The notes below the pieces were generated by a model. The model ran no database searches. It was not told where the DNA came from and saw nothing but the letters and a program-made list of their open reading frames with translations. Positions 1-64,000 of a stretch of 64,000 nt of DNA are shown in pieces (positions within the stretch are counted from its first letter, which is position 1; the number at the start of each line of letters is the position of its first letter). The stretch is taken from positions 1 to 64,000 of the forward strand of contig NZ_NEDJ01000009.1 in the NCBI RefSeq assembly GCF_002114285.1, given 5' to 3'. Source of the stretch: Halorubrum ezzemoulense DSM 17463 (GTDB lineage Archaea > Halobacteriota > Halobacteria > Halobacteriales > Haloferacaceae). The translations under genes and the position numbers were made by a program.

Positions 1-189
1 TCGGCCGCTCACTCCGCTCGCGCCCTGCGGTGCTTGCGTCGCCTGCGCCCCCGCGCGACTGCCCCGGCGAGTCCCACCCGCGCGCGCCCGCGCCTCACGC
101 CTCCCCAGCCTCGTCGCTCGCTTCGCTCGCGACTCCCTCGCGCGTGCTCCTCTCGGCCGCCGGAGGCGGCCACTCGGAGGCACGCGCCA
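1..189 (-). repeat. Dispersed structured repeat, copy A (truncated by window start)
   Basis: Read on the minus strand this matches 17611-17811 on the plus strand. Identical blocks lie at 174-189, 134-151, 93-113, 69-75, 54-65 and 23-47, about 99 nt in total. The linkers differ in sequence and length. The linker between the first two blocks is a perfect 7-bp hairpin with a 3-nt loop (155-171, arms GGCCGCC and GGCGGCC). The next linker region can close a 5-bp stem (113-117 with 129-133). Linker length changes are not multiples of three, which argues against a conserved protein. The element probably continues to the left of the window. It lies just 5' of the gene starting at 270. I do not recognise it as a named RNA or repeat family. 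Orientation of any transcript is unknown, so the strand given only marks that it is inverted relative to copy B. Confidence 0.85.
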
Positions 190-269
190 CGGCATTGTGT
201 TGGGTTGTCGAGGGCCCGGCCGCGTCTCGGAGCCGAGGGTTCAACTTCGGGGCCGGCGAACCCCGTCGC

Positions 270-800
270 ATGTACGCGGTCGTCGGCTGCAACGAGTGCG
301 CCAACATGTGGCTGGTCACGGACCCGGAGACGAGCGAGACGGCGAAGTGCTCGCGGTGCGGCAAGACCCACCGGACCGCCAAGCTCAAGCGCTTCTTCGA
401 GTCCGAGGAGCGCGCGGCGGCCCGCCAGGCGCGGTCCGCGCTGCTCGCCAAGAAGCGCGGCGACAGCGCGGCGTTCGCCGAGGTGGACCACGTCGCCGAC
501 CTCGAGGCCGCCGTCGAGGACGCCGGCATCGGCGACCGCGAGTACCTCGAGTCGTCGGGCATCGACGCCGACGCCGTCGACGAGGCCGCCTCGCGCGCCG
601 AGGGCGGCGGGGGCGGCTCCCGGAGCCGCACCGAGGTCGTCCGGGACGCGGTCGACGCCCTCGACGACCCGACAGAGGCGGCCGTCGTGGATCGCGCCGC
701 GGCCGACGGCGTCCCCGCCGACGCGGCCCGCGAGATCCTGACCCGCCTCGCGCACCGCGGCGAACTCACCGAGTCGAACGGGCGGTATCGCCTCCTCTGA
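270..800 (+). CDS. Zinc-finger / winged-helix protein (DUF5817-type, haloarchaeal)
   Basis: This 176-aa protein starts at the ATG at 270. Further upstream start codons would read through the repeat element at 1-189 and are rejected. The N-terminus has two Cys-x2-Cys pairs (CNEC near residue 6 and CSRC near 27) that can hold a structural zinc, then a basic stretch (RTAKLKRFFESEE). The middle is acidic and glycine-rich. The last 60 residues look like a winged-helix fold (DPTEAAVVDRAAADGVPADAAREILTRLAHRG, split here only for reading), ending in the typical NGRYRLL wing. Nucleic-acid binding is plausible but unproven. I recall this architecture as a haloarchaeal family of unknown function. It is followed by an unrelated secreted-protein gene and appears monocistronic. 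Confidence 0.75.
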   Translation: MYAVVGCNECANMWLVTDPETSETAKCSRCGKTHRTAKLKRFFESEERAAARQARSALLAKKRGDSAAFAEVDHVADLEAAVEDAGIGDREYLESSGIDADAVDEAASRAEGGGGGSRSRTEVVRDAVDALDDPTEAAVVDRAAADGVPADAAREILTRLAHRGELTESNGRYRLL

Positions 801-865
801 GCTCGGTTCCAAGCGCAGACGCCGACTGGACAAAGCACTTATATGACGCTCGTGAGGGGTCGCGT

Positions 866-1885
866 ATGGACACCCGCACGGCCCTCCTGGCGGCGGCCGC
901 CGCCCTCCTCGTCGCGAGCGCGGTCGGCGCCGTCGCCGTCCCCGGCGCGATCACCGACCCGCGGGAGACGAACGAGCCGCCCGGCCGGATCGACGTCGCC
1001 GGCGCGACCGTCGCGCCCGGCGAGGTGCGCGGCGAGACCGCCGAGCTCCGGCTCGGCACCGACCTCCGCCACCGCGGCTCGACAGTCGAGAACGTCACGG
1101 TCCGCCACCGCGCGATCGGCAGCGAGTCCGGCCTCCTCGTCGACGAGACCACGGTCGACGTGGGCGACGTCAACTTCGAGGGGGAGCAAACGGTCAACGG
1201 CACGGTCGACGTCGAGCGCGAGGGGGGCTACCGCATCGAGACGGTCGTCTTCGCGGACGGCCAGCGCCGCGAGGAACAGACCACTCGCGTCGGCGGCGTC
1301 GCGGCGCTCACGCCCGACTACGCGGACACGAGGGTCGGCTTCACCGACGGGACGGTCTGGCCGACGGTCGCCGTGAGCGTCACCGAGGCCGACAACGAGA
1401 CGGCGACGCTGTCGGCGTCGATTTCCGTGACGAACCGCGGCGACGAGCCGAGCGACGACGTCGAACTCCGGCTCTACCTCCGGCAGGCGGAGTCGAACGT
1501 GATCGCCGGGGAGGCGACGGAGACCGTCGGCACCGTCCGCCCCGGTCGCACCGACACCGTGACGGCGACCGTCAAGGTGCCGAACGGCTACAACTACTAC
1601 GTCGACGCCGCGCTGTTCGACGACGACGTGCTCGTCGACGAGACGCAGGGCGTCGCGAACCTGAACCCGCAGGAGACCCTCTCCGCGAACGAGACGGCCC
1701 GCGACGTGCAGTTCACCGTCGAGGACTTCGAGCGCGGCGAGGGGGGCGTCGGCGGCGACAGTGCCGGTGACGACGGAGCGACGCGAGACGGCGGCGCCAG
1801 CGGCGACGCGACGCCCGGTTTCGGCCCGCTCGTCGCGCTCGTCGCGCTCGTCGTCACGGCGCTGCTCGCACGGAGGCGACGATGA
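866..1885 (+). CDS. PGF-CTERM-anchored secreted surface protein
   Basis: The 339-aa product has a hydrophobic N-terminal signal segment (residues 1-30, ALLAAAAALLVASAVGAVAV). A long extracellular region follows with several N-x-T/S glycosylation sites, predicted beta-rich. An acidic, Gly/Asp-rich stalk precedes a C-terminal PGF motif, a transmembrane helix and an Arg cluster (TPGFGPLVALV...RRRR). That tripartite tail is the archaeosortase A sorting signal, so the mature protein is expected to be lipid-anchored to the outer membrane face after removal of the tail. The ATG at 866 is chosen because the signal peptide starts there. The stop overlaps the next start by 4 bp (ATGA at 1882), so the two genes are probably translated together. 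The ligand or function is unknown. Confidence 0.85.
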   Translation: MDTRTALLAAAAALLVASAVGAVAVPGAITDPRETNEPPGRIDVAGATVAPGEVRGETAELRLGTDLRHRGSTVENVTVRHRAIGSESGLLVDETTVDVGDVNFEGEQTVNGTVDVEREGGYRIETVVFADGQRREEQTTRVGGVAALTPDYADTRVGFTDGTVWPTVAVSVTEADNETATLSASISVTNRGDEPSDDVELRLYLRQAESNVIAGEATETVGTVRPGRTDTVTATVKVPNGYNYYVDAALFDDDVLVDETQGVANLNPQETLSANETARDVQFTVEDFERGEGGVGGDSAGDDGATRDGGASGDATPGFGPLVALVALVVTALLARRRR

Positions 1886-2355
1886 CTGACGAACCGCCGC
1901 GTGCTGATGCGACCGACGAACCGCCACGTGACGGCCCGAGCGACGACCGCGCGACTGCCGACGGCGACCGCACCCGCGACCCACCACAGCCAATGACAGA
2001 CGACACCGACGCGACCGACCGCACGGAAACGGGTCCCGACCGGACGGACCCGGAAGAGACCGACACGGACTACTGGACAGAGCCGGCCGGCTCCGGCGGC
2101 TTCGGCCGCCTTTCGACCGACGACCTCCGCGGGCTGCTCGACCGCGTCGGGCTGGCAGTGCTGTCGCTGCTCGCGGTCGTGGCTGGCTGGGGGTTCTACA
2201 GCCAGTCCGGCAACGCGATCCGCACGTGGTTCGATCCGGCCTACCAGTCCGTGGCGCTCGCGGTGTTCAACCTCGCGGTCCTGCTCGTCGCGCTCGCGGG
2301 CGTGGCCCACCAGCTCCGTCGGATCCGCTCGGCGGAGTCCGGCGGATCCGAGTAG
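1882..2355 (+). CDS. Small integral membrane protein, coupled to the PGF-CTERM gene
   Basis: The product is 157 aa. Residues 1-75 are very acidic, Thr/Asp/Pro-rich and low in complexity, and are expected to be disordered. Two transmembrane helices follow (about 87-108 and 123-142), joined by a short loop with SQSGNAIRTWFDP, and a basic-acidic tail ends the protein. It starts inside the stop codon of the upstream surface-protein gene (ATGA overlap), which suggests translational coupling and possibly a shared role at the envelope. An internal ATG at 1993 (MTDDTDATD) is an alternative start that would drop 37 low-complexity residues. I do not recognise a characterised family. Confidence 0.75.
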   Translation: MTDEPPRADATDEPPRDGPSDDRATADGDRTRDPPQPMTDDTDATDRTETGPDRTDPEETDTDYWTEPAGSGGFGRLSTDDLRGLLDRVGLAVLSLLAVVAGWGFYSQSGNAIRTWFDPAYQSVALAVFNLAVLLVALAGVAHQLRRIRSAESGGSE

Positions 2356-2394
2356 ACCGGCGCCGGAGACAGCCGGCGACGACGAGCCGGCCCG

Positions 2395-2784
2395 CTACTC
2401 ATCGGGGATCTGCTCGGTGTCCGTCGGGATTTGTTCCACCTGCCCCGCGAGCGTCGCAGCGTCGCCGGCGACGGTGGAGGGCTCGACGCCGGCCTCGCCC
2501 GCGACCAGCCTGACGTGTGCGGCGAGCAGCGCGAGCGCGCGGAGTCCCGCCCCCTCCGGGTCGTCGTCGGTGCGCTGGGCGAACGTGGTGTCGACCTCGC
2601 CGTCGCGGACGACGCCGACGTGGACCGCGTCGATGTCGTCGCCGTCGAGCAGGTCGCGGGCGCGGGCCAGTTCTGCCTCGAAGTCGTCGCTCGCGGGGGC
2701 GTCCGCACCGCCGGCGGCCGCGGATCGGTCGTCGTCGCCGGCGGCCTTGGAGACGGACTCGTCGGAAGCGGGGTCGTCGCTCAT
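2395..2784 (-). CDS. Haloarchaeal hypothetical protein, 129 aa
   Basis: An acidic soluble protein with a disordered N-terminus (residues 1-32, Asp/Ala/Ser-rich). The folded part has alternating short strands and helices (DIDAVHVGVVRDGEVDTTF, then LRALALLAAHVRLVAGEAG). No catalytic motif or metal site is visible. It lies 118 bp downstream of the Rieske gene on the same strand, so it could be co-transcribed with it. No cytochrome b gene occupies that place. Function unknown. Confidence 0.65.
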   Translation of the reverse strand: MSDDPASDESVSKAAGDDDRSAAAGGADAPASDDFEAELARARDLLDGDDIDAVHVGVVRDGEVDTTFAQRTDDDPEGAGLRALALLAAHVRLVAGEAGVEPSTVAGDAATLAGQVEQIPTDTEQIPDE

Positions 2785-2902
2785 GTCATTCCCTCGGACG
2801 AGCGAGGTGAAAAGCGCGGCGACGACTTACACGAGACATCCGAGGGACGAGCGGAGAAGAGGGCGGAGCCGCGACAGGGCGGGGTTACTCCTCGGGCTGG
2901 GA

Positions 2903-3742
2903 TTACTCGTCGGGTCGGGGACGCGCGATGAACAGCGCCTCCTCGATGGTGAACGGGTCGTACGTCGACTGGTGGCAGACGCAGTACGAGCCGTCGGCGG
3001 CGTCGTAGCGGGCCGACTCCTCTAGCTCCTTGTAGCCCGGAATACAGCAGAAGTGGGTACAGACGTTGAGGTACGCCATGAACCCCTGATCGGTCGAGGC
3101 CTGGAGCCACTCGTCGTTCTGGGCCGCCTCCTCGATCTCCGGCGAGCGGATCACGATCGCGTTGAGGTTCGTATCGGAGTCCTCGGAGCGCCACGTGGTC
3201 ATCGCCGGCTTGCCGACGCCGTCGCTGCCGATCCCGTTCCCCCACTCCTCGTAGTCGTCGAAGTCGTCGATGTGGATCCGGTCGCCGCCCGAGTAGGTGT
3301 TCGACTGCCAGTCGTACGGCGGGCCGCTCGCGGCGCGGAACAGGTTGTCGGACTCGAAGTTCGGCTGGACGTTCTCCTGCGACTCGACGCCGCAGTACTG
3401 GAACCACGCGCCGGAGTAGGTCGTCCCGCCGAGCTCCTCTTGTGCGACCTCGATCTCCTGTCCCTCCTGGGTGATGGTCGTCGTCTCGGGCCAAATGCCC
3501 TCAATGTACCCGTCGTCGTTGACCTGAACCGGGATCTGCGGGAGCCCGCGGGGCGCCGGACCGCCGGTCTGCGCGATGGTCTTCGCGATCGTCGACCCGC
3601 CGCCGACGCCGCCGGCGGTCGTCAGGGTGTTCACGGTCGCCGACCCCATCGCGCCGACCCCAGCGAGGGCCGCGCCGCCGACGACGCCTTTCACGAAGCG
3701 TCGCCGCCCGGACTCAGACGGATACTTATCGGACGCACTCAT
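2903..3742 (-). CDS. Rieske [2Fe-2S] protein, Tat-exported
   Basis: The 279-aa protein starts at the ATG at 3742, giving a twin-arginine signal (R13-R14-R15-F-V-K followed by a hydrophobic stretch to residue about 40) that exports the folded iron-sulfur protein. The cluster-binding boxes are near the C-terminus. C228-T-H230 supplies one Cys and one His ligand, and C254-x-C256-H257 supplies the others. C233 and C256 are placed for the usual disulfide. About 120 acidic residues (roughly 80-200) lie between the signal and the Rieske fold, longer than in typical bc1 Rieske subunits. The family normally passes electrons from menaquinol to cytochrome c or halocyanin in a bc1-like complex. No cytochrome b gene is adjacent here, so the partner is uncertain. 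Confidence 0.9.
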   Translation of the reverse strand: MSASDKYPSESGRRRFVKGVVGGAALAGVGAMGSATVNTLTTAGGVGGGSTIAKTIAQTGGPAPRGLPQIPVQVNDDGYIEGIWPETTTITQEGQEIEVAQEELGGTTYSGAWFQYCGVESQENVQPNFESDNLFRAASGPPYDWQSNTYSGGDRIHIDDFDDYEEWGNGIGSDGVGKPAMTTWRSEDSDTNLNAIVIRSPEIEEAAQNDEWLQASTDQGFMAYLNVCTHFCCIPGYKELEESARYDAADGSYCVCHQSTYDPFTIEEALFIARPRPDE

Positions 3743-3953
3743 GCTCGCTACTGAGGTTGGATCGGTAAAAAGGGTGACGAACCCTCCACAGCGGCGAGAA
3801 TCGGAGCCATTCCGGGTCGACGGCGACGCTTCGGAACCGGGCCGCGCTCGGGACCGACGAGTCGCCGCCGCCATCGCCTCCGGCCGGGGTCGGCAAGGAA
3901 CGTTCGTGATCGAATTTACTCGGAACCGGGGCAAGCATTCGTCTAGCCCACGG

Positions 3954-3960
3954 ATTTAAC
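3954..3960 (+). promoter_or_regulatory. TATA-like box of ppc
   Basis: The sequence ATTTAAC lies 26-32 bp before the ATG at 3986. This is the distance expected for a haloarchaeal leaderless transcript. Confidence 0.55.
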
Positions 3961-3985
3961 CGATCCCGACCGAACTGTCTGTGGT

Positions 3986-6688
3986 ATGAAGTTGCATAAT
4001 CGGGACGTGCGGACGGACGTTCGAGAACTCGGGGCGCTGGTGGGAGACGTCCTGGCCGCACAGGCGTCGACGGACGCGTACGAGACGGTCGAGACGCTGC
4101 GGAACGCGGCGATCGATTACCGGCGGGGAGACGCCGCGGACCGGGCCGCCCTCCACGAGGCGGTCGCCGACCTCTCGACGACACGCGAGGAGGTCGTCGC
4201 CCGCGCGTTCACGACGTACTTCGAGCTCATCAACCTCGCCGAGGAGCGCGAGCGCGTCCGCGCGGTCCGGAACGCCGACGACGGGACCGCCCTCCACGAC
4301 TCCTTCGACGCGACGATAGCCGAGTTCGCCGAGGCCGGCGTCGACGCAGACGAACTGGAGGAGCTGCTCGCCGACGTGCTCATCGAGCCGACGTTCACCG
4401 CTCACCCCACGGAGGCCCGGCGGTCAACCGTGAAGTCCAAGCTCCGCTCGATCGCGAACCACCTCGGCGAGCTCGACGAGCGCAACCTCACCGACCGCGA
4501 GCGGCGCGCCGTCTGGCGCGACGTCACCGCCGAGGTAACCAGCCTGTGGGGCACCCGACAGGTCCGCCAGCGGGCCCCCGAGCCGGAAGACGAGGCGCGC
4601 AACGTCCAGTGGTACCTCGAGAACACGCTGTTCGACGTCGTCGGTGACGCCTACGAGGAGTTCGAGGAGACCATCTCGAAGGAGTACGACGACGTCGACT
4701 GCCCCAAGCTCTTCGAGTTCCGCTCGTGGGCGGGCTCCGACCGCGACGGCAACCCGTTCGTCACGCCCGAGGTGACCGACGAGACGCTCGAACGCCAGCG
4801 CGAGGTCGCCGTCGAGAAGTACCGAGACCGCTGTAAGCGGCTCTCCGCGGTGCTGAGCCAGGACGGCGACCGGTACGCCGACGGCGACGCGCTCGCGGAG
4901 TCGCTCGCGGCCGACGCCGAGCGGTTCCCGACCGTCGTCGAGGAGGCGCGCGAGCGGTACCCCGACGAGCCGTACCGGCAGAAGCTCCGGCTGATGCGCG
5001 AGCGCCTCGACCGCGTCAACGACGTCCGGCCGGGCGAGTACCCCGACGGCGACGCGTTCCTCGACGACCTCGACGTGATCGCCGAGTCGCTCCGCGAGGA
5101 CGGACAGGAGTCGGTGCTGGAGTCGTTCGTCGAGCCGTTCCGCCGGCAGGTCGACACGTTCGGGCTCACGCTGGCGTCGCTCGACCTGCGCGACCACCGC
5201 GAGAACCACACCGAGGCCGTCGCCGAGGCGGTCGCGGCCGAGGGCGTCGACTACGCCGAGATGGACGAAGACGAGCGCGTCGACTTCCTCACCGAGGCGA
5301 TCCTCCAAGAGGACCCGGTCGTCGACGTCGACGAACCCGGCGACGTCTCCGAGACGACGGAGCGCGTCCTCCGCCGGTTCGCGTCGTTCGCGGGCTGGCA
5401 GGACGAGTACGGCCAGCAGGCGATAGACACCTACTGTATCTCGATGACGGAGGAACCCAGCCACGTGCTGGAGGTGCTCTTCCTGGCCGACCAGGTCGGC
5501 GTCGTCTCCTTACCCGACCACTGCGCGGTCGACGTCGTCCCGCTGCTCGAGACCGAATCGGCGCTCAACGGGGCCGAACGCATCCTCGGTACCCTCTTCG
5601 AGAACGAGGCGTACGCGGCCGCGCTGAAGGCACGCGACGAGGTCCAAGAGGTCATGCTCGGCTACTCCGACTCCAACAAGGAGAACGGATTCCTCGCCGC
5701 GAACTGGGACCTCTACGAGAACCAGCGCCGGATCGCCCGGTTCTGCCGCGAGGAGGAGGTCACCCTCCGGCTGTTCCACGGCCGCGGCGGCTCCATCTCG
5801 CGCGGCGGCGGCCCGATGAACGAGGCGCTGACCGCGCTCCCGAACGAGACCGTCACCGGACAGGTGAAGTTCACCGAGCAGGGGGAGGCGATCGCCGAGA
5901 AGTACGCCAACCCGCGGATCGCCGAGCGCGAGCTCGAACAGATGCTGGACGCCCAGATCCGCGCCCGGAAGGAGGCGAACGAGGAGCCGGTCGAGAACGT
6001 CCCGGACCGCTGGGTGGAGGCGATGGAGGTCATGGCGCCCGCCGCCCGGGAGACGTACCGGGAACTGCTGAACAGCGACGGATTCGTCTCCTACTTCGAG
6101 CAGGCGACGCCGATCAGCGTCGTCGAGGACCTCAACCTCGGCTCCCGGCCCGCCTCCCGCTCCGGCGAGCGCAGCGTCGAGGACCTCCGCGCGATCCCGT
6201 GGGTGTTCTCGTGGACCCAGACGCGGCTCATCCTCCCCGGCTGGTACGCGATCGCCTCGGGGATCGACGCCTACCTCGACGAGGTCGGCGAGGAGGAGGG
6301 GATGGAGACGCTCCGCGAGATGTTCGACGAGTGGCCGTTCTTCCGGACCACGCTCGACAACGCCTCGCTGGCGCTCGCGCGCACTGAGCCGGAAATCGCC
6401 GCCGAGTACGCCGACCTCGCCGACGACGAGCTCCGCGAGCGCTTCTTCCCCGAACTCGTCGACGAGTACGAGCGCGGCCGCGAGCTAGTGTTGTCGATCA
6501 GCGGCCGCGACCAGCTGCTCCGCCGCGAGTGGCTCGAAGAGAGCCTCGACCGCCGGAACCCCTACGTCGACCCCCTGAACCTCCTCCAGGCGAACCTGCT
6601 CGGACGCACCCACCGCACCGACGAGGAGGAGCGCACCCTGCGGCTCACCGTCAACGGCATCGCCGCCGGGATGAAAAACACCGGATAA
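3986..6688 (+). CDS. ppc: Phosphoenolpyruvate carboxylase
   Basis: A 900-aa bacterial-type PEP carboxylase (PEPCase 1 family). It makes oxaloacetate from phosphoenolpyruvate and bicarbonate to refill the citric acid cycle. Signatures are FTAHPTEARRS around catalytic His140, YSDSNKENGF, and the active-site loop FHGRGGSISRGGGP around residues 597-609. The C-terminal NLGSRPASR and the terminal Asn-Thr-Gly (MKNTG) match the conserved family tail, so the gene is full length. It stands alone between the divergent Rieske gene and a convergent MOSC gene. The start is supported by the TATA-like box at 3954. Isocitrate dehydrogenase in the same window belongs to the pathway it feeds. Confidence 0.97.
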   Translation: MKLHNRDVRTDVRELGALVGDVLAAQASTDAYETVETLRNAAIDYRRGDAADRAALHEAVADLSTTREEVVARAFTTYFELINLAEERERVRAVRNADDGTALHDSFDATIAEFAEAGVDADELEELLADVLIEPTFTAHPTEARRSTVKSKLRSIANHLGELDERNLTDRERRAVWRDVTAEVTSLWGTRQVRQRAPEPEDEARNVQWYLENTLFDVVGDAYEEFEETISKEYDDVDCPKLFEFRSWAGSDRDGNPFVTPEVTDETLERQREVAVEKYRDRCKRLSAVLSQDGDRYADGDALAESLAADAERFPTVVEEARERYPDEPYRQKLRLMRERLDRVNDVRPGEYPDGDAFLDDLDVIAESLREDGQESVLESFVEPFRRQVDTFGLTLASLDLRDHRENHTEAVAEAVAAEGVDYAEMDEDERVDFLTEAILQEDPVVDVDEPGDVSETTERVLRRFASFAGWQDEYGQQAIDTYCISMTEEPSHVLEVLFLADQVGVVSLPDHCAVDVVPLLETESALNGAERILGTLFENEAYAAALKARDEVQEVMLGYSDSNKENGFLAANWDLYENQRRIARFCREEEVTLRLFHGRGGSISRGGGPMNEALTALPNETVTGQVKFTEQGEAIAEKYANPRIAERELEQMLDAQIRARKEANEEPVENVPDRWVEAMEVMAPAARETYRELLNSDGFVSYFEQATPISVVEDLNLGSRPASRSGERSVEDLRAIPWVFSWTQTRLILPGWYAIASGIDAYLDEVGEEEGMETLREMFDEWPFFRTTLDNASLALARTEPEIAAEYADLADDELRERFFPELVDEYERGRELVLSISGRDQLLRREWLEESLDRRNPYVDPLNLLQANLLGRTHRTDEEERTLRLTVNGIAAGMKNTG

Positions 6689-6702
6689 CCCGGGGTCGGT
6701 CG

Positions 6703-7179
6703 CTACCAGACGATCTCGTCGCCGACCGCTACCGTTCCCGACTCCACGATGCGGGCGTCGAGCCCGCCGCGACCGTCGAGCGCGGTCACCGCGTCGGACT
6801 CCTCCGCGAGATCGGCCATGTAGCCGCAGGGCTCGCAGCGACCCGTCCCCTCGACGGTCGCTTCGCCGACCCGGAACCGCTCGCCGACGAGCTCCCCGAG
6901 GTCGACACCACGCGTCGTGACGTTGCGCCGGTGCGCGCCCGCCTCTAGGTCGACGCCGTGTTCGGCGGCCGCGGCCGCAAGCGTCTCGGCCTCAATCAGC
7001 GTGATGTCGCTCGGCTCCAACTCCGACTGCTCGTTGTAGATCCCGTCGCCGTCGAAGTAGCGGTCGCCGCGGAGCCCGCGGTCCGCGACCGCCTCGACCG
7101 CCTCCCGGGGCTCCGGGTCGCCGCCCGTCCCAGAGGCGACGTGAATTCGTTCGACCGTGCCGACGCGTGACTCCGTCAT
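6703..7179 (-). CDS. MOSC domain protein
   Basis: The 158-aa protein is a single MOSC (molybdenum cofactor sulfurase C-terminal) domain. Characteristic pieces are GLRGDRYF near residue 35, the basic RRNVTTRGVDL segment in the middle, and the conserved cysteine within GRCEPCGYM in the C-terminal part, where related proteins hold Moco or a sulfur. It may take part in molybdenum-cofactor handling or sulfur transfer. The window also has a MoaE gene, but 40 kb away. The gene converges with ppc (14 bp between stops). The 258 bp upstream (7180-7437) is AT-richer around 7275-7325 and presumably holds its promoter. Confidence 0.85.
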   Translation of the reverse strand: MTESRVGTVERIHVASGTGGDPEPREAVEAVADRGLRGDRYFDGDGIYNEQSELEPSDITLIEAETLAAAAAEHGVDLEAGAHRRNVTTRGVDLGELVGERFRVGEATVEGTGRCEPCGYMADLAEESDAVTALDGRGGLDARIVESGTVAVGDEIVW

Positions 7180-7437
7180 GCGCGACTCACGCCGGCACTC
7201 CGAGACGCGGGATCAAGAAGGTAGCGGGGGAGCGACCGAAGGAGAGCGTCCGAGGAGAAGAAGGCCGACGCGTATGTGTCGATTTACCCGATATCAGATT
7301 TTGTATAGCGGTGTTTGGTTTACGACGTGCGCAACGGGCGAACTCGCGAGACGAAGCAGCCGCTTGCGAGACGCGTGCGATGTGACCGAGAAAGCAGTCG
7401 CTACGGCGGTAAAGCGGCCAGAAACAGAGATATCGGT

Positions 7438-7893
7438 TTACGCGTAGCGTTCGAGTTCCGGACGGTCGAGGTCCTCGAAGACCTCGGTCGCGACCTCGGA
7501 GAGGAACGCCTCGCCCTCGTCGGAGAGGCGGCGACCCTCGCCGGAGGCGGTCGTGACGAGCCCGTCCTCTTCGAGCGCCTGGAGCGACGAACGGATGAGC
7601 TTACGCGAGCCCCCCTCGTGCTCGCCGGGGCGGACGATGTAGCGATTGGAGCCGCGCTTCTTCGAGCCGTACTCGGTCGCGAGCCGCTCGATGCCAATCG
7701 GCTCGTTCTGCGCGACCTTTCGCAGGAGGCTCGCGGATCGGACGTACCAGAAGTCGTCCTGCTCCGGCGGGAGCTCCTTGCCTGCGCCGCTTTTGGCGAA
7801 CTCGACCCAGTCGGGCTCTTCGATCCGGTCCTCGAGGCGGGCGGCGACGGCCTCGATGAGGTCGTCGGCCGGCACGTCGTAGATGGTCACCAT
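7438..7893 (-). CDS. rps19e: 30S ribosomal protein S19e
   Basis: The 151-aa protein matches archaeal/eukaryotic S19e over its full length. It starts MVTIYDVPADDLI, contains WVEFAKSGAGKELPPEQDDFWYVRSAS (written in two overlapping parts in the family signature), then GSKKRGSNRYIVRPGEH and a winged-helix C-terminus ending LERYA. S19e binds the small-subunit head and is needed for subunit maturation in eukaryotes. The ATG at 7893 is chosen because it gives the conserved N-terminus. An in-frame upstream start would add 12 non-conserved residues. The gene lies alone, not in a ribosomal protein operon. Confidence 0.96.
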   Translation of the reverse strand: MVTIYDVPADDLIEAVAARLEDRIEEPDWVEFAKSGAGKELPPEQDDFWYVRSASLLRKVAQNEPIGIERLATEYGSKKRGSNRYIVRPGEHEGGSRKLIRSSLQALEEDGLVTTASGEGRRLSDEGEAFLSEVATEVFEDLDRPELERYA

Positions 7894-8029
7894 TGTGTGT
7901 CGATTCACGCCAGCGTCGTTTAAAAGCATCGTATCGCGAACGACCCGTGTGAGCCGTTTTCACGGGATTGCGGGCCGCTGCGGATGACTCACGGTTCGGT
8001 GAGCGTGCCGGTCAGCGGCGGTCGCGGCG

Positions 8030-9373
8030 CTACTCGGCGTACTCGTACTGGCGCTCGTTCATCCGCCCCCAGCCGGTGAAGACGAACTCCCCGTCGGGCT
8101 GGGTGAACTCCTCGACCTCGCGCCCGAGGTCGGCGTCGTACTCGTGGACGTCGTGGACGTCCTCGTACTCCTCCCACGTCAGGTCGTAGCGGGCGTCGAG
8201 CTGGTCGTCGATGTCGAGCCTCTCGATCTCGGCGCGCCACCCCTCTCGGATCGTCTCGGCGTGGATCTCGGCCTGCGCGCCCGAGCCGTAGGAAGCGACG
8301 AGCAGCGTGTCGCCGACGAACTCGCGGTCGCGGGTCAGGGCGTCTCGGAGGGCGCTCACGCGGGCAATGTGGACCGAACTGGTGTACCAGTTGCCGACCT
8401 CGCGAGAGAGGCCGAGCGTCGGCTCGACTGCCGTGTCGTACCACGTCTGGTACTGCTCGGTGGTCTTTAACTCGTCCATGTACCCGCGGATCGCCTCCTC
8501 GTAGGCCTCCCGGTCGTCGTACTCGCCTTCGCGGGGCTGGCGGCCGATCTCGTCGGCGAGCGCGTCCTCGTGTGCTGTATCGCGGATGACGTGACGGTAG
8601 GCGAGGAGCGCCGCCTTCCGGACCATGCCGGGGAACGGCGTATGGAACGGCGCGTACGCGAAGGCTTCCAGCTCGATGTCGTCCGTGACGGACTCGTAGT
8701 CTTCGAGGGCCTCGCGCATCCGGGAGAGGTACACCTGGACCGACCGCTTCCCGTCGACGCTGGGGAACTGCTGGTTCGGCTTGAGGAAGTCAGTCTCGTC
8801 CTTCGAGCCGTACCCCTGATCCGTCGAGAGCTCGACGATCGAAGGGTCCTCGTCGATCAGCATCGCGACGGCGCCGGCGCCCTGCGTCGCCTCGCCGGGG
8901 TCACCGCGAGCGTACAGCGCCGTGTCCGTGGTGATGACGAGCGCGGGGCGGTCGCGGTTCCGGCCGGCGCGAATCCAGTTGTACGCGTCGTCAATGGCCT
9001 GCGTTCCGGCGAGGCAGGCGAACTTGCGCTCGCCCTTGTTGGCGTGGGTGAAGTCGCCGTCGTACACCTGTTCGAGGCAGCCGGCGATATACGTCGACAC
9101 GGGCTTCGAGTGGTCGAACGCCGACTCGGTGGCGACGTCGATCCGGCCGACGTCCTCGGGTTCGAGCCCTTTCCGGTCCATCAGCCCCTTCGCGGCGTTC
9201 GCGCCCATCGTGACGATGTCCTCGTACACGTCGGGGAACGAGGAGTTAGTGAGCCCGAGCCCCTTCGTGTACTTCTCGGGGTCGTCGCCCTTCTCCGGCG
9301 CGAACGTGCCCGGCAGGTCGAGTTTGAGCTTCCCGGTCCAGATCTCGATGCCGTCGATCCCGACTGCGGTCAT
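8030..9373 (-). CDS. hmgB: Hydroxymethylglutaryl-CoA synthase
   Basis: The 447-aa enzyme condenses acetyl-CoA and acetoacetyl-CoA to HMG-CoA, the second step of the mevalonate route to archaeal isoprenoid lipids. The thiolase-fold active site is visible: Glu83 (ATESAFDHSKP), catalytic Cys120 (KFACLAGTQA) and the later FHTPFPGMV segment with the substrate-binding His. The GNWYTSSVHIARV and ASYGSGAQAE segments are typical of the family. It lies between S19e and a pilin-like gene, all on the minus strand, with more than 100 bp on each side, so it is probably transcribed alone. Homologs are similar to the bacterial mevalonate-pathway enzyme. Confidence 0.95.
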   Translation of the reverse strand: MTAVGIDGIEIWTGKLKLDLPGTFAPEKGDDPEKYTKGLGLTNSSFPDVYEDIVTMGANAAKGLMDRKGLEPEDVGRIDVATESAFDHSKPVSTYIAGCLEQVYDGDFTHANKGERKFACLAGTQAIDDAYNWIRAGRNRDRPALVITTDTALYARGDPGEATQGAGAVAMLIDEDPSIVELSTDQGYGSKDETDFLKPNQQFPSVDGKRSVQVYLSRMREALEDYESVTDDIELEAFAYAPFHTPFPGMVRKAALLAYRHVIRDTAHEDALADEIGRQPREGEYDDREAYEEAIRGYMDELKTTEQYQTWYDTAVEPTLGLSREVGNWYTSSVHIARVSALRDALTRDREFVGDTLLVASYGSGAQAEIHAETIREGWRAEIERLDIDDQLDARYDLTWEEYEDVHDVHEYDADLGREVEEFTQPDGEFVFTGWGRMNERQYEYAE

Positions 9374-9485
9374 ACACGGACGTTCATGCGGCCGGCATAT
9401 GGCTTTGTCGATGAGAAGTACGTTGATTGTGGAACACAGGCGGAGACTCTAGCGAGGAAGCGGGATGCGAGCGCGGCGATCGGCC

Positions 9486-11039
9486 TCAGTCCTCGTCACC
9501 GGCTTCAACGGTCGGATCGGGAGCGAACCACGCGCCGTCGGTCGTGACGGTTCCGCCGTCAGACGCGATCGCGATCGCGCCGTCGGATCCGAGCGCGGTC
9601 GCCTGGGCGCTGAACACGCCGTTCGTGAGGTCGATATCGTCCGCGGCGGACAGGTCGACGTCGCCGGGAGCCACGAGCGCCGTAGTGGTGACCGTAGCCC
9701 CGCGGGCGGCGATTCGGCCGCCCGAGTCGATATCGATGTCGCCGCCGGACAGACCGAGCCAGCCGGTGAACGAGGCGTCTATCCTCGCGCCAGCGATTGA
9801 GACATCCCCGTCCGCGTCAAGGTCGACCGACTCCGCCGACAGCAAGACCCCATCTCGAACCGTGATGCGGTCGGCCTCAGCAGAGAATTCCCCACGGATC
9901 TCTGCGTCGTCAAAGATGACGAGGTGGCCGTCGAACTCACCGCGATCCGCCAACTCCGCCGCAGAGAACGTCTCGTCGGCGGTCCCGTCCCCGTCACGGT
10001 CGACGTACGCGACGCCGTCGCTCTCGGGAGCAAGCACTTCGACGGTCGTCGTCGCCGTGTCGTTCTCGCTCGCGACCGCGAGTTCGACCGTTCCGACGTC
10101 CGTCGGGTCGGGACGCCACGTGATGGAGAGCTCTCGCCGCTCGCCGCCGGGGAGCGTGAGTGGCTCTGACTCGACGACAGCGCCGGCCACGGAAAACTCG
10201 ATCCGCTGGGTCCCCTCCTCGTCGCCGACGTTCTCGACGGTCGCGTTCACGGTGACCGGCTCGGTGCCGACGACGCGAGCCTCGGTATCGTCGATCCGGA
10301 CCTCGAACTCGGCGGGTTCGATGGGATCGAGCGTGACGTTGACAGTCTTCGTCCGGTTAGCTTCGACGGTGACGGACCGTGTCACCGCGAGGAAACCGGG
10401 CGCGGTCACTGAGAGGTCGTACTCGCCCGGTGCGAGCCCGTCGATCCGATATCCCCCACCGGATCCGGTCCGGGTCTCGGCGACGCGACCGGCGCCGTCG
10501 ACGACGACCGTCGCGCCCGAGAGGGGAGTGGCCACCTGCCGAAGTCCGAGCGACGCACCCGAGGCGACCCGCATCGACCTCGCGCCGGGGCCGAGGACGG
10601 TCCCCTCGATCGCGCCGGTCTCGACGCTCGGTTCGGGCGCCGGCGTCAGCGTCGCCCGCTCGATCTCCCCGCCCGAACCGTCGTGGTAGAGCCGGACCTC
10701 GTTCGACGCGTTCGCGACGAGCGCGTCCGAAAACGTGCGGCGGTCGCCCGGACCGAACTCGCCCGGCGGGGGCGCGAACGGGTAGCGAGTCGCGTTGCCG
10801 TCCGTCCTGACGACGACCGTCAGCTCGTCGTTCGGGAGCGCGTCGCCTCCCAAGTGGTCGACCCGGAGGTCGCTCCCGTCCGCGCTCAAGTCCGCGGAGA
10901 CGACAACCTCGTCGACGTTAGATCCTACGCCGCCGACGTAGGCAACCCCGATCGCGCTGGCGCTCACGACGAAGACGGCGAGCAGGAGGATGATTCCGAC
11001 CGTCTCGGACTGAGCGCGGGCGGTTGCGGGGCGAGGCAT
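9486..11039 (-). CDS. Pilin-like secreted multidomain protein (possible adhesin)
   Basis: The 517-aa product begins with a class III signal peptide: the processing site lies between Ala9 and Gln10 (ARA/QSETVG), followed by a hydrophobic helix to about residue 35, as in archaeal type IV pilins. Beyond it come a beta domain, a carboxypeptidase-regulatory-like domain (about 143-220, with GSGGGYRIDGLAPGEYDL), a CARDB/Ig-like domain (about 222-325) and a C-terminal region (345-517). In that last region, short strands repeat in the pattern (A/S)xSVDLDADGDVSI, which looks like a beta-solenoid. Most pilins are below 200 residues, so this is unusually long and may act as a minor pilin or adhesin. A TATA-like AATAAAATA lies at about 11076-11084 on the minus strand. 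Confidence 0.8.
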   Translation of the reverse strand: MPRPATARAQSETVGIILLLAVFVVSASAIGVAYVGGVGSNVDEVVVSADLSADGSDLRVDHLGGDALPNDELTVVVRTDGNATRYPFAPPPGEFGPGDRRTFSDALVANASNEVRLYHDGSGGEIERATLTPAPEPSVETGAIEGTVLGPGARSMRVASGASLGLRQVATPLSGATVVVDGAGRVAETRTGSGGGYRIDGLAPGEYDLSVTAPGFLAVTRSVTVEANRTKTVNVTLDPIEPAEFEVRIDDTEARVVGTEPVTVNATVENVGDEEGTQRIEFSVAGAVVESEPLTLPGGERRELSITWRPDPTDVGTVELAVASENDTATTTVEVLAPESDGVAYVDRDGDGTADETFSAAELADRGEFDGHLVIFDDAEIRGEFSAEADRITVRDGVLLSAESVDLDADGDVSIAGARIDASFTGWLGLSGGDIDIDSGGRIAARGATVTTTALVAPGDVDLSAADDIDLTNGVFSAQATALGSDGAIAIASDGGTVTTDGAWFAPDPTVEAGDED

Positions 11040-11498
11040 AGAGAGAACAGTCAGGTCAACTATTTCCGGTGCGGTATTTTATTATGCGGTCGCAGATATC
11101 AACAGCGATAAGCGTAGAAACTGAGACTTACTGCTACCCAACTAGCCGTTGGTAGCCCACTGAGAGTTCATCGCTGTTCCGGCGTGCCTCGTATCAGACT
11201 GTGACGTTCTGTTGGAATCGATTCTTTTCAGATCGAGAGAGGTATCTGAGTCCTATTCAGTCAGTGTTCGCGAACCGAGTTTGGTGTCGACTTCCTGCTA
11301 AATAACGATTTGATCCCAGCCAATTTATTTCAAGATCAGCCGTTTTTACGCATAGTCTCAGCTACTCGGTTAGATCTTAATACCGCGTTCTTTACCGCGG
11401 TCGCAATTGATCGCTCGTGAACTTGAATTACCTTTTGATAAAATACGTCGGTCATGGAGAGATGGCCCGATATAATCCCGTCAGCTGAGGCCGTTCGG
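11040..11498. other. Low-GC intergenic stretch between two pilin-like genes
   Basis: No convincing gene is found in these 459 bp. GC is far below the surroundings: 11221-11280 has 27 G+C of 60, while 12361-12420 has 43 of 60. It contains an imperfect hairpin near 11134-11157 (CTACCCAAC ... GTTGGTAG) and several stop codons in all frames. The low GC continues into the 3' part of the gene that ends at 11499. This suggests acquired or decayed DNA. Confidence 0.6.
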
Positions 11499-13343
11499 TT
11501 AGAGGGTCAGCAGGAATGTCTTACTGCTCCCATCACTAAATTGGAGAGTTAGTTCGACGTTTGCCTTGTTCATGTTCGCGTTCTGGTTACTGTCCCTGAA
11601 CTGGCCGAGCCGGACGTCCGCGCTGTTTCCGCCCGTGATCTGGAGCGTAGGGCTCAGCGTCGCCGTAGTGCCGACATCAATTTGCCCGCTGACTAACGTG
11701 GTGTCAGTTCCAGCATTGACGAACGTGTCACCTTCGGTGTCTTCGACGTTATCGACATCGGTATTCCCTGTGTTGGTCTCAACCGACTCAACTGTGATGT
11801 CGGTTATTTCGATGCTTTGTGTGTCCGGACCGGACGATCCGATGGTGAACGTGACATCGTTGTTTCCACCCGCCGTGTCTTCTCCGGTTACAGTCGTGCG
11901 GTCGGCCATCGTTCCTTGACCGCTCTCGATGACTCGCACCAGGAGTCTATCGACATCGTCACCCGCTGCTGCGTACACGTGGAATTCATCACCGACGTCC
12001 GCGTTGTTCGGGGAGAAGACGAGGGTGTCAGAGCCGTCGTGTTCTGGAGATGATAGTGGGTTCAAACTCGGAGAGCCCCCGTTTTGTAGCGGTGCGAAAG
12101 AATAATCTATTGTGGCGTCGTTAATCAGATCCCCGCTCTGTCGGTCAAATATCTGAACTTCGAGATCCGTATCGGTGTTCTCAGTGGCGTTCACCGGCGA
12201 CGATGGTATCCACCTGACATCGAACGTCTGATTTCCGGCTGTGCCGCCGCCCTCTGACACGTCGAAGGTGACCCGCTCGTAGGTCGGCCCGCCGGTCCCG
12301 TTGATCGTCGCGATGAGGGCCTCGGTCTCGTTAACTTCGAAGAACGCGCGCCCCCCGTCGCCGGTGGTGCGGTTCGCGCCGTCGAACGCGACCGTCGCGT
12401 CGGGCACCGGGTTGTTGTACCGGTCGCGCACCTCGACTGTGACCGTCTCTCCGACCGCGGCGCTCTCGGAGCCGACCGGCACGACGTACGCCGGCTCCGT
12501 CTTTCCGGTCGCGTCGAGCGACACCTCGGAGAGCGCCAGCCGATAAGGATCCGAACCGTTCGCCAGCGTGACGTTGATCGCCTCGCCGGTCGCGTTCCGC
12601 GTTGCGGTCGCGCCCGCCGGGAGCGCACCATTCCAGCGCTCCGCGAGGGCGGAGGCGTTCCCGACCGCGGTCGGGAGTTCGAGGGTGATCTGCCCGCCTC
12701 TCGGTTCGAGCGGAACCGTGGTGTCGCTCGCGGAGACGGCGCGCGGGTCGACGCTACGCGGAACGACGCCGGTTTCCGACACCGAGCCGCTCAGCGCGGT
12801 CAGCGAGATCCGCTCCTCGGAGACGACCGTCTGGCCGGTCCGGAGCAGGACCGCGTCGTCGAACTCGGCGGCGACGACGGAGTGCTCGTAGACGAGTTCG
12901 GGGGCGCCGTCGAACTCGTTGTACTCCGCGTCGTAGCGGAGCGAGCGCGTCTCGAACGAGGGACTCGTGTTCCAGAAGTCGCGGGCGTTCTGGTGGGCGC
13001 CGTCTCCGACCGTCGCGTTCAAGACCCGTATCGGCCCCGTCGGCTCCGTTTCGAGCGACCCCGACACGGGCGGCGGGTTGATGAAGAACGTCCGGGCCGG
13101 GTACCGCGTGCCGAGGCGGACCTGCGTCGACCCGGTCGAGCCCGTCGAACCGGCGCGGAGGACGTCGTTGCGGAGGTCGCCGAAGTCGTCCTCGACCTGC
13201 TGGCTGTGTTCGAACTCGACGTTCGCGTTCTCCGTCGGGACGACTTGAATCTGGAAGATTCCGAGCGCAACGATCAGGAACCCGAACAGGATCACCGTCC
13301 CGACCACGACCGACTGGCCTCGACGGTCGCGACTGAATCGCAT
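11499..13343 (-). CDS. Large pilin-like secreted protein with Ig-like domains
   Basis: The 614-aa product starts at the ATG at 13343, where a class III signal peptide is complete (RDRRG/QSVVVG, cleavage after Gly9) and is followed by a hydrophobic helix (VILFGFLIVALGIFQI). The extracellular part has repeated beta domains. A Big-type domain lies around residues 278-345 (VTVEVRDRYNNPVPDATVAF), with a second region around 360-480 and a Thr/Asn/Asp-rich C-terminal domain (about 490-614) with many N-x-T sites. The coding sequence is a mosaic: the 5' two-thirds is GC-rich like its neighbours, the 3' third (about 11499-12180) is low in GC. An upstream in-frame extension to 13532 encodes only the tandem repeat at 13431-13526 and is rejected. 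It is likely a surface filament or adhesion protein of unknown partner. Confidence 0.8.
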   Translation of the reverse strand: MRFSRDRRGQSVVVGTVILFGFLIVALGIFQIQVVPTENANVEFEHSQQVEDDFGDLRNDVLRAGSTGSTGSTQVRLGTRYPARTFFINPPPVSGSLETEPTGPIRVLNATVGDGAHQNARDFWNTSPSFETRSLRYDAEYNEFDGAPELVYEHSVVAAEFDDAVLLRTGQTVVSEERISLTALSGSVSETGVVPRSVDPRAVSASDTTVPLEPRGGQITLELPTAVGNASALAERWNGALPAGATATRNATGEAINVTLANGSDPYRLALSEVSLDATGKTEPAYVVPVGSESAAVGETVTVEVRDRYNNPVPDATVAFDGANRTTGDGGRAFFEVNETEALIATINGTGGPTYERVTFDVSEGGGTAGNQTFDVRWIPSSPVNATENTDTDLEVQIFDRQSGDLINDATIDYSFAPLQNGGSPSLNPLSSPEHDGSDTLVFSPNNADVGDEFHVYAAAGDDVDRLLVRVIESGQGTMADRTTVTGEDTAGGNNDVTFTIGSSGPDTQSIEITDITVESVETNTGNTDVDNVEDTEGDTFVNAGTDTTLVSGQIDVGTTATLSPTLQITGGNSADVRLGQFRDSNQNANMNKANVELTLQFSDGSSKTFLLTL

Positions 13344-13366
13344 TGTGCGGTGTCGACGCCGAGCGG

Positions 13367-13375
13367 GTATAAAAG
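13367..13375 (-). promoter_or_regulatory. TATA-like box of the large pilin-like gene
   Basis: On the minus strand CTTTTATAC lies 24-32 bp before the ATG at 13343. This is the expected position for a leaderless transcript. It also supports 13343 as the true start. Confidence 0.6.
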
Positions 13376-13430
13376 TCTCCGTCGACCTCTCAGTCACGAT
13401 ACTCGGACGACAACTGCGGAGACCGGGGAT

Positions 13431-13526
13431 CATCCGCCCGTCCGTCGCTCGGTTCATCCGTTCGCCCGTCGTTCGGTTCATCCGTTCGCCCGTCGTTCGG
13501 TTCATCCGCCCGTCCGTCGCTCGGTC
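13431..13526. repeat. Four tandem 24-bp units
   Basis: Units begin with CATCCG at 13431, 13455, 13479 and 13503. The two inner units are identical to each other. The two outer units resemble each other more than the inner ones (CCGTCGCTCGG in place of CCGTCGTTCGG). The fourth unit encodes the last residues and stop of the 63-aa membrane protein on the minus strand, so the array looks like serial duplication of that gene's 3' end. It lies upstream of the pilin-like promoter at 13367. Confidence 0.9.
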
Positions 13527-13693
13527 AGCCACGCCGACCCGACCGCCACGACGCCAGCGAACCCGCCGAGCAACACCGCCTGCGTCCAGTTGAAGCCAAG
13601 CAGCGTCCCGGCGACGAGTGTCACGAGGAGGAACGCGACGGTGAGCGCACCGAGCGTCGAACCGAAACCGGCGGAGGCGTCAGCGTCGGTCAT
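13502..13693 (-). CDS. Small two-helix membrane protein
   Basis: The 63-aa protein has a short acidic N-terminus and two transmembrane helices (about 15-34 and 38-55, TLGALTVAFLLVTLVAGTLL and VLLGGFAGVVAVGSAWL), ending in the basic TERRTGG. The ATG at 13693 gives a compact protein; longer upstream readings run into the divergent promoter region. Its last codons and stop are the fourth unit of the 24-bp tandem array. It could share a transcript with the pilin-like gene downstream, but that gene has its own TATA box. Family unknown. Confidence 0.65.
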   Translation of the reverse strand: MTDADASAGFGSTLGALTVAFLLVTLVAGTLLGFNWTQAVLLGGFAGVVAVGSAWLTERRTGG

Positions 13694-13879
13694 AGTCGAA
13701 CGTCGCGGCCTCGGGCGATAAAACGGCCCGATCCGGTGGAGTCGGTGGTCCAGCCTGAGGGGGACCGCGGCCGTTCGATCGCTGTTGTAAATCGCATAGC
13801 GCGATATCAAATGTGTTTGCGGCGTGATCCCCGCCCGCCGACCGGTCCGTTTTTGCGCGCGGCCGCTGTTGCGGCGCGT

Positions 13880-14605
13880 ATGGCGAAACAGCCGCACCTG
13901 CTGGTCGAGGAGGGCGATGTCCACGAGATCGCGGTCATCCCGGGCGATCCGGGTCGCGTCGACCGGATCGCCGACCTGTGTGACGACAGCGAGGTCGTCG
14001 CGCAGAACCGCGAGTACAAAGTCGTCAACGCGACCTACGACGGGGTCGACCTCACGATCTGCTCGACCGGGATCGGCTGCCCGTCGGCCGCCATCGCCGT
14101 GGAGGAGCTCTCGCGGGTCGGCGTGGAGACGTTCGTCCGGTGTGGCACCTGCGGCGCGCTCCAGCCGGAGATGGAGGTCGGCGACATGGTCGTCGCGACG
14201 GGCGCGGCCAAGGAGGAGGGGACGAGCAAGCGGTACGAGTCGGCGAACTACCCGGCGGTCCCGGACTACGACGTACTCACCGGCTTGGTCGATGCGGCCG
14301 AGGACAACGACGAGGAGATCCACGTCGGCCCCATCGTCTCGGACGACGCGTTCTACAACGAGGACGACGAGTACGTCGAGGACTGGAACGACGCGAACCT
14401 GCTCGCGATCGAGATGGAGGCGGCGACCGTCTTCTCGCTCGCGCGGCGCAAGGGGCTCGCGGCGGGCGCCATCTGTACGGTGGACGGTAACCTCGTCGCG
14501 GGCACGCAGAAGGGGGCAGACTCCGACGACGAACTACCGGAGAAGGCGAAGGACAACGTCGAGCGCGCGATCCGGATCACGCTGAACGCGATCACCTCGC
14601 TGTAA
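13880..14605 (+). CDS. udp: Nucleoside (uridine-type) phosphorylase
   Basis: The 241-aa protein is a full-length member of the purine/uridine phosphorylase (PNP/UDP) family. It has VIPGDPGRVDRIADL near residue 19 (phosphate binding), STGIGCPSAAIAVEEL near 63, and AIEMEAATVFSLARR near 180 carrying the Glu-Met-Glu ribose-binding motif. Members cleave nucleosides with phosphate to a base and ribose-1-phosphate, for salvage or for pentose degradation in archaea. Base preference cannot be fixed from sequence alone; uridine is the usual annotation. The ATG at 13880 gives the conserved start MAKQPHLLV. It converges with the UPF0179 gene. Confidence 0.9.
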   Translation: MAKQPHLLVEEGDVHEIAVIPGDPGRVDRIADLCDDSEVVAQNREYKVVNATYDGVDLTICSTGIGCPSAAIAVEELSRVGVETFVRCGTCGALQPEMEVGDMVVATGAAKEEGTSKRYESANYPAVPDYDVLTGLVDAAEDNDEEIHVGPIVSDDAFYNEDDEYVEDWNDANLLAIEMEAATVFSLARRKGLAAGAICTVDGNLVAGTQKGADSDDELPEKAKDNVERAIRITLNAITSL

Positions 14606-14632
14606 GCGAAGGGAGCGGCCCCGCGGCCGGAC

Positions 14633-15079
14633 TCACTCCTCCGCGCGGAACTCCACGAGCGTCAGGTCGCGGTCGAGCGCGCACGTCTCGTGCGGGGGGT
14701 CGCCGAGCACCTGATCGATGACGCGCTCCTCGTCGAAGTCGGCGCCGTCGGGGACGCAGTAGCCGTGGCTCGGGCACTCGGTGTGCGGGCAGGGACCGGC
14801 GAGCGACGCCTTGCTCCCGGCGTACGCGCGCTTCGACGGGACGTTCGCCGGGACCGACGCGGGCTCGACCTCGACCGCGCGGACGCCCGCGTCGTGGACG
14901 GCGCAGTCGAGCGTCTGGGCGTTCTCGCGGATGTCTGTCACCCGGTACCGCTTCCCCTCGGTGAGGTTGAGACACTGGCCGCGGTAGGGACACCCTTCGC
15001 AGCCGGCCGATTCCCCTTCGTAGACGAACTCGCGGCCCACGTCCGCGAGCCGAGTCCCGATGAGCGTGACCGTGGTCAT
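14633..15079 (-). CDS. UPF0179 family cysteine-rich protein
   Basis: This 148-aa archaeal protein has Cys clusters that suggest bound metal: CEGCPYRGQC near residue 27, and CPHTECPSHGYC near 97, followed by another Cys in HETCAL. The family is widespread in Euryarchaeota and uncharacterised. It is transcribed head-to-head with tmcA (106 bp between starts), which could mean a shared regulatory region. The start at 15079 gives the conserved MTTVTLIGTRLA; longer readings overlap the divergent promoter. Confidence 0.85.
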   Translation of the reverse strand: MTTVTLIGTRLADVGREFVYEGESAGCEGCPYRGQCLNLTEGKRYRVTDIRENAQTLDCAVHDAGVRAVEVEPASVPANVPSKRAYAGSKASLAGPCPHTECPSHGYCVPDGADFDEERVIDQVLGDPPHETCALDRDLTLVEFRAEE

Positions 15080-15185
15080 GCCGGGAGTGACGCGCCGCGC
15101 GGCCGTAAGCCTCCCGCCTTTGCCGGCGTCGCCGGAGCGTCGTGAACGAGCAACTCGCCTCGGCGACGCGCGGAGGGGAAGACAC

Positions 15186-17573
15186 ATGACCGCGCCTCGG
15201 CAACCACGAGCGGAGATGATCGCGGCGGTCGCGCGCGAGCTGCGCGCCGAGGCCGAGCGGACGAACGAGCGGCGCGTCCTCGGGCTGGCGGGCGACCGCG
15301 ACCGGGGAACCGACGCCGCCTACGACGCGATAGTGTCCCTCGGCGTCGACGACGAGGCGGTCTCGCTCGTCTCGACCCGGGAGGGGTTCCGGTTCGAGGA
15401 GCACCGCCCGCGGAGCGCCGACGAGCTGCTCGGACGCACCCGCGAGGCGGTCGTCCTCGACTGCCACGGGCAGTTCGTCCCCAACGCGCTCGGCCGAGCG
15501 GTCGGCGCCGTCGACGGCGGTGGGCTGCTGATCCTCCTCACACCCCTCCTCGACGACTGGCCCGGGGTCCGCGACCGCTTCGACGACTCGCTCGCGGTCC
15601 CCCCGTACGGCGTCGGCGACGTGACCGGGCGGTTCCGCGAGCGCCTCGTCTCGACGCTCCGGACGCACCCCGGAATCGCGGTCGTCGCACTGGGGGACGA
15701 CCCCGCGGGCGACGCCCTCGAACGAGACGGCCTGACCGCGGAGAAAGGCGACGAGCGCGGCGGTGGGGACGAACGCGGTGGCGAGGGCGAACCCGACGAC
15801 GCGGACGACCGCGACGCGCCGAGCCCGCCGCCGGGTGCGGCGTTCCCCGCGGCCGCGTACGGCGCCTGTCTCACGGACGACCAGGCCCGCGCGGTGCGGG
15901 CCTTCGAGGCGCTCGCCGACCCCGGATCGGCGGTCGTCGTCGAGTCCAACCGCGGGCGCGGGAAGTCGAGCGCGGCCGGGATCGCGGCGGGCGCGCTCGC
16001 GCTCGGCGGCGCCGACGTGCTCGTCACCGCGCCCGCGTTCCGGAACGCCGCGGAGGTGTTCGCGCGTGCCCGAGAGCTGATCGAGAGCGAGACCGATTGG
16101 GAACGCGACGGGATCGACCGCGACGGCGATGCGGACGACCGCGACCTCCGGACGCCGGCGGGAGGTTGGGTACGCTTCCTGCCGCCGGCGGCCGCCGCGG
16201 CGGCGGCGGGCGAGGCGGACGCGGCGGTCGTCGACGAGGCGGCGGCGCTCCCGGTGCGGCTGCTGGAGGGGTTCCTCGACGCGCCCGCGGTCGCGTTCTG
16301 TACGACGGTCCACGGCTACGAGGGGGCGGGCCGCGGGTTCGCGGTCCGGTTCCGGGAGCGGCTGGTCGGCTCGCGGTTCGCGGTCCGAGACGTGCGGCTC
16401 GACGAGCCGATCCGGTACGCGCGGAACGACCCGGTGGAGGCGTGGGCGTCGCGGGCGCTCCTGTTGGACGCTCGCCCGGCGGTCGACGACGCGGTCGCGG
16501 ACGCGTCGGTCGACGACGCGACGTATCGGGCGCTCGACCCGGAGGAACTGCGCGCGGACGAGACGCTGCTCGGCGAGGCGTTCGGGCTGCTCGTCACCGC
16601 ACACTACCGGACGGAGCCGAACGACCTCGCGCGGCTGCTCGACGCGCCGAACCTCGTCGCGCGCGCGCTCGTCGCGGACGACCGGGTCGTCGCGGTCGCG
16701 CTCCTCGCGCGGGAGGGCGGGCTCGACCCCGAGACGCGGCGGCGGATGTACGAGGGCGAGCGCGTCCGCGGCAACATGGTGCCGGACGTGCTCACGAGCC
16801 AACTCCGCGACGAGGACGCCGCCGCCCCGCGCGGCCTGCGAACGGTCCGGATCGCGACCCACCACGCGCTCCGGGACGCCGGGTTCGGCTCGCGGCTGCT
16901 CGACGAGGTCCACGCGGAGTTCGGGGGGCAAGTGGCGGGCGACGGCGAAGCGACTCACGACGACGGAGAGCCGGTCGACTACTTCTCGGTCGGCTACGGC
17001 GCGACGCCGCGCCTGCTCCGCTTCTGGAAGCGCGCGGGATACCGGATCGGCCACCTCTCGACGAGCCGCAACGACGCCTCGGGGGAGCACTCCGCGATCA
17101 TGCTGCGCCCGGAGACCGCGGCCGGGCGCGACCTGCTCGCCCGCCACGCGGTCGCCTTCCGGGACCGCGAGCGCGACGGGCTCTCCGACGCGCACCGCGA
17201 CGTCGACCCGGACGTGATCCGCGGCGCGCTGGGTGCGTGTTCCGCCTCCGTCCCGGTCGATCTCACCGAGACCGAGTGGCGCTCCGTCGTCGGGGCGTCG
17301 GTCGGGCCGGGGATGTACGACAGCGCGCCCGGCGCGTTCCGCGACCTCGCGCTCGCGGCGCTGGTCGAGGGGACCGACCTCGACGACCGGGCGGAGCGCC
17401 TGCTCGTTCGGAAGGTCCTCCAAGGCCGGCCGTGGGAGGAAGTCGCCGACGACCTCGGCTTCGCCTCGACGAGCGCGTGTATGCGGGCGCTCGGCGACGC
17501 CTACACCCCCCTCGTGGAGCGGTACGGGACCGACTTCGCGCTCGCGGAACGGGAGCGGTTCACCGGCGAATGA
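15186..17573 (+). CDS. tmcA: tRNA/RNA cytidine acetyltransferase TmcA
   Basis: The 795-aa enzyme makes N4-acetylcytidine in RNA using ATP and acetyl-CoA. The RecD-like helicase module has a Walker A at SNRGRGKSS (Lys260, Ser261) and a Walker B-like VVDEAAALP. The GNAT acetyltransferase part includes VRIATHHALRDAGFGSRLL and YGATPRLLRFWKRAGY, and a C-terminal RNA-binding tail follows. An acidic Gly-rich linker (about 183-218) separates the N-terminal domain from the helicase. The ATG at 15186 is preferred. An in-frame start at 15060 would overlap the start region of the divergent UPF0179 gene and add 42 non-conserved residues. In archaea ac4C occurs in both tRNA and rRNA. Confidence 0.95.
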   Translation: MTAPRQPRAEMIAAVARELRAEAERTNERRVLGLAGDRDRGTDAAYDAIVSLGVDDEAVSLVSTREGFRFEEHRPRSADELLGRTREAVVLDCHGQFVPNALGRAVGAVDGGGLLILLTPLLDDWPGVRDRFDDSLAVPPYGVGDVTGRFRERLVSTLRTHPGIAVVALGDDPAGDALERDGLTAEKGDERGGGDERGGEGEPDDADDRDAPSPPPGAAFPAAAYGACLTDDQARAVRAFEALADPGSAVVVESNRGRGKSSAAGIAAGALALGGADVLVTAPAFRNAAEVFARARELIESETDWERDGIDRDGDADDRDLRTPAGGWVRFLPPAAAAAAAGEADAAVVDEAAALPVRLLEGFLDAPAVAFCTTVHGYEGAGRGFAVRFRERLVGSRFAVRDVRLDEPIRYARNDPVEAWASRALLLDARPAVDDAVADASVDDATYRALDPEELRADETLLGEAFGLLVTAHYRTEPNDLARLLDAPNLVARALVADDRVVAVALLAREGGLDPETRRRMYEGERVRGNMVPDVLTSQLRDEDAAAPRGLRTVRIATHHALRDAGFGSRLLDEVHAEFGGQVAGDGEATHDDGEPVDYFSVGYGATPRLLRFWKRAGYRIGHLSTSRNDASGEHSAIMLRPETAAGRDLLARHAVAFRDRERDGLSDAHRDVDPDVIRGALGACSASVPVDLTETEWRSVVGASVGPGMYDSAPGAFRDLALAALVEGTDLDDRAERLLVRKVLQGRPWEEVADDLGFASTSACMRALGDAYTPLVERYGTDFALAERERFTGE

Positions 17574-17610
17574 GCGGATCGGCTACGGCCGCTTGCTAAC
17601 AGGTCTGCGG

Positions 17611-17811
17611 TGGCGCGTGCCTCCGAACGCCCGTAGGGGATGAGGAGCACGCGCGAGGGACACAGTTCGCGCTCGGAGAGCGCGAACCGCGAGGCTGGGG
17701 AGGCGTGAGGTGCCGTGCTGTGCGGTCGGGGCGGGACTCAAAGGGGCAGTCGCGAGGCGAACGCAGGCGACGCAAGCACCGCAGGGAAGAACGCGGTGAG
17801 CGACCGAGTGA
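17611..17811 (+). repeat. Dispersed structured repeat, copy B
   Basis: This is the inverted partner of 1-189. Blocks identical to copy A are at 17611-17626, 17643-17660, 17690-17710, 17733-17739, 17743-17754 and 17762-17786. The linker after block two is a perfect 9-bp hairpin with loop GGA (17666-17686, arms TTCGCGCTC and GAGCGCGAA), different from the copy A linker but at the same place. The element may extend to about 17883, where a perfect 6-bp hairpin sits (17869-17883, GATCCA/ATG/TGGATC); that part cannot be compared because copy A is cut by the window edge. It occupies the gap between the convergent tmcA and ferredoxin genes. Confidence 0.85.
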
Positions 17812-17948
17812 AGCGCACGGCGAGCGTCCGGCGGCCTCGCGGCTGGGGCTTCGGAGGGGTTCGCAGTCGATCCAATGTGGATCAATCAGAACACGGGGAC
17901 TCGGTCGACAGAGACCACACGGCCTCAAAAACGACCACTTACAGCCGA

Positions 17949-18380
<432 letters not shown>

Positions 18381-20153
18381 CTACGGGTGCGCGTAGTACG
18401 CCAGCAGGTCCTCGGTTCCGTTCGGGCCGTCCTCCTCGTCGGTCGCCTCGGGATTGAACCCGTCGATCCGGGCGAAGCCGACGCGCACGAACTGGACGAC
18501 CGTGTCGGGGCCGACGTCGGCGAGCGCGGGTTCGGCGATCCCGCGCACGTCGCCGTCGACGGTCCGGAGGAGCGTGTCGAGGCCCTCCTCAGCGGGCGCC
18601 CAGTGGACCACGTCCACGTCCCCCTCGCGGACGACCTCGATGCCGTCGTCGACGAAGGCGAGCTCGTCGCCCTCGTACCGGACGCAGCCGTACCCCTTGA
18701 GCCAGACGCGCTCGCCCTCGCTCGGGAGGTCGGGGGACTCGACGAGGACCCGACCGGCGGGCACCTCGCGGTCGCCACGGTCCTCGTGGTCGGGGTGGAG
18801 CGGCGGATGGCCGGCCGCGGGCGCGGGCGCGTCGCCGTCGACGACCGGGAGCGCCACGGCGGGCGCGTCGTCGCGGTCGCGGACGAAGAAGTAGCGGTCC
18901 GCCTCGTCGTCGACGAGGTCGCGGTTATGCGCGTAGACGGACGACATCGCGAGGTCGACGTCGGAGGTCGACATCCCCAGCTCCGTCATCGAGTCGACCA
19001 AGGCCTGCCCCCGGAGCCCGCGACGGCGCATCGACCGAATGGTCGGGGCGCGCGGGTCGTCCCAGCCCGTCAGTTCGCCGTCCGCGATGAGCCCCTTGAT
19101 CGTCGAGGTGGAGAGCGTCACGTCGTACTCGTCGACCTGGACGTGGCCCCAGTGGAGCACCTCGGGGTACTCCCAGTCGAAGTAGTCGTAGACGAACCGC
19201 TGGCGCTTCGCGGAGTCCTGAAGGTCGATGCCGCGGATGATGTGGGTGACGCCAGTGAGGTGGTCGTCGACGCCGGACTGGAAGTCGAGCATGGGCCAGC
19301 AGCGGTAGTCGGCGGCCGCCTCGCGCGGGTGGGGCGTGTCGATCATCCGGAAGGCGACCCAGTCGCGCAGCGCGGGGTTCTTGTGCTCGATGTCGGTCTT
19401 CACGCGGAGGACCATCTCTCCCGAGCCGTACTCGCCGTCGACCATGGCCGCGAACTCCTCGCGGACCGTCTCGGCGTCCTTCTCGCGGTGCGGGCACGCC
19501 TCGCCCGCGTTCTTCAGCTCGGAGAAGTCGTCGCCGGAGCACGAGCAGGTGTACGCGCCGCCGGCGTCGATCAGGTCGCGGGCGTGCTCGTAGTACGTCT
19601 CCAGCCGGTCGGAGGCGTAGAGCACGCGGTCGGGCTCGAAGCCGAGGTACTCGATGTCGTCCAGGATGGCGTCGTACGCGTCTAAGTCGGGGCGTTTCGT
19701 CTCCGGGTCGGTGTCGTCGAACCGGCAGATGAACTCGCCGTCGTAGCGCTCCTTGTACGTCCCGATGACGGCGGGCATCCGCGCGTGGCCGACGTGCCAC
19801 GGGCCGTTGGGGTTCGGCGCGGCGCGCATCACGACCTCGCCGTCCTCGGCGTTCGGGAGATCGGGGAGGACGCGGTCGTCGTCCTCGTCGTCGGCCTCCA
19901 GCTCCGCGAGCTTATCGGGGGCGAGTTCGCCGAGCCGCTCCCGGCGGGCCGCCTCGTCCATCTCGCCGACCTCCTCGACGACCGGCGCGAGGACGCCCGG
20001 GATCTCGTCGCCGTGCGGGCGGAACTCGGGGTTCTCGCCCATGATCGGCCCCATGATCGCGCCCACGTCCGGGTCGCTGCCGTGTTTGAGCGCGTTGAAA
20101 AGCGCCGCGGCCTCGCCGGCCGCCGCGACGCGCTCGCGGAGTTCGTCGTCCAT
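18381..20153 (-). CDS. gltX: Glutamate--tRNA ligase (archaeal, probably non-discriminating)
   Basis: The 590-aa class I synthetase charges tRNA-Glu and in archaea often also tRNA-Gln for later amidation. The HIGH-type motif is HVGHARM (His120-His123) after the conserved PNPNGPW. LSTSTIKGLI is the KMSKS-loop equivalent. A Cys/His-rich segment, CSCSGDDF to ACPHR, may hold zinc. The C-terminal anticodon-binding region is beta-rich, as in GlnRS/archaeal GluRS, and ends LLAYYAHP. The start at 20153 gives the conserved helical N-terminus; further upstream the reading frame is intergenic. A TATA-like GTTTTTGAC lies about 27 bp before the start on the minus strand. Confidence 0.95.
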   Translation of the reverse strand: MDDELRERVAAAGEAAALFNALKHGSDPDVGAIMGPIMGENPEFRPHGDEIPGVLAPVVEEVGEMDEAARRERLGELAPDKLAELEADDEDDDRVLPDLPNAEDGEVVMRAAPNPNGPWHVGHARMPAVIGTYKERYDGEFICRFDDTDPETKRPDLDAYDAILDDIEYLGFEPDRVLYASDRLETYYEHARDLIDAGGAYTCSCSGDDFSELKNAGEACPHREKDAETVREEFAAMVDGEYGSGEMVLRVKTDIEHKNPALRDWVAFRMIDTPHPREAAADYRCWPMLDFQSGVDDHLTGVTHIIRGIDLQDSAKRQRFVYDYFDWEYPEVLHWGHVQVDEYDVTLSTSTIKGLIADGELTGWDDPRAPTIRSMRRRGLRGQALVDSMTELGMSTSDVDLAMSSVYAHNRDLVDDEADRYFFVRDRDDAPAVALPVVDGDAPAPAAGHPPLHPDHEDRGDREVPAGRVLVESPDLPSEGERVWLKGYGCVRYEGDELAFVDDGIEVVREGDVDVVHWAPAEEGLDTLLRTVDGDVRGIAEPALADVGPDTVVQFVRVGFARIDGFNPEATDEEDGPNGTEDLLAYYAHP

Positions 20154-20584
20154 GCCGCTCGCTTGTCGGGGTCGGGTCAAAAACGCCGCGAAACGGCGGG
20201 GAGGGGCGAGTCCCGGAGCGGAGCGGGCGACGCGGGGCGCGGGCGGCGTCGCCGCGGCGCCCGTCGCACCGGAACGGCGGGTAGGGGCACTCGACACGAG
20301 CCGCCGAACGGTCTTAAACGACCCAGACCGTTCACGGCGGAGAGAGCCCAGAGACGGCGTGAACGGTCGAGAGTCTTTTGACCGTGCGGGACCGAACCCA
20401 CCGATCGACCGTCGCCGTGGGCACGTCCGACGGACGGTCCGGGACGACGATCGTTCCGCGGTCGCTCCGGCGGCACCGGACTCGGACGAACGGGTTCGGT
20501 TCGTCGCCTTGATGTTCGCCGGGGACGTGGTGGGCGCATGAGCGTCGCGCCGGGAGTCGTCGGAACACAGATGAGGGGATCGCG
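20154..20584. other. 431-bp intergenic region with inverted repeat
   Basis: No gene is convincing here. The gltX promoter lies at its left end. The centre carries a perfect 9-bp inverted repeat at 20306-20333, and more copies of its GAACGGTC/GACCGT half-sites occur at 20361-20368 and near 20379. The right end leads into the small membrane-protein gene at 20585. Confidence 0.6.
20306..20333. promoter_or_regulatory. Inverted repeat GAACGGTCT...AGACCGTTC
   Basis: Two perfect 9-bp arms are separated by TAAACGACCC. A further GAACGGTC at 20361 and a GACCGT at about 20379 repeat the half-site. It could be an operator cluster or a transcript hairpin. No regulator is known. Confidence 0.55.
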
Positions 20585-20824
20585 GTGGTAGGACCCATCT
20601 CCGAGTCCGAACGGGACGCGGGGAACCGGAAGATCAGGATCGCGCTGCTCGCGATCGTCACGGCCTCGCCGCCGCTCCTCGCCCTCCAGTTGGACCCGTC
20701 GCCCCTCCAGTTGCTCGCCGCGCTCGGCGGCGGCTTCCTCGTCGGGCTGGTCGTCGTGTGGTACCTCGGTCGGCTCGCCGCGGAGTTCAGCGGGAGCGGG
20801 CGACGGCCCCGGCGGCGTCGCTGA
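20585..20824 (+). CDS. Small membrane protein, 79 aa
   Basis: Starts with GTG at 20585; the upstream ATG at 20572 runs into a stop. There are two transmembrane helices (about 17-35 and 43-64: RIALLAIVTASPPLLAL and LGGGFLVGLVVVWYLG) and a very basic C-terminus (GRRPRRRR). No family is recognised. The stop codon lies inside the first unit of a 21-bp tandem repeat. It converges with surE. The hydrophobic pattern supports a real gene, but there is no conserved signature. Confidence 0.55.
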   Translation: MVGPISESERDAGNRKIRIALLAIVTASPPLLALQLDPSPLQLLAALGGGFLVGLVVVWYLGRLAAEFSGSGRRPRRRR

Positions 20825-20877
20825 ATCGATAGACCGCGCCGCTAAATCGGCAGACCGCGCCGCTGAAGTGGTCGATA
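20821..20877. repeat. 21-bp tandem repeat, 2.7 units
   Basis: Units start at 20821, 20842 and 20863 with CTGAATCG, CTAAATCG and CTGAAGTGG and share GACCGCGCCG. The array overlaps the stop codon of the 79-aa membrane-protein gene and lies between it and the convergent surE stop. Confidence 0.75.
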
Positions 20878-20905
20878 GTGGTCGTACTCCGACCGACGAC
20901 CGCCG

Positions 20906-21793
20906 TTAATCGGCTCCCGTCTCTGCGCCTCGAACCGGCTCGACGAGTTCGCCCGCCTTTTCGCCCGCGACGGCGCGCGAACTCGACAGCGGGGAGATGC
21001 TCACTTCGCCCTCCACGGCCGCGCGGCGGTCCGACCCGGGATCGTCCGCCACGTCGCCGCGCAGGAACTCCCGCCAGAAGCGGTCCCGCAGTTCCATCCC
21101 CATCTCGCCGCGGCGCTCGCCGAACTCCCAGCCCTCGGGGACGTTCTCGTCGTCGGGTCCCTCCTCGCCCGGGCGGAACTCGATCACGTCGAAGCCGCGG
21201 GCGGGCTCGGTCAGCCGGTAGGTGGGGTCCTCCGCGGCCTCGTCGTCCGCCGCCGGGACGTTGACGTTCAACACGTCGGCGCCGAACGGGAGTTCGAGGG
21301 CGCCGTCGCCGGCGTCGCGTTCGGCGCGGTCGATCAGGTCGGCGACGACCTCGCCGGCGACCGCGAAGTCGCCGTTGTCGAGCGTCGGCGGCACGGGGAG
21401 GTTCCCGCGGTCGTACAGCGACACGGCGATCGCGGGCGTGCCGAGGAACGAGGCCTCCATCGCGGCGCCGACGGTGCCGGACTGCCCGAGGATGTGCGCG
21501 CCGATGTTCGGGCCGTGGTTGCAGCCGGAGACGACCACGTCGGGGTCGAGCCCGAGCGCCACGTCCGCGACCGCGACGCAGTCCGCGGGAGTCCCCTCGA
21601 CCGCGTAGCCGCGGTCCGTCTCGGTGTAGTCGACCGTCGTGTCCCACCACGAGCGCGCGCCGCCGACGCCGGACTGGTTCGTCGCGGGCGCGACGACCGT
21701 CACGTCGTGGTCGCGCGAGAGCGCGTCCGCGAGCGCCCGAAGCCCGACGGCGTCGATCCCGTCGTCGTTGGTGAGCAGGATCTCGGTTGGCAT
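20906..21793 (-). CDS. surE: 5'/3'-nucleotidase SurE
   Basis: The 295-aa phosphatase removes phosphate from nucleoside 5'- and 3'-monophosphates. The metal site is visible as TNDDGI (Asn9, Asp10, Asp11) at the N-terminus, a Ser in the SGVGGARSWW segment, and VVSGCNHGPNIG near residue 90 with the conserved Asn. The C-terminal 60 residues are longer than in many bacterial SurE proteins (about 250 aa) and acidic. It is on the same strand as carA, with a 188-bp gap, so it may have its own promoter. It possibly acts in nucleotide salvage together with the nucleoside phosphorylase elsewhere in the window. Confidence 0.93.
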   Translation of the reverse strand: MPTEILLTNDDGIDAVGLRALADALSRDHDVTVVAPATNQSGVGGARSWWDTTVDYTETDRGYAVEGTPADCVAVADVALGLDPDVVVSGCNHGPNIGAHILGQSGTVGAAMEASFLGTPAIAVSLYDRGNLPVPPTLDNGDFAVAGEVVADLIDRAERDAGDGALELPFGADVLNVNVPAADDEAAEDPTYRLTEPARGFDVIEFRPGEEGPDDENVPEGWEFGERRGEMGMELRDRFWREFLRGDVADDPGSDRRAAVEGEVSISPLSSSRAVAGEKAGELVEPVRGAETGAD

Positions 21794-21981
21794 ACGACGG
21801 TGTGCGGGGGGACGGGAGAAAACGTCGCCGGTCCGCGGCGAGGGGCGCGGAGACCGAAGGACGGACCGAGAGGTGAGAGCGGAGAGCGAAGACGGCGTCG
21901 CGAGCGCCGACCGGGTGGTACTCCGAGTGGTCAGTCAGAGGGCGTCGGAACCGCCGGGAGCGGGGAGGGCGGACCGTCGGC

Positions 21982-23043
21982 TCAGTCGGCCGCGACGCGG
22001 CGCGACGAGGTCGCCAGGTCGAGCACTTCGTCGAAGAAGCCGAGCGAGTCGTGCGGCCCGGGGTTCGCCTCGGGGTGGTACTGGCGGGTGATCACGTCGA
22101 GATCCTCGCTGTCGAGCCCCTCGACGGTGTCGTCGTTGACGTTCACCTGCGTCACCTCCAGCGGGCCGGTGTCGTCGACCGTGTAGCCGTGGTTCTGGGT
22201 GGTCATCACGACCTTGTCGGTGCGGAGGTCCTTCACCGGCTGGTTGACGCCGCGGTGGCCGAACGCCATCTTCTCGGTCGAGCCGCCGAGCGCGCTCGTG
22301 ATCACCTGCTGTCCGAGGCAGATGCCGGCCATCGGCAGGTCGCCGGCGAACTCGTCGACGACCGCCTGGGCCGCGACGAAGTTCTCCGGGTCGCCCGGGC
22401 CGTTCGAGACGACGAGCACGTCGGGCCCGACGGCGGCCACGTCCTCGGGGGCCGCGTCGTACGGGAGCACGTGGACGTCCGCGCCGCGGTCGGTGAGCGA
22501 GGAGATGATCGATCCCTTGGCGCCGCAGTCGAGGAGGGCCACGTCGGCGTCGCCGCCCCCCTCGTGGACGGTCGGCTCCGCGACGGACACCTGCGCGCCG
22601 ATATCGACGTGGTCGCTCATCGGCTCACACGCCTCCATCGCTTCGACGGCGTCCTCGGCGGTCGCGTCCGGGCCGGCGGCGATCCCGCAGGCCATCGCGC
22701 CCTCCTCGCGGACGGTGGTGACGATTTCGCGGGTGTCGACGTGGTCGACGGCCGGAACGCCTTCCGCGGCGAGCCAGTCGGCGACGTCGTCGGTCATCTC
22801 GCGGGCGACCGCCGCGTTCGGCCGGACCGATTCGGACTCGAACCGCTCGGTTCGGACGCCGTAGTTCCCGATGAGGGGGTACGAGAAGGTGAGGATCTGT
22901 TCGGCGTAGGAGGGGTCGGTGAGCGACTCCTCGTAGCCGGTGTACGCGGTCGTGAACACTAGTTCGCCGCGGGTCCGCCCCGGCGCACGGGCGCGCGCTT
23001 CGAGCACGCGACCGTCGGCCAGCGCGATGTAGGCGTCCGACAT
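21982..23043 (-). CDS. carA: Carbamoyl-phosphate synthase small (glutaminase) subunit
   Basis: The 353-aa subunit hydrolyses glutamine and passes ammonia to CarB for arginine and pyrimidine synthesis. The N-terminal half is the CPSase_sm domain. The class I amidotransferase domain has VVSNGPGDPE, the nucleophile Cys242 in GICLGQQV, and the His/Glu pair in QYHPEANPGPHD near residue 330. No carB gene is adjacent, so the two subunits are encoded separately here or carB is outside the window. It is divergent from an Lrp/AsnC regulator, with 96 bp between starts that hold two inverted repeats with shared half-sites; this predicts control by that regulator. Confidence 0.96.
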   Translation of the reverse strand: MSDAYIALADGRVLEARARAPGRTRGELVFTTAYTGYEESLTDPSYAEQILTFSYPLIGNYGVRTERFESESVRPNAAVAREMTDDVADWLAAEGVPAVDHVDTREIVTTVREEGAMACGIAAGPDATAEDAVEAMEACEPMSDHVDIGAQVSVAEPTVHEGGGDADVALLDCGAKGSIISSLTDRGADVHVLPYDAAPEDVAAVGPDVLVVSNGPGDPENFVAAQAVVDEFAGDLPMAGICLGQQVITSALGGSTEKMAFGHRGVNQPVKDLRTDKVVMTTQNHGYTVDDTGPLEVTQVNVNDDTVEGLDSEDLDVITRQYHPEANPGPHDSLGFFDEVLDLATSSRRVAAD

Positions 23044-23065
23044 TACGAGAAACGTACGCGTAAAG

Positions 23066-23076
23066 GATAATAAATG
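23066..23076 (-). promoter_or_regulatory. TATA-like box of carA
   Basis: On the minus strand an A/T-rich stretch ATTTATTATCC lies about 23-33 bp before the carA start at 23043. An inverted repeat TTACG-N11-CGTAA (23043-23063) lies between it and the start codon. Confidence 0.6.
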
Positions 23077-23092
23077 CGTCGTTCGAAGGTTA

Positions 23093-23109
23093 GTTACGAT
23101 ATTCGTAAC
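23093..23109. promoter_or_regulatory. Palindromic operator candidate in the carA / lrp gap
   Basis: A perfect palindrome GTTACGA-TAT-TCGTAAC, centred 38 bp before the regulator's ATG, where it would overlap the TATA region of that gene. The same TTACG and CGTAA half-sites recur at 23043-23063 next to the carA start. AsnC-type proteins bind such sites and usually control their own gene. Confidence 0.65.
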
Positions 23110-23139
23110 GGGTAAGTCGGCGGACCGAGACGGATCGGT

Positions 23140-23553
23140 ATGGACGACCTCGACAGACGGATCCTCTCGATCCTGCGACGGGACGCGCGGACCCCGTACA
23201 CGGAGATCGCGGACCGGGTGGGGACCTCCGAGGGGACCGTGCGCAACCGCGTCGACCGGATGACGGACGAGGGCGTGATCGAGCGGTTCACGGTCACGAC
23301 CCGCACCGGCAACGTGAAGGCCATGATCGAGATCTCGGTGGAGATGAACGTCAACACGGACGCGGTCGGCCAGCGGATGGTGGAGTGGGAGGAGGTCGAC
23401 TTCGTCTGGCAGGTGTCCGGCGAGGAGGACGTCGTCCTCGTCGTCGACGCGGTCGACACGCGCGCGGTCAACGAACTGATCACGCAGGCCCGAGAGATGG
23501 ACGAGGTCAAGTCGACGAAGACGCGGCTCATCCTCGACGAGCGGTTGGGATAG
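23140..23553 (+). CDS. Lrp/AsnC family transcription regulator
   Basis: The 137-aa protein has the full Lrp layout. An N-terminal helix-turn-helix covers residues 1-50 (LDRRILSILRRDARTPYTEI then GTSEGTVRNRVDRM). A hinge and a C-terminal RAM ligand-binding domain follow (about 60-137, with VWQVSGEEDVVLVVDAVD). Such proteins form octamers and sense amino acids. It is divergent from carA, and the gap carries a perfect palindrome over its own promoter, so autoregulation and control of carA are likely (inference). The effector is unknown; glutamine or arginine would make sense given the target. Confidence 0.93.
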   Translation: MDDLDRRILSILRRDARTPYTEIADRVGTSEGTVRNRVDRMTDEGVIERFTVTTRTGNVKAMIEISVEMNVNTDAVGQRMVEWEEVDFVWQVSGEEDVVLVVDAVDTRAVNELITQAREMDEVKSTKTRLILDERLG

Positions 23554-23617
23554 GCGGGGACGCAGCGACGATTTGGAGAGAAGAGGAGTCGTTGACCGCG
23601 GGGTCGACGACGGAGCC

Positions 23618-24880
<1,263 letters not shown>

Positions 24881-25036
24881 GAACGTTCGACGATTTCCGT
24901 GGCCCCCTAAAGTGGTTGCCGTTTTCGGCGTGAGCGTCGCGCTCGCAGCCTTTGCCGGTTCTCGCCGCGGGCGCTCTCGCAGTCTCTCCCGTTCTCACCG
25001 CGGGCGGCCCCGACGCCTCCCCGCGGTGTCCCGCGG

Positions 25037-26041
25037 TCAGATCGGCTCGACCTCGACGTCGAACAGCGACCGCCAGCGGTAGCGGCGCCCGCCCCAGACG
25101 AACGTCCGGCGGGCGAACGCGTACGCCATCAGCGGGGGCGCGATCAGCACGCCCGGCGCGGCGAGCAGGAACGTCGCGCGCCGGATCCCGAACCGGGCGT
25201 ACGCCGCCCCGGCGAGGGCCGTGACGAGCGTCACCCCGGCGACCGGCGCGAACAGGCAGAGCGCCGCCATCGAGACGCCGAAGGCGGCGTTGAACGCGGT
25301 CGCCCCGGGGGCGTGGTACCGGGTGATCGTCAGGAAGCGGACGAACCGCTCCAGCGAGTCCCGGGCCGACCCGCCCGCCCGGACGTACCGCGTCCGGTCG
25401 ACCGACGCCACGTCGAGGTGGTCGGTGAGCGTCCCGTCGTCGCTGACCGTCCGCAGGAGGTCCCGGCGGAACGCCGCCTCCCCGGCGCGGAGGTCCTCGC
25501 GCTCGAATATTACCGCGCCGCCCCACGCGACGCCGGCCGCGAACACCGCGAGCGTCCCGCCGATCACGTACGCGGGTTCGAACAGGCGAGCCAGCGGGTC
25601 GAGCCCGACGAACACCGGGACCTCCGTGGTGGGCCCCTGCCGGTCGTAGTCGGCGTCGAGCGTCGCCAGCCAGTCGGGCGGATGGCGGAAGTCGTCGTCC
25701 GTCCAGGCGATCCGGTCGTTCGCGGCCGCCGCCATCCCGGCGGCGATCGCGTTGGCCTTGCCGGAACACCCCTCCGGTTCGCCGGCGATGACGATCCGGA
25801 CGCGGGGCGGCAGGTCTCCCCGCCGGTCGGCGACCGGGTCGTCCGGGGAGTCGCAGATCACGAGGAGTTCGTCGGCGTCCGCGTCGTCGTCGGCCGCGCC
25901 GCTCGCCTCACCGCCGAGCGCCTCGGACCCGCGGAGCTGGGCCGCCACCTCGTCGCAGGCGTCGGTCCAGCGGACGGTCGGGAGCAGGACGGACACCGGC
26001 GTCGAGTTTCCCGGCGACGCGGTCGGTTCCGGAGCTGTCAC
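25037..26041 (-). CDS. Glycosyltransferase family 2, ceramide-glucosyltransferase-like
   Basis: The 334-aa protein has a GT-A catalytic domain followed by C-terminal membrane helices (about 145-170 and 250-310). Motifs include the sugar-nucleotide-binding start VSVLLPTVRW, the metal-binding Asp cluster WTDDDF near residue 115, a third Asp in DDGTLTDHLD, and an (R/Q)-x-x-R-W motif RRYRW near the end, as in membrane processive or lipid glycosyltransferases. The substrate is probably a lipid on the cytoplasmic face. It sits 57 bp downstream of an HTTM membrane protein on the same strand, so the pair may act together in glycolipid or surface modification. Confidence 0.85.
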   Translation of the reverse strand: MTAPEPTASPGNSTPVSVLLPTVRWTDACDEVAAQLRGSEALGGEASGAADDDADADELLVICDSPDDPVADRRGDLPPRVRIVIAGEPEGCSGKANAIAAGMAAAANDRIAWTDDDFRHPPDWLATLDADYDRQGPTTEVPVFVGLDPLARLFEPAYVIGGTLAVFAAGVAWGGAVIFEREDLRAGEAAFRRDLLRTVSDDGTLTDHLDVASVDRTRYVRAGGSARDSLERFVRFLTITRYHAPGATAFNAAFGVSMAALCLFAPVAGVTLVTALAGAAYARFGIRRATFLLAAPGVLIAPPLMAYAFARRTFVWGGRRYRWRSLFDVEVEPI

Positions 26042-26098
26042 GACAGGGGTATCGGGCGGTCCGAAAGTAAACGTCCGCGATCGAGTCTCGCGCCCCGT

Positions 26099-27628
26099 TC
26101 ACGGCGCCGAGCACGAGCGCGTCCCGAGTTCGTCGACCCGCGTCTCCCCGTCCCTCACGTCGACGTCGACGGCCGACACCGTGACCGACCGGATCGCGCC
26201 GTCTCCACCCTCGGCGAAGCCCCCCGCCCGGTCGCAGAGGTGCGCGAGCAGCGGGTCGACGCGGGCCGAGTCAGGGTTGTTCGCGAGCGCCGTGAGGAGC
26301 TTCCGCCAGCGCGCGGTCGGGTACGCGCGGGCGTCGGAGGGCGGTCGGTCGCGCGCGACGCGGTCGCCATACAGCGCGTCGATCCGGTCGCCGTCGGCGG
26401 TCGCGGCGGTCGCCGACACGCGCGCGTCGGTCGAGGGCGGGTTCGGCGCGAACATGGTCCAGCCGCCCTCCGTCGGGTCGGACACCGACGCGACCGCGTC
26501 GGGCGTCTCGACGGCCCCGAGCGCCATCCCGTTCCACGCGACGACCGCGACGAGGAGGACCGCGGCGAGGACCGGGATCGCGGCCGCGACTCCCTCGCGG
26601 AGGACCCGGAGCGACCGCGAACCGGCCGGTCGTCCCGCGGAGCCGGTCCGACGCTCCGCGAGGCGGCGGAGCCGGTCGGCGGCGGGGGCGACCGCGCGCT
26701 CGACGCGGTCCCAGACGAACGGCGGGAAGAAGGGCAGCAGCGAGGTCGCGGAGATCGCGGGGAACACGCCGATCTGTAGCGCGGCGGCCATCGAGAGGTG
26801 CGCGGCGACGAACGTCCCCGCGAGCGCGGCCCGGACCCGGCCGGCGGCCGCGACCAGCAGCGGGGAGGCGACGAGCAGCGCGAGCCAGCCGTAGGTGGCC
26901 GCCGAGAGCAGCGCCGGCCACTCCGGGACGAGCCCGCCGAGCGGGCCGTGGAGGTAGGTGAGCCGGAACACGCGCGCGACCGCCTCGCCGCCGGGCCACA
27001 TCGACCCTCGGAGCTTCTCGACCGCGTTGGCGACGTACACGACGACCGCGAGCGTCAGGAGGAGCGCCGATGCGGGGCCCGCGACGCGGTCGCGGCCGTC
27101 GCCGCTGGGCGGGGCCGCGGCATCGGGGGCGCGGCGGCGGACCGCGTCGACCGACCAGCGAGCGCTGAGCGGGCACAGGAGTCCGGCGCCGAGCAGCTGG
27201 AGGAGGAGGGTGTCCCCGGCGTTGAGGACGAAGGGGTTCCGCGCCTGAAGCGACGCGAGCAGGAGCAGGGAGGCGACGACCGCGACGCGGGTCCGGTGGC
27301 CGACCGCGAGCGCGACGGCGGCGAGCGCGGCGGCGAGGAACAGCAGCGCGACGGCCCACGCCTCGCCGGAGACGGCGTGGAGCGAGAAGCGGGCGCCGAG
27401 TGGATACGCGTCGGTGAGCGTCGCCCGCGGGAGGACGCCGGCGTCCGTGTAGAAGGCGACGAGGTTCCGCGACCGGAGCGCGAGGTCGACGAGGAGGACG
27501 GCGCCGAGCGCGATCCGGAACGCGGCGAGCGCGCGGGGGTCAATCCCGAGTCGCCGGCGGAGCGCGGCGCGGAGCCGGAACGCGGCGCGGCGTGGGGCGG
27601 CGCCGCCGGCGGAATCGGCCGTCGTCAC
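26099..27628 (-). CDS. HTTM domain membrane protein (gamma-carboxylase-like)
   Basis: The 509-aa protein has at least eight hydrophobic helices, with the HTTM pattern found in vitamin K-dependent gamma-carboxylase relatives. Markers are LAAFRIALGAVLLVDLALRS at residue 33, FYTDAGVLPR, the RNPFVLNAGDTLL motif and a later MWPGGEAVARVF. The C-terminal 130 residues form a soluble, presumably extracytoplasmic domain (GGWTMFAPNPPS). Whether archaeal members carboxylate glutamate is unknown. It is upstream of a glycosyltransferase gene and divergent from the asparaginase gene. The coding sequence is very GC-rich and Ala/Arg-rich. Confidence 0.85.
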   Translation of the reverse strand: MTTADSAGGAAPRRAAFRLRAALRRRLGIDPRALAAFRIALGAVLLVDLALRSRNLVAFYTDAGVLPRATLTDAYPLGARFSLHAVSGEAWAVALLFLAAALAAVALAVGHRTRVAVVASLLLLASLQARNPFVLNAGDTLLLQLLGAGLLCPLSARWSVDAVRRRAPDAAAPPSGDGRDRVAGPASALLLTLAVVVYVANAVEKLRGSMWPGGEAVARVFRLTYLHGPLGGLVPEWPALLSAATYGWLALLVASPLLVAAAGRVRAALAGTFVAAHLSMAAALQIGVFPAISATSLLPFFPPFVWDRVERAVAPAADRLRRLAERRTGSAGRPAGSRSLRVLREGVAAAIPVLAAVLLVAVVAWNGMALGAVETPDAVASVSDPTEGGWTMFAPNPPSTDARVSATAATADGDRIDALYGDRVARDRPPSDARAYPTARWRKLLTALANNPDSARVDPLLAHLCDRAGGFAEGGDGAIRSVTVSAVDVDVRDGETRVDELGTRSCSAP

Positions 27629-27750
27629 GATGGCTCCGACTCGCCCAGCGGCGGGAATAGGTCTTGCGGCGGCGGAGCGGGAGGCCGGTCGACCCCAGCG
27701 GTCGCCGCCGGCTTCCGGACGCTTATGTGGCCGCCGCGGGAGCCTCCGGT

Positions 27751-28689
27751 ATGCGAGTCATCGTTCACGGCGGCGCCGGCGGCGCCCCGGACGACCCGGA
27801 GCCCAGGCAGGCGGTCCTCGACGAGGCGGCCGCGCGCGGCGCCGACGCCGCGACGCCGCTCGACGCGGTGGAGTCGGCGGTCGCCGTCCTCGAATCGGAC
27901 CCCCGGTTCAACGCGGGCGTCGGCGGCGCGGTCCAGTCCGACGGCGTCGTCCGCACCGACGCGGGCGTGATGACCTCGGACCGCGAGATCGGCGCGGCCT
28001 GCTCGATGCCGGGCGTCGAACACGCGGCGAGCGTCGCCCGGATCGTCCGTGACGAGACGCCGCACGTCTTCGTCTCGGGTGAACACGCCGTCGAACTCGC
28101 GGCGGAGTTCGGCGTCGAGACGGGCGCCGCCCTGCTCACCGACGAGACGCGGGAGCGATACGAGGCGGAGGACCCGCCGCGGGGCGGCCCGCGGGAGCAC
28201 CTCGACTGGCTCGCGTCGCGGTTCGGGTCGGGCGACGATCGGGCCGGCGAGCGGCCGGACGACGGCGACGGGACGGGGGTCGAGGCGTCGGGCCGCGCCT
28301 CCGATCACGACACCGTCGGCGCGGTCGCGACCGACGGGGAGCGCGTCGCGGCGGTCACCTCGACCGGCGGGCGGTCGTTCGCGCTCGCGGGGCGCGTCGG
28401 CGACGTGCCGCAGGTCGGCTCCGGCTTCTTTTGTACCGAGGCCGGCGGGGCGAGCGCGACGGGCGCCGGCGAAGACATCGCGCGGGTGACGCTCTCGCGA
28501 CGAGCGGTCGGCCACCTCGATGACGGCCTCGGGGCGCAGGAGGCGGCGGACCGGGCGATCGCGGAGTTCGAGGAGCTGACCGGGTCGGGGGCGGGCGTCA
28601 TCGTCCTCGACCCGACCGCGGCGGGCGCAGACGCGGCCGGGAGCGCGTTCAACACCGAGGGGATGCAGACGAGCGTCGCACACGAATAG
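27751..28689 (+). CDS. Isoaspartyl peptidase / L-asparaginase (Ntn hydrolase)
   Basis: The 312-aa precursor belongs to the plant-type asparaginase family. It starts with MRVIVHGGAGG and has FNAGVGGAVQSDG near residue 53. Self-cleavage is expected before Thr188 in SDHDTVGAVA, which becomes the N-terminal nucleophile. GRVGDVPQVGSGFFC and the GAGEDIARVTLSR segment are in the beta chain. It degrades isoaspartyl dipeptides and asparagine. The ATG at 27751 is preferred because the conserved N-terminus begins there and a TATA-like CTTATGTG lies about 28 bp before it. An acidic linker (160-182) precedes the cleavage site, as in other halophile members. Confidence 0.93.
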   Translation: MRVIVHGGAGGAPDDPEPRQAVLDEAAARGADAATPLDAVESAVAVLESDPRFNAGVGGAVQSDGVVRTDAGVMTSDREIGAACSMPGVEHAASVARIVRDETPHVFVSGEHAVELAAEFGVETGAALLTDETRERYEAEDPPRGGPREHLDWLASRFGSGDDRAGERPDDGDGTGVEASGRASDHDTVGAVATDGERVAAVTSTGGRSFALAGRVGDVPQVGSGFFCTEAGGASATGAGEDIARVTLSRRAVGHLDDGLGAQEAADRAIAEFEELTGSGAGVIVLDPTAAGADAAGSAFNTEGMQTSVAHE

Positions 28690-28744
28690 CCGCCGGCGAG
28701 TCCGGCGCGGCGAGGCGGCGTCCCGGCCGGGCGACGGACCCGCG

Positions 28745-29260
28745 CTATTCGAGGGCGGTCGCGAGCTTTCGGTTGCGGTTCGTCGTGGGAACGTCGGAGT
28801 CGATGAGCTGTCCGCAGGCGTCGACGAACGCGGCGTGACCGACCTCGCCGCAGAGGACGTGGGTTTCCGCCTCGGTGTTGACGTAGACGTCGATCACGTC
28901 GCGGTCCGAGTGAGAGAGGAAGTCGCGGGTCGTGTTCCAGCCGCCGACCGCGAACAGCCCGAGGAACGCCGCGAACGCGATCTCGGGGCGGGTCTCGACG
29001 CGTCCGGTGTACACCAGCCCGATAGCGCCGACGGTGAGGACGAGCGAGAGGACGAGGAAGAACAGTCCGAGGAACGTGTGCCGGTGGAGGCTCGTGTCCC
29101 GCTCGAACTCGACGCTTGTGATATCGCGGACCGGGATCGAGACGGGTTCGTCCGCGGACGGCCGACGGTAGGTGAGTTCCCCGTCGGACGCAGAAAACGA
29201 GACCGTGTTTTCTCCGTCGATGATATATTCATCGAGGTGTGCTTCGGTCGTGAAATTCAT
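28745..29260 (-). CDS. Two-helix membrane protein with soluble flanks
   Basis: The 171-aa protein has a beta-rich N-terminal part (residues 1-60, with PVSIPVRDITSVEFERD, resembling a PH-like or bPH-type segment). Two transmembrane helices follow (about 64-86 and 92-107). The C-terminal domain (110-171) again has strands (VIDVYVNTEAETHVLCGEVG) and a helix. This looks like the soluble-TM-TM-soluble layout of small PH-domain membrane proteins, but no named family is certain. The ATG at 29260 is used. It is divergent from cofD, with 195 bp between. Confidence 0.7.
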   Translation of the reverse strand: MNFTTEAHLDEYIIDGENTVSFSASDGELTYRRPSADEPVSIPVRDITSVEFERDTSLHRHTFLGLFFLVLSLVLTVGAIGLVYTGRVETRPEIAFAAFLGLFAVGGWNTTRDFLSHSDRDVIDVYVNTEAETHVLCGEVGHAAFVDACGQLIDSDVPTTNRNRKLATALE

Positions 29261-29423
29261 GAGGGGACAGGACGGTGTCGAGACGGTTCTTTCGGTTCGT
29301 CTGATATGTAGCTTTCGACACCTATTGGCGGCTTTCAGCGCCTCCGTCGACTGCCCCCGCGACGGTGACTCGAGGGGACCGCCACTGGTAGCACCGGTCG
29401 TACCTCGTCGCCCGCGGAGGCGA

Positions 29424-29432
29424 GGATACAAG
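29424..29432 (+). promoter_or_regulatory. TATA-like box of the cofD operon
   Basis: GGATACAAG lies 24-32 bp before the cofD ATG at 29456, consistent with a leaderless transcript for the four-gene operon. Confidence 0.5.
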
Positions 29433-29455
29433 CCCGACCGTCGCCTTGCGCCGGT

Positions 29456-30508
29456 ATGGTAACCTTCCTCGCCGGGGGGACGGGCACGCCGAAGCTCCTC
29501 GACGGCGCGGCCCGGGTGTTCGATCCGTCCGAGACCGCGGTCGTCGCCAACACCGGCGACGACGTCGAGATCGGCGGTCACCTCGTCTGCCCCGACGTCG
29601 ACACCGTGCTGTTCGCGGGCGGCGGCGTCCTCGACCGCGAGACGTGGTGGGGGATCGACGGCGACACGACCGCGACCCACGAGGAGCTCTCCCGCCTCGC
29701 GAGCGCCGCGGGCGACGCGCTCGACGGCGAGCCGGGGACCCCGCGCTACCTCGACGACGCGACGCAGACCGCTGGCCGCGAGATCGCCCGCTGGCGGCGG
29801 TTCTCCGCGGTCGGCGAGTTCATGGAGATCGGCGACCGCGACCGCGCGGTCCACCTCACGCGCACGGGCCTGCTCGACGAGGGGAAGTCGCTCACCGAGG
29901 CGGTCCGCGTCCTCGCCGCGGCGTTCGACCTCGACGTCGACCTCCTCCCGATGTCCGACGACGCGGTGGCGACGCTGGTCCACACCGAGGGCGGCGAGAC
30001 CATCCACTTCCAGGAGTACTGGGTCGCGCGCCGCGCCGAGCCCGCGGTCGCCGACGTGGAGTTCCGGGGGGCGGCCGACGCGGAACCGACCGACGCCGCG
30101 CTGGCGGCGCTCGCCGATCCGGTCGTGATCGGCCCCTCGAACCCGGTGACGAGCCTCGGCCCGATGCTGGCGCTCCCCGGGTTCGAGCGCGCGCTCCGCG
30201 AGACGCCCGTGGTCGCCGTCTCGCCGTTCGTCGGCGACGAGGTGTTCTCCGGCCCGGCCGCGGAGCTGATGGCGGGCGTCGGCCGCGAGCCCTCGACAGC
30301 GGGGGTGGCCGAAGCGTACCCCTTCGCGGACGCGTTCGTCCTCGACGACGACGACCCGACCGACCTCGACCGACACGTCGAGCGCACCGACACGGAGATC
30401 GACGGCGTCGACGACGCCGAGCGCGTCGCCCGGGCCTGCGAACGAGCGCTGACGGCGGTCGCCGGCGGCGCGGCGGACGCGGGGGCGCCGCGGGAGGGGG
30501 CGGAGTGA
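29456..30508 (+). CDS. cofD: 2-phospho-L-lactate transferase (coenzyme F420 biosynthesis)
   Basis: The 350-aa enzyme transfers the phospholactate moiety (or a related activated three-carbon acid) to the deazaflavin FO to form F420-0. Typical elements are the N-terminal [33 protein letters not shown] near residue 28, and [19 protein letters not shown] near 223. The last part is acidic and Ala/Gly-rich. It is the first gene of a tight operon: the next gene starts with GTG inside its stop codon (GTGA at 30505). That links F420 synthesis to three less understood products. No other cof gene is in the window. Confidence 0.95.
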
Positions 30509-31359
30509 CCCGGCGCGCCGACGCGGCCGGAGCGTCCGCGGGCGACGATCCGTTCCTCGTCGCCGCGAGCCTCAGCGGCGCGGCCGACAGCGAGTGGGCC
30601 CGCGCTGCGGCCGAGCACGTCGACGCCGCGCTACTCGGCGGGGTCGCGCTCGATCCCGCCAGTCGGGCGGCCGCCCGCGATCTCGTCGCGCGCGGGCGAT
30701 CGGAGTTCCTCCCGACCGACCCGCTCGGGTTCGTCGCCGACCAGATCGACGCGCTCGCCGAGGTTCCGGTCCGGCCGGGGGTCAACGTCCGGAGCGCGGC
30801 GCCGGAGCCGGTCCGGAAGGCCGCGCGGATCTGCGCCGACCGCGGCGCGGTCTGCGAGGTCAACGCCCACTGTCGGCAGCCCGAACTCCGCGCGGTCGGC
30901 TGCGGCGAGTCGCTGCTCCGCGATCCGGCCCGGTTGACGCGGTACGTCGCCGCCGCGAGCGGGACGGGCGCGACGACGAGCGTGAAGGTCCGCGCCGAGG
31001 TGCCCGGCGTCGACCTCGTCGCCGTCGCGGAGCGCGTCGCGAGCGCGGGCGCGGACTGGCTCCACGTCGACGCGATGGACTCGGAGGCGGTGATCGCGGA
31101 CCTCGCAGCGGCGGTCGACGCGGCATCCGGGGGCGGAGACCGCCTCGCCGACCTGACAGTCGTCGCCAACAACGGCGTCCGAGGCCGCGAGACGGTCGCC
31201 GAATACGCCGCGCACGGGGCCGACGCGGTGAGCGCGGGGCGCCCGACGGAGGACCCGCCGGTCCTCGCGCGCGTCGCGGACGCTGTCGATGAGTGGCGGG
31301 CGGGATCGCTGCGGGAGCGCGCCGGCGAAGCGGATCCCGGGCCGGAGGTGCGGCCGTGA
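30505..31359 (+). CDS. Dihydrouridine-synthase-like (beta/alpha)8 barrel protein
   Basis: The 284-aa protein starts with GTG at 30505, overlapping the cofD stop. The barrel resembles tRNA-dihydrouridine synthases but is divergent. The DUS NxGCP signature becomes [20 protein letters not shown] near residue 115, with a Cys in a CRQPE context. [10 protein letters not shown] and a C-terminal [20 protein letters not shown] phosphate/FMN-binding part are present. This variant resembles the methanogen marker-9/MJ0144-like group rather than true DusA (from memory). It probably binds FMN. The substrate is unknown; genome position suggests a cofactor rather than tRNA, but tRNA cannot be excluded. Confidence 0.8.
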
Positions 31360-32408
31360 GCGGTGACGAGCGCCCGACAGGAGACGCGACGAAACCGGCG
31401 GGAGACGTGACGCCGAGCGGGGCGACGGACCCCGTCGACGACGCGACGCTCGCGCTCCTGGTGGAGGTGGCCGGCACGCCGAAGCCCGGGAACGTGGACC
31501 GCCGCCGCGACCTCGACGACCTCCGGTTCGAGGCGTTCCTCGGCGGCGCGGTCGGCGCCCGGCCGGGGCTCGAACTGGCTGCCGAGACCGACGGCGGCGT
31601 CGCCGAGCGGCCCGCGGTCGGCGCGGCCTTCGAGCGGGCCGTGGAGGGGATGGCCGCACGCGCCGGCACGAACACCCAGTTCGGCTGTCTCCTGCTGCTC
31701 GTCCCGCTGGTGCGGGCGGCTGCGGACCCCGACCGCGACCTCTCCCCCGCCGGCGTGGACGCGGTCTGTCGGTCGACGACCGTCGACGATGCGGTCGCGT
31801 TCTACCGGGTGTTCGAGGTCGTCGACGTCGCGGTCGACGACCCGCCGGAGGGCGCGGCCGACCTCGACGTGCGCCGCGGGGGCGCCGCCGAGCCCGCGCT
31901 CCGCGAGCGCGAGACGACGCTTCGGGACGTGCTCGCGCTGTCAGCGGACCCGGTCGACGCTGGGGCGGCGGGCGGCTCGGCCGCCTCTGACCGCGTCCCG
32001 GACCGCAACGCGGCGGAGTGGGTCGAGGGGTTCCCGCGGACGTTCCGCGCGGCCGAGTGGATCCTGACGGACGAGGGGCCGCTGGCCGACCGGGCGGCGC
32101 GGGCGTTCCTCGGGCTGCTCGCCGCGGAGCCAGACACCCTCGTCGCGTCGACTCGGGGGGCGGAGACGGCCCGCGAGGCGAGCGCGCGGGCGAGAGAGAT
32201 CCTGTATCCGGACGGCAGCGACCCGAGCAACCCCGTCGGAGACGTCTCCGCGGTCGACGCCGAGGCCGTTCACGGCGCCGACCTCGACGCCGCGGAGTCG
32301 CTGGCGGCGGCGTTCGTCGCCGAGGGGATCAACCCCGGCACGACCGCCGACCTCACCTGCGCGGCGCTGTTCGTCGCGCTCCGGCGCGGCGCGGAGGTGG
32401 CGCCGTGA
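31356..32408 (+). CDS. CitG-like triphosphoribosyl-dephospho-CoA synthase family protein
   Basis: The 350-aa protein starts with GTG at 31356 in a GTGA overlap. After a 27-residue disordered lead it shows the CitG/MdcB family pattern: VEVAGTPKPGNVDRRRDLDD near residue 37, AGTNTQFGCLLLLVPL near 108, and a C-terminal EGINPGTTADLTCAALFVAL. Classical members make the prosthetic-group precursor of citrate lyase from ATP and dephospho-CoA, but no citrate lyase genes are seen here. It is therefore expected to make a different ribosyl-linked compound. An internal variable insert lies at about 165-215. It is coupled to the DUF447 gene by a further 4-bp overlap. Confidence 0.85.
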   Translation: MSGDERPTGDATKPAGDVTPSGATDPVDDATLALLVEVAGTPKPGNVDRRRDLDDLRFEAFLGGAVGARPGLELAAETDGGVAERPAVGAAFERAVEGMAARAGTNTQFGCLLLLVPLVRAAADPDRDLSPAGVDAVCRSTTVDDAVAFYRVFEVVDVAVDDPPEGAADLDVRRGGAAEPALRERETTLRDVLALSADPVDAGAAGGSAASDRVPDRNAAEWVEGFPRTFRAAEWILTDEGPLADRAARAFLGLLAAEPDTLVASTRGAETAREASARAREILYPDGSDPSNPVGDVSAVDAEAVHGADLDAAESLAAAFVAEGINPGTTADLTCAALFVALRRGAEVAP

Positions 32409-33040
32409 GCGATGGAACGCCGGACGAGGGGTCCGTCGGCGTAGCCCCGGACGGGTGGCCGGTGCCGCTCCGGGGCGTCACGGAGTCGGTGGTGACGACG
32501 CGCGGGCCGAACGACCGGTGGAACGTCGCTGCGCTCGGAGTTCACGCCCCGGACGAGCCGGACGAGCCGGTCACCGCGCGCACCTACGGCCGCACCCGGA
32601 CGTGGCGGAACTTCGCCGAGCGCGGGGGCGGCGTGGTCCAGTTCACCGTCGACCCGCGGACGTTCGTCGACGCGGCGCTGACGGTCCGGGAGACGGACGA
32701 CCCCGTCCTCCCGAGCGCCGACGCGTGGGTCGAGGTGCGCGCGGAGGAGGTCGCGGCCGAGGCCGAGGGCGAGACCACGATCCGGACGTGGGAGCTGTCG
32801 CCGGTCGAGTCGGCGGTCGTCGCCGAGCGCGTTCCCACCGTCAACCGGGGGTTCGGCGCGGTCGTCGACGCGACGGTGGCCGCCTCGCGGCTGGACGTGC
32901 CGTCGTTCGACACGGCCGAGCTGCTCGACCGGCTCCGCTACTTCGCCGACGTGGTGGAGCGCTGCGGCGGGCCGGCCGAGCGCGAGGCGTTCGATCGCAT
33001 CGACGAGGCGACCGGGTGGCGCGAGCGCGACGGCGAGTGA
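32405..33040 (+). CDS. DUF447 family protein (FMN-binding split-barrel fold)
   Basis: The 211-aa protein starts with GTG at 32405, overlapping the previous stop. Conserved pieces are VTESVVTTRGPNDRWNVAAL near residue 26, VTARTYGRTRTWRNF near 56, and VPTVNRGFGAVVDATVAASR near 143. The family has an FMN-binding split-barrel fold similar to flavin reductases (family knowledge) and no proven reaction. It is the last gene of the cofD operon, followed by 104 bp and the S17e promoter. Together with the DUS-like barrel it gives the operon two probable flavoproteins. Confidence 0.83.
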   Translation: MSDGTPDEGSVGVAPDGWPVPLRGVTESVVTTRGPNDRWNVAALGVHAPDEPDEPVTARTYGRTRTWRNFAERGGGVVQFTVDPRTFVDAALTVRETDDPVLPSADAWVEVRAEEVAAEAEGETTIRTWELSPVESAVVAERVPTVNRGFGAVVDATVAASRLDVPSFDTAELLDRLRYFADVVERCGGPAEREAFDRIDEATGWRERDGE

Positions 33041-33144
33041 CGGGGCGGGAGCGACCGGGGCTCGCTTCGGCCGCCGGGAGCGCGCCTCGCGGCCGCTCGC
33101 GGCGGAACGAACCCTTTTAGTTCGGGCCGCCGGTACCGCTCGGT

Positions 33145-33339
33145 ATGGCCATCAAACCCAAGTACATCAAACAGCTCGGGAACCTCCTGCTGGAGCAGTA
33201 TCCCGACTCGTTCAACGCGGACTTCGAGACGAACAAGGAGAGCGTCACGGCGCTGACGACCGTCGAGTCGAAGGGAGTCCGTAACCGGATCGCCGGCTAC
33301 GTCACCCAGAAGAAGTCGCAGGCGGCGCAGAACGCGTAA
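33145..33339 (+). CDS. rps17e: 30S ribosomal protein S17e
   Basis: The 64-aa protein matches archaeal S17e over its full length (AIKPKYIKQLGNLLLEQYPD, then NKESVTALTTVESKGVRNRI). It has no neighbouring ribosomal genes. A TATA-like CCTTTTAG lies about 28-35 bp before the ATG, so the transcript is probably leaderless or nearly so. The last residues (KKSQAAQNA) are slightly longer than in some archaea. Confidence 0.96.
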   Translation: MAIKPKYIKQLGNLLLEQYPDSFNADFETNKESVTALTTVESKGVRNRIAGYVTQKKSQAAQNA

Positions 33340-33422
33340 CCGCTCGGTTCGAATCGTCCGGTTCTGCCGACGGGTCCGACCGTCCGACCGCTTAAGTCCG
33401 GAGCCGCGGCCACGCCGCCTCG

Positions 33423-34658
33423 ATGGACGCGCTCGTGCGGCCGACGGTCGACCCGGCGTTCGCGGCCGGGGCGCTTGCCTTCCTCCTCGCCGGGGTCGCG
33501 CTCGGGACCGCGAGCGGGCTGGTCCCGGGGCTCCACGCCAACAACTTCGCGCTGCTCTTGGCCGGGTTCGCGCCGTCGGTACCCGCCGATCCGCTGTTCG
33601 TCGGGGTCGCGATGCTCGGCGCCGGCGTCGTCCACTCGTTCCTCGACATCGTCCCCGCGCTCGCGCTGGGCGTCCCCGACGCCGCGACCGCGGTCGCCGC
33701 GCTTCCCGGTCATCGGTTGGTGATCGCGGGGCGGGGGAGAGAGGTGGTCCGCCTCTCCGCCGTCGGCTCTGGGTTGGCGGTCGCGCTCGCGGTGCCGCTG
33801 GCGGGCCCGATCACGTGGCTCATGATCCGGTGGTACCCGACGCTGCGGGCGCACCTCCCGCTGCTGCTCGGCGCCGTCGTCGTCGCGCTCGTCCTGACGG
33901 AGTCGTCGCGGCGGGCGGCGGTCGGCGGACTCGTCGCCTTCCTCGCGAGCGCCGCGCTCGGCCTCGCGACGCTCGACGCCGACCCCGCGGCCCCGCTGTC
34001 GACCGGCGGCGTCCTCGCGCCGCTCTTCGCCGGGCTGTTCGGCGTTCCGGTCCTCGTCGACGCGCTCGGCGGCGACGGCGTCCCGCCGCAGGCCGACCCG
34101 CAGATCGCGATGGACGCGCGCGACCTCGGAACGAGCGCCGGTGCCGGCTCGCTCGCCGGCGCGGTGGTCGGCTACGTGCCGGGCGTGTCGGCAGCCATCG
34201 CCGCCGTGGCCGCGATGCCGGCGGTGCCCTCCGAGTCGGTCGACCGCGGGTTCGTGGTGGCGACGAGCGGCGCGAACACCGCGAACACGATCTTTGCGCT
34301 GTTCGCGCTGGTCGCGCTCGGGACGCCCCGCACGGGCGTGACCGTGGCGATCGACCGCGCTGGCGTGCCGTTCGCGCTCCCGTTGCTGCTCGTCGCGGCC
34401 GCGACCGCGGCGTGTTTCGGGTTCGCGCTGGTCGTGCTCGTCGGCGACCCGTACCTCCGGATCGTCGGGAACGCCGACTACACCCGGCTCTCTGTCGGCG
34501 TGTTGGGGCTGCTCGCGCTCGTTTCGTACGCGTTCGCCGGGGCGTTCGGCGTCGGCGTCCTGATCGTCGCCGGCGCGCTGGGGCTCGCCCCGCCCCGGGT
34601 CGGCGCGCGGCGCGTCCACCTGATGGGCGTGTTGATCGGACCGCTGATCGCCGGGTGA
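33423..34658 (+). CDS. TctA/DUF112-like membrane transporter
   Basis: The 411-aa protein has about ten to eleven hydrophobic helices with the Gly-rich, Pro-containing motifs of the tripartite tricarboxylate transporter large subunit (TctA): GTASGLVPGLHANNFALLLA near residue 28 and AVVGYVPGVSAAIAAVAAMP near 247. These form duplicated halves. No TctB or TctC partner gene is adjacent, which is usual for archaeal DUF112 members, so it may act alone. The substrate is unknown. The ATG at 33423 follows the S17e gene by 83 bp. Confidence 0.85.
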   Translation: MDALVRPTVDPAFAAGALAFLLAGVALGTASGLVPGLHANNFALLLAGFAPSVPADPLFVGVAMLGAGVVHSFLDIVPALALGVPDAATAVAALPGHRLVIAGRGREVVRLSAVGSGLAVALAVPLAGPITWLMIRWYPTLRAHLPLLLGAVVVALVLTESSRRAAVGGLVAFLASAALGLATLDADPAAPLSTGGVLAPLFAGLFGVPVLVDALGGDGVPPQADPQIAMDARDLGTSAGAGSLAGAVVGYVPGVSAAIAAVAAMPAVPSESVDRGFVVATSGANTANTIFALFALVALGTPRTGVTVAIDRAGVPFALPLLLVAAATAACFGFALVVLVGDPYLRIVGNADYTRLSVGVLGLLALVSYAFAGAFGVGVLIVAGALGLAPPRVGARRVHLMGVLIGPLIAG

Positions 34659-34751
34659 GACGTCGCGGAGACCGCGGCGGGACGCGGCGGATCGCCCGAG
34701 CAGCGGCACGGTACCGTCACGCACGGAGGGTTCCGAGGCAAAGAACAACGG

Positions 34752-34758
34752 TTAAAAG
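34752..34758 (+). promoter_or_regulatory. TATA-like box for the zinc-finger / aEF-1-beta pair
   Basis: TTAAAAG lies 22-28 bp before the ATG at 34780. It probably drives a leaderless bicistronic transcript. Confidence 0.55.
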
Positions 34759-34779
34759 TCGCGGCCGGTAGGTACGTGT

Positions 34780-34959
34780 ATGAGCCAGAGCGACTCTCAA
34801 GCCACCCCGCAGTGCGTCTCCTGTGGGATTCAGGTGTCCGGGATGAACGCCGCGCAGTTCTCCTGCCCGGACTGCGGCGCCACCATCTACCGGTGCGCGA
34901 AGTGCCGGAAGCAGAGCAACCTCTACGAGTGCCACGACTGCGGCTTCCGGGGGCCCTGA
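34780..34959 (+). CDS. Small double zinc-finger protein (HVO_2753-type)
   Basis: This 59-aa gene is short but clear. Four Cys-x2-Cys pairs (Cys12/15, 29/32, 39/42, 51/54) form two zinc fingers, with the conserved [14 protein letters not shown] and CGFRGP ending. It closely matches, from memory, the Haloferax volcanii protein HVO_2753, which binds zinc and affects swarming and biofilm formation. The stop is followed after one base by the aEF-1-beta ATG, so the two are co-translated. The linkage to an elongation-factor gene is common in archaea and suggests a ribosome- or RNA-linked role. Confidence 0.92.
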
Positions 34960-34960
34960 G

Positions 34961-35227
34961 ATGGGCGACGTCGCCGCCAAGATCAAGGTCATGCCGAACA
35001 GCCCCGAGGTCGACCTCGACGAGCTACAGGACCGGTTGGAGGAGGTCCTCCCCGAGGGCGCGAAGATCCGCGGCTTCGAGCGCGACGACGTCGCGTTCGG
35101 GCTGGTCGCGCTCCTGCCGACCGTCATCGTCCCCGACGGCGCCGGCGGCACCGAGGCCGTCGAGGAGGCGTTCTCGCAGGTCGAGGACGTCGAGTCCGTC
35201 AACGTCGAGAACGTCGGTCGCCTGTAA
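34961..35227 (+). CDS. ef1b: Translation elongation factor 1-beta
   Basis: The 88-aa archaeal EF-1-beta exchanges GDP for GTP on aEF-1-alpha. It shows the full family pattern: [19 protein letters not shown], then [17 protein letters not shown], then [20 protein letters not shown]. It is the second gene of the zinc-finger pair, only one base from the upstream stop. Length is typical. Confidence 0.96.
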
Positions 35228-35325
35228 GGCCGGGGCCGCCGTTCGGACGGCACCCGCGGTCCGGGTTTTGCGGTTTCCGTTCCGCTCGGAGAGCCGCCGC
35301 TCCGGCGTTCGTGTCGGTCGGCCGA

Positions 35326-35763
35326 TTACCGCCCCGACTCGTAGAACTCCTCGCGGTACACACGCCCGAAGGCGTTGCGCCGGAGGGTGCTGGCCGCCGC
35401 GTCCGGCTCCTCTTGGTACGTCGCCGCGACGACGGTGTCCGCGAAGGGAATCGGGTGCCAGACGACGTTGTCGACGCTGTCGGAGCCGATCCGTACGACC
35501 GCGTCCTCGTCGAACTCGCTGTCGGCGAGCCACGCGTCGAACTCGTCGCCCTCGCCGACGTGGACCGCGAGCAGCTCGGCGAACGTCGCGTCGCGGGCGG
35601 TTCGGATCACCTCAGGGGTGACGCGCTCGTCGTACTCGTCGGCGCCGAACGACATCGCCTTCGTCGCCTCGCGGACGACCACCTGCGCGACCGGACCGAC
35701 CTCCTCGTACCGTTCGAGCGCCTCGGCGCGCGTCTGGGGGGCGAACGTGCCTCTGGTCTCCAT
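35326..35763 (-). CDS. DUF5809-type haloarchaeal protein
   Basis: An acidic 145-aa protein with alternating helices and strands; notable segments are METRGTFAPQTRAEALERYE at the start and WHPIPFADTVVAATYQEEP near residue 103. No catalytic motif is clear. The ATG at 35763 is chosen over an in-frame GTG two codons upstream. It is 36 bp downstream of the DUF5810-type gene on the same strand; the two families are, from memory, regular neighbours in haloarchaea, which suggests a joint function. Confidence 0.72.
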   Translation of the reverse strand: METRGTFAPQTRAEALERYEEVGPVAQVVVREATKAMSFGADEYDERVTPEVIRTARDATFAELLAVHVGEGDEFDAWLADSEFDEDAVVRIGSDSVDNVVWHPIPFADTVVAATYQEEPDAAASTLRRNAFGRVYREEFYESGR

Positions 35764-35799
35764 GGACACGATTGACCGGGGGCGGGCAAGGGCGTTCCG

Positions 35800-36255
35800 C
35801 TACGCGGCGGGGTCGGGGTCGGCGGAATCGGACTCCTCATCGGCGTCGTCTGCGGCCGCGTTTCTGGTCATCTCGCGCGCCTCGCGGAGCGCTTCGGCGA
35901 CCGCTGGGTCGTCGACGGCGTCGGGATCCGGGACGCCGGCCCCGGAAGCGGGGTCGGCGTGGCCGTGGTCGTGAGCGTGGTCTGAGGGAGCCGCGTCCCC
36001 GCCCGACCCCATTCCGACGTCCGGGCGGCCTCGGGGGACCGTGTCCTCGAACACCTCGTCGTACTCGGCGTCGTCGGCGTGCGGCGTCACCTCGGCCGCG
36101 AGTTCCGCCGGTTCGCGGTCGCTCCAGTCGTCGACGCGTTCGTCGAGCCACGCCTCGTGGTCGCCGCCGTGGAGCATCGCCGTGAACGCGAGGTGATGCG
36201 CGAGGTGTTCGCCGTCGCGCTGCGGGGTGTCGCAGACGGGGCACGCGTATCCCAT
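35800..36255 (-). CDS. DUF5810-type zinc-finger protein
   Basis: The 151-aa protein has a C2H2-like N-terminal site, CPVCDTPQRDGEHLAHHLAF (Cys5, Cys8 and His17/20/21), followed by a helix and an acidic, disordered C-terminal half rich in Asp, Pro and His (DHAHDHGHADP near residue 93). That His stretch might bind metal. It is the first gene of a two-gene unit with the DUF5809-type gene and is divergent from aIF2-gamma (182 bp). Unknown function. Confidence 0.75.
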   Translation of the reverse strand: MGYACPVCDTPQRDGEHLAHHLAFTAMLHGGDHEAWLDERVDDWSDREPAELAAEVTPHADDAEYDEVFEDTVPRGRPDVGMGSGGDAAPSDHAHDHGHADPASGAGVPDPDAVDDPAVAEALREAREMTRNAAADDADEESDSADPDPAA

Positions 36256-36425
36256 GTCGGTCGAAGATTCGCGGGTGAGCCGTAAAGCCGCGTCGAAGGT
36301 GGAGCGCCCCGCGCCGAACGGCGACCGCTCGCGACCTCGCCCCGGGTTGTCGCGCGCGCTGACGCCGCTATAACAGCAACTTTATCACTCGCACGGGGCG
36401 AAATTCGCATAAGACTACTCCGTTA

Positions 36426-36430
36426 GGAGG
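36426..36430 (+). promoter_or_regulatory. Strong Shine-Dalgarno site for aIF2-gamma
   Basis: GGAGG ends 7 bases before the GTG start at 36438. A TATA-like TTTATCA lies near 36381-36387, so the transcript should have a leader of roughly 30 nt. This differs from most genes in the window, which appear leaderless. Confidence 0.7.
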
Positions 36431-36437
36431 TCCAACA

Positions 36438-37682
36438 GTGACTGAAGCCAACACACAACCGGAGGTGAACATCGGTCTCGTCGGTCACGTCGACCACGGG
36501 AAGACGACGCTCGTACAGGCGTTGTCCGGCTCGTGGACCGACCAGCACAGCGAGGAGATGAAACGCGGCATCTCGATTCGGCTGGGGTACGCGGACGCGA
36601 CGTTCCGGCGCTGCCCCGGCGTCGACGAGCCCGAGTGTTACACCGTCGACGAGGAGTGCGAGGACGGCTCCGAGAGCGAACCGATCCGAACGGTGTCGTT
36701 CGTCGACGCGCCGGGCCACGAGACGCTGATGGCGACGATGCTCTCGGGCGCGTCGATCATGGACGGGGCGGTCCTAGTCGTGAGCGCGACCGAGGACGTC
36801 CCGCAGGCCCAGACGGAAGAGCACCTGATGGCGCTCGATCTCATCGGGATCGAGAACATCGTCATCGCGCAGAACAAGGTCGACCTGGTGAGCCGCGACC
36901 GCGCCGTCGACAACTACGAGCAGATCCAGGAGTTCGTCGAGGGAACCGTCGCGGAGGACGCGCCGATCGTCCCCGTCTCGGCCCAGCAGGAGGTCAACCT
37001 CGACCTACTCATCGACGCGGTCGAGTCCGAGATCCCGACGCCGGACCGCGACCCGGGCGAGAGCGCCCGGATGTACGCCGCCCGCTCGTTCGACATCAAC
37101 CGCCCCGGCGCGACCGCCGAGGACCTGAAGGGCGGCGTCGTCGGCGGATCGCTCGTCAGCGGCGAGCTGTCGGTCGGCGACGGGCTGGAGATCCGACCGG
37201 GGCGCGAGGTGGACGAGGAAGGCCAGACGGAGTGGCGGCCGCTGGAGACGACCGTCCGGTCGCTCCAAGCCGGCAACCGCGACGTCGACACCGCCCACCC
37301 GGGCGGCCTCCTCGGCGTCGGCACCGGGCTCGACCCGAGCCTGACGAAGGGCGACGCCCTCGCCGGCCAGGTCGCCGGCGAGCCGGGGACGCTCCCCCCG
37401 ACCCGCGAGGAGTTCGAGATGACGGTCGACCTGCTCGAGCGCGTCGTCGGCAAGGAAGACGACGAGAGCGGCGAGAGCGACATCGAGGAGATCAGCACCG
37501 GCGAGCCCCTGATGCTCACGGTCGGTACCGCGACGACGGTCGGCGCGGTGACGAGCGCGCGCGACGGTGAGTGCGAGGTGAGCCTCAAGCGGCCCGTCTG
37601 CGCCGAGGAGGGCGCGCAGATCGCGATCAACCGGCGCGTCGGCGCGCGCTGGCGGCTCATCGGCGTCGGAACGCTCACGTAG
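36438..37682 (+). CDS. eif2g: Translation initiation factor 2, gamma subunit
   Basis: The 414-aa GTPase brings initiator Met-tRNA to the small subunit. GTP-binding motifs are [10 protein letters not shown] (P-loop, residue 12), [10 protein letters not shown] (switch I), [12 protein letters not shown] (switch II) and NKVDLV. The zinc-knuckle region (about residues 55-75) has only three Cys (RCPG, PECY, EECE) instead of the usual four, so zinc may not bind. The two beta-barrel domains follow. The start is GTG with a strong Shine-Dalgarno. The PIN-domain gene follows after one base, then Rpo7; this order is widely kept in Euryarchaeota. Confidence 0.97.
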
Positions 37683-37683
37683 C

Positions 37684-38145
37684 GTGGCCGACGACGCCCC
37701 CGCAGACGGTCCCGACGCGACGCCCGCGGACGACGACCGCGCAGAGGGGCTCGGGGGAAGCGGCGTTCCCGTCGTCGCGCTCGACGCGAGCGCGCTGATG
37801 GCGCCGGTCGAGGCCGACCTGCGGCTGTTCGAGGAGTTGGATCGGCTCCTCGGCGGCTACGAGACCGTGGTGCCGGCGGCGGTCCTGGCGGAGCTCGACG
37901 GGCTTCAGGCCGGGAACGGCGCGGAGGCGACCGCGGCGAGCGTGGGCGCGGACCTCGCGGAGCGGGCGGAGGCGGTGGAGACGGACGAATCGTACGCCGA
38001 CGACGCGCTCGTCGCCTTGGCCGCGGCCGGCCGGGTCGACGCCGTCGTCACCAACGACGGCCCCCTCGCGAAACGGGTGCTGGCGGCGGACGCACCAGTA
38101 ATCGGTTTAAGGGGTCGGAACACACTGGCGATAACGGAACCCTAG
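37684..38145 (+). CDS. PIN domain ribonuclease-like protein
   Basis: The 153-aa protein starts at GTG one base after the aIF2-gamma stop. After a 28-residue acidic lead comes a PIN domain with the acidic catalytic set: Asp in VVALDASALMAP, Glu in AVLAELDGLQ, Asp pair in YADDALVALA and Asp in VVTNDGPLAKR. This is the Fcf1/Utp23-like or VapC9-like group kept beside aIF2-gamma in archaea, thought to act in rRNA processing rather than as a toxin, and no antitoxin gene is present. It is followed after 21 bp by Rpo7. Confidence 0.87.
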   Translation: MADDAPADGPDATPADDDRAEGLGGSGVPVVALDASALMAPVEADLRLFEELDRLLGGYETVVPAAVLAELDGLQAGNGAEATAASVGADLAERAEAVETDESYADDALVALAAAGRVDAVVTNDGPLAKRVLAADAPVIGLRGRNTLAITEP

Positions 38146-38166
38146 CGGCCGCGGACAACCAACAAC

Positions 38167-38742
38167 ATGTACAAACGAGTTCGACTCAAGGACACGGTCG
38201 AGGTCCCGCCGAAGCACTTGGCGGACGTCACCGACGAGCGGGTGAAAGCCCTGCTTCAGGACAAGCTGGAAGGACGGATGGACGAGGACGTCGGCAGCGT
38301 CGTGAGCGTCATCGAGGTTCACGACATCGGCGAGGGGGCGGTGTTACACAACCGGCCCGGCGTCTACTACGAGGCGGAGTTCGACGCGCTCACCTACGAC
38401 CCCGACATGCAGGAGGTCGCCGACGGAACCGTCGTCGAGACGGTCGAGTTCGGCGCCTTCGTCGGGATCGGACCGGTGGACGGGCTGCTCCACGTCTCGC
38501 AGATCACCGACGAGTACCTCACGTTCGACGGCGCGAACCAGCAGCTCGCCTCGTCGGACTCCGACAAGACGCTCGGGGTCGACGACGCGGTGCGCGTCCG
38601 CGTCGTCACCAAGAGCATCGACGAGCGCAACCCCCGGGACTCGAAGATCGGGCTCACGGCGAAACAGCCCGGCCTCGGGAAGCACGACTGGCTCGAAGGG
38701 CAGCGGAAGCACCGCGAACAGACCGGTGAGGAGGCCGACTGA
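38167..38742 (+). CDS. rpoE1: DNA-directed RNA polymerase subunit E' (Rpo7)
   Basis: The 191-aa stalk subunit of archaeal RNA polymerase starts MYKRVRLKDTVEVPP, the conserved Rpo7 N-terminal domain. It continues into an S1 RNA-binding domain (about 80-165, VETVEFGAFVGIGPVDGLLH). It contacts nascent RNA and helps open the promoter. The stop overlaps the Spt4 start by one base. Length is typical of the family. Confidence 0.97.
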   Translation: MYKRVRLKDTVEVPPKHLADVTDERVKALLQDKLEGRMDEDVGSVVSVIEVHDIGEGAVLHNRPGVYYEAEFDALTYDPDMQEVADGTVVETVEFGAFVGIGPVDGLLHVSQITDEYLTFDGANQQLASSDSDKTLGVDDAVRVRVVTKSIDERNPRDSKIGLTAKQPGLGKHDWLEGQRKHREQTGEEAD

Positions 38743-38939
38743 TGGCCGAGGACCGCCTGGCGTGCCGGGAGTGTCACCACGTCAACGACCCGGACGCTCA
38801 GACCTGCGCGCTCTGCGGGTCGTCGTCGCTGACGGAGGACTGGGCGGGCTACGTCATCATCACCAAGCCCGAGGACAGCGATATCGCCGAGGAGATGAAC
38901 GTCTCCGAGGCGGGCGCGTACGCGCTCAAGGTGCGGTGA
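38742..38939 (+). CDS. spt4: Transcription elongation factor Spt4 (RpoE'')
   Basis: The 65-aa zinc protein has Cys8-x2-Cys11 and Cys22-x2-Cys25, then the DWAGYVIITKPEDSDIAEEM segment that pairs with the Spt5 NGN domain. It forms the Spt4/5 clamp that raises polymerase processivity. It overlaps the Rpo7 stop by one base, which suggests coupled translation and matches their joint job at the polymerase. Confidence 0.96.
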   Translation: MAEDRLACRECHHVNDPDAQTCALCGSSSLTEDWAGYVIITKPEDSDIAEEMNVSEAGAYALKVR

Positions 38940-38967
38940 CTCAACGCCGCGCCGCCGGACGAAGCCG

Positions 38968-39606
38968 ATGAGCGACCCGCTCCTCACCCTCCCCGAATCG
39001 CTCCGCGACGCCTTCAAGGAGCCGCTGGGACCGGTGACGACGGACGCCGGCGCGCTCTTGGAGGCCGTCGACGAGGCCCGCGAGCGACGCGGCTCGTCCG
39101 CGGGGGGACCGCCGCAGCTGATCGCGGTCGGCGACGTGGTCACCTACCACCTCCGAGAGGCCGGCCGCGTCCCGGACGTGGCGTTGGTCGACGGGAAGAC
39201 GGAGCGCGAGGCGGTCCGCGAGGAGATCGAGACCGCGCTCGCGGCGACGGAGGAGCGGCGGATCGCGGTCGAAAACCCGGCCGCGGCGCTGTCAGCGGCG
39301 CTGCTCGACGCGCTCGCCGAGGCGCTCGCGGCGGACGAGCCGGTGACGATCGAAGTGACCGGCGAGGAGGACCTGGCGGCGCTGCCGGCGATGCTCGCGG
39401 CCCCGCTCGGGTCCACCGTCGTCTACGGACAGCCCGGCGAGGGGATGGTCCGCGTCGCGGTCACGCCCGAAGCCCGGCGACGGGCTCGGGAACTGTTCGA
39501 GGGGCTCGCCGGCGACACTGCGGCCGGCTACGACGCCCTCGGCGTCGAGCTGAGTGAGAGCGACGATGGTGGCCCGGACGGGAGAGATCCGACGGATCCG
39601 GCGTGA
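38968..39606 (+). CDS. GTP-dependent dephospho-CoA kinase (DUF359)
   Basis: The 212-aa enzyme of the archaeal DUF359 family phosphorylates dephospho-CoA with GTP in the last step of coenzyme A synthesis. Conserved segments are LIAVGDVVTYHL near residue 50, VDGKTERE near 72, and TIEVTGEEDLAALPAMLAAP near 127, plus VVYGQPGEGMV. It lies in the transcription/translation operon, 28 bp after Spt4, a position also common in other Euryarchaeota. The C-terminal 20 residues are an acidic tail. Confidence 0.9.
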   Translation: MSDPLLTLPESLRDAFKEPLGPVTTDAGALLEAVDEARERRGSSAGGPPQLIAVGDVVTYHLREAGRVPDVALVDGKTEREAVREEIETALAATEERRIAVENPAAALSAALLDALAEALAADEPVTIEVTGEEDLAALPAMLAAPLGSTVVYGQPGEGMVRVAVTPEARRRARELFEGLAGDTAAGYDALGVELSESDDGGPDGRDPTDPA

Positions 39607-39638
39607 CGGCCGCCCGAGCGACGCGGCCTCGACCGGCG

Positions 39639-40223
39639 TCACTCGCCGTCGACCGCGACGACGGTCGCCGTGAGGACCCCGAGACCGGCGATCAGTCCGG
39701 CCGCCGTCGCTAGCAGGGGCGTCGTCGGAATCGCTCCCATAGAGAGGTACGGCTCGACGCCGTTGCGGCGGAGCGCTTCGAGGGCCTCGACGCCCCAGTG
39801 CCCGCTCGCCAGCAGGACCAAGCCGACGCCGACGCCGAGTCCGCCGGTGACGAAGCCGATCCCGGTCAGCGCGTCCTCGAGGGCGAGGAACGTCCAGACC
39901 TGGTCGTCGCTCGGTTCGGGACCGCGCGCGAGCCGGCGCTGGAGCGCGACGAGCCCGAGGCCGGCTCCGCCGGCGGCGACCGTCCCCGCCAACACGACTG
40001 CCACGACGCCGAGGTGGGCGGCGAGCGGCGGCCCGGAGAAGTTCGCCTCGCGGACGGCCGGGGGGAGGGTCGCGACGAGCGGGCCCGTCAGTGCCCCGAA
40101 GAGAGCCAGCGTCCCGCAGATCCGGGCCTTTCGGACGGGGGACAGCGGGACGACGACGTTCGCCGCCCGAGTGAGTTCGTACTGCGACCGGTCGGTGGGG
40201 TCGAATCGGGTGTCGTCTGACAT
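39639..40223 (-). CDS. Four-helix membrane protein, haloarchaeal
   Basis: The 194-aa protein has a soluble N-terminus (MSDDTRFDPTDRSQYELTRA) and four transmembrane helices (about 36-56, 70-92, 115-137 and 168-190). Its N-terminal segment with VVPLSPVRKARICGTLALFG looks family-specific, but I cannot name the family with confidence. The ATG at 40223 is preferred over a start 7 codons upstream. It lies on the opposite strand inside the otherwise plus-strand operon and splits dephospho-CoA kinase from S24e. Confidence 0.7.
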   Translation of the reverse strand: MSDDTRFDPTDRSQYELTRAANVVVPLSPVRKARICGTLALFGALTGPLVATLPPAVREANFSGPPLAAHLGVVAVVLAGTVAAGGAGLGLVALQRRLARGPEPSDDQVWTFLALEDALTGIGFVTGGLGVGVGLVLLASGHWGVEALEALRRNGVEPYLSMGAIPTTPLLATAAGLIAGLGVLTATVVAVDGE

Positions 40224-40372
40224 CCGCGTGGTAACGGTACGCACGCACCGGAGGGGGGAAACCCTGACGCCGAACAGTGTGTCTCGTCGGCGGTCGGTCC
40301 AGAGTTCGGCGGCGACACCCCCGCTTCGAAATCCTTTTACAGCTTTCGAGGGGATATACGCCCAACTGAACC

Positions 40373-40678
40373 ATGGACGTCGATATCATCTCCGAGGAGG
40401 AGAACCCGATGCTGCACCGCACGGACATCCGTTTCGAGACGACCCACGAGGAGGCCACGCCTTCCCGACTGTCGGTCCGCGACTCGCTGGCGGCGAAGCT
40501 CGACAAGGACTCCGAGGAGGTCGTCGTCCACGAGCTCGACACGAAGTTCGGCATGCGCAAGACGGTCGGCTACGCGAAGGTGTACGACTCCGCGGCCGAC
40601 GCGCTGGATGTCGAGCAGGACCATATGCTCGAGCGCAACAAGATCGGCGGCGACGAGGCGGACGCCGAGGAAGCGTAA
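40373..40678 (+). CDS. rps24e: 30S ribosomal protein S24e
   Basis: The 101-aa protein shows the S24e signature: MDVDIISEEENPMLHRTDI, then LDKDSEEVVVHELDTKFGM and RKTVGYAKVYDSA. TATA-like CCTTTTAC and GATATA stretches lie about 40 and 20 bp upstream. It is followed after only nine bases by Kae1-Bud32. The S27ae gene often found between these two in archaea is not present here. Confidence 0.96.
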   Translation: MDVDIISEEENPMLHRTDIRFETTHEEATPSRLSVRDSLAAKLDKDSEEVVVHELDTKFGMRKTVGYAKVYDSAADALDVEQDHMLERNKIGGDEADAEEA

Positions 40679-40687
40679 CTCCGCCGG

Positions 40688-42430
40688 ATGCGCGTTCTCG
40701 GCATCGAGGGTACCGCGTGGTGCGCGAGCGCCGCGCTGTACGACGCCGAGGCCGACTCAGTTCTCATCGAATCAGACCCATACGAGCCGGATAGCGGCGG
40801 CATTCACCCGCGCGAGGCCGCCGAACACATGTCGGAGGCGATCCCGGAGGTGGTCGATAGCGTCCTGACCGCCGCCGAGGAGCGACACGGTCCGGACGCG
40901 GTCGACGCGGTCGCCTTCTCTCGCGGCCCCGGGCTCGGTCCCTGCCTCCGGATCGTCGGGACCGCGGCGCGGTCGCTCGCCGGGACGCTCGGCGTCCCGC
41001 TCGTCGGCGTCAACCACATGGTGGCGCACCTCGAGATCGGTCGCCACCGCTCCGGCTTCGACAACCCGGTCTGTCTGAACGCCTCCGGCGCGAACGCGCA
41101 CCTGCTCGGTTACCACGACGGGCGGTACCGGGTCCTCGGCGAGACGATGGACGCCGGGGTGGGCAACGCGATAGACAAGTTCACGCGCCACGTCGGGTGG
41201 AGCCACCCCGGCGGACCGAAGGTGGAGTCGGCGGCCGCCGAGTTCGCGACGGGCGCGGGCGAGGTCGGCAGCGAAGGGGAAGGGGCCGGAGGCGAGGAGG
41301 GGTCGGCCGCCGAGACCGACCTCCTCGATCTCCCCTACGTGGTCAAGGGGATGGACTTCTCGTTTTCGGGGATCAGCTCGGCCGCCAACGACGCCGCGGA
41401 CAGCGGCGTCCCCGTCGAGGAGATCTGCTTTTCGCTCCAGGAGCACGTGTTCGCGATGCTGACGGAGGTCTCGGAGCGCGCGCTGTCGCTGACCGGCGCG
41501 GACGAGCTCGTGTTGGGCGGCGGCGTCGCACAGAACGACCGGCTGCGGGAGATGTTGGCGACGATGTGCGAGGCCCGCGGCGCCGACTTCCACGCGCCGG
41601 AACCGCGATTCCTCAGGGACAACGCCGGGATGATCGCCGTGTTGGGCGCGAAGATGGCCGCCGCCGGGGACACCGTCCCGATCGCGGAGTCCGCGGTCGA
41701 CCCGAGCTTCCGGCCGGATCAGGTGCCGGTGACGTGGCGAGACGGGGAGTCGGTCGCGCGCGGACGCGGGGGGGCCGAGTCGCGAAGCGCGGCGCGCGAC
41801 GCGGAGGCGGACCGCCGCGGCGCGGAGGCGACCGTGACGGTCGAGGGGACGGACGGCGACCGGCGCGTGGTCAAGCGACGGGTGCCGAAGTCGTACCGAC
41901 ACCCCGAACTCGACCGGACGATCAGGCGCGACCGGACCGTCGCGGAGGCCCGGCTGACGAGCGAGGCGCGGCGCGCCGGCGTGTCGACGCCGCTCGTGTA
42001 CGACGTCGACCTCGCGGAGGCGACGTTGACGCTCCAGCACGTCGGGGAGCGCGACCTCGCGGCCGCCCTCGACGAGGGGACGGCGGAGGCCGTCGGTCGC
42101 CACCTCGCGCGGCTCCACGGCGCCGAGATGGTCCACGGCGACCCGACGACGCGGAACGTTCGGGTGTCGAAGCGCGGCGAGCGCACGGAACGCGACGGGC
42201 GGTCGAGCCCGCCGCCCGAGACGTACCTCATCGACTTCGGGCTCGGCTACCACACGGGCCACGTCGAGGACCACGCGATGGACCTCCACGTGTTCGAGGG
42301 GTCGGTCCGGGCGACCGCGACGGAACCCGGCCCGTTGCTAGCGGCGTTCGAGAGCGGGTACGAGGCCGGCGGCGACGAAGCGGTCCTCGACCGACTCCGA
42401 GACGTGGCGGACCGCGGCCGCTACCGGTGA
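40688..42430 (+). CDS. kae1-bud32: Kae1-Bud32 fusion: tRNA threonylcarbamoyladenosine synthase with kinase/ATPase
   Basis: The 580-aa protein fuses two subunits of the KEOPS complex that makes t6A37 in ANN-decoding tRNAs. The Kae1 part (1-about 355) has the metal-binding His110 and His114 (NHMVAHLEIG), MDAGVGNAIDKFTR and LVLGGGVAQNDRLREML. An acidic Gly/Glu-rich loop is inserted at about 188-215. A linker leads into Bud32 (about 385-580) with VHGDPTTRNV as the catalytic loop and LIDFGLGYHT as the DFG-like motif. Such fusions are regular in haloarchaea and some methanogens. The gene ends the translation block that began with aIF2-gamma. Confidence 0.96.
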   Translation: MRVLGIEGTAWCASAALYDAEADSVLIESDPYEPDSGGIHPREAAEHMSEAIPEVVDSVLTAAEERHGPDAVDAVAFSRGPGLGPCLRIVGTAARSLAGTLGVPLVGVNHMVAHLEIGRHRSGFDNPVCLNASGANAHLLGYHDGRYRVLGETMDAGVGNAIDKFTRHVGWSHPGGPKVESAAAEFATGAGEVGSEGEGAGGEEGSAAETDLLDLPYVVKGMDFSFSGISSAANDAADSGVPVEEICFSLQEHVFAMLTEVSERALSLTGADELVLGGGVAQNDRLREMLATMCEARGADFHAPEPRFLRDNAGMIAVLGAKMAAAGDTVPIAESAVDPSFRPDQVPVTWRDGESVARGRGGAESRSAARDAEADRRGAEATVTVEGTDGDRRVVKRRVPKSYRHPELDRTIRRDRTVAEARLTSEARRAGVSTPLVYDVDLAEATLTLQHVGERDLAAALDEGTAEAVGRHLARLHGAEMVHGDPTTRNVRVSKRGERTERDGRSSPPPETYLIDFGLGYHTGHVEDHAMDLHVFEGSVRATATEPGPLLAAFESGYEAGGDEAVLDRLRDVADRGRYR

Positions 42431-42543
42431 CGAACCGCCGGCTCGGCCGGGGTCAGAGCCCTGACCGGCGACGGCCGCAGCGCCGTTCCGATCGGCGCGC
42501 CGGGTCGCCACGATTTATGGTGTCGGCCGATAGATAGACTCGT

Positions 42544-42846
42544 ATGGCAGACAAACCGTCTTCGGGAGAGGTTCTCGGGATCCCGTACAACTTCGAGCGA
42601 CCGAGCCTCGGTCGGCTGCTCTCGTCGTACTGGCAGCCCGGCAAGGGGATGCTCGTCGAGAAGCCGTTCGGCATCGGCTACACGCTGAACCTCGCCAACT
42701 GGCGGTCGTGGATCGTCCTCGCGGTCGCCGGCGGGCTCTACTACCAGCAGCAGCAGTCCGGCGGCGCCGACCTGTCCGGCGGTTCCGACGAGGACGCCGC
42801 CGACGACGGCGACGGACCGGTCGAAGTGATCGTCGACGACGACTGA
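42544..42846 (+). CDS. DUF5808-type small membrane-associated protein
   Basis: The 100-aa protein has a conserved N-terminal motif GEVLGIPYNFERPSLGRLL, then FWQ/YWQPGKGMLVEKPFGIGY and TLNLANWRSW leading to a single hydrophobic helix (about 57-66), and an acidic disordered tail. The GIPYNFERP pattern is what defines DUF5808 in my memory. Unknown function. It follows Kae1-Bud32 with a 113-bp gap, which holds a probable promoter (TTTATGG near 42515). Confidence 0.75.
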   Translation: MADKPSSGEVLGIPYNFERPSLGRLLSSYWQPGKGMLVEKPFGIGYTLNLANWRSWIVLAVAGGLYYQQQQSGGADLSGGSDEDAADDGDGPVEVIVDDD

Positions 42847-42949
42847 CGCCGTGCGCGACGGCGGGTGAGAGACGGCACCGCGATCACCGGTTTTCACCGC
42901 TGATTCCGCGTCGGTGTCTTTTAAATATCAGCAGGATGAAGGAGAGGTA

Positions 42950-43084
42950 ATGAAAGTCCAGTTCGAGTGCTCGTGTTCGGAGGAGATCTCCGAGTTCACC
43001 CGCGGCGAGACGAGCCGGGGAGTCCACGTCGAATGCGGGAACTGCGGCGCGGTGTACGCCGTGACGATCACCGAGTTGGAGTAG
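42950..43084 (+). CDS. 44-aa zinc micro-protein
   Basis: A short gene preceded by a good Shine-Dalgarno-like GGAGAGG six bases before the ATG. The product has Cys7-x-Cys9 and Cys29-x2-Cys32, enough for one zinc site, in MKVQFECSCSEEISEF and VECGNCGAVYAVTI. It resembles the haloarchaeal zinc-finger micro-proteins. Its last 17 bp overlap the 3' end of the histidine kinase gene on the opposite strand. It was chosen as real because of the paired Cys pattern and ribosome-binding site. Confidence 0.72.
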   Translation: MKVQFECSCSEEISEFTRGETSRGVHVECGNCGAVYAVTITELE

Positions 43085-43979
43085 CGGGCGGCGACGCGGA
43101 CTCGAATCGGAGCCGGACTGTCGTACCGTCGTCGGTCGCGTCGAACCGGACGGTTCCCCCCTGCGTCTCGCACATCCACTTGACGAGCCACAGCCCGATG
43201 CTGCTCGCGTGCGAGAGCGGCGTCTCCTCTTCCGCCTGTAAGACCTCACGCTCGTCGGGGGGAATCCCTGGGCCGTTGTCGATGACCTCCAGACAGGTGG
43301 TCGTCCCGTTCTTGCGGATCGTCGCCGTCACGCGGCGCGTCGCGCCGTCGTTGTGGGTGACCGCGTTCTCGAACACCTCGCGGATCGGGAACTCGACGGT
43401 GTCGTCCGCGCGGATCCACGCCTCAGAGGGGGTCTCGACGGTGAGCGCGGCGCCGTCGGCGTCGACGACGTCGAGCGCCTCGTGGACCGCGGCGACGAGG
43501 TCGACGCGGCCGTCCGGTCGTTCGGGCGACGCGTCCTCGATGACGCGGAGCTTCTCGCTTATCTCGACGATGTCGTCGGTCGTCTCCCGGACCGTCTCCA
43601 AGCACTCTCGACTCCGCTCGTCGTCGATCCGGTCGGCCAGCAGATCGGTGTACCCCCGGATCACGTTGAGATCGTTGCGGACGTTGTGCCGAAACACACG
43701 ACTCAGAACCTGTATCTGCTGGTTAGAGGTTTCGAGGTTTCGGCGCGCGGTCTCCGCCCGTTGGCGGTGGTGCGTGACCGCTCCGTAGAGGAGCCCGCCG
43801 GACCCGGCGACGAGCAGCCAGTCCCCGACGAGACGCGTCGGCGTCCACCCGCCCGCGACCCCAATCGTCGACGCGACGGCGAGGTCGACCGCGACCGCGG
43901 ACGCCGCCGCGATACACAGGTACGCCGCCGTGAGGGCGGTCGCCGACCGCCCGTGGAGTAGGTCCGGAATATATTTCAT
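43068..43979 (-). CDS. Membrane-bound sensor histidine kinase
   Basis: The 303-aa protein has two N-terminal transmembrane helices (about 16-40 and 52-70), a short coiled-coil (70-93) and the kinase core. The phosphorylated His98 lies in RVFRHNVRNDLNVIRGY, the haloarchaeal H-box. The N-box is VFENAVTHN, and the ATP lid region has DNGPGIPPDE and SSIGLWLVKW. No PAS domain, sensor domain or receiver is present and no response regulator gene is near, so it is an orphan kinase whose signal may come through the membrane helices. An AT-rich promoter (TTAAATTAGATATAA) lies just before its ATG. Confidence 0.92.
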   Translation of the reverse strand: MKYIPDLLHGRSATALTAAYLCIAAASAVAVDLAVASTIGVAGGWTPTRLVGDWLLVAGSGGLLYGAVTHHRQRAETARRNLETSNQQIQVLSRVFRHNVRNDLNVIRGYTDLLADRIDDERSRECLETVRETTDDIVEISEKLRVIEDASPERPDGRVDLVAAVHEALDVVDADGAALTVETPSEAWIRADDTVEFPIREVFENAVTHNDGATRRVTATIRKNGTTTCLEVIDNGPGIPPDEREVLQAEEETPLSHASSIGLWLVKWMCETQGGTVRFDATDDGTTVRLRFESASPPATPTR

Positions 43980-44084
43980 TTATATCTAATTTAACTCCAA
44001 ACGAATTTTCCGTTCACGGAACACCTTGACGGCCGACGGCTTAAGTTTTGACCGCCAGTCGGGGAGGCGACCGCGGCGGCGCGG

Positions 44085-44348
44085 TCACCACGAGGCGCAG
44101 TCAGGACAGACGAAGGCGTCGTCGTCGCGCCAGCGGCGGTCGACACGCTCGCCGCACCGGTCGCACTCGGCGCCGTCGGCGTGCCACGTCGAGGTGGCGG
44201 TCGCGGGAGCGGCGTCGGTCGCGGGAGCGGCGTCGGTCGCCTCGTCGGGGTCGACGCCGTCACCTTCCGCGTCGTCCGGAGCGCTCTCGGCGGACTCGTC
44301 GCCGTCGTCGTCCGCGGCGAAGTCGTCGAGCGAGCGGTCCTCGGTCAT
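44085..44348 (-). CDS. Acidic protein with C-terminal zinc finger
   Basis: The 87-aa protein starts directly after the lysS stop codon without a gap. Residues 1-55 are acidic and low in complexity, with a tandem 18-bp repeat (44203-44238) that gives ATDAAP twice. The last 32 residues form a zinc finger with Cys-x2-Cys pairs in AECDRCGERVDRRW and FVCPDCASW. I recall this type only as a haloarchaeal family of unknown function. It is the third gene of the pyrH-lysS operon and may bind nucleic acid. Confidence 0.7.
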   Translation of the reverse strand: MTEDRSLDDFAADDDGDESAESAPDDAEGDGVDPDEATDAAPATDAAPATATSTWHADGAECDRCGERVDRRWRDDDAFVCPDCASW

Positions 44349-46076
44349 CTACGCCTCCCGTCGGAGCCGGTCGACGACGTAGTCGCGCTCCAGCTCGCCG
44401 AGGAACTCCCCGAGCCGCGGCCCTTGCGTGTCGTCGAAGAAGAGGCGGTAGCCCGCCGCGAAGAACTCGCTCACCTCGATGTCGTGGTCGCGCGCAGTCT
44501 CGTACATCGCCCCTTGGATCTCCTCCCCGTCGTGGCCGGCCGCGACGAAGTCGGCGAGGTCGTCGAGCGCGGCCGCGACGTCTCCGTCGAACTCGACCGC
44601 GGGGAGGTCGGTCTGGAGCCGGTAGTCGTACTCGTTCCCCGTCCGCTCGGCCCAGTTCCGCGCCTGCTCGACGCGGGCGAGCGCGGCGTCGACGATGTCG
44701 GCGTCGGCGTCGTCCGGGATATGGCCCTCGTCGCGGGCGAGGCGCTCGCGGAAGTCGGGGTCGTCGACCATGCCGAGCACCGCCGCGAACGTGTACGGGA
44801 GCCGGATCGGCTTCTCCGTCGGCGGGTCGTCGGGCTGGCCGACGACGAACGGGTAGGCGCGCTCGGCGAAGGCGACCAGATCCGGGTCGTCGACCTCGCC
44901 GAAGTAGGCGCGCTCGAACCGGTCGAAGCGGTCGACCAGTTGGTCGAGCCGCTCAATGTCGAGGTCGCGGGCCTTCTTCGGGTGGAGCGCGAAGAAGTAG
45001 CGCAACACCTCGGGCTCGATCAGCTCCAGGAGCTCTTGGACCGTGACGACGTTGCCCTCGGAGGAGGAGAACGCGTCGCCGTTGAGCGTGAACCACTCAT
45101 ATACCATCGGCACGGGCGGCTCCTCGCCGAAGACGTTCCGCGCGACGTCGACGCCGGAGGGCCACGACCCCTCCGCGTGGTCCTTACCGAACGGCTCGAA
45201 GTCGACGCCGAGGACGCCCCACTGCGCGGGCCACTCCAACCGCCACGGGAGCTTTCCCTCGCGGAACGTCGCGGTGCCCTCGTGGCCGCACCCCTCGATC
45301 GTGTTGCCGCCGGCGTCCATGTCGGTACAGACGTAGTCGACGGTCTCGGCCTCTGCGTCGATCGCCGTCACCGTCTCCGTGACCTTGCCGCACTCCGCAC
45401 AGACCGGGTTGAACGGGACGTACTCGTCGTCAACTTTGTCCTGATACGGGGAGAGCACCTCGCGGACGCGCTCAACGTCGGCGAGTACCGTCCGAATCGC
45501 CTCGTCGAAGTCGCCGTCGGCGTACAGATCGGTGTTCGAGAGCATCTCGACCGGGACGTTCAGGCGGTCGGCGTCGGCCTTGAGCAGGCCCGCGAAGTGG
45601 GCCGCGTACGACTCGGCCTCGCCGAACGGGTCCGGGATCTCGGTGTACGGCTTCCCGAGGTTGCGGCCGAGCGCGCCCGCGTCGACCTCGCCGAGCCCGA
45701 CGATCTCGCCGTCCGCGTTCGCCAGTTTGCGCGGGACCTTCCGCAGCGGGTCCTTGTCGTCGGAGGTGAACACCTGCCGGACCTCGTGGCCGCGGTCGCG
45801 GAGCACCTCGGCGACGAAGTAGCCGCGCATGATCTCGTTGAAGTTCCCGAGGTGCGCGACGCCGGACGGCGAGACACCGCCCTTGATCACGATCGGCTCG
45901 TCGGGGTCGCGGGCCTCGACCTCGTCGGCGACGACGTCGGCCCAGAAGGCGTGGAAGGTCTCGGTCGACTCCTCGGCGGCGTCCTCGCCGTCGTCGAGGG
46001 CGGACCCCCCGGAGAGGATGTGCGGGGAGTCGTCGGGGGCGGCGGACGCGTCGTCGGAGGCGTCGTCCGCGCTCAT
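44349..46076 (-). CDS. lysS: Lysine--tRNA ligase, class I
   Basis: The 575-aa enzyme is the archaeal class I LysRS. SPSGVAHLGNFNE at residues 69-81 is the HIGH-type motif. The KMSKS-loop equivalent reads AFSSSEGNVVTV, without lysine at the usual places. A zinc-binding part is suggested by VCAECGKVTETV and VCTDMDAGGNTIEGCGHE. The C-terminal helix bundle is class I-specific. The ATG at 46076 overlaps the pyrH stop by 4 bp (ATGA), so the two are coupled; a much longer reading upstream in this frame is only a high-GC open frame. The N-terminal 35 residues are an acidic extension. Confidence 0.95.
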   Translation of the reverse strand: MSADDASDDASAAPDDSPHILSGGSALDDGEDAAEESTETFHAFWADVVADEVEARDPDEPIVIKGGVSPSGVAHLGNFNEIMRGYFVAEVLRDRGHEVRQVFTSDDKDPLRKVPRKLANADGEIVGLGEVDAGALGRNLGKPYTEIPDPFGEAESYAAHFAGLLKADADRLNVPVEMLSNTDLYADGDFDEAIRTVLADVERVREVLSPYQDKVDDEYVPFNPVCAECGKVTETVTAIDAEAETVDYVCTDMDAGGNTIEGCGHEGTATFREGKLPWRLEWPAQWGVLGVDFEPFGKDHAEGSWPSGVDVARNVFGEEPPVPMVYEWFTLNGDAFSSSEGNVVTVQELLELIEPEVLRYFFALHPKKARDLDIERLDQLVDRFDRFERAYFGEVDDPDLVAFAERAYPFVVGQPDDPPTEKPIRLPYTFAAVLGMVDDPDFRERLARDEGHIPDDADADIVDAALARVEQARNWAERTGNEYDYRLQTDLPAVEFDGDVAAALDDLADFVAAGHDGEEIQGAMYETARDHDIEVSEFFAAGYRLFFDDTQGPRLGEFLGELERDYVVDRLRREA

Positions 46077-46792
46077 CGTGCCTCTGTCCAGCGGCTCGGT
46101 TCGCCGGCGCCCGGGGGGACCACGTCCGTTCCGGTGTGATCGCCGCGCAGCACGGCGTCGACGACGGCGCTCGGGTCGGTCCCGTCGAGCACGATCGACC
46201 GGAGTTCGGCCCGGTCGATCAGCTTCGCCGCGAGGAGGTCGACGGGGGCGGACGCGCCGGCGTCGCGGCTCATCGGGAGGACGACCTCGACGAGCTCGGC
46301 CGGCGACAGCTCCGCGAACTGCGCCGCGTCGGGGTCGGCGTTGGGGTCGGCGTCGTACACCCCGTCGGCGCTCGTCGCGTACACGAGCAGGTCGGCGTCG
46401 ACGGACTCGGCGAACGCGGCGGCGACCGCGTCGGTCGTCTGCCCCGGCGTGACGCCGCCCATCACCGACACCTCGTCGCGGCGGAGGGCCGCCGCCGCCT
46501 CCTCGGTGTCGACCGCGGGCGCGAGGCTCGCGCGCTCGCCGAGGGCGGCGATCAGCAGCCGGGCGTTGAGCCGGGTCGTCCCGATCCCAAGCCGGTCGAG
46601 CTCGACCTCGTTGGCCCCGATCTCGCGGGCCGTCTCGATGTACTCGCGGGCGACGCCGCCGCCGCCGACGACGACCCCGACCTCGCAGCCGTCGGTGACC
46701 AGCCGTTCGATCGCCTCGGCGTACGCGGCCACGCGCTCGGGGTCGAGGTCGGGCGCGAGCACGCTCCCGCCGACAGAAACGACGATTCTCAT
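46073..46792 (-). CDS. pyrH: UMP kinase
   Basis: The 239-aa amino-acid-kinase-fold enzyme phosphorylates UMP to UDP. It shows MRIVVSVGGSVLAPDLD at the start, GVVVGGGGVAREYIETAREIG near residue 38, and VYATSADGVYDADPNADPDA near 130. This is the archaeal UMPK group. It is followed by lysS with a 4-bp ATGA overlap, an arrangement I recall in other haloarchaea. It is divergent from the MobB/MoaE gene (130 bp). Confidence 0.95.
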   Translation of the reverse strand: MRIVVSVGGSVLAPDLDPERVAAYAEAIERLVTDGCEVGVVVGGGGVAREYIETAREIGANEVELDRLGIGTTRLNARLLIAALGERASLAPAVDTEEAAAALRRDEVSVMGGVTPGQTTDAVAAAFAESVDADLLVYATSADGVYDADPNADPDAAQFAELSPAELVEVVLPMSRDAGASAPVDLLAAKLIDRAELRSIVLDGTDPSAVVDAVLRGDHTGTDVVPPGAGEPSRWTEAR

Positions 46793-46922
46793 TGCCGAGG
46801 AGTACCCCTGTCGCAGTCTTAAGGATTGTCAAGCCCGGACGCGGTGGAAGCGGCCCCGAGCCCGATCCGGCCCGACGCGTCGGGCGGGAAACGCCTAAAT
46901 CGGTCGCGGCCCGCTCTCGGGT

Positions 46923-47780
46923 ATGCGACCGATATCGATCGTCGGCGACGGGGCGGCGACGCTGGCCCGGCGGCTCGCGGACCGACTCGACGGGCGAGTC
47001 GCCGTCGTGGAGCGCGACGACGACCCGAACGGCGCCCCCGAGAGCGACTCGACACGGAGCGACCCGGCCGCGGACGGGGGAGTCGTCGGTCCGGCGCAGC
47101 GCTCGGGCGCGGACACCGCCGTCGCGTTCGACGCAGACGGGAACTGGCGCGGTCGGGGGAGCGTCGAGGGGTTCGACGACCTGCTCGACGGGCTCGCCCC
47201 CGACCACGACTACCTGCTGGCGGTCGGCGAGCCGTGGTTGCGCGTGCCCGCGGTCCTCCTCGGGTCCGACCCGGACCCGGAGCGCGTCCCGGGGACGGTC
47301 GTCGCGAGCGCGACCGCCCCCGACGGGGTCGACCTCGGCGACGTCGTCGCCGACCTCGACAGCGCGGAGCCGTGGATCACCCGTGAGACGCTGGTGCGCC
47401 GCGCCGAGGCGTCGCCGGACGCGGACCGGGCGGGGGCGATAGCGACGTTCACCGGCCGCGTGCGCGCCCGCGACGGCCCGGACGACGACCGGACGACGCA
47501 CCTCGCGTTCGAGAAGTACGACGGGGTCGCCGAGGATCAGATGGCCGCCATCGCGGAGGAGCTAGCGGCCCGCGATGGGGTCTTCGACGTGCGGATGCAC
47601 CACCGCACCGGCGTGATCGAGGCGGGTGAGGACATCGTCTTCGTGGTCGTGCTGGCCGGGCACCGCGGGGAGGCGTTCCGGACGGTCGAAGACGGGATCG
47701 ACCGGCTGAAAGACGAGGTGCCGATCTTCAAGAAAGAGGCGACGGAGTCGGAGACGTTCTGGGTCCACCGCCGGGACTGA
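46923..47780 (+). CDS. moaE: MobB-like / MoaE fusion (molybdopterin synthase large subunit)
   Basis: The 285-aa protein joins a MobB-like N-terminal half (1-135) to MoaE (about 145-285). MoaE parts are AGAIATFTGRVRARDGPDDD, LAFEKYDGVAEDQM, HHRTGVIEAGEDIVFVVVLA and VPIFKKEATESETFWV, which holds the catalytic Lys residues for sulfur transfer from MoaD to the precursor. In the MobB part the nucleotide-binding P-loop is missing: SIVGDGAATLARRLADRL has no GKT/S. It probably serves the molybdopterin pathway with MoaD encoded elsewhere. Its start is supported by the length of the conserved N-terminal strand. Confidence 0.9.
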   Translation: MRPISIVGDGAATLARRLADRLDGRVAVVERDDDPNGAPESDSTRSDPAADGGVVGPAQRSGADTAVAFDADGNWRGRGSVEGFDDLLDGLAPDHDYLLAVGEPWLRVPAVLLGSDPDPERVPGTVVASATAPDGVDLGDVVADLDSAEPWITRETLVRRAEASPDADRAGAIATFTGRVRARDGPDDDRTTHLAFEKYDGVAEDQMAAIAEELAARDGVFDVRMHHRTGVIEAGEDIVFVVVLAGHRGEAFRTVEDGIDRLKDEVPIFKKEATESETFWVHRRD

Positions 47781-48137
47781 CCGGCGCGCGGCGTCGCCGC
47801 TTCCGGTTTCGTCGCGGCCGCGATCGGTCCCAAGAGGTCGTCTCGGCGGTCGCGGGGAGGACGCGCGAGCGCGCCGAGACCGAGAATACGCGGCGCTTTT
47901 TGTTTCTTTCCGGCCGTCGGACCGGACGGCGGCGAGTTACTCGCGTACCGAGTCAGCGACGGAGAAAACGTGTTCAAAACGGGTTATAAAATTTCTAGCG
48001 TGTTCTAGAAGCGTTGTAAAGAGTCCGTCAGACACGTTTTACCCCGGCGAGTTCGGTGAAACGCCCTGAAACCCCCTGAACGTCGCCCAACGGTGACGCC
48101 TTTATAACACCCTCCGGGAGCAAGGGTGAGGTGTACT
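47781..48137. other. 357-bp intergenic region with promoter and hairpin
   Basis: No protein gene is supported. A T-rich stretch (GCTTTTTGTTTCTTTC, about 47895-47910) may end moaE transcription. A strong TATA-like box lies at 47984-47992, 146 bp before the next ATG. The next gene has its own TATA box (TTTATAAC at 48101). The interval between can form a hairpin (48035-48063). Confidence 0.6.
47984..48100 (+). ncRNA. Candidate small RNA between moaE and the DUF7123-type gene
   Basis: TTATAAAAT at 47984-47992 is a strong TATA-like box, so transcription should begin near 48015. No gene starts until 48138, which has a separate TATA. The transcribed part contains a 9-bp stem with an 11-nt loop (48035-48043 with 48055-48063). 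Two TTCTAG copies exactly ten bases apart (47993 and 48003) follow the TATA box and could bind a regulator. The end is unknown. It may instead be a long alternative leader. Confidence 0.35.
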
Positions 48138-48398
48138 ATGAGCGCGACTGCGAACCCCTCCACGAACGCGAGCGCGAACGACGACCGCAGCAAGGAAGAG
48201 CGGCTGAAGCAGTACCTGCTCGACCGCGCCCAAGACGGCGAGATGTACTTCAAGGGGAAGTTCATCTCCGACGACGTCGACCTCTCGCCGAAGGAGATCG
48301 GCGCCCTGATGGTGAAGCTCCGCGACTCGGCGACGGAGCTCACCGTCGAGAAGTGGTCGTACACGGGCGCGACGACCTGGCGCGTCGAACCCGCCTGA
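48138..48398 (+). CDS. DUF7123-type winged-helix-like protein
   Basis: The 86-aa protein has a charged helical part (KEERLKQYLLDRAQDGEMYF) and then FKGKFISDDVDLSPKEIGAL, LRDSATELTVEKWSYTGATT and a Trp-Arg-Val end, which together look like a winged-helix fold. Such small proteins are often DNA-binding. The ATG at 48138 is chosen because TTTATAAC lies about 30-37 bp before it. The name is from memory. Monocistronic. Confidence 0.75.
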   Translation: MSATANPSTNASANDDRSKEERLKQYLLDRAQDGEMYFKGKFISDDVDLSPKEIGALMVKLRDSATELTVEKWSYTGATTWRVEPA

Positions 48399-48563
48399 GG
48401 GACGCGCTCCGCCGACCGACGAACGCAGTACCGCTCCGAGGCGCACTCGGTTCACGAACCGGTCCCCGTCCCGCGCTTTTCTGACCGCGAGCGCGTCCGC
48501 GTCGAGTTCCGCCAGCCCACGCGCCGCGCCGTGTTTGCGGTACCCGTGCCCGCCGACGCGGGG

Positions 48564-48570
48564 TTTATAC
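48564..48570 (+). promoter_or_regulatory. TATA-like box of the site-2 protease gene
   Basis: TTTATAC lies 25-31 bp before the ATG at 48595 and decides this start over the in-frame upstream ATG at 48535. Confidence 0.6.
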
Positions 48571-48594
48571 TCGCCGACCAGCTACGACCCCACG

Positions 48595-49743
48595 ATGCCA
48601 GAACACGAGGACGCGGCGACGGCCGGCGACGGCGCGCCGCGTCCGGAGCCGCTCCGGACGTTCTTTCGGATCGACGAGGTCCGCCGCGAGGACGGTCGCG
48701 TGCGATACCGCGGCGAGTCGTACGTCCCGGAGCGGACGCTGTTGCGCAAGCTGACCCCCCACTTTCGAGAGGCGGGGTACGAGGTCGACGTGGAGGTCGT
48801 CGACGGCGGCCACGTCGTCGTCGCGACGCCGTTCGACCGCGGCCGGGACGGGATCCCGTGGGTGAACGTCGCCATGTTCGCGGCCACGCTGCTGTCGACG
48901 CTGTTCGTCGGCGCGTACGGCTGGTACTACGTGCCGCTCGCGGAGATCCAGTCGAACCCCCTGACGCTGCTCCGGGCGTGGCCGTTCACGGCCGCCGTTC
49001 TCGGGGTGTTGATGACCCACGAACTCGGCCACTACGCCGCCGGTCGCTACCACGGCGTCCCCGTCTCGTTGCCGTACGTTATCCCCTTCATCTTCCCGTT
49101 CGGCACGCTCGGCGCGGTGATCCGCATCCGCGGCCGGATGCCGTCGCGGAAGGTCCTCTTCGATATCGGCGCGGCGGGACCGATCGCGGGGCTGTTCGCG
49201 ACCGTCGTCGTGACCGCGATCGGCCTCTCGCTCGACCCGATCCAGGTGCCGGCGGAGCTCGCGAACTCGTCGGGCGCGGTGATCCGGTTCAACAACCCGC
49301 CGCTCTTGGACTTCATCGCCGGCGCCCTCGGCCAGCCGACGAGCTACGGCGACCCGCGGCTCACCGCCCACCCCGTGGTGATCGGCGGGTGGGTCGGGAT
49401 GTTCTTCACCGTCCTGAACCTCCTCCCGGTCGGCCAACTCGACGGCGGCCACATGGTCCGGGCGATGCTCGGGCCGCGACAGGAGACGGTGGCGGCGCTC
49501 GTCCCCGGCGCGCTGTTCGCCATCGCCGCCTACCTCTACTTCTGGCGGGGGCTCGGCCTGAACGAGTCGGTGGGTCTGTGGGCGTTCTGGGGCGTGTTCG
49601 CGACGGTCATCGCGTTCAACGGACCCGCGAATCCGGCCGACGAGGACGGACTGGGGCTGCCGCGGATCGCGGTCGGGGCCGTCACGTTCGCCGTCGGCGC
49701 GCTCTGTTTCCTCCTCGTCCCGATTCAAGTCATCGGCGCGTGA
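48595..49743 (+). CDS. Site-2 protease family metalloprotease (M50)
   Basis: The 382-aa intramembrane protease has the zinc motif HELGH (His142, Glu143, His146) in a transmembrane helix and LDGGH (Asp283) in a later one, the complete S2P set. The N-terminal 85 residues are soluble and form a small alpha-beta domain. At least six hydrophobic helices follow. S2P enzymes cut membrane-bound regulators or signal-peptide remnants; the substrate here is unknown. It lies 7 bp upstream of the FkbM methyltransferase gene, so the two are probably co-transcribed. Confidence 0.93.
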   Translation: MPEHEDAATAGDGAPRPEPLRTFFRIDEVRREDGRVRYRGESYVPERTLLRKLTPHFREAGYEVDVEVVDGGHVVVATPFDRGRDGIPWVNVAMFAATLLSTLFVGAYGWYYVPLAEIQSNPLTLLRAWPFTAAVLGVLMTHELGHYAAGRYHGVPVSLPYVIPFIFPFGTLGAVIRIRGRMPSRKVLFDIGAAGPIAGLFATVVVTAIGLSLDPIQVPAELANSSGAVIRFNNPPLLDFIAGALGQPTSYGDPRLTAHPVVIGGWVGMFFTVLNLLPVGQLDGGHMVRAMLGPRQETVAALVPGALFAIAAYLYFWRGLGLNESVGLWAFWGVFATVIAFNGPANPADEDGLGLPRIAVGAVTFAVGALCFLLVPIQVIGA

Positions 49744-49750
49744 CACCGCG

Positions 49751-50587
49751 ATGCCCTCGATAGCACGGCTGCCGTCGCTGGTTCGGTCGCGCGTCGAGCG
49801 GCTCGGCTTTCGAACCCTGTACCGGCTCGCCGACCTGACGTACGCGCTCGGCGTCGCGACGCCGAAGCGGACCGTCGCCGGCACGTACTGGAGCTACGAG
49901 CCGACGAACCCCCACGGCGACGACCCCGGACTGGCCGCGCTCGACCGTCTCCCGGAGGACGCGGTGATCCTCGACGTGGGCGCGCACGTCGGCGAGCACG
50001 CGATCCCGCTGACCCGCGGGACCGACCGTCGCGTAGTGGCGTTCGAGCCGAACGGCGAGAGCGCGGACCGGCTGGCGCGGAACGCCGAGCGGAACGGGCT
50101 CGGCGATCGGCTCGACCTCAGGCGGGCGGGCGTGGGCGACGCGAACGCGACGCTTACCTTCTATCGGTCGACGTTCTCGAAGTGCTCGGCGTTCGACCGC
50201 GATCTGGCGACGAGGTGGGGCGCGAGCGTCGCCGGGACGGAGTCGGTCCCGGTCCGACGGCTCGACGAACTCGTCGAGGGCGTCGGCGACGAGAGAGCCG
50301 ACGGGGGCGGGACAGTCCCGCCGCCCGACGCCGTGAAGGTCGACGTCGAGGGGCGCGAGGGGGCGGTCCTCCGGGGCGCGGCGGAGACGCTCGCGACGTA
50401 CCGTCCGCTGCTCGTCGTGGAGGTCCACGAGTCGGGGGCAGCGGAGGGAGTTGCGGCGGACGAGGGGACGATGAGCCCGGACTCCGCCGCCCTCCGCGAG
50501 TGGCTAACGGCGCGGGAGTACGCGGTCGAGGAAGCGGAAGACGTGTGGATCTGTCGGGCGACAGGAGAGTCGATAAAAGGCCGCTGA
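49751..50587 (+). CDS. FkbM family methyltransferase
   Basis: The 278-aa protein has an SAM-binding Rossmann core. Motif I is VILDVGAHVGEHAIPLTRG near residue 73, followed by VVAFEPNGESADRL and DAVKVDVEGREGAVLRGA, which is the FkbM pattern (KxDVEGxE). FkbM enzymes O-methylate sugars and polyketides. In a haloarchaeon the target could be a surface glycan (inference). An N-terminal helical segment (1-50) may dock on a membrane or a partner. It follows the site-2 protease gene by 7 bp and converges with UbiB. Confidence 0.9.
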   Translation: MPSIARLPSLVRSRVERLGFRTLYRLADLTYALGVATPKRTVAGTYWSYEPTNPHGDDPGLAALDRLPEDAVILDVGAHVGEHAIPLTRGTDRRVVAFEPNGESADRLARNAERNGLGDRLDLRRAGVGDANATLTFYRSTFSKCSAFDRDLATRWGASVAGTESVPVRRLDELVEGVGDERADGGGTVPPPDAVKVDVEGREGAVLRGAAETLATYRPLLVVEVHESGAAEGVAADEGTMSPDSAALREWLTAREYAVEEAEDVWICRATGESIKGR

Positions 50588-50646
50588 GTCGGTCGCCGCG
50601 CCGCCGGTCCGGTCGCTGTGCCGTTGAGTGGCGCCCCGTCGCCGAG

Positions 50647-52320
50647 TCAGTCGTCGCGCCGCTGTTTCATCCCCTGGCGGGTGAACTGCGGCGTGGTGCG
50701 GAGTCCCCGCTTCTTCCGGAACGACCGGTACAAGGCGATCGCGAGCGGCGAGGCCAGCGCGAGGACGACGAGCGCGAGCCGCCAGTTGTTCGCGAACGAG
50801 TAGAGGATCGTCGCCGAGAGGACGCCGACGGCGAGTAGCACCGAGTAGGCGATCCGCATCGCCAGCTTCTCTAAGACCTTCGTGTCGTCCTCTAAGACGA
50901 CGTTGACCGTCAGGTCGTCGCGGTTGGCGCGGTCGAGGAACTCGTCGGCCTTCGGCGGGACCGTGAACAGCGCCTCGGTGGTCTGTTGCACCTGCCGGCC
51001 GGCGTCTTCGGCGAGGTCACGGGCGGTCTGCTCGTAGTACCCCTCCTCGCGGAGGTAGTCGGTCGCCGTCGAGATGAAGTCGAACTCGGGGTCTAAGGTG
51101 GCACAGACCCCCTCGACGACGGTGGCGACCCGGAGGACCAAGGCGAGGTTCGGCGGGAGCCGGAGCGGGAACTCGTAGATGGACGACTCCACCTGCTCGA
51201 TGATCTGGTTCACCTGGTACTGCTCGACGTCCTCGCCCCGGACGTCGGCGATGGCGAGCTCCATCACGTTCCCCATCACCTCGCGGTCGGCCTCCGGCGA
51301 GAGGGTCCCCATCGAGATGAGCGTGTCGAGGATGGCGTCGATATCCTGCCGCGCGACCGCGACGTAGAACTCGACGATCTTCTCCTGGACGAACGGGTCC
51401 ACCCGCCCCGCCATGCCGAAGTCGTAGAAGATCACGGACCCGTCGTCCGCGACCGCGAGGTTCCCCGGGTGGGGGTCGGCGTGGAACACGCCGTCGTCGA
51501 TGATCATCTGGAGGTACACTTCCTGGAGGATCTCCGCGATCGCCGTCCGGTCGTGACCAGCCTCGTCGAGCGCGTCGATGTCGCTGATCTTCGTGCCCGG
51601 GACGTACTCCATGGTGAGCACCCGCGGCCCCGACACCGACTCGTACGTCTCCGGGATCCGGATCCGATCGTTGTCCGCGAAGTTGCCGCGGATCTCCTCG
51701 AGCATCGTCCGCTCGCGGGCGTAGTCCATCTCCTCGCGGATCGTCTTGGCGAACTCGTCGGCGAGGTTCTCCAGGGAGAACGACCGGCCGGCGCCGGTGA
51801 ACCGCTTGACCAGCGGGATCGACCAGCGGATCGTGCGGAGGTCGGCCTCGACGAGCGACTCGATGCCGGGCCGACGCACCTTCACCGCGACCTCGTCGCC
51901 CTCGTAGGTGGCGGTGTACACCTGTCCGAGGCTCGCGCCGCTTATCGGGTCGCGGTCGAAGTCGTCGAACGTCTCGTCGACCGGCCCGAACTCGTCTTCG
52001 AGGACGACCCGCGACTCCTCCCACGGCGCGGGGGGAACGTCGTCTTGGAGTCCCTCCAAGACCTCGATGTACGCCGGGGGAAGGAGGTCGGGACGCGTCG
52101 AGAGGATCTGTCCGAGTTTGATGAACGTCGGCCCGAGCGTGAGCAGGATGTCGAGCAGCACCGCGGCGCGCTCGCGCTGGGTCTCGGCGTCGACCTCTCG
52201 GCTCCCGCCGAACAGGAAGTACCGGCGGCGGTCACGCCAGTAGGCGACGATGAGCGGCGAGAACTGCCGCAGAACGACGACGAACCGCCAGTAGGCGCGA
52301 AGGTTGACCAGCGTGACCAC
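50647..52320 (-). CDS. ABC1/UbiB-type atypical kinase
   Basis: The 557-aa protein has the UbiB/ADCK signatures: KxGQ motif FIKLGQILSTRPDLLP, the Ala-rich loop GASLGQVYTAT, VKVRRPGIE, catalytic FHADPHPGNLAV and the metal-binding FYDFGMAG. Two C-terminal transmembrane helices (about 495-535) anchor it. Family members support isoprenoid-quinone synthesis or lipid homeostasis by an ATPase-type action. In haloarchaea, menaquinone would be the matching quinone. It starts three bases after the Hsp20 stop. Confidence 0.94.
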   Translation of the reverse strand: MVTLVNLRAYWRFVVVLRQFSPLIVAYWRDRRRYFLFGGSREVDAETQRERAAVLLDILLTLGPTFIKLGQILSTRPDLLPPAYIEVLEGLQDDVPPAPWEESRVVLEDEFGPVDETFDDFDRDPISGASLGQVYTATYEGDEVAVKVRRPGIESLVEADLRTIRWSIPLVKRFTGAGRSFSLENLADEFAKTIREEMDYARERTMLEEIRGNFADNDRIRIPETYESVSGPRVLTMEYVPGTKISDIDALDEAGHDRTAIAEILQEVYLQMIIDDGVFHADPHPGNLAVADDGSVIFYDFGMAGRVDPFVQEKIVEFYVAVARQDIDAILDTLISMGTLSPEADREVMGNVMELAIADVRGEDVEQYQVNQIIEQVESSIYEFPLRLPPNLALVLRVATVVEGVCATLDPEFDFISTATDYLREEGYYEQTARDLAEDAGRQVQQTTEALFTVPPKADEFLDRANRDDLTVNVVLEDDTKVLEKLAMRIAYSVLLAVGVLSATILYSFANNWRLALVVLALASPLAIALYRSFRKKRGLRTTPQFTRQGMKQRRDD

Positions 52321-52323
52321 CCG

Positions 52324-52698
52324 TCAGGCGTCGCCCTCGTCGTCCGCGTCGTCGACGGGGATGGTCCGGGAGACGTCGCGCTCTCGCTTGGGGAGGGAGA
52401 TTTCGAGGACGCCGCGGTCGATCTCGGCGTCGGCGCCCGCGCCGTCGGCGTCGTTCGGGAGGGGGAGTTCCGCGTCGAGGAACAGCGGGCGGTCCTCCCG
52501 GACGTACTCGAACCCGTCGGGGACGGCCTTCTCGCGGCGACCCTCGATGTCGATACGACCGTCCTCGACGAGCACCTCGGTCGTCGCTGCGGTCGCGCCC
52601 GGGAGGTCGACGACGAGGACGTACCCGTCGTCGGACTCGAGTAGGTCCGCAAACACCGCGTCCGGGAGGTCCCGGAGCGCGTCGCGTAGCGCTGACAT
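52324..52698 (-). CDS. Hsp20 / alpha-crystallin-type small heat shock protein
   Basis: The 124-aa protein has an alpha-crystallin domain (about 24-110): DGYVLVVDLPGATAATTEV, IDIEGRREKA and GVLEISLPKRERDVSRTIPV, which is the family's GVLxxxxPK end. The N-terminal arm is short and the IxI tail motif is weak, so oligomers may be small. It is only three bases upstream of UbiB, which is unusual: it suggests a chaperone made together with a membrane kinase. It could assist UbiB folding or a quinone-synthesis complex. Confidence 0.9.
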   Translation of the reverse strand: MSALRDALRDLPDAVFADLLESDDGYVLVVDLPGATAATTEVLVEDGRIDIEGRREKAVPDGFEYVREDRPLFLDAELPLPNDADGAGADAEIDRGVLEISLPKRERDVSRTIPVDDADDEGDA

Positions 52699-52767
52699 AG
52701 GGGTCGGTAGGATCGCCGCGGCGAAAAACCTGTGGAAAAGGCGGATCGGGGCGGGAGATCCACCGCG

Positions 52768-52836
52768 GGTGACGCGGAGCGAGTGCCGCTGGTGACGCGG
52801 AGCGAGTGCCGCTGGTGGCGCGGAGCGAGTGGGGCT
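52768..52836. repeat. Three tandem 23-bp units
   Basis: Units at 52768, 52791 and 52814 read GGTGACGCGGAGCGAGTGCC with GCT at the end. The first two are identical and the third differs at a few bases. They lie in the gap between the 234-aa membrane protein and the hsp20 gene, upstream of the hsp20 start. Confidence 0.85.
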
Positions 52837-52850
52837 CCCGGGGAGGCGGC

Positions 52851-53555
52851 TCAGTCGCGGTCGCCGATGTCGAGGTCGAACTTCCCGAGGTCGTCCCCCT
52901 GCGACTCGCCGGGGAGGATGTCGCCGAGGCCCGCGCCGAACGCCGCCGCGGCCCAGACGACCGCGACCCGGCTGACCCGTTCGAGCGCGGTGGGGTCGCC
53001 CTCGGGGAGGCGCCCCCAGAACAGCAGCATGGCCGCCGACGTGGCGAGCGAGACGAGGAGGACCCCGGCGTAGCGGCGCGGGATGACGCCGAGGATCGGG
53101 TGGTGGATCGCGATCTGCCGGAAGTCGGCGTAGTAGAGGAGCCCGGCGGTCGCGACGAAGACGAAGCCGACGTGGCCGATCAGGAGGACCGGGACGCCCG
53201 CGACGGTCGTCGCCGCGAACCAGGCCGCGATCTCGAAGACGCCGCCCTCGACGAGCAGCGGGAGCGCGAACAGCACCGCCCCGACGAACGACTCGGCGAG
53301 GTCTCTGGATGTGTACTTCGTGATCCGCTCCGCGAGCGCGCCGCTCCCGGGCATCCGCTCGACGAGCGAGATCGTCTGTCGAACCTCCTCGCGCTCGTGG
53401 CCCTCGTCGACCGTGTCGCGCAGGGCGTCGAGCTTCGCGAGCAGGTCGTCGATGTCGGGGTCGCCCGGGGGCGGTTCGGCCGGAGGCTGTTCGGCGCCCG
53501 CCGGCGCTCCGGACCCGTCGGCACGGCCGGTATCGCCGTCGTCGCTGTCGACCAT
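52851..53555 (-). CDS. DUF2391-like integral membrane protein
   Basis: The 234-aa protein has an acidic Pro/Gly-rich N-terminus (1-35), a helical region, KLDALRDTVDEGHEREEVRQ (35-60), and four or five transmembrane helices (about 88-205). A HHPILGVIPRRYAGVLLV motif near residue 150 is characteristic. The end is acidic (GKFDLDIGDRD). I assign DUF2391 only tentatively. Unknown function. It is separated from hsp20 by the tandem repeat array. Confidence 0.7.
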   Translation of the reverse strand: MVDSDDGDTGRADGSGAPAGAEQPPAEPPPGDPDIDDLLAKLDALRDTVDEGHEREEVRQTISLVERMPGSGALAERITKYTSRDLAESFVGAVLFALPLLVEGGVFEIAAWFAATTVAGVPVLLIGHVGFVFVATAGLLYYADFRQIAIHHPILGVIPRRYAGVLLVSLATSAAMLLFWGRLPEGDPTALERVSRVAVVWAAAAFGAGLGDILPGESQGDDLGKFDLDIGDRD

Positions 53556-53643
53556 GTGCCCACGGGACGCGCGACCGACCTAAATCTCGCGGCGGTCGGC
53601 TGGTCCACGCGGTCGCGAGCCGACGACCGGCGGGACGGGCGGC

Positions 53644-54414
53644 CTACAGCCGACCGAGGAACGCGGAGAGCGCGTCGTTGAACGCGGTCGGCGCTTCGAG
53701 CATCGCGAGGTGCGCGGCGTCGGGGACCTCCGCGAGCTCTCCGGCCGGGATCCCGTCCGCGAGGTACTCATGGTACGCGGGCGGCGTGAGCTCGTCGTGC
53801 GCGCCGACGAGCGCGAGCGCCGGGACGCCGATCTCGCCGAGTCGCTCCCGGACGTCGAACCGGTGGCAGGTGAGGAAGTCGCGTTCGGTGACCGCTCGCC
53901 CGCACTCGCGCATGGCCGCCTCGGAGAGCTCGACGTACTCGGGCGGCGCGTCGTGGAAGAGGCGGTCCGGCTCGTGGAGCAGCGAGACGGCCCGCTCGAA
54001 ATCGTCGGCGAGCGCGCCGCGGAGGGGCTCGGCCACCGCGAGCTTCGCGCCCGTGCCCGCGAGGACGAGGCCGTCGAGCGCGAGGTCGCGCTCTAAGGCG
54101 ACCCGCAGCGCGACCGCGCCGCCGAGGGAGTTGCCGCAGAGGACTGTCGCCCCCGTCTCCTCCGCGACGGCGATCACGTCGTCCGCGTACGCGTTGAGCG
54201 TCTCGGGGCCGGCGGGTGTCGCGACGTCGTCGCTGTCGCCGTGCCCGGAGAGGTCGACGGCGACGCTCGAAACCCGGTCGGCCAGCCTAGCCTGCGACTT
54301 CCAGATGTCTTTCGTGCCGCCGCTGCCGTGAACGAAGCAGACTGTCGGCCCGTCGCCGCCGCGGTCGAAGCGGCGGTACGCCGTCGCGCGACCGTCGTGG
54401 GTGACCCGTTCCAT
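53644..54414 (-). CDS. Alpha/beta hydrolase
   Basis: The 256-aa protein has the complete alpha/beta hydrolase set: the oxyanion part FVHGSGGTKDIW near residue 27, the nucleophile Ser in LCGNSLGGAVAL near 95, an Asp in VGAHDELTPP and a His in PDAAHLAMLE near the end. Length and order match esterases or C-C hydrolases. Substrate not predictable. The ATG at 54414 is chosen; longer readings cross the divergent promoter with TATA-like GGTATAAG at about 54440-54447. Confidence 0.88.
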   Translation of the reverse strand: MERVTHDGRATAYRRFDRGGDGPTVCFVHGSGGTKDIWKSQARLADRVSSVAVDLSGHGDSDDVATPAGPETLNAYADDVIAVAEETGATVLCGNSLGGAVALRVALERDLALDGLVLAGTGAKLAVAEPLRGALADDFERAVSLLHEPDRLFHDAPPEYVELSEAAMRECGRAVTERDFLTCHRFDVRERLGEIGVPALALVGAHDELTPPAYHEYLADGIPAGELAEVPDAAHLAMLEAPTAFNDALSAFLGRL

Positions 54415-54595
54415 GTCCGGGCGGTTCGGCGCCGAGCGGTATAAGTGCCCGAGGGAGCCGACGCGCGCTCGACGACTCGATCGGCGCCGCGGGTCCGACC
54501 GCACGACGGCGGACGGTCGGCGGTGGAATCGCTCGAACCGCTACACTACCGTTAGTACAAAGAGGCACTCACGTCATGCGATTTTGAGCGTCAAG

Positions 54596-54603
54596 TTTAA
54601 ATA
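54596..54603 (+). promoter_or_regulatory. TATA-like box of the Hsp20-like/CDC48 operon
   Basis: TTTAAATA lies 26-33 bp before the ATG at 54629, as expected for a leaderless transcript of the pair. Confidence 0.7.
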
Positions 54604-54612
54604 CATACGCGA

Positions 54613-54627
54613 CTAACTCGTAGTTAG
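54613..54627. promoter_or_regulatory. Palindrome at the transcription start of the CDC48 operon
   Basis: CTAACT-CGT-AGTTAG is a perfect 6-bp inverted repeat with a 3-nt centre that ends one base before the ATG at 54629. It covers the expected initiation site and could be an operator that blocks initiation. No regulator is known. Confidence 0.6.
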
Positions 54628-54628
54628 G

Positions 54629-54880
54629 ATGAATCACATACAGACCCGATCGACCGGCGACGGCGCGCTGCTGCGCCGGTACGAGTACGACGACGGCTGG
54701 ACCGTCGCCGCCGACCTCGACGTCGACGACGAGGCCGTCACCGTCGACACCGTCGGCGAGACGGCGATCGTCGTCGTAGAGGGACCGGACGGGCCGGTCG
54801 AATCGGAGTTCGAGCTGCCTGGGACGGCCGCCGACGTGGCGGTGAACAACGGCGTGCTCACCGTGGAGGGCGACCGATGA
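54629..54880 (+). CDS. Small Hsp20-like (DUF7127-type) protein coupled to CDC48
   Basis: The 83-aa protein resembles a short alpha-crystallin-type beta-sandwich: [19 protein letters not shown], then [18 protein letters not shown] and [12 protein letters not shown]. It lacks the N-terminal arm and the IxI tail of normal small heat shock proteins. Its last four bases are the ATGA that starts CDC48, so the two are translated together. It may act as a substrate or adaptor partner for CDC48; this is an inference from the fixed linkage. Confidence 0.78.
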
Positions 54881-57144
54881 AGCTCACTGTCAAGCCGCTG
54901 AAACAGAAGGACGCCGGCCGTCGCCTGGCGGCAATCGACCGCGTCGCGGCCGACGAGCTCGGGCTCTCCCGCGGGGACATCGTCCGCGTCGAGAGCGCCG
55001 ACGGGGCGGCGATCGCCCGCGTCTGGCCCGGCTACCCCGAGGACGACGGGACGGGCGTGATCCGCATCGACGGGCGCCTCCGCCAAGAGGCCGACGTGGG
55101 GATCGACGACCGCGTCACCGTCGAGGACGTCGACGTCTCGCGGGCGGACGCGGTGACGATCGCCTTCCCCAGCCAGCTGCGGGTGCGGGGGCAGATCGCC
55201 CCGTTCATCCGGGACAAGCTCTCCGGTCAGCCGGTGACCGAGGGGCAGACGATCCGGACCTCGCTCGGCTTCGGGCTGATGGGCGGCCAGTCGCAGGCGG
55301 TCCCGATGAAGATCGCCGAGACGAGCCCCGGCGGCACGGTCGTCATCACCGACGAGACGGAGATCAGCATCTCCGAGATCTCCGCCGAGGAGATCGCCGA
55401 CCGCGGCGAGGCCGCGGGCGGCACCGGCGAGGGGCCGGACGTGACCTACGAGGACATCGGCGGGCTCGACGACGAGCTCGAACAGGTCCGCGAGATGATC
55501 GAGCTCCCGATGCGGCACCCGGAGCTGTTCAAGCGCCTCGGCATCGACCCGCCGAAGGGCGTCCTGCTCCACGGCCCGCCGGGCACTGGGAAGACGCTGA
55601 TCGCGAAGGCGGTCGCCAACGAGATCGACGCGAACTTCCACACGATCTCCGGCCCGGAGATCATGTCGAAGTACTACGGCGAGAGCGAGGAGCAGCTCCG
55701 CGAAGTGTTCGAGGAGGCGTCCGAGGAGTCGCCGTCGATCATCTTTATGGACGAGCTCGACTCCATCGCGCCCAAGCGCGAGGAGGCGGGCGGCGACGTG
55801 GAGCGCCGCGTCGTGGCGCAGCTGCTCTCGCTGATGGACGGGCTCGAAGAGCGCGGCGAGGTCGTCGTCATCGGGGCGACGAACCGCGTCGACGCCATCG
55901 ATCAGGCGCTCCGACGGGGCGGCCGCTTCGACCGCGAGATCGAGGTGGGCGTCCCCGACCGGGACGGTCGCAAGGAGATCCTTCAGGTCCACACGCGGAA
56001 CATGCCGCTGACCGACGGGATCGACCTCGACGAGTACGCCGAGAACACGCACGGCTTCGTCGGGGCCGACCTCGAATCGCTGGCGAAGGAGTCCGCGATG
56101 CACGCGCTGCGGCGCATCCGCCCGGAGATCGACCTCGAATCGGACGAGATCGACGCCGACGTGCTGAACAGCATCCAGGTGACCGAGTCGGACTTCAAGG
56201 AGGCGATCAAGGGGATCGAACCCTCCGCGCTGCGGGAGGTGTTCGTGGAGGTCCCCGACACCACCTGGGACGACGTCGGCGGCCTCGGCGACACGAAAGA
56301 GCGGCTCCGCGAGACGATCCAGTGGCCGCTCGAGTACCCCGAGGTGTTCGACGAGCTCGACATGCAGGCCGCGAAGGGCGTCCTGATGTACGGCCCGCCG
56401 GGCACGGGGAAGACCCTGCTCGCGAAGGCCGTCGCCAACGAGAGCGAGTCCAACTTCATCTCGATCAAGGGGCCCGAGCTGCTGAACAAGTACGTGGGCG
56501 AGTCCGAGAAGGGCGTCCGCGAGGTGTTCAGCAAGGCCCGCGAGAACGCGCCGACGATCGTGTTCTTCGACGAGATCGACTCGATCGCCACCGAGCGCGG
56601 GAAGAACTCCGGCGACTCCGGCGTGGGCGAGCGCGTCGTCTCCCAGCTGCTGACGGAGCTCGACGGCCTCGAGTCGCTGGAGGACGTCGTCGTCGTCGCG
56701 ACGACGAACCGCCCCGACCTCATCGACTCGGCGCTGCTCCGCCCCGGTCGCTTAGACCGGCACGTCCACGTGCCAGTGCCCGACGAGGCGGCGCGCCGCC
56801 GGATCTTCGAGGTCCACACGCGGGATAAGCCGCTGGCGGACGACGTCGACCTCGACGCCCTCGCCCGCAAGACCGAGGGGTACGTGGGGGCCGACATCGA
56901 GGCGGTCGCCCGCGAGGCGTCGATGAACGCCTCTCGGGAGTTCATCGGCAGCGTCACGCGCGAGGAGGTCGGCGAGTCCGTCGGCAACGTCCGCGTGACG
57001 ATGGAGCACTTCGAGGACGCGCTGAGCGAGGTGAACCCGAGCGTCACCCCCGAGACGCGCGAGCGCTACGAGGAGATAGAAAAGCAGTTCAAGCGGTCGG
57101 AGGTCGACCGCACCGAGGCCGAACCGGGCGCGGCGTTCCAGTAA
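54877..57144 (+). CDS. cdc48: AAA ATPase CDC48 (p97/VAT type)
   Basis: The 755-aa double AAA ATPase unfolds proteins for the proteasome. It has an N-domain (1-about 185), then D1 with Walker [14 protein letters not shown] (Lys239) and Walker [14 protein letters not shown], and D2 with Walker [14 protein letters not shown] (Lys512) and Walker [13 protein letters not shown]2 keeps the catalytic Asp-Glu pair; in D1 the usual DEID is DELD. The C-terminus ends GAAFQ without the HbYX proteasome-docking tail. It starts inside the stop of the Hsp20-like gene. Confidence 0.96.
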
Positions 57145-57188
57145 GCCGGGCGCTTCGACCCGAACCGGCGGCCGGCCCGCGGCGGTTT

Positions 57189-57404
57189 TTAGACAAGTCC
57201 CAGCGTCGACAGCAGGTAGAACGCCGCGACGACGACGATGCCGATCGTGACGAGCCGCCACGCGAGCTTCAATACGAACTTGCCGACGACGATGACGAGC
57301 GCGACGGCGACGAGGGCGACCAGGAGCTGCCCGACCTGACTGCCGAGCAGCGCGGCCTGTGCCGGCGCGGCGAGCCCCGCGAGCGCGAGCGACGTTGCGG
57401 TCAT
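57189..57404 (-). CDS. Small membrane protein, two or three helices
   Basis: The 71-aa protein has hydrophobic segments at about 1-20, 25-45 and 48-66. The end AFYLLSTLGLV is hydrophobic. An upstream in-frame ATG at 57431 would add nine residues; the TATA-like AGCTTATG near 57428-57435 fits the shorter form. Function unknown. It is convergent with CDC48 and divergent from nrdJ. Confidence 0.55.
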   Translation of the reverse strand: MTATSLALAGLAAPAQAALLGSQVGQLLVALVAVALVIVVGKFVLKLAWRLVTIGIVVVAAFYLLSTLGLV

Positions 57405-57855
57405 GTCCCGGACCACGGCGACGCCGGGCATAAGCTTGTGGGAGGAGCCGGAAGTCGTTTACTAGTTCTGATAGGTCTTCAGGCATTCCGGTGATGGAGC
57501 CGAGCGTGGATCCGCCCGACATCGGCCGACACGGCGGTATCGGGCGCCGGCTGGGCCGGCGGTTGCCGCCTCGATCGACCCCCCTTCTGTTCCCGTGGGA
57601 GACCGCTCACATCGTGTGGTTTTTTCGATCGACGACCAGTTTCACTCCGGTCTACCTATGCTTATGTGTCCAGAGCCCATTCCTTACCGACGTACCGGAT
57701 TCAGCGTCAGGCGCACCGGAGAGACGTTACATACCGAATCGGACATGTAGAAGCCGGGCGGGCCGAACATCCGAACGTACAAGGGCCCGCCTCGCCAGTA
57801 CACCAACACTACAGATGATCCATATTCCACGCAAAGCCAGCGGGGTGGCCGCCGA
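57405..57855. other. 451-bp leader region before nrdJ
   Basis: No gene is convincing. It is divided between the promoter of the small membrane gene (left end) and the upstream region of the ribonucleotide reductase. A perfect 8-bp hairpin with a 19-nt loop (57757-57764 with 57784-57791, arms GGCGGGCC and GGCCCGCC) lies 64 bp before the nrdJ ATG. No sequence resembling the B12-box of known cobalamin riboswitches was found. Confidence 0.55.
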
Positions 57856-60800
57856 ATGAGCAGCGACGGCGTCTCCGCCGACGGAGTCGAACTGCCGATC
57901 AAACGAACCACGGGCGAGACGATGGAGGAGCGCCTCACGGGCAACGCCTACCAGAACATCCTGCCCGCGCGCTACCTCCGGAAGAACGCGGACGGCGAAC
58001 CGATCGAAGACCAGGAGGAACTCTTTGACCGCGTCGCGCGAAACGTCGCGCTCGCGGAGGCCGTCTTCGAGGCTGAAAACCAAGGCGTCGAGGTCACCGT
58101 CACGCCCGACCAGCTGAAGCCCGACCACCCGCGGCGCGACGAGCTCGCCGAGGACGTGTTCGGCGCGGGCACGACGGCCGACGACGACGCGGAGGCGACG
58201 CTCACGGCCCACAACGTCAACAAGTTCGCGTACGAGACGGTCGTTCCCGAGCTCCCCGACGGGGTGCGCGACCACGTCGAGGCGACCGCCGAGACGTTCC
58301 GACAGGGGATGGAGTCGCTTTCCTTCATGCCGAACTCCCCGACGCTGATGAACGCCGGCGACGAGCTCCAGCAGCTCTCCGCCTGCTTCGTCGACTCGCC
58401 GGGCGACGACATCACCGACATCCACCAGACCGCCAAGGAGGCGGCCGAGGTGTTCCAGTCCGGCGGCGGCATGGGGTACGCGTTCTGGAAGCTCCGGCCG
58501 TACGGCGACTCCGTCGGCTCCACCGGCGGCATCGCCTCCGGGCCGATCACGTTCATGCGGACGTTCGACCAGATGTGCGAGACGATCGCGCAGGGCGGCG
58601 CGCGCCGCGGCGCCCAGATGGGCGTCATGCGCATCTCGCACCCGGACGTGATCCAGTTCATCCACGCGAAGAACAAGGACGTCTCGCTGGCCCACTCGCT
58701 GCGGCTCAACGACCCCGACGACTTCACGCACAACTCCTTCGCGGACGCGCTGGAGGAGGCCCGCGAGCTCATCGACGAGGACGGCAAGGTGCCCGAGCAC
58801 CTCCGGAACGCGGTCGAGGGACACCTCTCGAACTTCAACATCAGCGTCGGCGTCACCGACGACTTCATGGAGGCGCTGGCGAACGACGAGGAGTTCACCT
58901 TCACCAACCCCCGCACCGAGGAGCCCCACGTCGCCACCCCGGAGACGAAGGAGCTCTACGACATGTTCGGGCTCGGCGAGCACGTCGAGGTCGGCGAGGA
59001 GCTCTCCGTCCCGGCGGCGGAGATCTGGGATCACATGATCCAGGGCGCCCACGAGAACGGGGAGCCGGGCGTCGTCTACCTCGAACGGATCAACAAGGAG
59101 CACTCCTTCGACGTGGAGGAGCACCCGGAGCACCAGATTCTCGCGACGAACCCCTGCGGCGAGCAGCCGTTAGAGGAGTACGAGGCCTGTAACCTCGGCC
59201 ACATCAACCTCTCGACGCTCGCGGACCTCGACGCGCCCGACTGGCGCGTCTGGTCGGACGAGCACGCCGACGAGTACGACTCCGAGGCGGCCGCAGTCGA
59301 GGCGTTCCTCGAAGAGGCGATCGACTTCGAGGAGTTCGAAGAGCGGATCGCGTACGGCACCCGCTTCCTCGAGAACGTCGTCACGATGTCCGACTTCCCG
59401 GTCGACGAGATCGAGGAGAAGGTCCGCGACATGCGGAAGATCGGGCTCGGAATCATGGGGCTCGCGCAGCTGTACGTCCAGCTCGGCGTCCGCTACGGCT
59501 CCGAGTCGGGCAACGAGATCGCCCGGCAGCTGATGACCCACATCAACCACGAGTCGAAGCTTGCCTCCCACGATCTCGCCGAGGAGCGCGGGACGTTCAA
59601 CGACTGGGCGGACTCGAAGTACGCGAACCCGACCGAGCACCGCGACTGGTTCGAGCACTTCACCGGGCTCGACGCCGACGAGTGGGCGGACGGCTTCCCG
59701 ATCCGGAACCACAACACGACGACGATCGCCCCCACGGGCACGACGTCGATGATCGGCAACACGACCGGCGGCTGCGAGCCGATCTACAACGTCGCCTACT
59801 ACAAGAACGTCTCCGACGACGTCCAGGGCGACGAGATGCTCGTCGAGTTCGACGACTACTTCCTGCGCACGCTGGAGGCCAACGACGTCGACGTCGAGGC
59901 CGTCAAGCGCGAGGCGCAGGCGCAGATGGCCGAAAACGCGTTCGACGGCGTCGAGGGGCTCGACACCGTCCCGGACGCCATCGGCGAGCTGTTCGTCGTC
60001 ACCGGCGACCTCTCGGCGAAGGACCACGCCGGCGTCCAGGTCGCCTGTCAGAAGGGCGTCGACTCCGCCATCTCGAAGACCGTGAACGCGCCCAACGACT
60101 CGACGCTGGGCGACGCCAAGGAGGTCTTCGAGTACATCTACGAGAACGGCGGGAAGGGCGTCACCTACTACCGCGACGGCACCCGCTCGAAGCAGGTGCT
60201 CACGACGCGGGCGCAGAACACGGAGTTCGCCGACGAGAGCGAGGCCGCGGAGACCATCGTCGAGCAGATCAACGAGGTCTTCGGCGGCGTCGAGGCGTTC
60301 CTCGACAACGAGGACGTCCGCGCGGCGATCGACGCGGAGGTCGCGGACCTGCTCGAAGCGACCGAGCAGCCCCGGATCGACTACAGCGAGCGCAGCCCGC
60401 GCCCCGACTCGCTGTCGGGCGTCACCCAGCGGGTCGAGACGGGCTACGGCAAGCTGTACGTCACCATCAACGAGGACGAGAACGGTCGACCGTTCGAGCT
60501 GTTCGCGAACATCGGCCACTCCGGCGGCTACACCAACTCCTTCACCGAGGCGCTCGCGAAGGTCATCTCGACGGCGCTGCGCTCCGGCGTCGACCCCGAG
60601 GAGATCGTCGACGAGCTCCAGGGCACCCGGAGCCCGAAGGTCGCCTGGGACAAGGGCGAGCAGATCCAGTCGATCCCGGACGCCATCGGCACCGCGCTGC
60701 GGCGCTACCTCGACGACGACGTCGACAAGGGGATCCCTCAACAGCAGAGCCTCGACGACGTCGGGGAGGCCGCGTCGAGCGCGAGTCCGCCGAGCCAGAC

Positions 60801-61011
60801 CGACGGCGGCGCGGTCGACGCCGGCGCGGCGACCGGCGCCCCGAGCGGGACCGCTCCGACGGGCGAGGACGACGCGGCCGGCGCCGACGACTCGACCCAG
60901 CAGCTCATCGCGGCGGGCGAGTCGCCCGAGTGTCCCGAGTGCGGCGGGATGAACCTCTACTACTCCGAGGGCTGTAAGACGTGCGAGTCGTGCGGCTGGT
61001 CGGAGTGTTAG
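57856..61011 (+). CDS. nrdJ: Adenosylcobalamin-dependent ribonucleotide reductase (class II)
   Basis: The 1051-aa enzyme reduces ribonucleotides to deoxyribonucleotides using B12. The redox pair and radical Cys are visible: Cys177 in LSACFVDSPGDD, Cys434 in NPCGEQPL (thiyl radical) and Cys445 in EACNLGHINL, an 11-residue gap as in the lactobacillus enzyme. The finger-loop region and GTTSMIGNTTGGCEP follow. After an acidic linker (about 965-1015) the C-terminus has CPECGGMNLYYSEGCKTCES and CGWSEC, a zinc-ribbon-like tail with the Cys pair that reduces the active site. It has an unusually long upstream region and stands alone. Confidence 0.96.
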   Translation: MSSDGVSADGVELPIKRTTGETMEERLTGNAYQNILPARYLRKNADGEPIEDQEELFDRVARNVALAEAVFEAENQGVEVTVTPDQLKPDHPRRDELAEDVFGAGTTADDDAEATLTAHNVNKFAYETVVPELPDGVRDHVEATAETFRQGMESLSFMPNSPTLMNAGDELQQLSACFVDSPGDDITDIHQTAKEAAEVFQSGGGMGYAFWKLRPYGDSVGSTGGIASGPITFMRTFDQMCETIAQGGARRGAQMGVMRISHPDVIQFIHAKNKDVSLAHSLRLNDPDDFTHNSFADALEEARELIDEDGKVPEHLRNAVEGHLSNFNISVGVTDDFMEALANDEEFTFTNPRTEEPHVATPETKELYDMFGLGEHVEVGEELSVPAAEIWDHMIQGAHENGEPGVVYLERINKEHSFDVEEHPEHQILATNPCGEQPLEEYEACNLGHINLSTLADLDAPDWRVWSDEHADEYDSEAAAVEAFLEEAIDFEEFEERIAYGTRFLENVVTMSDFPVDEIEEKVRDMRKIGLGIMGLAQLYVQLGVRYGSESGNEIARQLMTHINHESKLASHDLAEERGTFNDWADSKYANPTEHRDWFEHFTGLDADEWADGFPIRNHNTTTIAPTGTTSMIGNTTGGCEPIYNVAYYKNVSDDVQGDEMLVEFDDYFLRTLEANDVDVEAVKREAQAQMAENAFDGVEGLDTVPDAIGELFVVTGDLSAKDHAGVQVACQKGVDSAISKTVNAPNDSTLGDAKEVFEYIYENGGKGVTYYRDGTRSKQVLTTRAQNTEFADESEAAETIVEQINEVFGGVEAFLDNEDVRAAIDAEVADLLEATEQPRIDYSERSPRPDSLSGVTQRVETGYGKLYVTINEDENGRPFELFANIGHSGGYTNSFTEALAKVISTALRSGVDPEEIVDELQGTRSPKVAWDKGEQIQSIPDAIGTALRRYLDDDVDKGIPQQQSLDDVGEAASSASPPSQTDGGAVDAGAATGAPSGTAPTGEDDAAGADDSTQQLIAAGESPECPECGGMNLYYSEGCKTCESCGWSEC

Positions 61012-61165
61012 CCGGGCGGCGCGAACGTCGGTAGCGGGCGGTCGACGGCGCGGTTTTCTGCGGGTCGTTGACGCTCCCGCGCGCGTTCACTACCGGTCGA
61101 TAGACGAGCGTGACGCTGTTCGGGTCAGGTGAAGCGGTCGGGACCGAAAAGAGATTACCGTCGGC

Positions 61166-61600
61166 TCAGTCGTCTTCGAGCGCCTGCGCGATGCGCTGGA
61201 GCTGGCGGGTGGCGTCGCGGACCTCGTCGCGGAGCTGGCGCACCTCGCGGACGAGCTCCTCGTTGCCGCCGTCGTCGCCGCGGGCGCCCTGCTCTGCGCC
61301 CGCGCCGGGACCGCCGCCCATGCCGGGCGGGCCGCCCGCGCCGCCGGGGCCGCCGCCGCCCATCATGCCGGACATCATCTGCGCGAAGGGGTTGCCGCCG
61401 CCGCCACCGCCCATCCCCGGCGGGCCGCCGCCGCCCATCATCTCCTCCGGGTCGGGCCGGTCGCCCTCCTCGCGCTCCTGCTCGCGTCGCTCCCGGATCT
61501 CCTCGACGCGCTCGCGGAACGACTTCTCCTCGCCGTCGTCGCCGTCGCTCTGTTCGCCGCCCTCGCCGTTCTCGGGGTCGGTGGCGTCGTCGTCTGCCAT
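61166..61600 (-). CDS. Met/Gly-rich coiled-coil protein
   Basis: The 144-aa protein has an acidic helix (1-50, RERVEEIRERREQEREEGD), a low-complexity Gly/Met/Pro part (about 53-105, with MMGGGGPPGMGGG repeated) and a C-terminal coiled coil (110-144, ELVREVRQLRDEVRDATRQL). It looks like a scaffold or oligomerising protein rather than an enzyme. I recognise no characterised homolog. The gene lies between nrdJ (convergent) and a zinc-ribbon gene on the same strand. Confidence 0.7.
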   Translation of the reverse strand: MADDDATDPENGEGGEQSDGDDGEEKSFRERVEEIRERREQEREEGDRPDPEEMMGGGGPPGMGGGGGGNPFAQMMSGMMGGGGPGGAGGPPGMGGGPGAGAEQGARGDDGGNEELVREVRQLRDEVRDATRQLQRIAQALEDD

Positions 61601-61720
61601 GCGCCACGGTTCGGCGGCGCCGCCGAAAAGGGTTGTCGTGGCGCCCGCGACGGTGTGTTTATAAATAGCCGGCGGGCGGCGGTGTCGGACCGGCGCTCCG
61701 CCGGCGACCCCGAGCAGGCG

Positions 61721-61876
61721 TCAGGTCCGAATCAGCCGGTGGCAGTTCGGGCACTCCGCCGAGTCCGTGTCCCGGCCGGCCGCAGGCACGCGGTCGCCGC
61801 AGTTCGGACACCGGATCCGGGTGCGAGCGTACTCCGTCCTCGACCGGGTCGGGGTTCGGTCGGTGTCGTCGACCAT
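61721..61876 (-). CDS. 51-aa zinc-ribbon protein
   Basis: A short protein with Cys23-x2-Cys26 and Cys42-x2-Cys45 (IRCPNCGDRVP and ECPNCHRLIRT), the pattern of a single zinc ribbon, after an Arg/Thr-rich start. The ATG at 61876 is preferred; an in-frame start 14 codons upstream lies in the AT-rich promoter. It could be a nucleic-acid-binding or accessory factor. Together with other Cys-rich small genes it adds to a group of micro-zinc proteins in this window. Confidence 0.65.
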   Translation of the reverse strand: MVDDTDRTPTRSRTEYARTRIRCPNCGDRVPAAGRDTDSAECPNCHRLIRT

Positions 61877-61973
61877 ATGAGTGTGACATTCACTAGCATA
61901 CAAATGGCTTATCGACATATTCCTAAAACACGATTTAGGTCGCCGAGCGCACAGCCGGAGTCACGCTCCGCCG

Positions 61974-62951
61974 TCACTCGTGACCGGAGACGCGGACCGG
62001 CTCGTACGGCTCTTCGAGCCACTCCACGTCGGAATCGGAGAGGTTGACGTCGAGCGCCTCGACCGCGTCTTCGAGGTGTTCGACGCTCGTCGTGCCGACG
62101 ATGGGCGTGTCGACCCACTCCTTGTGGAACAGCCACGCGAGCGCGATCTGCGCCATCTTCACGCCCTCCTCCGCGGCGAGCTCCTCGACTCGCTCGTTGA
62201 CCGCCCGCCCGCCGCCCTCGCGGTAGGGGTGCGCGTAGAGGTGCTCCTCGGTCTCGCCGCGGAGGGTGGCGTCGACCTCCTCGTGCGGGCGCGTCAGGTA
62301 GCCGCGCGCGAGGGGGCTCCACGGCATCACGCCGATTCCCTCCTTCTCGCACAGCGGGAGCATCTCGCGCTCCTCCTCGCGGTAGGCGAGGTTGTAGTGG
62401 TTCTGCATCGTGGCGAACCGCTCGTACCCCTCGCGGTCGCTCGCGTGGAGCGCCTCGGCGAACTGGTGGGCCCACATCGAGGAGGCGCCGACGTGTCGCA
62501 CGTCGCCCCGTCGCACCGCGTCGTCGAGCGCGGCGAGCGTCTCCTCGATCGGCGTGTCGTCGTCCCAGCGGTGGATCTGATAGAGGTCGACCGTCTCCAT
62601 GCCGAGCCGGTCGAGGGAGTTCGACAGCTCCTGCTCGATGGCCTTCCGGGAGAGGCCGCCCGAGTTCGGGTTCGACTCGTCCATCTGGAAGTACCCCTTC
62701 GTGGCCACGACGAACTCCTCGCGGTCGTATTCGCCGAGGGCGTCACCGAGGACGCGCTCGTTCGCGCCGTTCGAGTACATGTTGGCGGTGTCGAAGAAGT
62801 TCACGCCGAGTTCGACGGCGCGGTCGACGAGCTCGCGGCCCGCCTCCTCGTCGAGCACCCACTCGCGCCAGTCCGGGTCGCCGAAGCTCATACAGCCGAG
62901 ACAGATCTTCGAGACGGTGGTGCCGGTGGAGCCGAGCGTGGTGTACTCCAT
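61974..62951 (-). CDS. Aldo/keto reductase
   Basis: The 325-aa protein has the AKR barrel with the catalytic set Asp in NFFDTANMYSNGANER, Tyr in the same segment, Lys in FVVATKGYF and His in YQIHRWDDDTP. It begins MEYTTLGSTGTTVSKICLGC, the family start. It uses NADPH to reduce sugars or aldehydes; substrate unknown. It belongs to the YajO/PhdA-like group by its length and the GVMPWSPLARGYLTRP segment near residue 210. The gene stands alone. Confidence 0.93.
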   Translation of the reverse strand: MEYTTLGSTGTTVSKICLGCMSFGDPDWREWVLDEEAGRELVDRAVELGVNFFDTANMYSNGANERVLGDALGEYDREEFVVATKGYFQMDESNPNSGGLSRKAIEQELSNSLDRLGMETVDLYQIHRWDDDTPIEETLAALDDAVRRGDVRHVGASSMWAHQFAEALHASDREGYERFATMQNHYNLAYREEEREMLPLCEKEGIGVMPWSPLARGYLTRPHEEVDATLRGETEEHLYAHPYREGGGRAVNERVEELAAEEGVKMAQIALAWLFHKEWVDTPIVGTTSVEHLEDAVEALDVNLSDSDVEWLEEPYEPVRVSGHE

Positions 62952-63022
62952 ACGCGCACCAGTTCGAGGCGGAACAAAAAGCTACGCGCGGCGGCAGCGA
63001 CGGGCTCGGCCCGAGGCGGGGA

Positions 63023-63220
63023 TCAGAGGTCCCGGAACGACGCCGTGTACACGAGGAACGCCCCGGTGAGGATGACGAACGCGAGGAACGTCACGAGCGC
63101 GAGCACGTTCGCGACCGGCGAGAGCGGCGCGAGGAAGGACTGTCCGGTCGAGTCGAGCACCAGCACGGCGAGGAGGGCGGCGATGAGGCCGAGCAGCCAG
63201 TTCGTGAGGATCTCGTCCAT
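63023..63220 (-). CDS. Small two-helix membrane protein
   Basis: The 65-aa protein has two hydrophobic segments (about 8-24 and 33-59, LLGLIAALLAVLVLD and VANVLALVTFLAFVILTGAF). The ATG at 63220 is used. It is divergent from the photolyase-related gene by 85 bp. Function unknown; no signature. Confidence 0.6.
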   Translation of the reverse strand: MDEILTNWLLGLIAALLAVLVLDSTGQSFLAPLSPVANVLALVTFLAFVILTGAFLVYTASFRDL

Positions 63221-63305
63221 GGCTCGCCCGACACGGGGGGCCGACAAAAGTCCGCGGGTGACGCGTCGTTCCGGGAGGTCGCGGTCGAGCGACGCCGCCG
63301 GAGCT

Positions 63306-64000
63306 ATGAGACTCGGGAGCGTTATTCGTCCCGTGAGCGACCGGACGACCTGCTGGCTGCTCGGTGACCAGCTCAACCCCGACCTCGACGCCCTCGACGC
63401 GGCCGACGAGGTCCTCCTGATCGAAGCGCACGGGTTCGCCGACCGGAAGCCGTACCACGCCCACAAGCTGACGCTCGTGTTCTCGGCGATGCGGCACTTC
63501 CGCGACGACCTCCGCGATCGCGGCCACGACGTGACGTACGTTCAGGCGGAGTCGTTCGGCGAGGGGCTCGACGAGTTCTTCGCCGGTCGGGCGGCCGAGG
63601 CGAACGACGGCGAGGACGACGACGGGCCGCGCCTGCGGCTCATGCGCCCCGCGAGCCACGGCGCCGGCGAGCGGCTCCGCGGGCTGGTCGCCGAGCGCGG
63701 CGGCACCCTCGAACTCGTCGACAACGAGCTGTTCTGGACGACGCCGGCGGACTGGCGCGAGTGGGCCGGCGACGAGGGGACCGAGATCGGCGCCGACGGG
63801 GCCGCGGAGCGCACCTACCGGCAGGAGCACTGGTACCGGCACGTCCGTCGCGAGACGGGCGTGCTGATGGACGACGGCGAGCCGGTCGGCGGGGAGTGGA
63901 ACTACGACGACCTGAATCAGGAGACGCCGCCGGAGGACTGGGAACCGCCGGGGCGGCCGACGGTCGAGCCGGACGAGCTGACCCGCGAGACCCACGCGTG
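63306..64000 (+). CDS. Photolyase/cryptochrome-related protein, 5' part only
   Basis: The first 231 codons are in the window; the gene runs off the right end. It matches the start of the bacterial/archaeal photolyase-related family (FeS-BCP/CryPro type): TTCWLLGDQLNPDLDAL, VLLIEAHGFADRKPYHAHKL, VFSAMRHFRDDLRDRGHDVT and VDNELFWTTPADWREW. A later GEWNYDDLN is also typical. These enzymes repair UV-induced (6-4) lesions with FAD and often a 4Fe-4S cluster; the Cys ligands would lie beyond the window. The start may be the ATG at 63306 or the GTG at 63333. High sunlight exposure of haloarchaea makes repair plausible. Confidence 0.85.
   Translation, partial: MRLGSVIRPVSDRTTCWLLGDQLNPDLDALDAADEVLLIEAHGFADRKPYHAHKLTLVFSAMRHFRDDLRDRGHDVTYVQAESFGEGLDEFFAGRAAEANDGEDDDGPRLRLMRPASHGAGERLRGLVAERGGTLELVDNELFWTTPADWREWAGDEGTEIGADGAAERTYRQEHWYRHVRRETGVLMDDGEPVGGEWNYDDLNQETPPEDWEPPGRPTVEPDELTRETHA

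Follow-up and report, generated by a model that had tools for sequence, protein, structure and literature searches.

A previously uncatalogued structured repeat family of haloarchaea with two copies in a Halorubrum ezzemoulense contig

The window analyzed here (64,000 nucleotides of Halorubrum ezzemoulense DSM 17463, starting at the first base of contig NZ_NEDJ01000009.1) contains two copies of a repeated element, both located outside genes, as had been noted in a preliminary description of this DNA. Copy A, delimited by BLAST and covariance-model matches, occupies positions 1–193 of the minus strand and corresponds to element positions 1–210 of 254; its 3′ part is lacking because the contig begins at window base 1. 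Copy B is full-length (element positions 1–254) and lies on the plus strand at 17607–17855, where the covariance-model match scores 162 bits. The placement given earlier (A at 1–189, B at 17611–17811, perhaps to 17883) thus stands in outline, while the ends had to be redrawn, with a degenerate tail following copy B to ca. 17890. Six blocks of 17, 19, 21, 7, 12 and 25 nt (101 nt in total) are common to both copies in the same order on opposite strands, within about one base of the lengths first reported (16, 18, 21, 7, 12 and 25 nt). Patterns derived from these blocks match only A and B within the window, with 0 to 0.2 matches expected by chance.

Three hairpin domains make up the element, which is ca. 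250 nt long. P1 and P2 are variable; P3 forms a long stem interrupted by a GGG/GGG internal loop and a G-A mismatch ladder. In copy A (minus strand), sequence and consensus structure place P1 at 140–187, with outer arms at 180–187 and 140–147 and an inner hairpin at 155–171, and the P2 hairpin (GTCGCGAGCGAAGCGAGCGAC) at 113–133. A purine-rich, unpaired block, CGAGGCTGGGGAGGCGTGAGG, follows at 93–113 and is matched exactly at 17690–17710 in copy B. In the latter (plus strand), P1 spans 17613–17654, with the outer stem GCGCGTGC/GCACGCGC supported by sequence and structure, and sequence and fold place the P2 hairpin at 17665–17687. The P3 core (AAAG-GGG-C ... G-GGG-CTT(C/T)), defined by sequence, structure and distribution, extends over 17740–17852; its long stem pairs 17747–17757 with 17835–17845 and encloses the G-A mismatch ladder. 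Comparison of 95 copies showed that many others carry a tail unit in the form of tandem repeats, of which a degenerate remnant (GGNGTTCGCNGTCGATCC...) is present after copy B at 17856–17890 of the plus strand.

Both perfect hairpins initially described are present, at 155–171 (GGCCGCC-GGA-GGCGGCC) and 17666–17686 (TTCGCGCTC-GGA-GAGCGCGAA). The GGA loop they appeared to share is a strand coincidence: since copy A sits on the minus strand, its loop reads TCC on the element's own strand. The long hairpins do lie in different linkers with counterpart stems, being P1 in copy A and P2 in copy B, and each copy has both domains. What was called “swapped hairpins” reflects the recurrence of a small repertoire of hairpin cassettes at different sites. 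Taken modulo 3, the lengths of 18 full copies give every residue, and the reading frame is not conserved, as had been proposed from A and B, which rules out protein coding.

Single-sequence folding of the element is weak (z of −1.0 for the plus strand and −2.8 for the minus strand), and covariation was therefore used as evidence of the fold. In an alignment of 18 copies, 38 out of 65 pairs showed double compensatory change; shuffled alignments gave 20.6 ± 2.3, none of 500 reached 38, and the signal was lost once pairing partners were slid by 1–3 columns. When the compensatory-change test was extended across more than 20 genera, 24 of the 27 pairs showed such change, and at nearly every P3 position all four Watson–Crick types occur. 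Compensatory changes thus exceed composition controls, and their pattern is like that seen in bona fide structured RNA families of Rfam. We conclude that compensatory change maintains the fold of the P3 core and, in Halorubrum and other genera, those of P1 and P2 as well. The earlier impression of a structure kept while its letters change extends across copies and genera.

To determine the folding strand, G-U and A-C appositions were compared in 193 P3 stems placed by flanking anchors outside the stems, a first version on model-fitted alignments having been dropped as biased. The ratio of G-U to A-C was 76:20 (p = 7e-9), and 34:13 after thinning (p = 0.003). The plus strand is therefore the one that folds, as RNA or as single-stranded DNA; tolerance of G-U above A-C is typical of structured RNA families and is compatible with single-stranded DNA too. 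No G-U bias was detected in a small sample of P2 stems, and an attempt to anchor P1 was abandoned as it caught many chance matches.

The H. ezzemoulense genome yielded 46 BLAST matches and 74 covariance-model matches, 71 of the latter at E ≤ 1e-4; the preliminary description had made the element's reality depend on such further copies. Relatives are present in 131 of 195 Halobacteriales genomes, about two thirds of those sampled, and some haloarchaea are without the element. The order-wide part is the P3 core, and a model of it found no match in 393 genomes sampled outside Halobacteriales. The element is almost absent from plasmids and absent from phage and viral collections. Many copies are truncated, and deleted sites also occur. 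In the draft assembly, the element coincides with contig ends. As suspected earlier, the element belongs to no named family: no Rfam family reached the gathering score with any copy tested, nearby tRNAs being the only matches at that level, and the best sub-threshold match was a trypanosome snoRNA (E = 0.39). The portions consulted of papers on haloarchaeal sRNAs and vesicle RNA (PMC7002113, PMC5892119, PMC10927574) and of a 104-motif survey (PMC2864571) do not describe it.

Signs of movement come from closely related copies. Within one genome, three copies (L302, L303 and L304) of ca. 450 bp have identical cores and 97–99% identity over 444–474 bp, unrelated flanks and inverted repeats at their boundaries; about 50 copies in this genome are bounded in this way. 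In another species, a relative, a complete 643-bp inverted-repeat unit with GGCTCTGTTGAAA ends surrounds the element. Some copies have thus recently moved to new places, and one sub-family, whose terminal inverted repeats are clear (GATAGCGGGAGTNNGTATTGCA, outer GGCTCTGTTGAAA), did so as units of ca. 0.44–0.64 kb. Most copies in the H. ezzemoulense genome, A and B included, have no recognizable inverted repeats, and the mobile unit is therefore proven for one sub-family only. A check for target-site duplications found one complete unit flanked by GAGTTTTT/GAGCTTTT (7/8 identical); the inner ends of the inverted-repeat copies showed no direct repeat consistently. The GGCTCTGTTGAAA ends, which we take to resemble IS6-type ends, also bound other cargo; no transposase was found between matched GGCTCTGTTGAAA ends, nor was an autonomous transposon with matching ends. 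In genome G028, two inverted repeats separated by 2.7 kb were considered as the ends of an autonomous element, but they are independent repeats that enclose only ordinary host genes. Like MITEs, the element is short (a ca. 250-nt core or 440–643-bp units), non-coding and dispersed in many copies (71 in H. ezzemoulense).

Orthologous sites differ between species in occupancy and orientation. Site B is occupied in 23 of 30 cases and empty or partly deleted in the others, and at site A the element is found in both orientations among species. Sites C and E are empty in the window and occupied in relatives; the orthologous intergenic positions without an element here are 23557–23608, filled in four of the five relatives compared, and 36295–36370, filled in three relatives. 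The median identity of site-B orthologues (0.829) is no higher than that of own-genome paralogues (0.830), which suggests that copies exchange hairpin cassettes.

Among known systems, the BOX/RUP/SPRITE repeats of Streptococcus pneumoniae (PMC3049150) are likewise short, dispersed and intergenic, built of modular hairpins with a predicted RNA structure, over-represented between convergent genes (as the element studied here is, p = 1e-6) and inferred to be mobile in a non-autonomous way. They differ in sequence and host domain and are confined to some streptococci, whereas the haloarchaeal element spans a whole archaeal order with invariant motifs and strong compensatory evidence. The bcr1–bcr3 repeats of the Bacillus cereus group (PMC6542083) are similar too: they measure 100–400 bp, reach 130 copies in a genome, lie mostly on the chromosome and have mobile features. 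Their TTTAT motif, tied to mobility, recalls the TTTATAA motifs that adjoin many Halorubrum copies; however, they are unrelated in sequence and limited to one species group, while some copies here are bounded by inverted repeats. Also found in a haloarchaeon are the transposase-free MITEs, PATEs and SMRs of Haloquadratum walsbyi, where the consulted part of PMC3119063 reports small elements nested in palindromes and target-site clustering; a structured covarying interior is not described in that part, and the distinction is one of description, not of sequence.

Taken together, the data make it probable that A and B belong to a haloarchaea-wide family of structured, interspersed mobile repeats that are non-coding and non-autonomous. 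Being dispersed, intergenic, convergent-biased, structured and variable in presence, the family can be compared to BOX or bcr1 as a kind, not a homology group, and by this analogy would be older and wider than either. Both halves of the first guess, “structured RNA or hairpin-based mobile repeat”, proved right, the fold being conserved and strand-asymmetric and the element mobile. Host transposases would move the units as DNA, copies may then swap cassettes through recombination or gene conversion, and the folded plus-strand RNA, read through from neighboring genes, could make insertions tolerable or protect the transcript, as proposed for BOX. Against the mobile repeat count the order-wide covarying fold, which exceeds what a neutral MITE should keep, the want of recognizable inverted repeats in most copies, the failure to find an autonomous transposon whose ends match, and the constant site of the core within a genus in low-copy genomes.

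It is possible, though less probable than the reading above, that the P3 core is a haloarchaea-specific functional RNA class that has a protein partner or an activity of its own, mobile as a DNA-transposon passenger and diversifying by cassette exchange. Rather unlikely, in our estimate, is a new trans-acting structured ncRNA class centred on P3, ancestrally present in a single or few copies and amplified in Halorubrum partly inside MITEs. Conservation of P3 sequence and fold across the order, down to one- or two-copy genomes, the plus-strand G-U bias, the invariant unpaired blocks, the near-absence from plasmids and the absence from phage and viral collections argue for such a class, and in the low-copy genomes the core occupies the same site within a genus, which also fits a resident RNA gene. 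However, no gene neighbor or site is conserved across families, truncated copies and deleted sites are many, and some haloarchaea manage without the element. Nor is there a consistent promoter: about half the Halorubrum copies carry a TATA-like TTTATAAAT ca. 16 nt upstream, none of the distant copies that were inspected does, and a start 25–27 nt downstream of it would land in the P1 5′ arm, so this partial motif is left unexplained.

A single-stranded-DNA element related to PATEs or IS605-type elements, with the folded plus strand serving as substrate of a Y1 transposase, would account for the strand asymmetry equally and agrees with the TTTATAA motifs, with the loops of P1 (mostly triloops, GNA on the plus strand in 31 cases vs 7 complements) and with the known presence of PATEs in Haloquadratum. 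We nevertheless hold it to be improbable, since recent copies have terminal inverted repeats, which PATEs lack according to the consulted part of PMC3119063, the whole interior is conserved and not the ends alone, and no element copy lies within ca. 1.5 kb of the two Y1 genes of H. ezzemoulense. Least probable of all is that the element belongs to the upstream gene, acting in cis in its 3′ untranslated region as a terminator or RNA-stability module. Although it often starts no more than ca. 50 nt from a stop codon on its own strand and tandem copies in low-copy genomes are mostly sense (8/9, counted by hand), Halorubrum tandem positions are divided into 24 sense and 17 antisense, 14 copies lie between divergent genes, site A holds both orientations and no T-run terminator was found at the element.

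The repeats described here form a dense, order-wide structured family previously uncatalogued, being in neither Rfam nor the literature searched, and it can fill dozens of intergenic regions per genome. It offers a natural data set for studying why RNA-like folds persist for so long in mobile repeats, and species with low copy numbers allow a clean deletion test. Should the core turn out to function as an RNA, this class of RNA would be new for archaea, and it would be among the rare RNA genes that travel inside transposons.

Copies A (1-193, minus strand) and B (17607-17855, plus strand) share six exact blocks of 17, 19, 21, 7, 12 and 25 nt, in the same order and on opposite strands, which is far above chance expectation in the window. 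Both hairpins named in the preliminary description are present in the two sequences; the GGA loop that they were said to have in common has no meaning, since A lies on the minus strand and its loop reads TCC on the element's strand. Copy A has no 3' end because it is cut by base 1 of contig C155, of which the window is bases 1-64000.

The family of these two copies is dispersed through the genome. Copy B used as a BLAST query matched 46 places, a clear consensus emerged from 18 full copies aligned by MAFFT irrespective of structure, and R1, a covariance model of the whole element, retrieved 74 places (71 with E<=1e-4). Some ten of these matches lie less than 500 bases from a contig end (elements are found at the ends of C4, C13, C38, C63, C78, C79, C83, C99, C153 and C155), which makes the family a probable contributor to the break-up of the draft assembly into 155 contigs.

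Read 5' to 3' on its plus strand, the element begins with P1 (GCGGTGGCGCG), whose outer stem encloses an inner variable hairpin, followed by GCGCGAGGGA and by P2, a variable hairpin usually starting with GTC and ending with GAC. An unpaired block, CGAGGCTGGGGAGGCGTGAGG, lies 3' of P2 and leads through a G-rich linker to GGGACTCAAAGGGGC, then to the long P3 stem and on to CTGGGGCTTTGG. In the inner part of P3, G-A mismatches divide a ladder of pairs into 2-bp steps; P3 is closed by AAAG/CTTT, next to which is an internal loop, GGG/GGG, that is symmetric. P3 is followed in many copies by a tail of ~65 nt (GGCTGGGGCTTTGGAGGTGTTC...TTTATAAGCGAGC), often in tandem, which at loci L067, L096, L135 and others forms a minisatellite-like array. 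The tail units are near-identical within one element, with a constant part of 27 nt and a middle of ~35 nt that differs among elements. At locus L019 of this genome (contig C144, 62028-62285), P3 has its loop part in inverted orientation inside its own stem, as if by recombination between the two stem arms.

A second, smaller repeat, a double hairpin of ~50 nt (for example TCGCCGGCGC-GTA-GCGCCGGCTGCCAGAGGGACC-TTC-GGTCCCTCGCTGG), is nested within P1, P2 or P3 hairpins (loci L003, L014, L029, L212, L227, L230, L233, L235 and L237) and sometimes lies outside element cores, as at L272. These double hairpins are reminiscent of the Haloquadratum SMR elements, which target palindromes. In P3 at site B, other hairpin modules, e.g. 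TTCACGAGAGC..GCTCTCGTGAGCCAATCAGAACGCTTCGCGTTCTGATGA, are inserted (L227, L230) and recur in different species.

The covariation anticipated for a structured element was borne out. In the structure-free alignment, double compensatory changes occurred at 38 of 65 pairs, against 20.6+-2.3 in shuffles (0/500 shuffles reached the observed value), and the signal was lost when partners were slid by one to three columns. A comparison of 26 P3 cores, drawn from over 20 genera, showed double changes at 24 of 27 pairs. Strand preference was assessed on 193 distinct P3 stems located solely by the unpaired anchors flanking each side; all four Watson-Crick pairs are used at nearly every position. G-U and A-C mismatches are expected to be equally frequent if no single strand is constrained. 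As can be seen from the counts, G-U exceeded A-C (76 vs 20, p=7e-9; 34 vs 13, p=0.003, with similar stems removed). Thus, the plus strand of the element folds, as RNA or single-stranded DNA. Positions 1-5 of the P1 inner stems showed the same bias (8 vs 1). P2 alone, with few wobbles, showed no such bias (25 vs 28). Three-base loops predominate in P1, GNA loops being commoner than their complements, a pattern that fits either molecule.

Matches were obtained in all 34 genomes of the same genus, the majority reaching the maximum score that the search allows, and throughout Halobacteriales (131 of 195 genomes; 44 of 66 genera). Halorubrum accounts for most of the named records with matches, and Haloparvum, Halobellus and Halorussus are also represented. 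R2, a covariance model of the P3 core, matched 67 of 393 genomes of the phylum, all within the order and none outside it. The invariant blocks GGTGGCGCG, GCGAGGGA, TGGGGAGG, GGGACTGAAAGGGGC, GACGYAAGCACCGCA, GAGGAGCGCAGCGAG and GGGGCTTT are retained in distant copies, whose stems are wholly different, and several low-copy genomes have the P3 core alone. In some genera, P3 cores form head-to-head inverted pairs spaced 30-300 bp apart (L439, L442, L448, L449), and in one case two congeneric species have such a pair at a common site. No match to the element was found in phage records and viral contigs, and plasmids yielded only four, all partial.

Gene context was determined for 92 copies with a simple codon-bias gene finder. 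The flanking genes were convergent at 37, tandem at 41 (24 sense, 17 antisense) and divergent at 14, convergent sites being over-represented (odds ratio 3.8, p=1e-6). Both presence and orientation vary between relatives. Site B, flanked by tmcA and a gene for ferredoxin, holds a copy in 23 of 30 species, always in the orientation of tmcA; in others the site retains remnants of a deletion or is an empty gap of 50 bp. Site A lies upstream of the gene at 270-800, and the element there is opposite to this gene in eight species and in the same direction in nine. Two more orthologous sites lack the element in the window and are occupied in relatives.

Copies are homogenised: median identity is 0.829 among site-B orthologues, whose flanking genes are collinear, and 0.830 among copies of our genome, and P2 hairpins belong to a small number of types that recur. 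The simplest reading of this equality and of the recurring types is cassette exchange between copies; alternatively, repeated replacement at favoured sites would account for them.

One sub-family has moved recently. Genome G015 contains three copies with an identical core, 97-99% identity over 444-474 bp and unrelated flanks, the common stretch being bounded by the inverted repeat GATAGCGGGAGTNNGTATTGCA. The latter occurs ~100 times in G015, often paired ~420 bp apart, and is far rarer in the other species searched; the reversed-pattern control gave zero occurrences. More near-identical pairs with unrelated flanks were found at other loci. Beyond this repeat, some copies continue outward as far as a second inverted end, GGCTCTGTTGAAA, and locus L389 in genome G144 is a complete 643-bp unit with ends of this type and the structured element inside. 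Since GGCTCTGTTGAAA-bounded units of 660-850 bp at L388 and L395 enclose unrelated small genes for putative membrane proteins in place of the element, these ends, which may be of IS6 type, behave like a general carrier. In our own genome, inner inverted repeats are present at only one copy, on contig C74.

Neither Rfam nor the open-licence papers searched contain a description of the element, and a subscription journal may have carried an earlier one. Of all the observations, the conservation of the P3 core throughout the order is least well explained by a plain parasite model, and because of it the reading of the element as a class of RNA, though unlikely, keeps about a fifth of our belief. 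The element is best read as a structured, non-autonomous interspersed repeat that differs from BOX, bcr1 and the Haloquadratum repeats in its order-wide spread, the strength of its covariation and its carriage inside inverted-repeat units. A host transposase would move it in trans, and, by analogy with BOX elements (PMC3049150) and bcr1 (PMC6542083), its folded transcript may render insertions tolerable.

Follow-up and report, generated by a model that had tools for sequence, protein, structure and literature searches.

VARTIG, the VARiable Thermococcales IG module (Makarova et al. 2021, PMC8416519), is built around an archaeal Ig surface protein that is encoded beside a conserved gene and carries a hypervariable C-terminal Ig domain subject to recombination between species. 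In the available text of that paper, searches by PSI-BLAST with the VARTIG protein, through CARDB neighbourhoods and with neighbouring E-set proteins gave no closely similar module in other archaea, and Ig domains of comparable variability are not reported outside Thermococcales. Two haloarchaeal systems are related by what they exchange. In the homeocassettes of Halorubrum ezzemoulense (Feng et al. 2024, PMC11078007), divergent homologous alleles are replaced between near-identical core genes, and surface components are suggested there as virus receptors. In the cell-wall island of Haloquadratum walsbyi (Martin-Cuadrado et al. 2015, PMC4535781), surface glycoprotein genes are diversified by homologous recombination, which that paper interprets as virus avoidance. 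By analogy, both appear to reflect, on the scale of whole islands, the same evolutionary process as the gene described below. The haloarchaeal DUF7289 or type IV pilin-like proteins offer a further comparison; a mostly open-access search returned no literature on DUF7289 by name, nor on the locus that we describe here.

This locus lies in H. ezzemoulense DSM 17463, at 11499–13343 on the minus strand of the window (the whole 64,000-nucleotide stretch of DNA analysed), with the ATG at 13343, the stop codon at 11499–11501 and a 614-aa translation of the open reading frame. Its product is most likely a pilin-like surface protein anchored in the membrane, with outer Ig-like and beta-rich modules that lineages exchange. 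Like VARTIG it has a hypervariable, exchanged C-terminus, with an Ig fold predicted for the first tail module of the window protein and bactofilin-like matches in other tails; it differs in belonging to another archaeal group, in its pilin-like N-terminus and in its flanks, udp and hmgB. The VARTIG search, as the available text gives it, requires at least 1000 aa, whereas the family here spans 399–906 aa; the conservation plot in the same paper uses proteins over 700 aa, a length that some members exceed. VARTIG's trailing variable genes, including a small Ig protein resembling the C-terminus of the large one, have no equivalent here, as hmgB begins no more than 200 bases downstream in 26 of the 41 genomes compared and no second tail was found in the window's own genome. 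Given the size and the missing trailing small Ig genes, the locus works like VARTIG but is not a member. The homeocassettes (PMC11078007) are islands within one species and the H. walsbyi island (PMC4535781), as far as the available text of each describes it, is large and includes S-layer genes, with no mention of the gene treated here; in the present case a single gene is replaced, and often only its 3' part. With the DUF7289 and type IV pilin-like proteins the window protein shares an N-terminal RGQS motif, a hydrophobic helix and a sub-threshold DUF7289 match, and it differs from them in having no Pilin_N match, in being larger and in carrying tandem Ig-like and other beta modules.

The N-terminal RGQS motif (residues 8–11; 13311–13322, minus strand; pattern match) is one that we take to be a class III, prepilin peptidase-type signal, and a motif of this type occurs within the first 30 residues of 41/41 family proteins. 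Pfam DUF7289 (PF23960) aligns to residues 8–77 only, at 23.5 bits against a cut-off of 27; Pilin_N (PF07790) gives no match to the 614-aa protein at E ≤ 1 and does match the gene downstream. An AlphaFold2 model (mean pLDDT 75) predicts a long N-terminal helix at residues 10–67 (13143–13316, minus), a likely pilin-like membrane anchor that recurs at residues 9–67 in the second allele modelled. Motif and predicted fold together suggest a prepilin-peptidase substrate. Immediately 5' of the ATG, four copies of a 24-base G+C-rich tandem repeat (13430–13525, 88% match) fall within a longer GTG-start reading frame.

Modelled strands place a first Ig-like (Big_1/YtkA-like) domain at residues 286–363 (12255–12488, minus), at the end of the part shared with relatives; the YtkA match to residues 288–328 is weak and below its cut-off, and Big_1 matches 15 of 28 family members at E ≤ 0.01. 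A low-confidence, Gly-rich linker (residues 365–371; 12231–12251, minus) separates this domain from a second Ig-like domain, variable tail module 1 (residues 374–472; 11928–12224, minus), assigned from the model and structural matches. Variable tail module 2 (residues 480–614; 11502–11906, minus) is beta-rich, terminal and poorly modelled, with low confidence. Of 52 genomes in the genus, the window's own among them, 51 have a match to the protein at E ≤ 0.001; some of these matches are short or paralogous. The nearest named relative by this protein is H. californiense, 92% identical over residues 1–375 and carrying the window's tail (97%). Mean identity over 29 proteins is 90% in residues 1–25 and 19–28% beyond residue 376, and the best-kept part of the gene across the family is the first ~90 residues.

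We compared 41 genes, one per genome from 41 Halorubrum-clade genomes, chosen by a DRRGQS-type N-terminus: the window, seven regions (H. californiense among them) and 33 further loci. Excluded before counting were duplicates of one locus, one gene running into N (L086), other genera (L087–L089 and L096), genes with another N-terminal motif (L105, L107–L112), contig-end fragments or short frames (L106, L113, L114) and same-genus genomes from which no long region was retrieved. The genes with the other motif (L105, L107–L112) form a paralogous group with an N-terminus like DDNRAVxxVIGVVILF and no hmgB match in the DNA examined.

All 41 genes lie upstream of hmgB in the same orientation, one fixed place across the Halorubrum clade; adjacency to hmgB was not a selection criterion and had already been seen in 20 regions before the selection was made. 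In the window hmgB, encoding HMG-CoA synthase, lies at 8030–9373 (minus; NCBIfam NF041302, 861.9 bits against a cut-off of 800). The gap to it is under 200 bases in those 26 genomes, 275–951 bases in four, and in 11, including the window, a second pilin-like gene intervenes (9486–11039, minus; Pfam matches to Pilin_N, CarboxypepD_reg and CARDB). A downstream hmgB is likewise seen in four relatives belonging to other genera, three of them Halobaculum and one a MAG. On the other side, a uridine phosphorylase-like gene, udp (13880–14605, plus; best match TIGR01718, sub-threshold at 212.8 against 280.3), is upstream in 38 of the 41 genomes, within the DNA examined. In H. sodomense (L095) udp is 6.4 kb from the gene, not about 0.5 kb, and several others show a spacing of 2–3 kb, a second insertion-prone spot on the upstream side. 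Halorubrum sp. 48-1-W (L072), whose hmgB match is fragmentary, was left off the hmgB tree (40/41 rows) and the correlations and kept in the tail grouping; its 13,231-base contig (L042/L072) has two partial hmgB stretches near the end, a duplication or an assembly artefact.

Alignment of these genes shows a conserved signal and anchor, a variable middle and tails of many unrelated or mosaic types. By BLAST score ratio the 41 tails fall into 15 groups, with sizes 9, 7, 7, 5, 2 and 2 plus nine singletons. The initial annotation, which had flagged the 3' third of the window gene (11499–12200) as a swapped tip domain, expected a comparison between strains to give a constant N-terminus and a variable C-terminus; between species, with one genome of each, this is what we see. 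Its proposal of C-terminal exchange proves largely right, on four kinds of evidence: a homology break, unrelated tails on near-identical genes, tail modules shared across dissimilar genes and a conversion tract.

The break is sharp in the window. Against the seven closest relatives that carry other tails (L032–L038), DNA similarity ends at 12210–12262 (12245, 12217, 12243, 12247, 12210, 12216 and 12262, in that order), within the linker at 12231–12251 or within about 20 bases of it, and for three relatives (G024, H. trapanicum and H. coriense) at 12243–12247. Against G024, protein identity is 80–96% per 50 residues over residues 1–350, then 42% and less. Similarity returns at 11018–11053, at the start of the next gene, in those six of the seven relatives that possess it. 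The second pilin-like gene beginning there may itself vary in its C-terminal half: compared with H. californiense its 5' part aligns, and 10064–10416 and 9435–9896 have no DNA alignment.

Composition gives the same boundary. The G+C counts of the initial annotation are exact (28/60 at 11501–11560 and 43/60 at 12361–12420), and G+C is 54.6% over 11499–12200, 68.7% in the rest of the gene and 70.5% in the window. The best single change point is 12235 (54.2% against 69.3%), inside the predicted linker, with a log-likelihood gain of 21.7 against a maximum of 7.9 in 500 codon-order permutations; composition, homology and structure, computed separately, agree within ~30 bases. Among 702-base stretches taken every 50 bases across the whole window, 1.0% are equally low in G+C, and all 17 starts of stretches at or below 56.5% fall in this single region. 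Fourfold-site G+C also falls (0.67 in the tail against 0.93 in the middle), so the low value is more than an amino-acid effect. The claim of a mosaic step is partly sustained. The step is real and sharp, but it is not limited to the gene, running on through the 459-base intergenic region to ~11050 (11040–11498 is a low-G+C intergenic stretch that, by composition and DNA comparison, differs together with the tail), and a gradient of this kind is genus-wide: tail is below middle at fourfold sites in 35 of 41 genes, and below hmgB in 41 of 41. The window's step is one case of this gradient; it marks the exchanged part, yet alone would not prove exchange. A uniformly conserved full-length gene with the same step, named at the outset as the observation that would speak against exchange, is not what relatives show: the fall in G+C is common among them, and the gene is not uniform. 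The tail is Thr/Asn-rich as described (Thr 13.8% against 9.3% in the rest of the protein, Asn 7.8% against 4.9%), and the supposed abundance of glycosylation sites did not hold up, with three N-X-S/T sequons in its 269 residues against eight in the other 345, and one inside 11499–12200.

Across the family, whole-gene and tail alleles differ between lineages as DNA blocks. On one side the blocks end within the 5' stretch that the genes share; on the other they end within or close to the conserved gene that follows, which is hmgB or, for the window's group, the second pilin-like gene. The sister species G001 and H. halodurans are 99% identical in hmgB, 98% in N1 (residues 1–90) and 95% in the middle, and their tails (525 and 271 aa) have no BLASTP match at E 1e-3; homology returns ~60 bases before hmgB. 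H. kocurii and H. lipolyticum combine 96% identity in hmgB and 100% in N1 with 79% in the middle and unmatched tails. Conversely, similar tails sit behind unlike middles: JWXQ-INN 858 and H. salinum are 76% identical over 105 aa of tail and 20% in the middle, H. lipolyticum and H. distributum 61% over 180 aa of tail and 24% in the middle. In its first tail module, H. lipolyticum instead resembles Boch-26 (63% identity). H. kocurii and H. alkaliphilum differ by two mismatches over positions 41–2588 from the ATG (2.55 kb), a tract that ends ~120 bases into hmgB, in flanks of 82–88% identity where alignable (lower in the upstream intergenic part). Judging by its sequence, this tract is the footprint of an interspecies gene conversion, running from the conserved anchor code into hmgB. 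Divergent alleles beside a near-identical flanking gene are thus seen between close species, one genome per species being compared.

Pairwise counts, in which sequence pairs are not independent, place most breaks alike. Fifty-two pairs have middles at least 70% alike and align from the gene start; 14 of them stay aligned throughout, and in the other 38 DNA similarity is lost short of 93% of the gene. Thirty of these 38 breaks cluster around the position of window residue 345 (−37 to +38 residues), two come ~130 residues beyond it, and six lie far out in otherwise similar tails. The exact place varies by pair, sometimes within the first Ig-like domain and mostly near the linker.

The flanking genes agree with each other and do not predict the tail. 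Relatedness by udp and by hmgB correlates at rho 0.86 (666 pairs), and the gene beyond hmgB agrees moderately with hmgB (rho 0.62), whereas flanking genes against middle or tail similarity give rho −0.02 to 0.05, and against N1 a weak 0.07–0.15. Tail group changes 15 times on the hmgB tree and nine times on the middle-part tree (31 labelled rows; minimum five), compared with a mean of 18.7 and minima of 16 and 15 in 300 label shuffles, none as low as observed. Vertical inheritance therefore also contributes, tails being inherited for a time.

The rival that fares least badly, although we consider it improbable, dispenses with exchange: the tail evolves fast under relaxed constraint and mutation bias lowers its G+C. 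Mean fourfold-site G+C does drop steadily over the 41 genes, from 0.94 in hmgB through 0.81 in N1 and 0.75 in the middle to 0.63 in the tail, and the window's tail module 1 is still about 40–46% identical to those of near relatives over 117–131 residues, so a fast-diverging module could explain part of the window's break. On that similarity the module is a divergent homologue of the relatives' module, not a foreign one. Tail module 2 is homologous mainly to that of MAG LUM.57, whose whole tail is 38% identical over 279 columns and whose middle is only 52% identical to the window's. For the family as a whole, relaxed divergence is contradicted by the unrelated tails of G001 and H. halodurans behind middles 95% alike, by the similar tails behind unlike middles and by the near-identity tract in two species; divergence by itself does not leave the distal parts of a locus more similar than its proximal parts.

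Less probable again is a one-off insertion, into the 3' end of this one gene, of a low-G+C mobile element or provirus fragment of foreign origin. The low-G+C block of ~1.2 kb (11.05–12.24 kb) has sharp edges against the nearest relatives, but those relatives have tails in the same place, mostly of lowered G+C as counted above, module 1 is homologous between them, and H. californiense has the same tail. The edges carry one 15-nt direct and one 18-nt inverted repeat pair and no long or notable repeat; we judged these near chance, without a formal test. Seven pattern matches arose when viral contigs were searched with the tail and none was confirmed, a single-sequence query reaching close relatives only; the whole protein had no match among phages. 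Six haloarchaeal plasmid records match, all below 60% identity and best within residues 1–370. A tail relative is present in 15 of 170 genomes at family level and in 19 of 392 at order level, each count taking in the window's own genome, and no donor of the window's tail was identified among them; beyond H. californiense the best-scoring is G043, at 39% identity.

Programmed switching within one genome, by site-specific recombination or silent cassettes as in phase-variable pili, is equally hard to credit. Modular tails and the clustering of breaks around residue 345 would suit it, but the window's own genome contains no second copy or silent tail at E ≤ 0.001, the single match with either the whole protein or the tail as query being the gene itself, in a draft of 155 contigs that could hide copies; break points also vary by pair, and the edges are without a long repeat. 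Least probable of all is a polymorphic-toxin-like system of conserved carrier, variable C-terminal toxin and adjacent immunity gene, which shares the layout of a constant N-terminus with a replaceable C-terminus, but for which the gap of under 200 bases before hmgB in 26 of 41 genomes leaves little room for an immunity gene (the other 15 have 275–951 bases or another gene there), while no known toxin family is among the 12 that 28 members match in Pfam at E ≤ 0.01, and the known tail folds are Ig-like or bactofilin-like.

Exchange of the outer modules, the reading that we prefer, would proceed by ordinary homologous recombination (gene conversion), with homology arms provided by the conserved stretch that codes for the anchor and by the conserved gene downstream. 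Promiscuous DNA exchange is described for haloarchaea in the available text of PMC3988388 and PMC4500145. The low G+C of the tails may reflect a roaming gene pool of their own. Prepilin peptidase would process the protein, which would be exposed beyond the S-layer either singly or as part of a pilus, as predicted from motif and fold, and replacing its outer end would then probably change what sticks to or infects the cell. Selection by viruses or contact partners could keep rare tails advantageous: in the available text of PMC10544981 the receptor of a tailed virus in H. lacusprofundi is an S-layer protein, which by analogy makes virus selection on variable tails plausible.

A bolder reading, possible though in our view doubtful, is that the locus is a haloarchaeal counterpart of VARTIG, serving the whole genus as a recognition system at a single locus: a pilin-anchored Ig-like rod with an interchangeable tip (Ig, beta-sandwich or bactofilin-like solenoid), traded across species between anchor DNA and hmgB, the tip deciding virus attachment, mating or kin recognition. 

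What the locus shows is a protein comparable to VARTIG, with a constant anchor and a swapped tip, in a haloarchaeal genus that is widely cultured. Because housekeeping genes flank it at a fixed place, a single primer pair could serve to type the tip across most Halorubrum strains, so that tip type could be compared directly with virus host range, preference in mating or adhesion.

Structure searches bear on what the tips are. SbsC, an S-layer protein, ranks among the top single-domain matches to the modelled tail module 1 (for example 4uj6; Z 11.3, 2.4 Å over 97 residues), followed by Sap and the adhesin InvE (Z about 10.4), in VIA-align lists that are compatible with other folds too; Foldseek against the PDB returned long multi-Ig chains with TM-scores of 0.05–0.26, from which no more than the presence of tandem Ig-like domains can be read. 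In the H. lipolyticum model, confidence is again low after the first Ig-like domain (residues 373–390), and residues of about 295–380 give invasin and macroglobulin-type domain matches. Its shared first tail module ends at residue 514 and the next begins at 511–536, further out the model being unreliable (538–688 under 50). Bactofilin matches the distal tail, above the Pfam cut-off, in five of 28 members (H. aquaticum, H. cibi, H. halophilum, Halobellus captivus and H. rubrum; L073, L083, L084, L085 and L090); one kind of anchor thus carries tips of more than one fold class. Modules related to tail module 2 also occur in other genera. Six regions with distant relatives of the tail were inspected: G248 gave no match on re-search, G447 and G335 have short or interrupted frames without an N-terminus of the same kind, and in G399, G160 and G354 the module is in frame with such an N-terminus. 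The region in G160, from another genus (L118; G160:C1:2432000-2436500), apparently has two tandem copies of the terminal tail module, according to its translation.
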